32,831 nt of DNA. It comes from Acholeplasma sp. GTDB lineage: Bacteria > Bacillota_I > Bacilli_A > Acholeplasmatales > Acholeplasmataceae. Made by a program: the position numbers and the translations under genes. The number at the start of each line of letters is the position of its first letter. Within the stretch, counting starts at the first letter, position 1. Below are positions 1 to 32,831 of this stretch, piece after piece. The DNA is taken from the NCBI GenBank assembly GCA_012838065.1, contig DUPY01000039.1:1-32831 (forward strand), given 5' to 3'. The notes beneath the pieces were generated by a model that was given only the letters and a program-made list of their open reading frames with translations, was not told where the DNA came from and did not search any database.

Positions 1-5
1 CAATC

Positions 6-108
6 AAACATGCATGTTTTGTAAGAAACAAACCGATAAAACAGGTTTTTTCTCATTTTTGTACATATTTGATGTAAACGTCCTTTGATTAAAGGATACT
101 TATCCTTT
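6..108. promoter_or_regulatory. Palindromes upstream of glgA promoter
   Basis: There is no gene in the first 199 bases. A perfect 14-bp palindrome, AAACATGCATGTTT, lies at 6-19. A hairpin-capable repeat AAAGGATA-CT-TATCCTTT lies at 91-108, and its left arm can instead pair with TCCTTT at 81-86, giving two mutually exclusive stems. The second element ends just before the glgA -35 box, so it could be an operator, or the end of an upstream transcript. A weak stem AAACC/GGTTT followed by T residues (30-50) could be the terminator of a gene lying before the window. The role of all of these is inferred from position only. Confidence 0.35.
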
Positions 109-114
109 ATTTAC

Positions 115-143
115 TTGTTATAAAAGCACTTTTTCGGTATAAT
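115..143 (+). promoter_or_regulatory. Sigma-A type promoter of glgA
   Basis: TTGTTA (115-120), a 17-base spacer and a perfect TATAAT (138-143) form a strong vegetative promoter. Transcription should start near 150, right at the purine-rich AGGAAGGAGA (151-160). This leaves a leader of about 50 bases before the glgA ATG. Confidence 0.75.
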
Positions 144-199
144 TATAAGAAGGAAGGAGAAAAGATTTTTTTCATAGAAAGAGATCTTGAAATGATAAT

Positions 200-1621
200 A
201 TGAGAATTCTTTTTTGCAGTGGTGAAGTATATCCATTTTCAAAAACAGGTGGTTTAGCCGATGTTGCAGCTTCTCTACCCAAAGCACTACTAAAACTTGG
301 CCATGAGGTAAAAATTATTTCACCTTATTATCAAAACGTCCATCATCGTTTCGGAGAAATAATGACTAAAGTTGGTGAATCAACGGTATCAATGGGAGAT
401 ATTAACGAACAAGCTACTTTTTATAAAACGGATTATGACAGTATTGAGCATATTTTCGTTGACAGTAAAAACTATTTTGACCGTCGTCGTTTTTATGGAC
501 ATGTCGATGATGCAGAACGTTTTACGTTCTTTAATTTTGCAATATTAGAAGCCATGGATAAGCTAGATTTTTTCCCAGACATCATTCATATCAATGACTG
601 GCAAACAAGCTTAGTTCCGTACTTTTTAGATGAAAAAAGTCGTCTTGATAGTCGTTACAACATTAAAACCTTACTGTCGATACACAACCTAGAAAAACAA
701 GGTGCATATCCAATAGAAATTGAAAAATTATTTAATGCTAAAAACTATACGTACATTCACTTAAACCAAGTGAACTTCTTAAAATGCGGTATAATGCGCG
801 CATCTGCTATTAATACGGTAAGTGAAACATACCGTAATGAAATTCTTACACGTTTTTATGGTTTTACACTTGATGGTGCATTAAAAGCCCGTCAATATCA
901 ACTTTTCGGCATACTAAATGGTCTTGATAGCGATGTATACAACCCAAGAACAGATAAACTTATTTATCAATCCTATGATGAGACTAACTTCGAAATTGGT
1001 AAAAAAATCAATAAAGAATCCTTAGTGAGTGAATATAGCTTAATGCCTGATAAACCACTTCTAGCTTTTGTTGGACGTTTTGCAAGACAAAAAGGTATAA
1101 ACCTTATGATGGATAGTATTGATCAATTTTTAATTGAAGAACGCATAAATCTTATTGTTGTTGGTGAAGGCGAGCAAGAATACGAAACATACTTTGAAGA
1201 ACTTCAAGAAAAATTCCCAAATTCAGTTTGTTACCAACACGGTTTTGACCAACAATTATCACTACGTGCTTATGCGGCAAGTGACTTATTCTTAATGCCA
1301 AGTTTATTTGAACCTTGTGGGCTTAACCAAATGATTGCGATGCGATATGGTTCACTTCCACTTGTTCGTTCAACTGGTGGCTTAAAAGACACAGTTACTC
1401 CCTACAATAAGTTTACCGGCATTGGTGTAGGTTTCGCATTTGAAAACTTTGATAGTCAAGAATTTATTGATACACTCAATGAGGCACTCGACCTTTATCA
1501 CAACAACCCAACAGCATTTAAAGAACTTATTCGTCAGGCAATGCATATCAAACACAGTATTACAAAAATGAGCTTACAATACGATGAACTTTATAAAAAA
1601 ATCATCGAGGATGCAATTTAA
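200..1621 (+). CDS. glgA: Glycogen/starch synthase GlgA (GT5 family)
   Basis: Transfers glucose from ADP-glucose (the usual bacterial donor) to the non-reducing end of an alpha-1,4-glucan. The 473-residue length is normal for bacterial GlgA. The N-terminal glucan/nucleotide-sugar motif KTGGLADV is at residues 16-23. The C-terminal Rossmann domain has GRFARQKG and the EPCGLNQMIAMRYG acceptor/donor motif followed by RSTGG. ATG 200 is the first in-frame start, because an in-frame TGA lies at 188-190. It has no good ribosome-binding site close by: the strong AGGAAGGAGA is about 40 bases upstream. A minimal frame ATG-ATA-ATA-TGA (192-203) ends with an ATGA overlap on the glgA start, so translation may be coupled. 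No other glg genes are visible, so the rest of the glycogen pathway would lie elsewhere. The next gene follows after 2 bases. Confidence 0.93.
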   Translation: MRILFCSGEVYPFSKTGGLADVAASLPKALLKLGHEVKIISPYYQNVHHRFGEIMTKVGESTVSMGDINEQATFYKTDYDSIEHIFVDSKNYFDRRRFYGHVDDAERFTFFNFAILEAMDKLDFFPDIIHINDWQTSLVPYFLDEKSRLDSRYNIKTLLSIHNLEKQGAYPIEIEKLFNAKNYTYIHLNQVNFLKCGIMRASAINTVSETYRNEILTRFYGFTLDGALKARQYQLFGILNGLDSDVYNPRTDKLIYQSYDETNFEIGKKINKESLVSEYSLMPDKPLLAFVGRFARQKGINLMMDSIDQFLIEERINLIVVGEGEQEYETYFEELQEKFPNSVCYQHGFDQQLSLRAYAASDLFLMPSLFEPCGLNQMIAMRYGSLPLVRSTGGLKDTVTPYNKFTGIGVGFAFENFDSQEFIDTLNEALDLYHNNPTAFKELIRQAMHIKHSITKMSLQYDELYKKIIEDAI

Positions 1622-1623
1622 TT

Positions 1624-2070
1624 ATGAAACGTAAAACACTAAAAATTACAAGTTATGTCGCATTTATATTTGCACTATACAATATTTTTACACTTGCAAC
1701 TGGTATTGATGTTACAATGTATAAAGATCTTTTAACGGTTGAAGAGTTAGAAAGCTTTCAAAGTTTACTACGAACAACGACGTTTATCTCATGTATACTT
1801 AATTTAGTTGTTGGATACTTCTTCTATAAGTATACGAGACTTGATGATGAAGCGTTATTAGCTAAACGTCGCTACGTTATATACTTTTCAATTATATGTA
1901 TTTTCTTTTCACTGTTTGTAGGTATTCTAGGATTCATGTCAACAGGAAAAAATTCTACACAAAATGCCATTGCTAATCGCCTTTTAGAACTTGAAAAATT
2001 GCATCGAGAAGGCTTAATTACTGATGAAGAGTACGAAAGAAAAAAAGATGATATTTTAAATCAATTATAA
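1624..2070 (+). CDS. Small membrane protein with C-terminal SHOCT-like motif
   Basis: The 148-residue protein has three hydrophobic segments, at about 7-28, 47-70 and 84-107. A polar C-terminal tail carries ELEKLHREGLITDEEYERKK, which matches the SHOCT short C-terminal domain pattern (two small helices, L-x-x-L-x-x-x-G-x-I-T-x-E-E-[FY]). SHOCT domains are small modules of poorly known function found at the ends of many bacterial membrane or stress proteins, and may mediate oligomerisation. The gene starts 2 bases after the glgA stop with only a distant GAGG (1607-1610), so it is probably translated by coupling with glgA. No link to glycogen metabolism is evident. Function unknown. Confidence 0.8.
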   Translation: MKRKTLKITSYVAFIFALYNIFTLATGIDVTMYKDLLTVEELESFQSLLRTTTFISCILNLVVGYFFYKYTRLDDEALLAKRRYVIYFSIICIFFSLFVGILGFMSTGKNSTQNAIANRLLELEKLHREGLITDEEYERKKDDILNQL

Positions 2071-2094
2071 AAAAAGTCCAGAAGGACTTTTTTT
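2069..2094. terminator. Bidirectional terminator between convergent genes
   Basis: AAAAAAAGTCC-AGAA-GGACTTTTTTT forms a hairpin flanked by A and T runs on both sides, so it can end transcription from either direction. It lies between the + strand SHOCT gene and the minus-strand peroxidase gene, and overlaps the peroxidase stop codon (2093-2095). Confidence 0.9.
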
Positions 2095-2560
2095 AAAGTA
2101 TATTTAAAAGATCTTGTTCTAACTCTTCAGGCACTATTTTTGAATCATAATGACCAACAATATCACCCTGGCGATTAATTAAAAATTTAACAAAATTCCA
2201 ACGAATACTTTTAATATCAACGGTTTGCTTTAAGTATTGATATAAAGGTATTGTTTTTTTGCCATTAACATTTGTTTTTGCAAACACTTTAAATGTTACG
2301 CCATAGTTTAACTTACAAAAGTTTAAAATTTTTTGACTATTTCCTTTAGATTGTCCTAAAAACTGATATGTTGGAAACGCTAAGATTTCAAAACCTTTAT
2401 CGTTGTATTTTTGATAGAGTTCTTCAAGACTTTCAAGTTGTGGTGTATAGCCACAATGTGTCGCTATATTTACAATTAATAAAACTTTACCTTTATATAT
2501 GTCTAAACTCGTTTGGGTTCCGTCGATATTTTCGACATTAAAATCATAGACTTTCATCAT
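2093..2560 (-). CDS. Glutathione peroxidase family protein (probably thioredoxin-dependent)
   Basis: A thioredoxin-fold peroxidase that reduces hydrogen or lipid peroxides. With start ATG 2560 it has 155 residues, usual for bacterial Cys-GPx. The peroxidatic Cys36 sits in [11 protein letters not shown], Gln70 in FLGQ, and Trp/Asn in RWNFVKFL, so the catalytic tetrad is complete. Cys82 ([11 protein letters not shown]) corresponds to the resolving cysteine of thioredoxin-dependent enzymes. The usual FPCNQF signature reads FPTYQF, so the middle cysteine and the asparagine are lost. The frame extends to a TTG at 2566, but ATG 2560 or 2557 is preferred. The start overlaps the end of nfo, so it is the last gene of the dinB-cshB-nfo operon. 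The substrate and reductant are inferred from the family. Confidence 0.88.
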
Positions 2561-3440
2561 GTTCAATTACTTCTAAAAGATTTGGATTAAATACTTTTGA
2601 TTTAATCATTGCAATCTCATATTTATATGGTGGCTTACCATTAACATAAGGTGTTTCTAATATTTTTGGTATATCTTTAAATTTATCATAGTAAACAATA
2701 TTTAATAATGCATCAAAACCAATATAGCCAAAACCAAAGTTTTCATGGCGGTCTTTTCTTGCACCCATTTCATTTTTACTATCGTTTACGTGAATGACAC
2801 TAATATACTCAATACCAACAACATCATCAAAGTGTTTCATAACGCCTTCAAAATCGTTTTTAATATCATAACCACTGTCATGTGTATGACACGTGTCAAA
2901 ACATACGCTAAGGCGTCCTGGACGATTTGTTTGGTCAATAATCGCTTTTAATTCTTCAAACGTTCTACCTACTTCGTTTCCTTTACCCGCCATTGTTTCT
3001 AGTGCAATCTTTACGTCTAAGTCCTTTGTGTTGTCTATAACTTGTTGTAAGCCTTGAGCAATCCAAGTTACCGCCTGTTCTCTATCTAAACCAACAGCAC
3101 TCCCTGGATGTAAAACCATTTGTTTTACATGCATACTTGCTGTACGAATAACTTCTTTTGTTAAAAACTCAACTGCAAATGCACGTTTTTCCGGATCTGG
3201 ATTTGCTAAGTTTACAATATATGGTGCATGGACAACAACATGATCAAATTGAAGACCACTTTTTGCCATAAGATCACTTGCAGCTTCAATGTTTAAATCT
3301 TTAATGCTCTTTCTAATTGTATTTTGTGGTGCACCTGTGTACACCATAAATGCTGTAGCACCATAGTTTAAAGCTTCTTCTACAGAACCTTGGTACATTT
3401 TCGTACCACTCATGCCAACGTGGGATCCAATAATAATCAT
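2544..3440 (-). CDS. nfo: Endonuclease IV (AP endonuclease)
   Basis: Cleaves DNA 5' of abasic sites and removes 3' blocking groups in base excision repair. The 298-residue length is typical. The TIM-barrel metal ligands are visible: HAPY (His), the His in [14 protein letters not shown] (Glu), [13 protein letters not shown] (Asp and His), [22 protein letters not shown] (His, Asp, His) and the Glu in ETPYV, which together bind three zinc ions. The start is fixed by GGAGG ahead of an ATGA overlap with the cshB stop (3437-3440). In Bacillus subtilis nfo (yqfS) also lies next to cshB (yqfR), so the pair is a conserved neighbourhood. Confidence 0.96.
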
Positions 3441-4663
3441 GATTTTTTCCTCCGTAATTTCTTTTGAGCCTTTAAAATAGCTTCTTTATTTTTCTTTTTA
3501 TAATTTGGTTTGACTTTTTTAGGTTTTTTAACTTGTTTTAATGCTTGTTTTATAATTTCAGCATCTTTGTTTTTCTTTTCTCGTTTTTCAAAACCATTTT
3601 TAGTAATATCATATGTAATAAAGTTAATGCCTTGTTTTCTTAAACGCTCAATTTTTCTAACATCAATTTCGTCTTGAATAGTAATAACAATACCCGTATC
3701 ATTCATTCGTCCTGTTCTACCGCTTCTATGCATAAAAAATTCTAAATGACTTGGTAAATCGTAATGAATGACGTGGCTCACTTTTAAATCAAGTCCACGT
3801 GCAGCAAGATCACTTACTACAACATATTGATATTTTAAATTTCTTACTTCTTCAATGACTTTTGTACGTTGACGAATACCAAGTTTTGAACTGATATAGG
3901 TTGCATTAACACCCATTTCAGATAAATGTTCAAAGACTGTTTGTTGGTCTTCAACTTTACTTACAAAAATAAATGCTAAATATGGATTTAAGTTATTAAC
4001 AATATCCGTTAATACATCCAGTCTTGACTTATACTTTGTAATAATCAAGCGATGTTCAATGTTTAAGACATCGGTTTTTGTTGTATCAACAAGTTCGTAT
4101 TGTCCAAAGTATTTTGAAATAAATGGTTTCATTTGCTCGTTAATTGTCGCAGAAAACAATAGATACTTCGTCTTTGGCATTGCTGATAACAATGGATCAA
4201 TCATTGATAGAAAATCATAGTCGAACATCATATCCGCTTCATCTAATACTAAATATTTCGCATACTGTATTTTTAAGATGTTTTGATTTACCACATACTC
4301 ATACAATTTTTGTGGCGTGGAAATAACGATTTGCGGTTGTTTTTTACTTAATTTTTGTTGTAGACGAACACTATCGGTTAATGCGTTAATTTTCATAACA
4401 TCAAACGAATCATCTGTCATCATTAACATATCGTAAACTTGGTTAACAAGTTCATTTGTTGGAATAATAATAACTGCTTGAACTTGTTCAAAATCTTTTT
4501 CTATTTTACCTAAGACAGGCAATAAATACGCGTGTGTCTTTCCTGTTCCGGTTTTTGCTACACCAACAATGTTTTTATTTTGGCTAAAAGCCTTAAAAAC
4601 ACCTTCTTGTATAGGTGTCGCCTTATCAAATTTTAATTCTTTTAATTTTGTTTCTATGTACAT
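3437..4663 (-). CDS. cshB: DEAD-box RNA helicase, CshB-like
   Basis: An ATP-dependent RNA helicase, probably for mRNA or ribosome remodelling, especially in the cold. The 408 residues carry the Q motif (FDKATPIQ), motif I AKTGTGKT, motif II DEAD in [13 protein letters not shown], motif III SAT in LFSATINEQ, and motif [11 protein letters not shown] lysine-rich tail of about 60 residues follows and probably binds RNA. The frame is open to a GTG at 4705 inside dinB, but ATG 4663 has GGTGA at proper spacing and begins 23 bases after the dinB stop, so it is preferred. The adjacency to nfo supports CshB rather than CshA. Confidence 0.9.
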
Positions 4664-4685
4664 GAAATCACCGCTTCTTATTATA

Positions 4686-5873
4686 TCATATTTTGTCTTT
4701 AACACCTTTTTTTACGCTATCTGGATATTTCTTATTAATACTATCCATAACTCTAAATAAATCATTTTCGCGCTTACTCATTGTATCATATGTGAACAGA
4801 TTATAATCAATTTTTAAATCACGCTTTTGCATGACTTGATAAAAGCCACATCCGATTAAGCGAACAGGTTCGTTTTTATAGTGCTGTTCAACAAGTTCTT
4901 CAATCGCATGATATAAAATATCACGCTCATCCGTGTAATCATTTAAGACTTGACTACGCGTAATTAGTTTAAAATCTTTTGTTTTAAACTTAATGGTTAC
5001 ACCTTTAGCAATCAATTCATCACTAATTAAGCGGTCATAAGCAATTGAAAACATTTCTTTAATTTCGTTAATAACTAAATCCGTTTGATCAATAGGAAAA
5101 TTTAGTGTCGTTTCGTTTGTTACAGACTTTGGTATCGCATACTTTTTAGGATCTACAACATCGCTGCTATAACCTAAGATATGTTCAATGTATGACTCAT
5201 ACATCGGTAATTTCATAATCTCAAGAATTTTGGATTTGTTTTCTTTTTTTAAAAAGTCACCAATGGTTAATATTCCGCGCTCTACAAGTAATGGTGCGGT
5301 TTTTTTACCAATCCCAAACATATCTTTAATAGGAAGTGGTAAAATTTTTTCTTCAATGTCTCTTCTTCTTATAACAGTTATACCTAAAGGTTTTTTTAGT
5401 TCAGAAGCCATTTTAGCTAAAAACAATGTTGGTCCAATGCCAATAGATACCGGAAGTTTGTATTCTTTATAGAGTGTATCTTGTATTTCTTTAGCAATTT
5501 CTAAAGGATGACGCGTTTTCGATAACTCCGTCATATCAACATATGCTTCGTCAATGGATCCTTTTAAAATCAAATTGCTATATTTTTTTAAGAAGTTGAA
5601 AAATATCATCGATTGTTTATGGTAAAGTTTAAAGTCTAATGGAACGACTAGCAACTGTGGATATATATTTAATGCTTCATGAATGCTCATACCACTTTTT
5701 ATACCGAGTTCTCGAGCTTTGTAACTTGCAGTAGAAAGTACGCCTTTTCGCATCGCAGCACTACCACCAACAACAAAAATCTTATTTGCTAAATATGGTT
5801 CCTTAATGATCGAACACGTAGCAAAAAAAGCATTTAAATCGATATGAAAAATTATTTTAACTTCTTTTTTCAT
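4686..5873 (-). CDS. dinB: DNA polymerase IV (Y-family translesion polymerase)
   Basis: An error-prone polymerase for lesion bypass. The 395 residues begin with the catalytic block HIDLNAFFATC (metal ligand Asp12, steric-gate aromatic nearby), followed by SYKARELGIKSGMS and the second catalytic block GSIDEAYVDMT (Asp108, Glu109). Helix-hairpin-helix and little-finger regions follow. A YNLF near the C-terminus could be a weak sliding-clamp contact. The ATG at 5873 has AAAGGG 7 bases upstream. It is the first gene of the dinB-cshB-nfo-peroxidase operon and reads from the promoter at 5900-5928. No LexA-type operator was recognised, so SOS control is not shown. Confidence 0.94.
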   Translation of the reverse strand: MKKEVKIIFHIDLNAFFATCSIIKEPYLANKIFVVGGSAAMRKGVLSTASYKARELGIKSGMSIHEALNIYPQLLVVPLDFKLYHKQSMIFFNFLKKYSNLILKGSIDEAYVDMTELSKTRHPLEIAKEIQDTLYKEYKLPVSIGIGPTLFLAKMASELKKPLGITVIRRRDIEEKILPLPIKDMFGIGKKTAPLLVERGILTIGDFLKKENKSKILEIMKLPMYESYIEHILGYSSDVVDPKKYAIPKSVTNETTLNFPIDQTDLVINEIKEMFSIAYDRLISDELIAKGVTIKFKTKDFKLITRSQVLNDYTDERDILYHAIEELVEQHYKNEPVRLIGCGFYQVMQKRDLKIDYNLFTYDTMSKRENDLFRVMDSINKKYPDSVKKGVKDKI

Positions 5874-5883
5874 ATAAAACCCT

Positions 5884-5928
5884 TTGAAATAAATCCTTTA
5901 TTATAGTATAATAGCAATGATATGACAA
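5884..5928. promoter_or_regulatory. Overlapping symmetric divergent promoters
   Basis: On the + strand TTGAAA (5884-5889), a 17-base spacer and TATAAT (5907-5912) point toward the 55-residue protein gene. On the minus strand TTGTCA (5928-5923), a 17-base spacer and TATAAT (5905-5900) point toward dinB. The two -10 boxes form the palindrome ATTATA-G-TATAAT. Each polymerase footprint covers the other promoter, so the two should be used alternately. Confidence 0.8.
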
Positions 5929-5953
5929 TTAATAATATTTAGAGGTGAATCCT

Positions 5954-6121
5954 GTGGCAAAAAAAGCAAATACAAAAGTTAAAAATACAAAAGTTGATGA
6001 AACCAAACCATATGTAAGCCCAACTGAAACTTGGTGGGGTAAAGCAATTATTTGGATACTTGTAATCGGTATGGTATTCGGTATTGTAATTGGTTTAATT
6101 GACGCATTAGTTAATTTATAA
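5954..6121 (+). CDS. 55-residue single-span membrane protein
   Basis: A small gene with a GTG start. GAGGTGA (5942-5948) lies 5 bases before GTG 5954, its own promoter lies just upstream and a strong terminator just downstream, so it is a complete transcription unit. The product has a lysine-rich soluble N-terminus of about 25 residues (MAKKANTKVKNTKVDE), a WWGK boundary, and one hydrophobic span at about 31-53 (AIIWILVIGMVFGIVIGLI) near the C-terminus. This gives the topology of a tail-anchored protein with a basic cytoplasmic face. Size and layout resemble the many uncharacterised small Firmicutes membrane proteins; no family is claimed. Function unknown. Confidence 0.8.
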   Translation: MAKKANTKVKNTKVDETKPYVSPTETWWGKAIIWILVIGMVFGIVIGLIDALVNL

Positions 6122-6133
6122 TTTTTAAAAGTT

Positions 6134-6153
6134 AAAAGGCGAAAGCCTTTTTT
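6134..6153 (+). terminator. Rho-independent terminator of small membrane protein gene
   Basis: AAAAGGC-GAAA-GCCTTTTTT: a GNRA-type tetraloop hairpin followed by a T run, 12 bases after the stop codon. Confidence 0.9.
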
Positions 6154-6164
6154 CTTTATTAAAT

Positions 6165-6190
6165 AACAAGCACCATAAAAGGTGCTTGTT
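6165..6190 (-). terminator. Terminator of the nusB-xseA-xseB-recN operon
   Basis: A perfect 10-bp stem, AACAAGCACC-ATAAAA-GGTGCTTGTT, adjoins the recN stop codon at 6191. On the minus strand it is followed by TATTTAAT, a modest T-rich tail. Confidence 0.75.
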
Positions 6191-7843
6191 TTATTTATTA
6201 CTTAACAACATTTTGGCTTGTTCAAGCGCAAAACTACTTAAACTATCGTCAGATAACATCATACCAATTTGTTTAATTCGTGCTTCTTCAGTTAGTAAAT
6301 CAATTTTTGTAACCATACGGTTATTTTCAAAAACCTTATAGATTGCATATTGATAATCAGCTTTCGCAGCAACTTGAGGTAGATGCGTAATAACAATGAC
6401 TTGCATGTCTTTGCTTAATTCCTTCATTTTTTGTGCAACTTTAGCTGCTGTTTTACCGCTTACGCCCGTATCAATTTCATCTAATACTAAAATTGATAGA
6501 CCTTCATTTAATGAATGAATGGTTTTCAATGCTAACATAAATCGTGACTTTTCACCGCCTGAGGCTACCTTAGATAATGATTTTACTGGTTCACCTTCAT
6601 TTAGTGATATTTCAAAATCGATACGGTCAATACCATTTTCAAATAAAATATCTGGTGAAACTTCTAAATATTCAAAATTTATCTTAAACTCTGCTTTATC
6701 TAAATCCAATTGTTTAAGTTCTTCAACAATTTTCTTTTCAAATACTTTTGCTAATATCTTACGCATTTGAGATAACTTTTCACCTGAATCAAAAGCTTTT
6801 TTAAAGGCGTCATCCATGCGTTTTTTTAAGCCTTCAATGTAGGCATCAAAGTTATTTACTTTTAAAATTTTATCTTCTAAGTCTTTTTGATAGACAAGCA
6901 ATTCATCAATTGTCATTTTATATTTAAGTTCAATTTTTGATAATTCATGACTGCGTTCTTGCATAAGATTAAATTCAGATTCGTCAAAGTCAAGCATATT
7001 TAAAGCATCCTCAATGCTTGAACGTATCGCATCAATTTCATAATACGTATCCATAAGTTTCTCTTGATTTTCTTCATAAACTTTATCTAGGAAACTAATT
7101 GTTTTAAGTTGTTTCGATGCTTCATATAAATTGTCCAATTGCAAATTACTTGAATCTAACAGTTCACGTGTATTTTTTAAAGCTTGAACAGTTTTATCAA
7201 AATGTTTAAGTTTTTCAATTTTTTCATCAAGTTCTTCTTTTTCCCCTTGTTTTAATTGATAACTTTTCAATTCTTTCAGTTGAAACTCAAAAAAATCAAG
7301 TTGCTTTTCTTCTTGTACCTTTTCTAAATGCCCCTTTTCATAAGCTTTCTTAGCATCTAAAAAATAACTACGATTCATTAAATAATTCGTATATAGTGGT
7401 TCAATGGCTTTTCGATCCATATCATCAATGAATTTTAAATAGGCATCTTTATCGTACAACTGCATGGCGTCATCTTGTGAGTGAATCGAACCAACGCATT
7501 GCATCGTTTCTCTTAGTTTTTGTAATGTTTGAATTTCATTATTTACACGTACGGTGTGACGACCATTTTCATCAATTGTGCGACTAATTTCAATGGTTTC
7601 TGGAAAACCAGAAATAAGTTGAACTTTTTTAGATAACTTAAACAAGCCAAAAACACGAGCTTGACTTTTTCCGTGTCGAATCATTTGACTATCAGATCTT
7701 TTACCAAATAAAAGCTCCAATGCTTCTAAAATGATAGACTTACCGGCACCTGTCTCACCCGTTAAGGCACTTAAACCTGAATGAAAGTCGATATCGATGT
7801 CTTCGATTAATGCGAAATCTTTAACACTCAACTTTAATAACAT
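6191..7843 (-). CDS. recN: DNA repair protein RecN
   Basis: An SMC-like ATPase that gathers DNA ends in double-strand-break repair. The 550 residues show Walker A GETGAGKS (29-36), a long central coiled-coil region, the ABC signature SGGEKSRF, Walker B ILVLDEIDTGVSG and the H-loop VITHLPQVAA, in the expected order and at normal length. The ATG follows the xseB TAG with no gap, and AAAGGAAA in the end of xseB supplies the ribosome-binding site, so it is the last gene of the operon. In Bacillus recN lies in the same broader neighbourhood but with several genes between. Confidence 0.96.
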   Translation of the reverse strand: MLLKLSVKDFALIEDIDIDFHSGLSALTGETGAGKSIILEALELLFGKRSDSQMIRHGKSQARVFGLFKLSKKVQLISGFPETIEISRTIDENGRHTVRVNNEIQTLQKLRETMQCVGSIHSQDDAMQLYDKDAYLKFIDDMDRKAIEPLYTNYLMNRSYFLDAKKAYEKGHLEKVQEEKQLDFFEFQLKELKSYQLKQGEKEELDEKIEKLKHFDKTVQALKNTRELLDSSNLQLDNLYEASKQLKTISFLDKVYEENQEKLMDTYYEIDAIRSSIEDALNMLDFDESEFNLMQERSHELSKIELKYKMTIDELLVYQKDLEDKILKVNNFDAYIEGLKKRMDDAFKKAFDSGEKLSQMRKILAKVFEKKIVEELKQLDLDKAEFKINFEYLEVSPDILFENGIDRIDFEISLNEGEPVKSLSKVASGGEKSRFMLALKTIHSLNEGLSILVLDEIDTGVSGKTAAKVAQKMKELSKDMQVIVITHLPQVAAKADYQYAIYKVFENNRMVTKIDLLTEEARIKQIGMMLSDDSLSSFALEQAKMLLSNK

Positions 7844-8029
7844 CTATTTCATTTCCTTTACGATTAACTTTTGTGCTTCTTCCAACATATCGTAACATTG
7901 TTTAGATAATTCTAAACCTTTTTGATACATTGAAAGTGCTTGATCAAGAGGCAACTCTTTTTCTTCTAAAGTTTTCGTTATTACGTCAAGTTCTTTTAGT
8001 AAATCTTCAAAGGTAACTTTATCTGCCAT
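7844..8029 (-). CDS. xseB: Exodeoxyribonuclease VII small subunit
   Basis: The 61-residue helical subunit of exonuclease VII, which binds the large subunit XseA in the cytoplasm to degrade single-stranded DNA. The family pattern is plain: FEDLLKELDVITKTLEEKEL, then LDQALSMYQKGLELSKQC and a short amphipathic tail. It starts 4 bases after the xseA stop, with AGGTGA overlapping that stop as the ribosome-binding site. Confidence 0.95.
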   Translation of the reverse strand: MADKVTFEDLLKELDVITKTLEEKELPLDQALSMYQKGLELSKQCYDMLEEAQKLIVKEMK

Positions 8030-8033
8030 ATTC

Positions 8034-9356
8034 TCACCTAATTTCTTTAATTTTAGCGATAACTTCGCCGTCTTTTAATTGTACTTCAATGAAATCATCA
8101 AGCTTTAAGTCTTGTTTCGACTTTACTATTTTGCCTTTTGTTTTAACAAGCGCAAACCCTTTATCCATGAGAGCTAAAGGGTTTTGACTTTGAAGTCGAT
8201 CTTTGATTCTCATAAAATCATTCATACGATGATCCACTAAGGCTTTATAACTTGTTAATAGTTTATCTGATAGATGGTTTAATATTGCTTCAAAACGCAT
8301 GATCCGGTCTATCGGTGATTTTAATTTACTTTGTATGTTTGTGACAACCATTTTCTTCCGTTCTATATAATAGTACATTTCGCGATCTAGACTTACTTTT
8401 AAATCGTTTAATTTTTCAAAATGGTTTTTAACTTTAATTAATGGTGATTGTAGATCCAATCTACGGTCTAAGTGAACAAGTAACGTTTGTTTATCTTTAA
8501 TAATTTGTTCAACTTTATATTGTAAATCCGCATTTATTTTCATTAAGTCGTTTTGTAAAGTAATTTTGCTTGGGGTTGCAAGTTCTGCCGCTGCCGTTGG
8601 TGTTGGTGCTCTTAAATCGCCAATCAAATCGGCGATTGTATGGTCCGTTTCATGACCGATTGCAGTAATGACTGGAATCTTTGATTGGAAGATTGCCATG
8701 GCTACTTCCAAACTATTAAAAGCCCAAAGATCTTCAATAGACCCGCCACCTCGACCGACAATTAACACATCAGCAATGCCATCATCGTTAGCTTTTTCGA
8801 TATTTCTAACAAGATCTGATATTGCCTCTGCACCTTGAACAAGCGATGGATATAAATGAATTTCAGCCAATTTATACCTACGATCAACTGTATGTTTGAT
8901 ATCTTCAATAACCGCACCAGTTTTCGATGTAATAACACCAATAACTTTCGGATATTTCGGAATATCTTTTTTATACTTTTGGTCAAAATATCCCTTTTCT
9001 AATAATTCTTTTTTTAACTTTTCGTATTGAAGATACAAATCGCCAATACCATCGAGTTCCATTTTTGTTACTTGGATACTATATTGACCACTTGGCATGT
9101 ATAAACTTATTTTACCTGTCACTAAAACTTGAGCGCCTTCTTTAGGCTCAAAGTTTAAGTTTTGCGCGTCGCTTTGGAACATGATGGCTGAAATGGTCGC
9201 CTCACTATCCTTCAAACTAAAATACAAGTGCCCTCTTGAATGCAGCTTAAAATTAGAAATTTCCCCTTTAAGTAAAATTGTACCTAAATGAGGATCATTT
9301 TCTAATTTAAACTTTATATATTTAGTTAGTTGACTGACGGTTAAATACTTTTCCAC
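8034..9356 (-). CDS. xseA: Exodeoxyribonuclease VII large subunit
   Basis: The catalytic subunit of exonuclease VII. The N-terminal OB-fold domain (LTVSQLTKYIKFKLENDP, LLKGEISNFKLHSRGHLYFSLKD) is followed by the nuclease core with PKVIGVITSKTGAVIEDI, GRGGGSIEDLWAFNS, IPVITAIGHETDHTIAD and DLRAPTPTAAAELATP, then a C-terminal coiled coil. The start is taken at GTG 9356, which has AGGGG 6 bases upstream and follows the nusB stop after 1 base, giving 440 residues. An in-frame TTG at 9380 would overlap nusB and lacks a ribosome-binding site. Confidence 0.95.
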   Translation of the reverse strand: MEKYLTVSQLTKYIKFKLENDPHLGTILLKGEISNFKLHSRGHLYFSLKDSEATISAIMFQSDAQNLNFEPKEGAQVLVTGKISLYMPSGQYSIQVTKMELDGIGDLYLQYEKLKKELLEKGYFDQKYKKDIPKYPKVIGVITSKTGAVIEDIKHTVDRRYKLAEIHLYPSLVQGAEAISDLVRNIEKANDDGIADVLIVGRGGGSIEDLWAFNSLEVAMAIFQSKIPVITAIGHETDHTIADLIGDLRAPTPTAAAELATPSKITLQNDLMKINADLQYKVEQIIKDKQTLLVHLDRRLDLQSPLIKVKNHFEKLNDLKVSLDREMYYYIERKKMVVTNIQSKLKSPIDRIMRFEAILNHLSDKLLTSYKALVDHRMNDFMRIKDRLQSQNPLALMDKGFALVKTKGKIVKSKQDLKLDDFIEVQLKDGEVIAKIKEIR

Positions 9357-9357
9357 G

Positions 9358-9744
9358 TTATCCCCTAATTTTCTTTGCAATATTATCTAAAACACGATTG
9401 TTAAACTTGTGTTGTTTTTCATCATCTAAATCACTAAATTTTTTTGTTAGCATAATTGCTTCATTAATAACAATATTTACAGGTAATTCACTAAACATTA
9501 TTTCGTATACTGCAATTCGTAAAATCGCGCGATCGACAAAAGATAAGCGTTTGAGTGAATAGTTAAATAAATGCTCCTCGATTGTTTTATCAATCGCATT
9601 TAAGTTAGCAATAATGCCATCATAAATCAATGATTCATAATCACCTTCAAATGTTGGTTCATAAGATACTTCCATTGATTGATTAAAATCAAATTGATAT
9701 AAATTTTCCATTATTAATTTTCGGTTTAATTTTGTTTGTTTCAT
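9358..9744 (-). CDS. nusB: Transcription antitermination factor NusB
   Basis: An all-helical factor that, with NusE/S10, binds boxA RNA for rRNA antitermination. With start ATG 9744 it has 128 residues, slightly short for the family. Typical features are LIMENLYQFDFNQS, the central helices, SFVDRAILRIAVYEIMF, and PVNIVINEAIMLTKKFSD followed by FNNRVLDNIAKK. A farther ATG (9756) lies within the GAGGTG ribosome-binding site and probably at or before the transcription start, so it is rejected. First gene of the nusB-xseA-xseB-recN operon. Confidence 0.94.
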   Translation of the reverse strand: MKQTKLNRKLIMENLYQFDFNQSMEVSYEPTFEGDYESLIYDGIIANLNAIDKTIEEHLFNYSLKRLSFVDRAILRIAVYEIMFSELPVNIVINEAIMLTKKFSDLDDEKQHKFNNRVLDNIAKKIRG

Positions 9745-9761
9745 AAGACACCTCATAAATT

Positions 9762-9770
9762 ATTTTATCA
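9762..9770 (-). promoter_or_regulatory. Extended -10 promoter of nusB operon
   Basis: TGATAAAAT on the minus strand is an extended -10 element (TGn plus TAAAAT) without a recognisable -35. Transcription would begin near 9755, leaving a very short leader that contains GAGGTG. The same TGA-TATAAT form recurs at 10212-10220 and 15150-15158. Confidence 0.5.
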
Positions 9771-9825
9771 CAAGTGACTCAAAATATATAGTGAGCAACT
9801 CGAATATTTTACATAAGTAAAATAA

Positions 9826-9840
9826 GCACCAGTTAGGTGC
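9826..9840 (-). terminator. Hairpin downstream of the frameshifted membrane-protein gene
   Basis: GCACC-AGTTA-GGTGC is followed on the minus strand by TTATTTTAC, consistent with a terminator of the gene at 9862-10196. A second small inverted repeat, ATTTTAC-ATAA-GTAAAAT (9806-9823), directly follows and could act as an operator or back-up hairpin ahead of nusB. Confidence 0.55.
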
Positions 9841-9861
9841 GTATTTGTTTAAAAATCTTTC

Positions 9862-10196
9862 CTAAAATGGAACGAGTGTTGTAATTACAAAAATAGTCCA
9901 TATTCTTACATGGCGGCGATCTTTTAATATGTACATATATAATACAAAGAATAAAGCGTTTGTGATAAACGTTAATAACTTGATGATTTTCAACGTCAAC
10001 ATGTCGGAATTATAATTTAATAATAAAACATAAGCAAACGTTAAAAGTGCATTAATTACAATTAAAACAGTAAACTTAAAATATATATTAAAATGAATTT
10101 TTTTCTTAAAACTTCTGATAAAGCTATTTGTAAAATAAGACCAAACACTAATACTAAAATGACTATCACTAAGACCACATTGATCACCCGATTCAT
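9862..10196 (-). pseudogene. Small multi-span membrane protein, interrupted by a -1 frameshift at an A7 run
   Basis: This stretch looks gene-free until the minus strand is read in two frames. From ATG 10196 one frame gives 33 residues with a membrane span (NVVLVIVILVLVFGLILQIA) ending VLRKK at seven A residues (10104-10098). Stepping back one base at that run opens a second frame of 78 residues with two or three more spans (TVLIVINALLTFAYVLLL, LLTFITNALFFVLYMYIL) to the TAG at 9864-9862. Together they form a coherent 111-residue membrane protein. The run is exactly in register as A-AAA-AAA after AG, the canonical -1 slippery heptamer, so slippage, a sequencing error or a broken gene are all possible. 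There is an extended -10 promoter but no clear ribosome-binding site; the leader would be only about 9 bases. Family not recognised. Confidence 0.6.
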
Positions 10197-10211
10197 CTAA
10201 GATTTGAAAAT

Positions 10212-10220
10212 ATTATATCA
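10212..10220 (-). promoter_or_regulatory. Extended -10 promoter of the frameshifted membrane-protein gene
   Basis: TGATATAAT on the minus strand is a perfect extended -10 element. Its start site, near 10205, is only about 9 bases from ATG 10196, so the message would be nearly leaderless. Confidence 0.55.
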
Positions 10221-10240
10221 CAAGAAAATTAACAAAATAA

Positions 10241-10265
10241 AAGGTGAGCTTATAAAACTCACCTT
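10241..10265 (-). terminator. Terminator of the potABCD operon
   Basis: A perfect 8-bp stem, AAGGTGAG-CTTATAAAA-CTCACCTT, 9 bases after the potD stop, is followed on the minus strand by TTATTTTG. Confidence 0.85.
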
Positions 10266-10273
10266 AAAATGTT

Positions 10274-11353
10274 TTACGCAGCTAAAACCCTTTGCCAAGC
10301 AGTTACGATGCTTGTAGAAAGTGTTGCATTGTATCTAAATAATTCGTCGTTATCACGGAAAACAACTTTGTATGAACTTGCAGGATAAACACCATTAGCG
10401 ATAATTTGAGTAATTACATCGCCACGTGGTGATGTATATGCACTTTCACTTGAATTTGCATATGCATTTTCACCTTTTGATAAATAGCTAATGAAGTCAT
10501 AAGCCATATCCAGTTTCTCACCTGTTGTTGTTTTAGGAATGACAACTGCATCAATGAAAATATTTGAACCTGTAGTTGGTACAAAGTAATCTAACTTATC
10601 ATTTTCGTCCATTAGATATACTGCATCCCCTGAATATGTAACTGCAACATCATATTTTGTTGGATTTAACATATTATCAAATACTTCATCCGTTTTAAAT
10701 TCAACATTAGAACCTTTTAAGTTAATCAACCATTGTTCTGCTGCTTTCAAATCGTTATCTGTTGGATTATTGATTGAACGATCAATATTATTTTCATAGT
10801 AATATTGTTTTAAGGCAATCATCATACCATCACGTGCTGAATCGTACATCATGACTTGACGATTTTTTTGAGTTAACACATTCCAACCTAAGGATTCAAT
10901 TTCAGATCTTGTAATTTTTGTCGTATCAAAAAGTAACCCGACACTTCCCCAAAAATAAGGAACTGCATATTTTAAGATGTCAAATGATACTTCATCTTCT
11001 TTTAATAAGTCAATTGCCCTCATTAAATCTGAATCTAAATCTGATTTTGCCATTGTTGTTACTCTTGTCCAATCAATTTCTTGAAGGAAATCTTTTGAAA
11101 CTAGTTCTTCAATCGCATAGTCACTTGGAATAATTAAATCATATGTACTTGATCCAACTTTTCCTAACATATCTTCGTTTGAATCAAAAACGATGATATC
11201 TACGCGATAATCACTGTTTTTGTTAAACTCATCTAGAAAATCTTCACCAATATATTCTGTAGGCATGTATACCTTCAATACTGGTCTATTATCACACGCA
11301 GCTAATACTACTGCGAATACAATCATACTTAATGCAAAAGTAAATTTCTTCAT
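10274..11353 (-). CDS. potD: Spermidine/putrescine-binding lipoprotein PotD
   Basis: The extracytoplasmic substrate-binding component of the polyamine ABC importer. The 359 residues start with a signal peptide and lipobox VVLAAC (acylated Cys20), so the protein is membrane-tethered as expected in an organism without a periplasm. Motifs of the PotD/PotF family are STYDLIIPSDYAIEEL, VPYFWGSVGLLFDTT, and the AVTYSGDAVYLM and DYFVPTTGSNIFIDAVVIPK region that lines the polyamine pocket. The ATG follows the potC stop by 3 bases and uses the GAGGAG in the potC tail. Whether spermidine or putrescine is preferred cannot be read from the sequence. Confidence 0.94.
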   Translation of the reverse strand: MKKFTFALSMIVFAVVLAACDNRPVLKVYMPTEYIGEDFLDEFNKNSDYRVDIIVFDSNEDMLGKVGSSTYDLIIPSDYAIEELVSKDFLQEIDWTRVTTMAKSDLDSDLMRAIDLLKEDEVSFDILKYAVPYFWGSVGLLFDTTKITRSEIESLGWNVLTQKNRQVMMYDSARDGMMIALKQYYYENNIDRSINNPTDNDLKAAEQWLINLKGSNVEFKTDEVFDNMLNPTKYDVAVTYSGDAVYLMDENDKLDYFVPTTGSNIFIDAVVIPKTTTGEKLDMAYDFISYLSKGENAYANSSESAYTSPRGDVITQIIANGVYPASSYKVVFRDNDELFRYNATLSTSIVTAWQRVLAA

Positions 11354-11356
11354 CTC

Positions 11357-12139
11357 TTACTCCTCTTCTTTTAACTTTCTAATTTTGATGAAATCAAGAA
11401 CAACTTTAACACCGATAAAGACTATAATTATCGTTGATAAAGCATTAATTGTTGGTTCAACACCACGTCTTAACGTATATAAGTAAATCGAAATATTTTG
11501 AATCGATGTACCACTTACTGCAAAGAATGAGATTGCAAAGTCATCAAATGACATTGTAAATGCAATTGCTGCACCAGCAATTACGGCAACTTTAATTTGT
11601 GGCAGAATCACTTTAAACAATGCCTGAATAGGGGTTGCTCCTAAGTCGTATGCCGCATCTGTAAGGTTTGGATCAAGTGATCGAACCTTAGGATAAACAG
11701 CAATGACAACATAAGGGATACTAAATGCGATATGTGCAAGTAGCATCGTTGTATAGCCTCTTTCGATTGCAAACGCACCAAATAATAAGAAAAGCGCAAC
11801 AGCTGTAATAATTTCAGGGTTTAAGACCGGAATGTTATTAAGTGATAATGTAACTTCTCTAATAACTTTGCGTTGTTTTGTTAAGGCAATTGAAGCTAGT
11901 GTACCAATAATTGTTGAAATAATTGTTGAAACTACAGCAACAACAATTGTTACGGTAACAGCTTGGATAATCGCTTTATCAACGAATAATTCGCGATACC
12001 ATGTTAAGCTAAATCCGCTCCATCTTGTAAGTGATCGTGAACTGTTGAATGAAAAGACAACCATTGAAATAATTGGTATATAAATAAATGCCATAATTAT
12101 CCAAATAAAGATTTTACCAAAAAGACTACCCTTCTTCAT
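11357..12139 (-). CDS. potC: Spermidine/putrescine ABC permease PotC
   Basis: One of two membrane-spanning subunits of the polyamine importer. The 260 residues have about six spans and the EAA loop DAAYDLGATPIQALFKVILPQ that docks on PotA. The N-terminal span FIWIIMAFIYIPIISMVVFSF and the GFSLTWYRELF motif are typical of PotC. AAGGAGG lies 7 bases before the ATG. The start overlaps the end of potB by 14 bases. Confidence 0.94.
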   Translation of the reverse strand: MKKGSLFGKIFIWIIMAFIYIPIISMVVFSFNSSRSLTRWSGFSLTWYRELFVDKAIIQAVTVTIVVAVVSTIISTIIGTLASIALTKQRKVIREVTLSLNNIPVLNPEIITAVALFLLFGAFAIERGYTTMLLAHIAFSIPYVVIAVYPKVRSLDPNLTDAAYDLGATPIQALFKVILPQIKVAVIAGAAIAFTMSFDDFAISFFAVSGTSIQNISIYLYTLRRGVEPTINALSTIIIVFIGVKVVLDFIKIRKLKEEE

Positions 12140-12980
12140 TTAGCGCGCCTCCTTGGTATTTATCGAATTTTTTCATTAGTGTTACAAGTGATACCATAAT
12201 TAATGCAAGAACAATCGCGATTGCTGCACCGTATCCGTAACCACCATATTGACGTTTTGTTACAGCTTGTTCAATAATATTACCAATTAAATTTCTTCCG
12301 CTTGGTCCTAAATACTTAGGTACAACAAGTGTTGTTGCTATCGGTAAGAACACCATAGTAACTCCTGATAACACACCAGAAATTGATAACGGAATAACTA
12401 CTTTTGTCATTGTTTGAACTTTTGTTGCGCCTAAATCAGCTGCGGACTCAAAATAACTTTTATCCATTTTTGATAAAACCGTGTATATTGGTAAAACCAT
12501 AAATGGCAAATAAATATAAACCATACCAATAATAAGTGCAGCTTCTGTTGATGGTAGGCTAGTATTGATCATTTCAAGCACTTGTTTTAGCGCTTGGATA
12601 CGTAAAATCATATTAATCCACATCGGTGCAGTAATTAATAAAATTAACATTGCACTTACTTGTGGCTTACTCATCGCTATTAAATATGCGAGTGGATAGC
12701 CAATTAACAAACACACAAGGGTTGAGATAAATGCGATTAATAATGATCGACCCATACTTTTAATAAATAATGGTTCAATAAAGAAGTTCGCATAATGTCT
12801 GAGAGAAAACGAAACTTCAAACGCTTCGTTTTCAGCTAAAAATGAATAAACGACTAATAACAAGATTGGTAAGACAATAAGTATTGTCAAAATCACATAA
12901 TAAGGAACACCTAAGACTTGATGAAAATTCATTTTCTTTAATTTAAGTTTAGGTTTCGCCTTAATCATAAATCTTTCCAT
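12126..12980 (-). CDS. potB: Spermidine/putrescine ABC permease PotB
   Basis: The second permease subunit of the polyamine importer. The ATG at 12980 is preferred because it forms a TAATG overlap with the potA stop and has GGAGG 7 bases upstream; an ATG two codons earlier is too close to that site. This gives 284 residues with about six spans. The first span is preceded by a very basic cytoplasmic tail (KAKPKLKLKKMN). The EAA loop reads ESAADLGATKVQTMTKVVIP. Confidence 0.94.
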   Translation of the reverse strand: MERFMIKAKPKLKLKKMNFHQVLGVPYYVILTILIVLPILLLVVYSFLAENEAFEVSFSLRHYANFFIEPLFIKSMGRSLLIAFISTLVCLLIGYPLAYLIAMSKPQVSAMLILLITAPMWINMILRIQALKQVLEMINTSLPSTEAALIIGMVYIYLPFMVLPIYTVLSKMDKSYFESAADLGATKVQTMTKVVIPLSISGVLSGVTMVFLPIATTLVVPKYLGPSGRNLIGNIIEQAVTKRQYGGYGYGAAIAIVLALIMVSLVTLMKKFDKYQGGALNEEG

Positions 12981-14248
12981 TACCATTCCTCCATAACATG
13001 AATATCTTCTGGATTAAAGGTAATGTCTACTTTTTTATCTAATGGTTGATAATCTGTCGTATGAATAGTATATATTCTATCTTCAGTCTTAACATCAATT
13101 TCATAGTGTACACCTTTAAATGCAACACTATCAACAACGCCTGTTAATAATCCTTGTCCGACTTCAACGATATCGATATCTTCTGGACGAATAACGATAT
13201 CTACACTTTCATTTTTAGCAAAGCCTTTGTCAACACAGACATAATCTTTACCATCAAAATGAACAAGTAAGTCATCTTTCATAATACCTTTGATAATGTT
13301 GGATTCACCAATAAATTTAGCAACAAACGTATTGACTGGTTCGTTGTAAATATCTTCTGGTGAACCAATTTGTTGAATTTCACCATTGTTCATAACAACA
13401 ATTTTATCACTCATTGTTAATGCTTCTTCTTGGTCATGGGTAACAAAGATAAATGTAATACCAGCATTTCTTTGAATCTCTTTAAGTTCGTATTGCATTT
13501 CTTGACGCAATTTTAAGTCAAGTGCTGCTAGAGGTTCATCAAGCAATAATACTTGAGGTTCATTAATTAACGCACGTGCGATTGCAACTCTTTGTTGCTG
13601 ACCGCCTGATAATTTAGAAATATCACGGTTTTCATAACCTTCAAGACCTACAAGTTTTAAGTATTTTAAGACTTTTTGTTTAAGTTCTTCTTCTAACATT
13701 TTTTTAGTAATAAATGTTTCTCTTATTTTTGCAATTTCTTCCTTATAGTTTTCTAATTTTTCACGATTAAGGCGTTTAATTTCTTTTTTCTTATCGTAAT
13801 TTGGATCTCTAAGCTTATCAACAGCTTCTTTTAACTCAAGCTTAAGTTCTTTTTTATTTTCAGGGTTTTTAGCTATTTTTTCTTTATACTCTTCTTCTAA
13901 TAAACGAATACTATTTTGTATAGTACTTGTTTCGTTTTTAACTCTTAAACCAAATGCTACGTTTTCAAAAACATTCAAATGTGGGAATAATGCATAACGT
14001 TGAAATACAGTGTTTGTCGGACGTTTATGTGCTGGAGTTTTTAAAATATCTTTTCCGTCAAACAATACTTCGCCCTCGCTTGGATCAACAAAACCACCAA
14101 TGATACGTAAAGTTGTCGTTTTTCCACATCCAGACGGTCCGAGAAGTGTAACAAACTCATTGGCCTCAATGGTTAAATCAATACCTCTTAAGACAACTTG
14201 TCCATTAAACTCTTTTGTAACATCTTTTAATTCTATTAATGGTTTCAT
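12980..14248 (-). CDS. potA: Spermidine/putrescine ABC ATPase PotA with long coiled-coil insertion
   Basis: The ATP-hydrolysing subunit of the polyamine importer. Walker [10 protein letters not shown] (37-45), the Q-loop [12 protein letters not shown], signature LSGGQQQR (213-220), Walker [13 protein letters not shown] and H-loop [10 protein letters not shown] are all intact, and a TOBE regulatory domain ends the protein. At about residues 105-190, between the Q-loop and the signature, there is an extra stretch of roughly 80 highly charged Lys/Glu residues predicted to be helical or coiled-coil. Escherichia coli PotA lacks it; mycoplasma PotA proteins carry insertions of this sort. AAAGGAG lies 7 bases before the ATG. 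First gene of potABCD. Confidence 0.95.
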
Positions 14249-14318
14249 TTTCTTATCTCCTTTGGTTTACTTGGATTAAACGGGGGACCATTTATCCATT
14301 TTCATGTTTAGTAATTAT

Positions 14319-14331
14319 AAACAAATTGTTT
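14319..14331. promoter_or_regulatory. Inverted repeat in the pot operon leader
   Basis: AAACAA-A-TTGTTT is an inverted repeat with 6-bp arms between the pot promoter and potA, in the transcribed leader. It could be a repressor site; no family match is claimed. Confidence 0.3.
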
Positions 14332-14354
14332 GATAATAATAAACTAACAAATAT

Positions 14355-14382
14355 ATTATATATAATTCTTTCCATTTGTCAA
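14355..14382 (-). promoter_or_regulatory. Promoter of potABCD
   Basis: A perfect TTGACA (14382-14377), a 16-base spacer and a perfect TATAAT (14360-14355) on the minus strand. The leader to potA is about 100 bases. Confidence 0.8.
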
Positions 14383-14447
14383 TAAAAAAACTTAATTTAT
14401 ATTAGAAAAGCATGTATATTATTTATAATTTATTATTCAATGAAATA

Positions 14448-14480
14448 AAAAAAGCATGCGTTAAAAAACGTATACTTTTT
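14448..14480 (-). terminator. Terminator of the YwnB-like gene
   Basis: On the minus strand AAAAAGTATACGTT and AACGCATGC pair with one mismatch and one wobble, followed by a run of seven T residues, directly after the stop codon at 14486. Confidence 0.75.
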
Positions 14481-14485
14481 GAATT

Positions 14486-15127
14486 TTATTTGTAGCCAAT
14501 TGTAAATCGTTTATTTAAATATTTTGGTGATTCAACTTCATTTAAAATAGCATCTGCTAAATCTTGAACACTTACTTTGCTTGAATCGCCATATGCATCT
14601 AAAACAATAGTATCGGTATTCATGACATATTTTTTAGTTTTTTTACCATTAATTAAAATGGCTGCTGGGGATACCATTGTCCATTTAAAGGACATATCAT
14701 TAACATACTTTTCATATACCGCTTTTGCACCACTCATATATTTAAGTAGTACAGCTGGATATGATAAATCTTCTTCCATTGCTGCGCCACCTGGTAGTTT
14801 TAAACTCGTAGCACTTAATACCATAATAAGTTTTTTATCTAATTTTTTACTCAAATTTACAAGCAAATCATAACCTTGAATGTATCGGTTATGTAAATCA
14901 ACGTGGAAGTAACCAGGATTGTATGCAGATATAATTACATCAACATCTTTCAAAACTTTTTCCAACGCTTTTTCATTATATATTGTTTCTTGATGAATTT
15001 TTACTTTTGGATGTTCTTCGACACGTCTTGTTCTGGATACAGCAACAATTTCATGTCCACGCTCCAATGCTTCTTTATAAATGGCGTTACCAACAAAGCC
15101 AGTCGCGCCAATAATTCCTATTTTCAT
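14486..15127 (-). CDS. NAD(P)-binding epimerase/NmrA-like protein (YwnB-like)
   Basis: A Rossmann-fold protein of the atypical short-chain dehydrogenase group. The dinucleotide site GATGFVG is at residues 7-13 and is followed by a basic VSRTRR stretch that favours NADP(H). Other matches are VDVIISAYNPG, the KKLIMVLSATSL strand and FKWTMVSPAAIL. With start ATG 15127 (GAGGTG 6 bases upstream) it has 213 residues, the size of Bacillus YwnB-type proteins. A GTG at 15136 is within the ribosome-binding site and is rejected. It is a single-gene transcription unit. The substrate is unknown; family members act as oxidoreductases or redox sensors. Confidence 0.82.
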   Translation of the reverse strand: MKIGIIGATGFVGNAIYKEALERGHEIVAVSRTRRVEEHPKVKIHQETIYNEKALEKVLKDVDVIISAYNPGYFHVDLHNRYIQGYDLLVNLSKKLDKKLIMVLSATSLKLPGGAAMEEDLSYPAVLLKYMSGAKAVYEKYVNDMSFKWTMVSPAAILINGKKTKKYVMNTDTIVLDAYGDSSKVSVQDLADAILNEVESPKYLNKRFTIGYK

Positions 15128-15149
15128 AACTAACACCTCTTATGTATTA

Positions 15150-15178
15150 ATTATATCACTTAATCAATCAATACTTAA
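15150..15178 (-). promoter_or_regulatory. Promoter of the YwnB-like gene
   Basis: TGATATAAT (15158-15150) is a perfect extended -10. A weak TTAAGT (15178-15173) lies 17 bases upstream. Confidence 0.6.
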
Positions 15179-15203
15179 CGTACTTGCATTTGATTTAAGA
15201 AAA

Positions 15204-15221
15204 AAGGCTCTTATGAGCCTT
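15204..15221 (-). terminator. Terminator of the leucine dehydrogenase gene
   Basis: AAGGCTC-TTAT-GAGCCTT, followed on the minus strand by a T run (TTTTTTC), 4 bases after the stop codon. Confidence 0.9.
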
Positions 15222-15225
15222 GAAA

Positions 15226-16266
15226 TTATTTTTCCTTATCAATGATATTTTGTGCGTATGTCATCGCTGCACTATGTGTTGTAATATTGTGTTTATTTGC
15301 GATGGAATAAATTTCTAATAAACGATCATAAATCTTATGGACATCCTTTAAGACTTCCTTTCGATTATAGCCTATAAATTCATGATAGACATTTATAATG
15401 CCTCCCGCATTAATAATGAAATCTGGGGCATATAAAATACCTTTTTCTTTAATTCTTTGACTATCTTTAACTTCATCAAGTAAAACATTATTTGCTGTAC
15501 CTGCTATAACGGATGCTTTAAGTACTTCTAACGTATTTTCATTGATAATACCGCCAATGGCACATGGAACGAAAACATCAACATCACACTGATAAATATC
15601 TTTTAGTTCTACATACTGTGTATTTGGATAATTTTTAGAAATATAGGCAACATTATCTAAGTTTGGATCTGCATAGTAGATCTTTTTAGCTCCATCCTGA
15701 TAAAGTAGTCGTAACACTTCTTTACCTGTAGAACCAACACCTTGAATGGCAAACGTACGTTCACTTAAATCGTCAGTTCCGAATTTTTCTTTTACACTAG
15801 CTTTAATTCCATAATACGCACCAAGCGCAGTAATTGGTGATGGATCACCACTTGTATTATTTAATCCTGTTACGTATTTCGTTGTCATGTTAATAAACGA
15901 CATATCCGTTGTTGTCGTGTTCATATCTTCGGCAGTAATATATTTTCCACCTAAAGATTCTACGAAACGACCGAATGCTTTAAAGTATTCTTCGCTTTTA
16001 ACTTTTTTAGGATCGCCAATTAATACCGCTTTACCGCCACCTAATTTTAAATTTGCAGCAGCTGATTTAAATGTCATACCACGAGCAAGTCTTAAACAGT
16101 CTAAGACTGCCTCTTCTTCAGACTCATAATTGTAGAGTCTTGCGCCACCTAATGCTGGACCCAATGTTGAATCATGTATACAAATGATTGCTTTTAAGCC
16201 TGTCTTTTTATCGTGAAACATATGCAATGATTCATAACCATATTGCACCATATATTTAATGTACAT
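15226..16266 (-). CDS. Leucine dehydrogenase family (branched-chain amino acid dehydrogenase)
   Basis: NAD-dependent reversible oxidative deamination of leucine, valine or isoleucine to the 2-oxo acid and ammonia. The start is ATG 16266, with GGGAGG 7 bases upstream, giving 346 residues; a longer frame lacks support. The ELFV dehydrogenase core shows GPALGGARLYNY, MTFKSAAANLKLGGGKAV with Lys67 and Lys79 as the substrate and catalytic lysines, and the NAD site GVGSTG (176-181) with a following acidic residue (YADPNLD). Close relatives include phenylalanine and other amino acid dehydrogenases, so the substrate is inferred. It is a single-gene unit, probably under carbon catabolite control through the cre site over its promoter. 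Confidence 0.9.
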   Translation of the reverse strand: MYIKYMVQYGYESLHMFHDKKTGLKAIICIHDSTLGPALGGARLYNYESEEEAVLDCLRLARGMTFKSAAANLKLGGGKAVLIGDPKKVKSEEYFKAFGRFVESLGGKYITAEDMNTTTTDMSFINMTTKYVTGLNNTSGDPSPITALGAYYGIKASVKEKFGTDDLSERTFAIQGVGSTGKEVLRLLYQDGAKKIYYADPNLDNVAYISKNYPNTQYVELKDIYQCDVDVFVPCAIGGIINENTLEVLKASVIAGTANNVLLDEVKDSQRIKEKGILYAPDFIINAGGIINVYHEFIGYNRKEVLKDVHKIYDRLLEIYSIANKHNITTHSAAMTYAQNIIDKEK

Positions 16267-16291
16267 GATGTATCCTCCCTCATCTAATAAC

Positions 16292-16320
16292 ATTATACAT
16301 TTTTTTAAAAGCGCTTTCAA
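16292..16320 (-). promoter_or_regulatory. Leucine dehydrogenase promoter with overlapping cre site
   Basis: TTGAAA (16320-16315), a 17-base spacer and TATAAT (16297-16292) on the minus strand. TGAAAGCGCTTTTA (16319-16306) matches the CcpA catabolite-responsive element TGAAANCGNTTNCA at every fixed position but one and lies over the -35 box and spacer, a position that predicts repression by sugar. Confidence 0.75.
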
Positions 16321-16333
16321 TCATAATAAGTAA

Positions 16334-16360
16334 AAAGAGTATGATGATTCCATACCCTTT
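16334..16360 (-). terminator. Terminator of the SipW/TasA-like/GLUG operon
   Basis: On the minus strand AAAGGGTATG-GAATCAT-CATACTCTTT pairs fully, with one G-T wobble, and is followed by TTAC. It lies 10 bases after the stop of the giant GLUG protein. Confidence 0.8.
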
Positions 16361-16370
16361 TCAAAATTAT

Positions 16371-19300
16371 TTAGTTAATATTGTCCCAACTTGTCGTCTC
16401 ATCATGTAGTCCCCAACCACCGCTTGAGGTTTCAGATTCGATAACAATAGCAAATTTACGACTAAACGGTCTACCGGTAGGATTTAACACATAGTAGTAT
16501 CGCCCGATATATTCGCCACCTAAAAGTGGCAGCTCAAAATTATCCAAGCGTTCTTGTGTCCATGTATCAATCGTATCTATAGAAGTATTTAAATAAATTG
16601 TGTAATTAAATCTTTCTCCAGCAACCATATTATCCGTTGTTGGCCCCGTATATATCGGTGTTACTAAACTGAAATTGTATGCCCCTGACATGTTTCTACC
16701 AAAGTTATAGATGATACCTAACCCTGGGAAATAAAACATTGTTGCTTGGTTATTAATGCCGATAATATCATCCAAGACTACTGGATAATCATAGCCATCA
16801 TTGTCATTACCGAAATCAATCTCCTCAGGCGTTTCACTTAACATCAAGTTTTTAATAGAAATTAATATTACTTTGTTTTTTATAAGTGATTCATCAGAAT
16901 TCGCATCAACAATTGTGCCATCTGCTTTTCTAAAATACACTTCAAATTGTAATGTTAAGTTGTATTTAATATCTTCAGCTGTAATATAGTAATACACAAT
17001 CTTAGTTCCATCTTCTGATACAATTCGGTATGTTACTATTTTTTCTTGTGCCTCAGTACCAATAAAGTTTGTTTCAAGTTCATCCGTCCAGTTGTTATTA
17101 TCAAGTATATTGGTTTGGCCATCAATAAGTCTTTGAATTTTCGCACCAAGTGGGATTGTGAAATTTGGTGCATAATACATCAATGGTAAATCTGATAAAA
17201 TACCATCAATTCTAAAATGATGATATCCAGCATCAATTGTACTTGCATAATCGATTCCAAACAAGTTTGCACGAACTTGATAAGCTAAGTCAGTCAGTGG
17301 TACTAAATTTTCGTTAACATAATCATATGAAGTTATTTGTGGATATGAAATTGTAATACCCGTATTTGTTTGGAACTGTATATTTTTCATATATGCGTCA
17401 CTACCACGCACCATTGTAACTGTAATTTCATCATCAATTTCTTTTAAATTATACGTTATACCATCACCACGATCTAACTTAAGGGTAATTGTTTTTGGCA
17501 TCATTGTTTCGCTACCTAAATCAAGTTTGTTTGTAACATATACTGTAAAGAAATTGTTTGATGAACTTGTATAAAAGATTTCTAAGTCATAGACTGTTGA
17601 ACCATCAACTTCAATGAATATATCATGATACATTGATGAATCAATAAAATCCCATTCAATATCAATGCGCGTAACATCATCTTCACGGTAAACAAACAAA
17701 CTGTTAGAAACTTGGATATTATCGTTTTTATAAATAACTTTAGATCCAACATTACGTTCAGCAATTGTATGAACAATAGTATCTGCTTCAATACCGACTT
17801 CAGATGTAATTTCGTATGTTATATAGTATTCTCGCTTACCATTATTAAAATCGTAAGATATTGTCGCACCATTAAGCTCAGCAAATGGTGATATGCTCAG
17901 ACGAATAATCCATTCATCTTCATTACTGTTATCTAAATACAATTCATACCCAATGGTGTTGTTTAAATACAGAACGTCTTCTTCAGTAGATATTATTCTT
18001 ACTTGAAGATCAACGCTATTTTTGGTAACACCCTCAAAAATATTACCAAAGGCCATATATGTAGTAAACGATGTATCTGTTTCAGCAAACGTTGTCGATA
18101 ATCCTTCAAAGTCACTACTATATGTATCGTATTCTACTGATAAGACACTGTGCTTTGTTGACGGCGCTTTATTAATATGAAGTTGGAATACATCTGCATT
18201 TAAATAGTATCCATATTCAATAACATACGTCATTTGGGCCAATTTAGGACTAAAGACAATCCTAAATGCTGATGGCGAATTTACATTAACTTTTGGTATG
18301 TATGATAATGTATAAAATTCTTGTGGAATTTCTTCACCTTTTTTGTTTGGATCATTCTCATCATAAACATAGATGCCATAAACATGCATTTTATGATTGA
18401 TTGGTAAGTACTCGCTACTAAACGTCATTCGTAAAGATCCATCTGCGTTTATGCTATCAGTTGATGTATAAACTTTGTTATCATGATTAAAAGTTAAATT
18501 TGCTTCTGTTGGTGACTCATTTAAATAAAGGTGAGCATCTTCTTCAATTGACGGTTCAACTTCAATAACTATATTGTAAACTGTTTTGTAATAAAGCATA
18601 AATAGTTCTTGTGCGCTTGCTTCAGAATATACTGTTAATTCAAAACTTGCTGAACCATTAACGATATCAACATCATTTGGTGTTGTCCACTTCATATCGT
18701 TTGTTATAATATGGCCCATACGATGATCTTTGTAAGCATTTTTGAAATTTGTAAAATTCGTATCGTCAATACCATTTTTAGCAACCACAGCATTTTCAGA
18801 TAATGTAACACTTTCTACTTCATAATATAAATTGAGCATTGAAGTAAATGCTGATGCACTAACTTTAAATGTAATTGTGTTTGTATTTTCATTATATATA
18901 CCACCAGATAACGTTGGGTAGTTACCATTTGGATCATATAATGTTAAATCTGCTAGACTTGAATTTGTACCATCTGGGAATAAATATGATTTGTCATTAA
19001 ATAACACTTGATACATTTCTGCTCGTGCATTTTCTATATTTTTTAATGACACTTCTTCTCGAGTCCAAGTTTCAATTGGTACTGATTCAGAAGGATAACT
19101 ACGAATCAATTTTTGGTATGGAACATCATAAACATTAAGATACTCTTCATTTGATTCATCAATTCGAAGTAATCGATCGAGCTTAATATTTAATGGTAGT
19201 ACTGCACCATTTGTACGCCCTGCTTGGGTAGCAAGTACATACATACCACCTTGTGGTTTTTCTCGGTTGCCGCCTTCTTTGAATATATCAGCTAAGACAT

Positions 19301-20855
19301 CACGGTTGGCGTTATAGATTTGATCTGAAATAGCAGGATCCATTAATGGAAAGTTTTCATCAAATATATAAGAAGCTCCAATGTTATAACCTGTATCTGT
19401 TATTCTTTCAATTGGATATAACTGATGTTCACTGGTTGAAGCTCCACCACCGCCACCAGCATTATATGTTTTTGGATAGAAATTATCCTCTCGATCATAA
19501 CTCTTAACTAGTGTTCCTGTGTTATTAAAAAATGAAAGATTAAGTGATGCAATTTCATTATTTGTTATGCCAAAGTCTGAAGGTGATGATTGTCCTGGTG
19601 AAACAGAATACGTATATTCTTTAAAATACTTTGTTTGATCATAATCGTACGCTCTATGTACACCATCACCTGTTGTTAATGTTAAATGTCTTGTAAATCT
19701 TTGCACATCAAAGCCTTCACTTTGATTAAACTGAACATTTGTAACTGTATAACCATTCCATTGCCATCTAATCGTATATGTGACCGTTGGGGCGTATGTA
19801 ATTGTTCGTGTAATATCGCCAATGTACGATACATAACCGACTACTACAGATGGCGAAGTGTCATTTGCTCTAGCAGTGTAATATAGATCAGGTGTGAGTA
19901 AACCATTTTCCAGTTTATAAAAGCGATAAAATCCATTCTGATTATTATAAGAAGCTTGATCTGCTCGTCCTATCATATCAACATTAGGGTCCATATTCAT
20001 AATATTTGAGAAATTTGTTGAGACTAATGCACCACGATAACCTCTTTGGAGTCTACCAAAAATGCCACCGAAACCACGTTTGCTTCCTGGAGTCATCGAT
20101 AGCTTTGAGTGGCTTGGGAAAAGAACAGTACTATTATTTGCATAATATAGTGTTGTAGTATCATTATAATTTTTCCTAACTTCGTAACTATACGTTTGGT
20201 AAGACGATTCTCTAATTGCCTTAACTTTTCCATAATGAACAGCTGTACTTATATCTACTCTTGTAAATATTGCTGAACCGCTTCCGGCACCACCAAAAAT
20301 ATACGTAGCTCCTACGACACCACCGGCAACATCTGTAGACGCAACGTCTCCGTGATTTAGCATATTGGTCATATTTGATAAACCATATCCGATCACACCA
20401 CCAGCAGCTGCATAAATACCAGGACGTTGTCCATTTGCCGTGTTTACATTTGAACTATATTGCCCAATTTCTCTAGTAAATGCATAGACATCTCCAAAAT
20501 TAAGTCCGTTGGATAATATGCTCTTTGCTACACGATCCTTAGAATCAGAGTTGTTGACAGTATGATCTGATTCGCTTGTACCAAAAGATCCACGAATTGA
20601 TCCTCTACTTGCGCTATATGTACCACTGGCAAGTTCTGTACCGAGTGAGACTCCTAAGATACCTGCAGCTCGCACATAAGATTGTGCTTTACCAAAAATT
20701 GTTCCACTATTAGCGCTATCTAATATTTGCGGTGTTAAATCAATTGGATTACCATTTTCTTTTTTAATATAACCTTCTAAAATTAATGCTGTTGTATCGC
20801 CAAATGCTGCTACAATACCGCCCAATGTTAATCCATTTCGATGAAGATAAATCAT
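16371..20855 (-). CDS. Giant GLUG-repeat surface protein, C-terminal part (after in-frame TGA)
   Basis: The 1,494-residue frame shown starts at an internal ATG, but it is open back to the in-frame TGA at 20919-20921 and continues the upstream protein in the same frame. It has no signal peptide and no convincing ribosome-binding site. Its first 200 residues carry more GLUG-like turns (LTLGGIVAAFGD, AAGGVIGYGLSN, VAGGVVGATYIFG) separated by NxGxV strands, as in a parallel beta-helix. From about residue 500 there are only acidic beta-rich repeats with aromatic strands (for example TYRIVSEDGTKIVYYYITAED), probably stacked Ig-like domains. There is no LPXTG motif or C-terminal membrane span; the end reads SGGWGLHDETTSWDNIN. 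Expected to be at the cell surface if translated. Confidence 0.75.
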   Translation of the reverse strand: MIYLHRNGLTLGGIVAAFGDTTALILEGYIKKENGNPIDLTPQILDSANSGTIFGKAQSYVRAAGILGVSLGTELASGTYSASRGSIRGSFGTSESDHTVNNSDSKDRVAKSILSNGLNFGDVYAFTREIGQYSSNVNTANGQRPGIYAAAGGVIGYGLSNMTNMLNHGDVASTDVAGGVVGATYIFGGAGSGSAIFTRVDISTAVHYGKVKAIRESSYQTYSYEVRKNYNDTTTLYYANNSTVLFPSHSKLSMTPGSKRGFGGIFGRLQRGYRGALVSTNFSNIMNMDPNVDMIGRADQASYNNQNGFYRFYKLENGLLTPDLYYTARANDTSPSVVVGYVSYIGDITRTITYAPTVTYTIRWQWNGYTVTNVQFNQSEGFDVQRFTRHLTLTTGDGVHRAYDYDQTKYFKEYTYSVSPGQSSPSDFGITNNEIASLNLSFFNNTGTLVKSYDREDNFYPKTYNAGGGGGASTSEHQLYPIERITDTGYNIGASYIFDENFPLMDPAISDQIYNANRDVLADIFKEGGNREKPQGGMYVLATQAGRTNGAVLPLNIKLDRLLRIDESNEEYLNVYDVPYQKLIRSYPSESVPIETWTREEVSLKNIENARAEMYQVLFNDKSYLFPDGTNSSLADLTLYDPNGNYPTLSGGIYNENTNTITFKVSASAFTSMLNLYYEVESVTLSENAVVAKNGIDDTNFTNFKNAYKDHRMGHIITNDMKWTTPNDVDIVNGSASFELTVYSEASAQELFMLYYKTVYNIVIEVEPSIEEDAHLYLNESPTEANLTFNHDNKVYTSTDSINADGSLRMTFSSEYLPINHKMHVYGIYVYDENDPNKKGEEIPQEFYTLSYIPKVNVNSPSAFRIVFSPKLAQMTYVIEYGYYLNADVFQLHINKAPSTKHSVLSVEYDTYSSDFEGLSTTFAETDTSFTTYMAFGNIFEGVTKNSVDLQVRIISTEEDVLYLNNTIGYELYLDNSNEDEWIIRLSISPFAELNGATISYDFNNGKREYYITYEITSEVGIEADTIVHTIAERNVGSKVIYKNDNIQVSNSLFVYREDDVTRIDIEWDFIDSSMYHDIFIEVDGSTVYDLEIFYTSSSNNFFTVYVTNKLDLGSETMMPKTITLKLDRGDGITYNLKEIDDEITVTMVRGSDAYMKNIQFQTNTGITISYPQITSYDYVNENLVPLTDLAYQVRANLFGIDYASTIDAGYHHFRIDGILSDLPLMYYAPNFTIPLGAKIQRLIDGQTNILDNNNWTDELETNFIGTEAQEKIVTYRIVSEDGTKIVYYYITAEDIKYNLTLQFEVYFRKADGTIVDANSDESLIKNKVILISIKNLMLSETPEEIDFGNDNDGYDYPVVLDDIIGINNQATMFYFPGLGIIYNFGRNMSGAYNFSLVTPIYTGPTTDNMVAGERFNYTIYLNTSIDTIDTWTQERLDNFELPLLGGEYIGRYYYVLNPTGRPFSRKFAIVIESETSSGGWGLHDETTSWDNIN

Positions 20856-20918
20856 CCCACCGTATGTAGCATCGCTATTGGGATTTGTTCCTCCCGCAAC
20901 ATAAATTGAATAATTTGC

Positions 20919-20921
20919 TCA
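20919..20921 (-). other. In-frame TGA inside the giant GLUG gene
   Basis: The reading frame runs NDRNRNN-TGA-ANYSIYVAGGTNPN without any shift, and GLUG-type sequence is found on both sides. The codon could descend from TGG, CGA or AGA by a single base change. It is followed by GCA. No stem-loop typical of selenocysteine insertion was recognised. Confidence 0.9.
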
Positions 20922-23900
20922 ATTATTCCTATTCCTATCATTTGTTGTACTGGTTAGTGTACCTGAATAAGTATTATAATAAATGATTTCCCCAGTGTTT
21001 GCAACATCTCTAATTAAATTATAATTAAACGTTGAAATACCACCAACATATGAATTTGCACGACCTTTAATATGTTGATTTGAATAATTATCGTGATATG
21101 ATGTAATATCACCTAAATTCATAACATTTTGAATTTTACCAACATTAATATTTACAATGCCGGCAACATATAGATTACGAGCGATTAGCGTTCCTTCATA
21201 TGTTGTTGCATTACTTGAATGTCCACTTGTTTGGTAAATCACAGTATTTCCTCTTATTTCAGTAGTTACAATATTACCTTCATTAAATGAATCCATAATA
21301 TATCTTTCTTTTTCAAGATTAGATAATATCCATGTAAATCCTGCAACATAGATGTTGTCTTCATTTAAAATCGATACTAAATGAATGTCACCTGAGTTAA
21401 TAACTTTTTCAAAATCAACATTTGTTGCTTGAGTTATGTTTGAAATTTTTAACATTTTAGCAACTGTACTTTTTTGGTTATTTTGACCAATTGTTAAATC
21501 ACCCAGATTTTCAACATATATAAGTTTCGCATTTTTATCTTTTGTTGAAACGAAGAAGAATGAAATTTTAATTTCATCTGGCTCATTTAGCCTTACACTA
21601 TTTGAATGGAAAAAAGAACTTGGAATAACGTAATCTTCCATATTATACGCTCTTGATAAAACAATACCTTCTTCTGAGTTATCAATGACGGTCGATGCAT
21701 AAAATATTTGACCATTTAAAGTTTTATAATCCATGTTTGTAAAGTCATTCATAATGTTTTTTGTTATTGGTGTACGAATTTCACTACCACCAACACCTGA
21801 AACAGTTACTGGATTGTTAATTAAATAGCTAATACTTGCTTCTTGGAAGTTTGTATTCATTGTTGTAATACCAGCGGCAAATAAATAGGTATAATCGTTA
21901 ACATACTCGCCTTTAATAACACCATTGTTTTCAAAGCGACCATTTCTTAACACTTCAACATTATTAACAGCTTGACTATTTTTAAATCCACGACCTCTTA
22001 CACTACCAAATATGCCGCCAACAAATTGATTCACTTTTGTTGTTGATTTTCCAACAAAAGCATTGCTTGTAATTGTTGCACGGTTTGTCACTTTAATAAT
22101 ACTGTTGCCATTTACTGTATAATTATAAATTTCTCCAGCAATTCCACCAACATAAATGTTGACATCATTGATGCTTGAGTAATTTGAATTGATAGAACCA
22201 ATTCCAAAAACATCGCCTTCATTAAGAGCGTTTGTAAGTTTTAGTTCTTGTGTATTGTTAGATCCAATGATTCCGCCGATATAGTAGTTTGCATTAATTT
22301 GCAGCCCTTCAAAGTTATGCTTCGTTGGTTCAAATTGACTTATATCCTCGTTGTATTTCGCGTTAACGACACCTTTGTTTGCTACATTTTCAACGATGCC
22401 ACTTGCTCTACCTGCAATTCCACCTACATAGGATTGACCGATTGCGTTCGTACCTAAAACAATATTAGCGTTTGAAATGACATCAGAAATTCGACCTCTC
22501 GAATCACTTACAAAGCCAATAAAGAAGGTTCTACCGTAATTTGGTCTACTGTTTGTTACAGTAATTGTACTGTTATAAAAATTTATTTTTTCAACAATAC
22601 CAGTTGTTGAAACCGACCCAAGAAAACCAAGATAGTAATTTGAACCTACGACGCTTGGATTTTTTATTGTCATATTAAAGATGTAACTGTTTTGATTTTG
22701 ATTGTCATTTAAAACATCTGTCCCACCATAAAGTTTTCCTGTAAATTCTCTGGATGGTGTTTTGTAGTTATTAAAATTAATCATGTTGATATCATTTTTT
22801 ATATAGTATGTTTGAGCATTGAATGCTTTACCATAAAAATCGCTTGATGAGCTAATTAATTTGCTCATCATCATAATATCAAAAGCATCATCAAGAACAA
22901 TTTCCTCTTTCGTTTTATCAAATTCAATATTTAATAGTTGAGGATAACCATCCTTATGCATATTGTACCAATACAACGTACGGTCATATGCAGAAATTAT
23001 AGGATTACCATCATGTAAATTAATATTAATAAAATTTAAATTAGTTGCGGTAGGGTCATCAAGAAGATCATCAACACCTCGAATGCTATCAATTTTTTTC
23101 GTATTTACTGCATTGATATTTGGTAAAGTATTTGAGTTGATTAACCCTGTTTTTATATCTTGTTTTGTATAATTTTTTATTTCTGTTTTATTTTGAGCTA
23201 AATTTGACGATGCATCTAATTCATTGTTATATGAAAGACCTTTTAAACCAAGTTGGTCGACATCTTCTTCATTTAAATTTGTATGATTATTATAGTAAAC
23301 AAAAGGTTTTACTGTAAATTTAGAACGACCATCTCCAGTAGCGATAACATTATCAGAAACGATGAAACTATTTGTTATTTCGCCATGATTCGTATGTACA
23401 AATCCAGCTGCAGTATAAGTCACATCGCTTGATGGAATGTATTGAAGTCTAAAACGAATACCTGAATTATCTACGTTATTCGTTTTTTTCTCATCAATAA
23501 CAGCGACGTTATGTATTTTACCTTTGTTGCTTCCTGCAAGCATTGCTGCACGATATAAACTTGTTGGCGCATCAAGCAACTCAAAAATCGGGTTTTTCAA
23601 GATAAAGTTCTTAATAATACCCGTTGTATCAATATGTGCAAACATTGCATAATATTCAAATGTTCCAACTTCTGTTCGTGTTGAAATATCGCCAACTTGG
23701 AAAATCGCTGTAATGTAGTCGTAATCAGCAAAGTATAAATTACTAATTGTAAAACCATTACCATCAAATGTACCAGTAAATGGCATACTTATGTCTTGTG
23801 AAGGAATACTTACACCAAGTGGAATAAAAGTTCTTGCACCCATAGATGCATAATCAATATCATTTAAGAGTACATAATCTAAATCTAATACTTTTTTAAT

Positions 23901-24317
23901 TGTATTTTTATATGCATAGGCGTTCACTGATGCCACATTAACATAATTGTATGATGCTGCTACAGATAAATAATACAGTTCATCTGGTGTTGTAATTGAA
24001 ACTCTTTTATTATTAACTAACGTATTAATTTCATTAACAATTGTTGCATCTCTATTATTTTTTGTAGTTACACTTTCACCTTGGACAGACTGTTGCATGT
24101 AATAATCTATTTTATTAAATACATCAATAAAACGAACATACTCTTCAACTGCTTGAGTCGGATTACTTAGTGTATGGTCAAAAAAACTATTACTAAATAC
24201 AGGTGTTCGATCGAAATCTTCAGCTGATTTTACGTTTTCCAACTTTGTTGAAAAAGGTAAAAAAACAAGTGCAGCTATTAATAAAATCGCAAGTAATCTT
24301 TTTGCTTGTTTATTCAT
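20919..24317 (-). CDS. Giant GLUG-repeat surface protein, N-terminal part with signal peptide
   Basis: 1,132 residues beginning with a classical signal peptide (MNKQAKRLLAILLIAALVFL, cleavage near VKSAED). At 145-196 the GLUG/beta-helix entry module reads LLNDIDYASMGARTFIPLG, then FTGTFDGNGFTISNLYF, AMFAHIDTTGIIKNFILKN and AAMLAGSNKGKIHNVAV; a second such module begins near YYIKNDINMINF. Many turns follow with YIGGIIGSNN, VGGIAGEIYN, FVGGIFGSVRG and YVGGISTFN, each with an NxGxI strand. Such proteins are secreted adhesins or matrix proteins. The ATG is 1 base after the preceding TasA-like gene and uses CGGGAGG in that gene's tail. The frame then meets a lone TGA and would otherwise reach a total of 2,648 codon positions. 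Last gene of the operon. Confidence 0.85.
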   Translation of the reverse strand: MNKQAKRLLAILLIAALVFLPFSTKLENVKSAEDFDRTPVFSNSFFDHTLSNPTQAVEEYVRFIDVFNKIDYYMQQSVQGESVTTKNNRDATIVNEINTLVNNKRVSITTPDELYYLSVAASYNYVNVASVNAYAYKNTIKKVLDLDYVLLNDIDYASMGARTFIPLGVSIPSQDISMPFTGTFDGNGFTISNLYFADYDYITAIFQVGDISTRTEVGTFEYYAMFAHIDTTGIIKNFILKNPIFELLDAPTSLYRAAMLAGSNKGKIHNVAVIDEKKTNNVDNSGIRFRLQYIPSSDVTYTAAGFVHTNHGEITNSFIVSDNVIATGDGRSKFTVKPFVYYNNHTNLNEEDVDQLGLKGLSYNNELDASSNLAQNKTEIKNYTKQDIKTGLINSNTLPNINAVNTKKIDSIRGVDDLLDDPTATNLNFININLHDGNPIISAYDRTLYWYNMHKDGYPQLLNIEFDKTKEEIVLDDAFDIMMMSKLISSSSDFYGKAFNAQTYYIKNDINMINFNNYKTPSREFTGKLYGGTDVLNDNQNQNSYIFNMTIKNPSVVGSNYYLGFLGSVSTTGIVEKINFYNSTITVTNSRPNYGRTFFIGFVSDSRGRISDVISNANIVLGTNAIGQSYVGGIAGRASGIVENVANKGVVNAKYNEDISQFEPTKHNFEGLQINANYYIGGIIGSNNTQELKLTNALNEGDVFGIGSINSNYSSINDVNIYVGGIAGEIYNYTVNGNSIIKVTNRATITSNAFVGKSTTKVNQFVGGIFGSVRGRGFKNSQAVNNVEVLRNGRFENNGVIKGEYVNDYTYLFAAGITTMNTNFQEASISYLINNPVTVSGVGGSEIRTPITKNIMNDFTNMDYKTLNGQIFYASTVIDNSEEGIVLSRAYNMEDYVIPSSFFHSNSVRLNEPDEIKISFFFVSTKDKNAKLIYVENLGDLTIGQNNQKSTVAKMLKISNITQATNVDFEKVINSGDIHLVSILNEDNIYVAGFTWILSNLEKERYIMDSFNEGNIVTTEIRGNTVIYQTSGHSSNATTYEGTLIARNLYVAGIVNINVGKIQNVMNLGDITSYHDNYSNQHIKGRANSYVGGISTFNYNLIRDVANTGEIIYYNTYSGTLTSTTNDRNRNN

Positions 24318-24318
24318 T

Positions 24319-25032
24319 TCAACTTACCTCCCGTGGCCAAATTGAATCGTTCCATGGTGTTTTTGGTAGTCCCCAATTATTTTCAGGCCCACCATAAAAC
24401 TGAACCACTTCAACGATAAACCCTAGCTGTAAACGATATTCTCCATCATAAGGTTGATACGTTTGGTTTTCATTATAAACGTCAATTAAGGGTATCGTAA
24501 GCGGTTGCGTAGCATCACCACTTCCAACAACTAAATTTGTATAGTAAAAATAGCCGTCAAATAAACGATTATCGTAAAAACCGTGCTTTTCAGGTGTACT
24601 ACCTGAAGCAGGTTCATAAAGATTGTAGTTAAATGGTGAATAAGATTCCTGAGTCGTCGCAATCTCGCTTATTACACCACCAGTTACATAGGTTAATGAA
24701 ATTTGTTCGTATACTGCAACACGAATAAACGATTTAACGTTACTGTGTACAACAATATCCACACCAAACTTCGTAAAATACTTCGAGTCGCTTGGATTTG
24801 TAATATTTACACCAATAACGCCTTCTTTTATTAAGCCATTGAATTCATAAAAAATATTGTCTGTTTCTTTTGAGCCGTCAGGTTTAATGAAATAGGGAAT
24901 AATTTCGACGCCCACATCACCTATTGGCTGCTCGATAATTAAATCTTGTCGCGCGTTTAAAAAAGCTCCAATAAACGTTGAAGTTATTAAAATTAGATTT
25001 AAAAGTATAAATGCCAAAATCAGTTTCTTCAT
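24319..25032 (-). CDS. TasA/camelysin-like exported protein 4
   Basis: 237 residues with a short hydrophobic signal (LILAFILLNLILITSTFIGAF, then LNARQD) of the kind processed by SipW-type peptidases, followed by a beta-rich secreted domain (VGVNITNPSDSKYFTKFGV, SFIRVAVYEQISL). The FxRVAVYE strand recalls the VRVxV strands of TasA-like fibre proteins. The C-terminus, NNWGLPKTPWNDSIW, resembles the C-terminus of the giant GLUG protein made from the next gene. AAGGAG lies 7 bases before the ATG, and the gene touches the GLUG start, so the two should be made together. Overall family assignment is from layout and context, not from close similarity. Confidence 0.65.
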   Translation of the reverse strand: MKKLILAFILLNLILITSTFIGAFLNARQDLIIEQPIGDVGVEIIPYFIKPDGSKETDNIFYEFNGLIKEGVIGVNITNPSDSKYFTKFGVDIVVHSNVKSFIRVAVYEQISLTYVTGGVISEIATTQESYSPFNYNLYEPASGSTPEKHGFYDNRLFDGYFYYTNLVVGSGDATQPLTIPLIDVYNENQTYQPYDGEYRLQLGFIVEVVQFYGGPENNWGLPKTPWNDSIWPREVS

Positions 25033-25058
25033 TTTATAACTCCTTCATAAATGAACGA

Positions 25059-25733
25059 CTAGTCTTCGGATACTTCTTGATTGAGTGTCATAACTAAGTA
25101 CGAAAAATCGATATCTAGTTGGTTATCCTGGTTACCAAAATGTGGACCAGCATCAATTGAGTCTATACGAAAGATTAATGTTAAGCCTTTATTTTCTGGG
25201 TCAATATAGTTATTTCTTTGATTTGGATAACCATTTAATTTATAACCAACAATAAGTTCATTTAATCCATGAACTAAATCAATTGTTTGGATAGCTTCTT
25301 CCTCATTTTCTGCCATTGGATTATAATATGTTAATTTAAATCCTGGTATTGTAACTGGATTTTCTGGCGTACCAGCATTTAAAGCAACATAAATTGATAG
25401 CGTCAAGATACCATCAATTGTTCCTGCGTTTTTTAAGTTTACTGCAAAATAATGTGTTTGACCTGGAACAAAATATTTCAAGCGATATTCACTATCAATT
25501 AAATACCACTCTTCTTTTTCACTTGGTATGATGTCGTCTTTAGTAATCGGATCTGTCATGTCATCTACATTAGCAACATAATAAAATTCTGCTTTACCTC
25601 TTAAGTTACCAGAATAAATCCAAATTTCTTCTGTTCGTTCTGTAAGTGTAAACCAGGCGAATGAGATTGATGCTGTTAAAATGACAGCAACGAGAAACAT
25701 AAAGAATAAGCGTAAATAGATGCGTTTTTTCAC
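25059..25733 (-). CDS. TasA/camelysin-like exported protein 3
   Basis: 224 residues with a GTG start (25733) and a strong AAAGGAGG 8 bases upstream that can be partly hidden in a small hairpin. The N-terminal signal RLFFMFLVAVILTASISFAWFTLTER ends in the AWFT motif typical of SipW-dependent exported proteins. The mature domain contains YFVPGQTHYFAVNLKNAGTIDG, the P-G-x(4)-[FV]-x-V-x-[VL]-x-N-x-G-[ST] strand that is common in TasA/camelysin-type proteins and marks the Ig-like fibre fold. Probably a secreted structural subunit. It sits directly after the short SipW peptidase gene, its likely processing enzyme. Confidence 0.75.
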   Translation of the reverse strand: MKKRIYLRLFFMFLVAVILTASISFAWFTLTERTEEIWIYSGNLRGKAEFYYVANVDDMTDPITKDDIIPSEKEEWYLIDSEYRLKYFVPGQTHYFAVNLKNAGTIDGILTLSIYVALNAGTPENPVTIPGFKLTYYNPMAENEEEAIQTIDLVHGLNELIVGYKLNGYPNQRNNYIDPENKGLTLIFRIDSIDAGPHFGNQDNQLDIDFSYLVMTLNQEVSED

Positions 25734-25743
25734 AGCACAACCT

Positions 25744-25756
25744 CCTTTAACAAAGG
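25744..25756 (-). promoter_or_regulatory. Hairpin masking the ribosome-binding site of TasA-like 3
   Basis: On the minus strand CCTTT-GTT-AAAGG forms a small stem that includes the start of the AAAGGAGG ribosome-binding site (25748-25741). It may tune translation of the following GTG-start gene. Confidence 0.3.
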
Positions 25757-25763
25757 CATCAAG

Positions 25764-26231
25764 TTATTTTTCTTTTTTTATTTCTAAAAATAAGTAATAA
25801 GTTGTTGCGATAATACCAATGATTCCTATTAAAACAAATAGAATGTACTTGCTAGATACAAAAAAACCAATGAGCGGGATGCTAAAGATGACTTTTCCAA
25901 TAACTTTATCATAAGTTATTGGAGCATCAAGTGATTCGTTAGCATCCCCCTTGGTTGTAATTTTCCCATCTTTAATTTCCACTATACGGTGCATTACGGG
26001 GATACCACCAGTTTCAATAGCGATAATATCACCAGGCACTAATGCTTGTTTTTGCGTATCATCATATACATCTACATAGACTAAGGCATTGGTATTAATT
26101 GTTGGACTCATTGATGGGCTTAATACGGCATATGATTTGTGCCCTAAAAGCTGCATAATGATTACAAACATAAATACAACTAGAATAAGTGCGAATAAAG
26201 CGTATGATGCATATTTTTTAAAAGTTTTCAT
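25764..26231 (-). CDS. sipW: SipW-type (ER-type) signal peptidase I, short form
   Basis: A membrane serine protease that removes signal peptides outside the membrane. 155 residues with an N-terminal span (YALFALILVVFMFVIIMQLL), box B SPSM with Ser40, box D VMHR with His81 in place of the lysine of ordinary bacterial type I enzymes, box E TKGDANESLD with Asp96, and a C-terminal span. The Ser-His-Asp set is the SipW/ER type. It lacks the long tails of the two other peptidases in this operon. The ATG is 1 base after the preceding gene with no clear ribosome-binding site, so translation is probably coupled. It lies between two TasA-like genes, its likely substrates. Confidence 0.9.
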   Translation of the reverse strand: MKTFKKYASYALFALILVVFMFVIIMQLLGHKSYAVLSPSMSPTINTNALVYVDVYDDTQKQALVPGDIIAIETGGIPVMHRIVEIKDGKITTKGDANESLDAPITYDKVIGKVIFSIPLIGFFVSSKYILFVLIGIIGIIATTYYLFLEIKKEK

Positions 26232-26232
26232 G

Positions 26233-26898
26233 TTAGTTTGATGCTAATCCTGTTGTAAAATCAATTTCAGCTGTACCAAGTTGTTCCCAAGTTACATATT
26301 CTTCTTGTTTAGCTTCAAAGACTAATGTTACTTTAAACTCAGCATTTTCATATTCATTGCCAACAGTCCAACCATTTAATATCATTGATGTAATGACCTC
26401 GATTGGATCCGCAGGGTTAGCAGAATCATATGGAGCTACAACTTCATTATAACGATACTCGTGGACATTATAAGTGGTTCCACTTACAACACGTGTAGAT
26501 GCATTTGCTTGTTTTATCCATTTTGAGCCGAAAGTAATGAATAATTTCGCTGGTGATTCAATCGGATTGCTTGCATCAATTGAATATGCATCAAGCCAAT
26601 CTATATACTCTGCGCCTACATCTTGTTTTTTAACTTGGATATTCATTAACACACGAATTTCACTTGTAACCGTTGATGTGTTCTCAAGCGCAAATGTTTC
26701 TCCAACTAATTCTTGCCCTGGTACAATTGGCGTATCTTCTGTTATTTCTCCTAGCCATTCATACTCGATATCACCGACTATCATGACTGCTGGTTCCGTA
26801 GATTTTGTATCTGTTAACCATGCACTAATCATTGATGTCGTAAATACCATAAACCCGATTAATAATAAAAATAATAGTAATGTTTTTTTGTTTTTCAT
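26233..26898 (-). CDS. TasA/camelysin-like exported protein 2
   Basis: With start ATG 26898 (GAGGTG 7 bases upstream; an earlier ATG at 26913 lies ahead of that site) there are 221 residues. The signal LLLFLLLIGFMVFTTSMISAWLTDTKS ends in the AWLTD motif of SipW substrates. The mature part begins with VGDIEYEWLGE, continues with VPGQELVGETFALENTSTVTSEIRVLMNIQV, a beta strand pattern typical of TasA-like proteins, and has a late strand AEFKVTLVFEAKQEEY matching the conserved C-terminal strand of this group. Probably a secreted fibre or coat subunit. Confidence 0.78.
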   Translation of the reverse strand: MKNKKTLLLFLLLIGFMVFTTSMISAWLTDTKSTEPAVMIVGDIEYEWLGEITEDTPIVPGQELVGETFALENTSTVTSEIRVLMNIQVKKQDVGAEYIDWLDAYSIDASNPIESPAKLFITFGSKWIKQANASTRVVSGTTYNVHEYRYNEVVAPYDSANPADPIEVITSMILNGWTVGNEYENAEFKVTLVFEAKQEEYVTWEQLGTAEIDFTTGLASN

Positions 26899-26912
26899 TG
26901 TTAAACACCTCA

Positions 26913-27677
26913 TTAAACTAAGTATATATAAATTGCATTGAATCTAAACATCCCATTTTGGTAAGCATTGTGCGTCGCATTTACATCATAGGCTATTGTA
27001 AATTCAATGGTTAATCTCTCACTTGGTGCAACTAAGTTTACATCTGAATCATCGGTATTGATGATGTGTAAGGTTTTATTCTCATCAATTAAGTTACTAA
27101 TTCTATAATGATTGAATGTCGTTTCATCATCTGCTTCGTTGATGTTTGTTGTAAATGTTTTTGTAATAACATTTTTTTCTCCACCAACGTCTTTAGTAAC
27201 TTTATACGTACCATCAACGATATAATACACATCGCGCATGTCGTAACCTGTTATACCTGAAATATAACTTTCAATTTGTAAAATATTTACTCTTGCTTGT
27301 AGCTCATATGCACTAAAATTAATAATATCGATTAAAAATTCAAATTGATCTCCTGGAACTGTGTCTCCAAAGAAATTGTGCATTTGTTGAGCATTATTTA
27401 TAATTGCATAACCATATCCATAAGATGCTTCATCTCGATCTACAATCAGTCCTGGGAAATTTGCTTGGACTTCTGCATTCGTTGGATATAATTCATCATA
27501 ATTTATGCCATTTTTTCTTACTCTAAATTCACGGACTGCTCCACCAGAAACGCCAGCGAATATATCGCCTGTATACACTTCATCTGCTATTGCAAACCAC
27601 GCGAGTACTGAGGTTGCCAATAGAAGAGCCGTCATTATTAAATAAACGAATGAAAGTAATAATGATTTATCTTTCAT
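26913..27677 (-). CDS. TasA/camelysin-like exported protein 1
   Basis: 254 residues with the signal LSFVYLIMTALLLATSVLAWFAIADE, whose ATxxAWF end is characteristic of SipW-processed proteins. The mature domain has VREFRVRKNG, VPGDQFEFLIDIINFSAYELQARVNI and a closing ERLTIEFTIAYDVN strand, in the usual order for a TasA-like beta-sandwich. AAGGAGG lies 5 bases before the ATG, 15 bases after the second SipW gene. The next gene starts 14 bases after its stop. Probably an exported structural subunit; exact role unknown. Confidence 0.78.
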   Translation of the reverse strand: MKDKSLLLSFVYLIMTALLLATSVLAWFAIADEVYTGDIFAGVSGGAVREFRVRKNGINYDELYPTNAEVQANFPGLIVDRDEASYGYGYAIINNAQQMHNFFGDTVPGDQFEFLIDIINFSAYELQARVNILQIESYISGITGYDMRDVYYIVDGTYKVTKDVGGEKNVITKTFTTNINEADDETTFNHYRISNLIDENKTLHIINTDDSDVNLVAPSERLTIEFTIAYDVNATHNAYQNGMFRFNAIYIYLV

Positions 27678-27692
27678 AGGAACCTCCTTATA

Positions 27693-28316
27693 CTAATTTC
27701 CTAAATCTATATCATCCTCTTTATTTTCTTTATCAAGTTGTTCTTTTAATTGTTCAAGTTTATGGTTTTGAACACTTCGAATAATTTGCACAACTTGAAT
27801 GAGGACAAATACAAATAGAATACCTACGATAACTGCGATTAATGTTGTTCTATGTTTACTCAAACCTTTACTTATATTGATAAATCCAATTCTTCCAATG
27901 ACATGACCTTGATAATTTGATTCTGTCAATAAATCTACGTCATTTTTAAATTCATCAGGTATTGATTCATCTAAGTTTATTTTATCGCCGCGCATGTAGA
28001 AGCTATTATTAGGACCTTCATCATGCACACGGTGAACAAACATCAAACCCTGGCTTGTCTTATACACGACAATATCACCAACATTAACATCTTCAAAATC
28101 TTTAATTTTAATAAAGATAAAGTCGCCTTCTTTAATGCTTTTTGGATCGCTGGTTTCCATCGAATTTGTAGGAACAAGGGAATAAGAGTATCCAAAAATA
28201 TTTATGAGTTTATTGTTTTTTATTGCTATAGCGCCAAATGCCATAATGTAAACAGCTAATCCAAAAAGTAGAATGGATAATGTGCTTAGTCCAATTTTTA
28301 TAATACGTTTATACAT
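27693..28316 (-). CDS. SipW-type signal peptidase I, second copy
   Basis: 207 residues: N-terminal span (8-32), catalytic Ser52 in PTNSMETS, His95 in FVHRVHDE, Asp111 in MRGDKINLDES, a second span near 165-188 and a charged cytoplasmic tail of about 20 residues. Like the copy at 31791 it has an NIFGYSY segment before the active serine and an enlarged loop after the GD box (FKNDVDLLTESNYQGHVIGR), features absent from the short copy. It overlaps the DUF2357-like gene by 8 bases, so they are co-translated. Likely processes one or more of the neighbouring TasA-like proteins. Confidence 0.88.
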   Translation of the reverse strand: MYKRIIKIGLSTLSILLFGLAVYIMAFGAIAIKNNKLINIFGYSYSLVPTNSMETSDPKSIKEGDFIFIKIKDFEDVNVGDIVVYKTSQGLMFVHRVHDEGPNNSFYMRGDKINLDESIPDEFKNDVDLLTESNYQGHVIGRIGFINISKGLSKHRTTLIAVIVGILFVFVLIQVVQIIRSVQNHKLEQLKEQLDKENKEDDIDLGN

Positions 28317-30198
28317 TATCTGTTTTTTCCTTTAGTTGTTTGGCAAGTGTTTGTTTCTTACGCTCTATAGCTTTTTCTGCTTGAATTTTTGCACGTTCTT
28401 TTTCTTTTGCAATTCTTCGTTCTTGAGCTTTCTTTAAACGTAATTTTTCTTGTTCTCTTTGACGCTTCAATTGTTCTTGTTTACGTTTCTTTTCTGCTGC
28501 TAGTTTTTTAAGTTCTTTTTTATGTTTTTCTTCAAGCGCTTTAATTTCAGCTATACGTTTTTTATTATATTCATCTTTAATCGACTTGATAACTTTCGCT
28601 TCTTCAGCTTTTAAAGTGTTACGATATGCTTTAATTTCATCCTTAACGGACACTTTATCAAGCAAAATCTCTTGTTTGCTTTCTCGAACTTCAAGTAATT
28701 TTTTCTTAACAAGCTCTTCTCGTTTTTTATTAATTCTAAGATCGTTTTCAATTTGAGCTTTCGATTTTACTGTTTTCGCTGTTATAAGTTTGTTTTTAAT
28801 GTTCGCTTCAAGTAATCGTTTATTTGCTCGTTCTATTTCTTTTAAATAACGTCTTTCTAATCTTAAGGAATCGTTGTAATCGACTTGCTTTACTTCACGA
28901 ATCATACGAGCGATTTGTGCTTTCTTCTTCGCATCGTTTAACGATTTAACTGGATCTTTGTCTTTAACCATCCGACTAAATATGTTATCTTCATCATCAA
29001 GTTCAAAGAATGATTTATACAACGAATTCGAAATATTAATCGTATCTCTTAACGCACGTTTTAACGTTGTTTCGTAAGTTTTAGCTTGTGTTTCATGATA
29101 TTCAACCGAGCGTTTAAACAATCTTTTCATTTGTTCAAGATAATATTGATTCATCGCTTCTGCTTCAATGATTTCATCTACAGGTCGAATCATAAAGTCA
29201 TTTGCTGATTTTCTTACGAACTTCATACTTTTACGTTTCATTACACGCTCTTTTGTTTCAGCGTATAATTGTCTACGTTTTTCTTGGTTTGCTTCAAATG
29301 TCATAAATGTTGTAAGTAAGTTACGATATATGTCATCAACATATGCTTGATCAATACCAAGATTTTTTTCTTTTATTTCTGTTGTAAATGCAAGGGTGTT
29401 GTATCTATCTAAGAATAGCCATAACATATAAGCATTTTTATAATCAACGTTTTTTAAAATAACTTGGGTCTTCATAATTGGTGGAATAACTTTTTTCTCT
29501 TTAGCCATCGTTTCCATAAACTTAGATTGTTTAAGACTCGATACCAATTTATTAAGATTTTCCACACGTTGAAGTAATTTCAAGTTATAATCATTAATTT
29601 TTTTATTGTCTGGTGCTTCTTTAATTGTTACATCAAGTTTGATAACTACTTCACGGTCATCAATTGGAAACACTGAATTCACATTCAAATGCTTCTTTTG
29701 AAAAGACTCGTAGTTATCTTTAATCGCTTCATATCTTTTTCTTACGAATAAGAATAAGCGGTCAATTAATGTCATAACAAAGCGGTTTTCATAAACCCCG
29801 TAGTTTACATCGCTAAATGTTGTTTGAATTTTTTTAGGCATGACCATGCCATCTTCACGAACTTCTTTTATTAAGTGACTGTTTGAGGCTAAGTGTCTTA
29901 CCGATTGAGACGTAATCTTTTTAGCTTTTTCGATAGCCACAACTTCATCTTCATATTTCAATGCACTTTTAGGGTTTAATATAATTTTATTTAAACTTGG
30001 AAAATATGATTCGATCGTTTGGATCCATTGCTCATCAAAAGTCTTTGTTTCTTGAATGTTGATTTGTGAAACTGTGTTCTTACCACCAGTTACTTTCTCA
30101 AAAAAGTATGGCGCAAAATAGTCATCACTTTCAACTTCATAAAACATATCGATGTACTTTTCATAAAAGACTAATAAATCGTCACGGCTCTTGTTCAT
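28309..30198 (-). CDS. DUF2357-like protein with long C-terminal coiled coil
   Basis: 629 residues, no signal peptide or membrane span, so cytoplasmic. The N-terminal 250 residues contain SQSVRHLASNSHLI (98-110), MVMPKKIQTTFSDVNYGVYENRFV (118-141) and an IDRLFLFVRKRYE helix, matching the DUF2357 pattern whose hallmark is YENRFV. The C-terminal part, about 430-625, is a very long Lys/Glu/Arg-rich helix likely to form a coiled coil. In the McrBC-like systems where DUF2357 occurs it partners an AAA+ GTPase/ATPase and often a PD-(D/E)xK nuclease; no such nuclease motif was seen here. The partner ATPase gene ends 16 bases upstream. It could be an adaptor or scaffold for the ATPase. AAAGGAT lies 5 bases before the ATG. 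Confidence 0.75.
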   Translation of the reverse strand: MNKSRDDLLVFYEKYIDMFYEVESDDYFAPYFFEKVTGGKNTVSQINIQETKTFDEQWIQTIESYFPSLNKIILNPKSALKYEDEVVAIEKAKKITSQSVRHLASNSHLIKEVREDGMVMPKKIQTTFSDVNYGVYENRFVMTLIDRLFLFVRKRYEAIKDNYESFQKKHLNVNSVFPIDDREVVIKLDVTIKEAPDNKKINDYNLKLLQRVENLNKLVSSLKQSKFMETMAKEKKVIPPIMKTQVILKNVDYKNAYMLWLFLDRYNTLAFTTEIKEKNLGIDQAYVDDIYRNLLTTFMTFEANQEKRRQLYAETKERVMKRKSMKFVRKSANDFMIRPVDEIIEAEAMNQYYLEQMKRLFKRSVEYHETQAKTYETTLKRALRDTINISNSLYKSFFELDDEDNIFSRMVKDKDPVKSLNDAKKKAQIARMIREVKQVDYNDSLRLERRYLKEIERANKRLLEANIKNKLITAKTVKSKAQIENDLRINKKREELVKKKLLEVRESKQEILLDKVSVKDEIKAYRNTLKAEEAKVIKSIKDEYNKKRIAEIKALEEKHKKELKKLAAEKKRKQEQLKRQREQEKLRLKKAQERRIAKEKERAKIQAEKAIERKKQTLAKQLKEKTDNV

Positions 30199-30214
30199 AG
30201 TTTATCCTTTATCA

Positions 30215-31750
30215 TTAAATCATTTTTCTTAAATCGTTAATATATTCAATTGCAGTGCTGAATGCATTTTTACCAAACAAACGATCCATTTGTGTAATTA
30301 ACGCTTCGAGTTCATCTTGTAAGAATGGTAAGTTTAAACTTTCAAACTTGCGTAAAATCTTACGTGTAATAATATAATCTAAACCTTCTATTTCAGTACC
30401 ACCACAAGCTATATACACCGGTACGAATGACTTGATTTGTTTCATGATACGATTACCGAATGTAATTTTGAAGTTTTGAGCAATGAAGTCATCTAATTTT
30501 TCTAAGTTTGCTAAGCTCTTAGGTGAAATTGGATGTTCTTTGATTGCTTTTTCAAACAATGTGTCAATATACTCATAACTCATTGATACACCTTCTGTAT
30601 ATGGTGCATCAACAAATGGAGCTTTATGGTTCATTTCAATTGAAGTAGCTCTATCATAGACTTTATCTGTAATCGCAAACGTTGAGTCATCCTTGTTTGC
30701 CGTACCGATAAACCATAGGTTTTGAGGTAACAGCAACTTACCGTTTAGAATATGCTTTGGATCACCTGGTTGTGTATCTGGAACGATGTCAATCTTCCAG
30801 TCATTAATGTTTGGCATTTCCATAATCGATAAGAATTCTGCAAAGTAATACTCAATACGCGCTAAGTTCATTTCATCAAGTACCATGAATGTAACATCTT
30901 CACGATATGTTCTTTCATATAAGTCTTTTAAGAAGTCTGTTTCATTAAACTTCTTTGTAAACTCGTTTAAGTAACCAATCATTTCTGCACGGTCACGCCA
31001 TGATGGTTGAACCGGAATGATTGATGCGTCAAACTGGAAGAATTTACCCATAGCATATGGTAAAGATGTTTTACCAGTACCACTTATACCTTCTAAGATA
31101 AGAATCTTAGATGTTGCCATACCAGCAAAGAATGAACTAATAACTTTACGGTCATAATATAGATTTAATCGCGATGCAGCAAAGTTAATGAAACGCGTTA
31201 CCAAGTCTTTTAAGTTCAACATATCATCTTCTGACATTTGTACAGTTGTAAGTTGGTTATCGTATTGTTCATCAACACTTATTAACTTAACAAAGCGAGA
31301 ATCCATTCTTTTCTTTCTTTCTTTTTCGCTTTTAGGTGTTTTATCCGCAAAAAGATCTGGATTTAACCCAAAAGATTCCATTTTTAATTGTAATATTTTG
31401 TTTTTTTCTTCTGTTAATTCCACAGCTTTTTGCGATAAAATCGCTACTTCTTCTAATAAAACATCTTTTTCAATTTCTTTTTTAGCAAATCTGATGTATT
31501 TACGGATGAATTGATACAATCTAATGCCTAGAAATGTTAAAAATGCCAATGTCACAATAAATACAAATATGGCAATTAACCAGTCTAAGACATTAAAAAA
31601 CTGGCTGTGATCAAAAAACTGATTAAAATACTTAACAACGTCATTAAAAAATAAATCGGCAAAAGCCTCAAACAAACGTTTGAAAAAATTGCCGATGTTC
31701 TCAAATAAATTTCTAATGAAGTTGATATAGTAACTTGAAAATTCAACCAT
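30215..31750 (-). CDS. Membrane-anchored McrB/MoxR-like AAA+ ATPase
   Basis: 511 residues. An amphipathic, Phe-rich N-terminus is followed by one membrane span at 55-78 (LDWLIAIFVFIVTLAFLTFL), a basic cytoplasmic linker and coiled coil to about 125, then an AAA+ domain: Walker A GISGTGKTS (221-229), Walker B FMVLDEMNLARIEYYFAEFL (288-307), sensor I FIGTANKDDST (348-357) and an arginine-finger candidate DRATS (366-370). The LDEMNLARxEYYFxxFL form is that of the McrB/MoxR-like branch. It probably uses ATP to remodel proteins at the inner membrane face. The gene lies between a SipW peptidase and a DUF2357-like gene, so a role in exporting or assembling the TasA-like proteins is suggested but unproven. 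GAGGTG lies 5 bases before the ATG. Confidence 0.82.
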   Translation of the reverse strand: MVEFSSYYINFIRNLFENIGNFFKRLFEAFADLFFNDVVKYFNQFFDHSQFFNVLDWLIAIFVFIVTLAFLTFLGIRLYQFIRKYIRFAKKEIEKDVLLEEVAILSQKAVELTEEKNKILQLKMESFGLNPDLFADKTPKSEKERKKRMDSRFVKLISVDEQYDNQLTTVQMSEDDMLNLKDLVTRFINFAASRLNLYYDRKVISSFFAGMATSKILILEGISGTGKTSLPYAMGKFFQFDASIIPVQPSWRDRAEMIGYLNEFTKKFNETDFLKDLYERTYREDVTFMVLDEMNLARIEYYFAEFLSIMEMPNINDWKIDIVPDTQPGDPKHILNGKLLLPQNLWFIGTANKDDSTFAITDKVYDRATSIEMNHKAPFVDAPYTEGVSMSYEYIDTLFEKAIKEHPISPKSLANLEKLDDFIAQNFKITFGNRIMKQIKSFVPVYIACGGTEIEGLDYIITRKILRKFESLNLPFLQDELEALITQMDRLFGKNAFSTAIEYINDLRKMI

Positions 31751-31790
31751 TGTTACACCTCAACTTGTTCTTCGAGTTTATATTTTACTA

Positions 31791-32471
31791 TTATTTATTG
31801 TTAGCTTCTTGTTCTTTTCTTAATTCTTCAAGTAATTCTTGACGCATACGTTCTTTTTCTGCTTCTTGGTTAGATTGATATTCTTGAACAAGTTTTTCTT
31901 TTTTAACTTGATAGATATCTTTAAATAAAACGTATACTTGCCATGCAAGTAATAAGAACATTGGTAGGATGACTAATAAGCCAAATCCAAGTCTTGTTTG
32001 AACAAAAGCTAGTAATGATCCTAAGCCAGAGATTTTACCTTTATATACTGCAAGTGCACCATCTCTATTGATGGCAGGGTCAATTTTACCAGGATCGCCA
32101 TCATATTTATCACCACGTGTAAATATTAGGCCACCATCTTCGTTTGGATCATTGATAATTCTATGGGTATTCAAAGCGTTGATGCGTTGGTCAAAGAATG
32201 TAATTACGTCGCCTTGCTTAAGGTTTTGTCTTGATTCATCATTAAGTAATTTAACAAAGATTAAACTATTTTGTTTAAATGAATCTTTTTGTGTACCTTC
32301 CATCGAATCAGATTCTACTGCTAGAAATCCGTATCCAAACAGGTTTGGAATATCCTCTCTATCTCTGGATGTAATAGTAATTATTGAGAAAATCAGTAAA
32401 AATACTATCAATCCATAGAAAATAATATTTAATACAATCTTAAACGCTTTATTTTTAGACGCATTTTCCAT
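31791..32471 (-). CDS. SipW-type signal peptidase I, first copy with cytoplasmic tail
   Basis: 226 residues: N-terminal span (12-34), NLFGYGF, catalytic Ser56 in VESDSMEGT, His103 in LNTHRII, Asp121 in FTRGDKYDGDPG, a second span near 160-182 and a C-terminal Glu/Lys/Gln-rich coiled coil of about 40 residues that should stay in the cytoplasm. The Ser-His-Asp set is of the SipW/ER type. The charged tail is unusual for a signal peptidase and could contact the coiled-coil ATPase or DUF2357 protein encoded next. AAGGAG lies 11 bases before the ATG. It is the first gene after the promoter at 32506-32534. Confidence 0.88.
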   Translation of the reverse strand: MENASKNKAFKIVLNIIFYGLIVFLLIFSIITITSRDREDIPNLFGYGFLAVESDSMEGTQKDSFKQNSLIFVKLLNDESRQNLKQGDVITFFDQRINALNTHRIINDPNEDGGLIFTRGDKYDGDPGKIDPAINRDGALAVYKGKISGLGSLLAFVQTRLGFGLLVILPMFLLLAWQVYVLFKDIYQVKKEKLVQEYQSNQEAEKERMRQELLEELRKEQEANNK

Positions 32472-32505
32472 TATTTTATCGCTCCTTAAGCATTTTCTTA
32501 TATGT

Positions 32506-32534
32506 ATTATATATTAATTTTTAAATATTGTCTA
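32506..32534 (-). promoter_or_regulatory. Promoter of the SipW/AAA+/TasA-like operon
   Basis: TAGACA (32534-32529; one mismatch to TTGACA), a 17-base spacer and a perfect TATAAT (32511-32506) on the minus strand. Transcription would start near 32499, leaving a 28-base leader with AAGGAG. Confidence 0.7.
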
Positions 32535-32572
32535 TGGATTTTTGTGTTTGATAGGCAATTATTGGGTTTTCC

Positions 32573-32602
32573 AACCACCTAGAGCATATTGTCTAGGTGG
32601 TT
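32573..32602 (-). terminator. Strong hairpin without T run after the partial TasA-like gene
   Basis: A perfect 11-bp stem (AACCACCTAGA / TCTAGGTGGTT) with an 8-base loop lies 17 bases beyond the stop codon. On the minus strand it is followed by GGAAAACCC rather than T residues. It may be a weak terminator or an mRNA 3'-protecting stem that lets some transcription continue into the sipW gene. Confidence 0.55.
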
Positions 32603-32619
32603 AGAAATATTAATTTCAA

Positions 32620-32831
32620 TTATGCTATATCTTTTTTTACTACTGCAAGACTTGCAAATAAAGGAGCTGTAAAGATTGCATTGTAAGCTTCGTTATCCCA
32701 GCCTTCAATCCAAATACGTACTGTAATTGTAGCATATGCATAACCTTCAGTGTCCAATTTGTGTGTTGGGACACTTCCATCTGGATCAATAAATTGACCT
32801 GGGTTCTCTGGATCTTCAATATGTGTTGCTC
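32620..32831 (-). CDS. TasA/camelysin-like exported protein, C-terminal part (cut by window edge)
   Basis: The last 69 residues of a protein whose start lies beyond the window. The strand ATITVRIWIEGWDNEAYNA followed by a final small beta region (APLFASLAVVKK) is a close match to the C-terminal signature of SipW-dependent TasA-like proteins, which commonly read VRIWIEGxDxxx. A DPENPGQFIDPDG loop precedes it. It probably belongs to the same fibre or surface system as the genes that follow and would be a fifth putative SipW substrate. Confidence 0.75.
   Translation of the reverse strand, partial: ATHIEDPENPGQFIDPDGSVPTHKLDTEGYAYATITVRIWIEGWDNEAYNAIFTAPLFASLAVVKKDIA

Follow-up and report, generated by a model that had tools for sequence, protein, structure and literature searches.

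The window analysed here (32,831 nucleotides, the entire contig C23 of a 1.18-Mb Acholeplasma sp. genome that is 98% complete) carries on its minus strand an operon in which genes for SipW-type signal peptidases, for proteins with SipW-type signal peptides and for a giant surface protein stand together with those for an McrB-type AAA+ NTPase and a DUF2357 protein. We interpret it as a c-di-GMP-tuned surface-assembly operon of the CoCoPALM type, whose NTPase would assemble or gate SipW-processed surface proteins, and we give this reading a probability of about 0.55. It is built on gene content, domains, motifs, synteny and phylogeny.

Between 32471 and 16371, the reading frames of the window include 11 tightly packed minus-strand frames corresponding to 10 genes: three SipW-type peptidases, four SipW-signal proteins, the AAA+ protein, the DUF2357 protein and the giant surface protein. 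The frames named in the original prediction are all present where it placed them, on this strand, and the cluster it described is real, but its count of ten frames or nine genes has to be raised to 11 and 10. The intergenic gaps, from -8 to +40 nt, make it plausible that these genes form a single transcription unit. The features are as follows, from upstream to downstream:

32620..32829, minus: C-terminus of a fifth, upstream SipW-signal protein, ending ...VRIWIEGWDNEAYNAIF... (A5 profile, E 2.0e-11)
32568..32607, minus: strong hairpin in the interval between the upstream TasA-like gene and the SipW-AAA-DUF2357 genes (z -4.94)
32506..32534, minus: sigma-70-like promoter candidate, TAGACA-17-TATAAT (pattern match only)
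31791..32471, minus: SipW-type signal peptidase 1, 226 aa, preceding the AAA+ gene, with 2 TM segments and a charged, coiled-coil-like tail (NF046067 SipW, E 2.7e-23; S56, H103)
30215..31750, minus: membrane-anchored McrB-type AAA+ NTPase, 511 aa (profile, AF2 model, Foldseek, NxD motif)
28309..30198, minus: DUF2357 (McrC N-domain) protein, 629 aa (PF09823, E 6.3e-10, 39.1 bits against a cut-off of 23.3)
27693..28316, minus: SipW-type signal peptidase 2, 207 aa (TIGR02228, E 1.6e-10; S52, H95)
26913..27677, minus: SipW-signal (TasA-like) protein, 254 aa, signal LLLATSVLAWFAIADE, with alignment A4 to the proteins that relatives have at this position
26233..26913, minus: SipW-signal (TasA-like) protein, 226 aa, signal TTSMISAWLTDTKST
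25764..26231, minus: SipW-type signal peptidase 3, 155 aa (TIGR02228, E 4.4e-17; S40, H81)
25059..25733, minus: SipW-signal (TasA-like) protein, 224 aa, signal ASISFAWFTLTERTE
24319..25032, minus: 237-aa SipW-signal-like protein, its gene directly preceding the giant one, with a C-terminal motif, NWGLPKTPWNDSIW, that is similar to those of same-position proteins
16371..24317, minus: giant secreted surface protein, about 2648 codons, one frame with one in-frame TGA at 20919-20921
16331..16363, minus: terminator-like stem 3' of the giant gene (14-pair stem, few G-C pairs)

In the region as a whole, matches to the sigma-70-like pattern are rarer than in shuffled sequences.

The presence of three SipW-type signal peptidases, as originally proposed, is borne out by their NCBIfam matches and by the serine and histidine residues listed above. 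Among the three best matches, the curated cut-off was passed by that of peptidase 3 alone. All three proteins have the SM...HR arrangement, and the columns of S56, M57 and H103 were invariant over 24 sequences (alignment A3). The SipW-type genes of the 1.18-Mb genome all lie within the operon (3/3), as do both such genes in each of the genomes G003, G031, G034, G036 and G038 (2/2). Since these are the sole three SipW-type genes found in the genome, and since the gene order is widely conserved, their clustering is more than chance.

The four small secreted proteins have the look of SipW substrates: in a pattern test, a hydrophobic stretch, mostly ending in A-W-F/L, precedes the mature part. The label 'TasA-like' used throughout rests on this SipW-type signal peptide. 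The NCBIfam models of SipW-cognate signals gave no match with these proteins, and profiles run against PDB, Pfam and NCBIfam brought no convincing homology to TasA or camelysin (camelysin PF12389 matched one of 18 cargo proteins, weakly, at E 0.033, and the PDB profile search was without match). Of the five TasA-like proteins expected at the outset, four and the end of a fifth are indeed there with SipW-type signals, but the TasA/camelysin homology implied by the name was not detected by profile searches; fibre formation by these proteins is for this reason an assumption.

The 237-aa protein gave phmmer matches in three relatives (L033, L066 and L070). SipW-signal proteins preceding the giant gene bear a position-specific C-terminal motif, VQANRF.E.WG[IL], and the upstream ones bear VR[IV]W[LI]EGWDA.[AF][FY][ND]AI (window 32620-32829; L033-L043, L068, L072 and L080; alignments A5 and A6 for both motifs). 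Because the giants and the final TasA-like protein alike end in WG, a shared C-terminal domain was also considered; profile search gave it no support.

The giant gene had been taken for a split GLUG frame. It is in fact a single frame, interrupted by one in-frame TGA, and its homologues in L066 and L070 (2455 and 2470 aa; 27% identity nearly end to end) are uninterrupted. Translation of TGA as tryptophan (code 4) was ruled out, since several of the window's genes terminate at TGA and tryptophan is elsewhere encoded by TGG. Because TGA is an ordinary stop in the neighbouring genes, the codon at 20919-20921 is a nonsense codon or an error. The GLUG assignment had been made by eye; Pfam GLUG was without match, and the protein has three to four loose repeats. 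In L045, L047, L049 and Acholeplasma granularum L098, the giant's place is taken by shorter proteins of about 710-770 aa, and that of A. granularum (L098:14666-16969) carries the Pfam carbohydrate-binding module CBM_5_12 (E 1.5e-17).

The AAA+ protein carries a Walker A motif (GISGTGKT at 221), a Walker B motif (VLDEMN at 290) and the NxD motif N352-K-D354 (invariant in alignment A1), which is present in 113 of 117 AAA+ homologues. Its N-terminus consists of a helix and one hydrophobic, transmembrane segment that starts at about residue 48 and runs into a coiled coil; the AF2 model predicts a continuous helix over residues 54-126. When the protein was compared with Pfam, no domain reached the cut-off and no DNA-binding specificity domain was found. 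A profile of 22 AAA+ homologues matched the GTPase domain of Escherichia coli McrB (6hz4) at E 1.8e-4 over residues 196-367, and Foldseek with the AAA+ model returned RavA, MCM and, more weakly, McrB-type AAA+ proteins. The PF09823 match of the partner protein was obtained with its N-terminal 250 aa; the full-length scan missed DUF2357, probably owing to the composition-bias filter. Its AF2 model predicts one helix of about 210 residues (416-626) as a coiled-coil C-terminus. No nuclease family, PD-(D/E)xK included, was found in the full-length protein or its C-terminal part, and Foldseek with this model (pTM only 0.39) gave nothing significant, probably because of the long helix. The earlier claim of an McrB-like AAA+ protein with a true DUF2357 partner is upheld by the 6hz4 and PF09823 matches.

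McrBC-type NTPases are known as DNA-restriction motors. As in E. coli McrBC (type IV restriction), a McrB-type AAA+ protein and a DUF2357 partner share an operon here, but a membrane anchor replaces the DNA-binding domain, NxD replaces NxxD and a coiled coil replaces the PD-(D/E)xK nuclease. The operon also resembles tapA-sipW-tasA of Bacillus subtilis, where a SipW-type Ser-His peptidase adjoins proteins with SipW-type signal peptides. In contrast to that locus, it has two or three peptidases and several cargo proteins of no detectable TasA homology, and the AAA+/DUF2357 pair, the giant protein and GGDEF-EAL genes are added.

The original prediction called the system undescribed, but AAA+/DUF2357 genes accompanied by signal peptidases had already been given the name CoCoPALM in 2024, in one paragraph describing NxD McrB GTPases that have a TM/coiled-coil domain and lie near signal-peptidase genes (Bell et al. 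2024, eLife 13:RP94800; PMC11090510). According to the main text of that paper, in which TasA goes unmentioned, up to 2024 none of the NxD McrB proteins had been characterised (PMC11090510). The likeness lies in the NxD McrB-type NTPase with its TM segment and coiled coil, the McrC homologue with a coiled coil and the adjoining signal peptidase genes. One CoCoPALM feature, an FtsB-homologous TM/coiled-coil domain, was not confirmed in this AAA with Pfam: FtsB/DivIC was matched by none of nine AAA N-termini, and a single weak match was to FtsL (E 0.014). To the main-text account of CoCoPALM, our loci add the TasA-like cargo, the giant proteins, the c-di-GMP genes, a hairpin and a SipW-less branch. 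Apart from the CoCoPALM paragraph, we found no relevant publication that links SipW or TasA to McrB or McrBC, nor, in the literature searched, any CoCoPALM paper later than Bell et al. 2024. We therefore prefer to class the operon as a CoCoPALM-type system whose cargo and regulation are undescribed, rather than as something categorically new.

The AAA+ protein was found in 24 of 41 near genomes and in 83 of 392 genomes of the phylum sample. The 80 named AAA+ loci include those of cultured A. granularum, A. oculi, Paracholeplasma vituli and Peloplasma aerotolerans, and others from Izemoplasmatales, Anaeroplasma, Clostridia, Oscillospiraceae and Christensenellaceae MAGs. The order SipW-AAA-DUF2357-(TasA)-SipW recurs in Acholeplasmatales, Izemoplasmatales, Anaeroplasma and Clostridia, so that the synteny of AAA+/DUF2357 with SipW-type and SipW-signal genes, which the original prediction had put up for checking, is conserved far beyond this genome. 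To quantify it, we used 50 loci from the phylum sample and relatives that encode an AAA of about 500 aa and have 3 kb on both sides. DUF2357 was adjacent in 48 of them, a same-strand SipW gene lay no more than 6 kb away in 37 (at least two such genes in 31) and a GGDEF-EAL gene within 8 kb in 31; SipW accompanies 42 of 43 named loci, a set chosen by closeness to the query, and both sets (50 and 43) are non-independent, the loci being related and a few having been fetched twice. With three SipW genes per 1.18 Mb, the rough expectation for a random 12-kb stretch is about 3%. The median gap is 12 nt between AAA and DUF2357 and 32 nt between SipW and AAA.

McrB and DUF2357 homology could also be taken to mean defence, with a membrane-bound McrBC/CoCoNuT relative as a sensor of infection or of stress at the membrane, and with effectors or a phage shield on the cell surface formed by the secreted proteins. 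The AAA indeed matches a PADLOC candidate model, PDC-M26A (E 9.3e-39), and in the main text of the CoCoPALM paper the rest of the NxD clade is made up of predicted defence systems (PMC11090510). This interpretation is nevertheless improbable: no nuclease domain was found in the operon, the synteny with secretion genes is stable over several orders, and only a handful of 107 neighbouring proteins matched PADLOC, mostly through generic models. These few matches also ruled out a defence island, and AAA+/DUF2357 pairs do not lie mainly beside nucleases or defence genes, an arrangement that the original prediction had named as one that would refute it.

Judging from gene content, the operon probably extends past the window onto contig C34. 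The N-part of the fifth SipW-signal protein (its first 313 residues) is encoded at the end of that contig (C34:1-939), and the A5 profile matched C34:175-939 at E 3.8e-52. Beyond this split gene come another SipW-signal (TasA-like) protein (316 aa) and a 231-aa membrane protein, followed by two GGDEF-EAL proteins, of 498 and 849 aa in that order, and a PAS-GGDEF protein. The same gene order is unbroken in relatives, for example L034, L036, L042, L043 and L072. We infer the join of C34 to C23 from this synteny and the split gene rather than from a sequencing read.

The 849-aa GGDEF-EAL membrane protein has intact EALIRW and DDFGTGYSS motifs, and the 498-aa one is degenerate, with DGFG. Across the SipW loci, proteins of about 850 aa mostly retain EAL and DDFGTGYSS, as would be expected of an active phosphodiesterase; those of about 470 aa have DGFG or none. 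By analogy with LapD and FimX, the degenerate protein may be a c-di-GMP receptor. The LapD/LapA system places giant adhesins under c-di-GMP control, and the pairing of a giant surface protein with an adjacent degenerate GGDEF-EAL membrane protein recalls it. In contrast to LapD/LapA, no LapG-type protease was seen in these loci, an McrB-type NTPase pair is present instead and the hosts are monoderm.

A hairpin was found at the site equivalent to 32568..32607 in all 12 relatives whose intergenic regions were folded (L033-L049 and L080; z -3.6 to -5.6); the sequences differ and a U tract is mostly absent. It may stabilise the upstream mRNA, or let through only part of the transcription, so that cargo is made in excess of machinery. 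Together with the promoter-like site at 32520, a hairpin between the two halves might instead point to two transcription units adjoining by chance, namely a c-di-GMP/TasA unit and an unrelated SipW-AAA-DUF2357 unit. The Paracholeplasma loci L036-L038, which end after the second SipW gene and have the machinery without downstream TasA or giant, would agree with such a division and weigh against the surface-assembly reading. However, hairpins mostly lacking a U tract fit partial read-through or mRNA stabilisation, and chance adjacency is very improbable because the gene order is the same across orders and classes.

In the surface-assembly operon that we favour, the SipW-type Ser-His peptidases would cut the SipW-type signal peptides off the TasA-like proteins, which would go on to form polymers on the cell surface or cover it, and would bear or anchor the giant protein. 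Its single TM helix and its coiled coil would keep the McrB-type NxD AAA+ protein at the membrane, where it would probably form a hexameric ring and be stimulated by the DUF2357 protein, as McrB is by McrC. The long coiled coil of the latter, standing in the nuclease's place, would probably contact the peptidases or the cargo and couple the ring to them; the ring could then spend its energy on the cargo, driving or gating assembly, extraction or release at the membrane. The two upstream GGDEF-EAL proteins, one with EAL intact and one degenerate and probably a receptor, would tune the NTPase by c-di-GMP.

The ring might, alternatively, serve quality control and extract or unfold misprocessed SipW-signal precursors or stuck giants from the membrane. 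A membrane-anchored AAA+ protein with a predicted RavA/MCM/McrB-like fold would suit this role, as would its conserved position next to precursors that carry a membrane helix at the N-terminus and, in a SipW-less branch, next to a C-anchored giant. We regard quality control as rather unlikely, however: signal peptidases are the sole protease partner in the operon, McrB-type rings are not known to be unfoldases, and the DUF2357 partner is not known to act as an adaptor.

This SipW-less branch bears on what the AAA+/DUF2357 pair is tied to. The order C-anchored giant, degenerate GGDEF-EAL protein, AAA and DUF2357 is common to 11 of 13 SipW-less loci, and a quick, midpoint-rooted tree places these 11 in a single clade (SH-aLRT 99), itself nested within SipW-linked sequences. 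The giant scanned from this clade has 14 cadherin-like stretches (PF12733), and the adjoining GGDEF-EAL proteins have none of the motifs searched. Given the nesting, the most parsimonious interpretation is a move of the pair out of SipW/TasA operons and to a different surface protein. As the branch keeps AAA+ and DUF2357 with a membrane-anchored giant, what the loci have in common is a surface protein and no nuclease. In a second AAA branch (about 600 aa, 4-6 TM), SipW adjoins in 18 of 18 loci. Taken with the SipW-less clade and the few PADLOC matches, this indicates that the pair is tied to surface proteins, and not to SipW alone or to defence.

The same genome holds a second AAA/DUF2357 locus, on G000:C38 (L032:2-12790), which has no SipW, belongs to the 11 SipW-less loci above and has an AAA of 50% identity. 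It encodes a C-anchored giant of at least 2722 aa, a degenerate GGDEF-EAL protein, AAA and DUF2357, and it groups with 12 other loci in one nested clade.

These observations suggest that an McrBC-like motor was recruited for cell-surface building rather than DNA cutting, which is what a large nuclease-free McrBC-type branch in surface-protein operons with c-di-GMP genes would mean. We propose, tentatively, that McrB/DUF2357 machines could be a class of membrane motors that assemble surface proteins under c-di-GMP control and are widespread among Clostridia and bacteria related to Mollicutes. The class would have diversified through its cargo, with some members serving SipW-processed fibres together with giants or proteins bearing carbohydrate-binding modules, and others, since a single switch, serving C-anchored cadherin-like giants in the absence of SipW. 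If true, an NTP-driven step would be added to SipW/TasA-type secretion, for which we know of none. The cultured carriers P. aerotolerans, A. granularum, A. oculi and P. vituli make the system testable.

The tandem copies L039, L040, L041 and L204 have the AAA without DUF2357, which weighs against the surface-assembly reading. Free-living P. aerotolerans has two copies in tandem (L040/L069). In the genomes G002, G014, G015, G194 and G383, one tandem or additional copy lacks DUF2357 and another copy has it, so DUF2357 may act in trans for the copies lacking it. L039 (2015-12732), L040, L041, L204 and L232 consist of AAA, cargo and giant, without DUF2357 and second SipW, and their genomes each contain a complete copy at another place.

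The second AAA branch (L235, L236 and L246-L260) has a fixed order of SipW-signal genes, SipW, AAA, proteins of about 440 and 265 aa, a 12-TM protein and a protein of about 810 aa. Contig L073, from a 'Candidatus Omnitrophota' MAG, encodes a 65%-identical AAA and is probably a binning error. In L063-L065, an AAA of about 900 aa with 12 TM helices is accompanied by a DUF2357-like gene, without SipW. Finally, in the operons of L056, L058 and L261-L263 a DUF2357-like gene is surrounded by short AAA genes, two or three in number, and accompanied by large N-anchored proteins, one of which, in L058, carries a transglutaminase domain.
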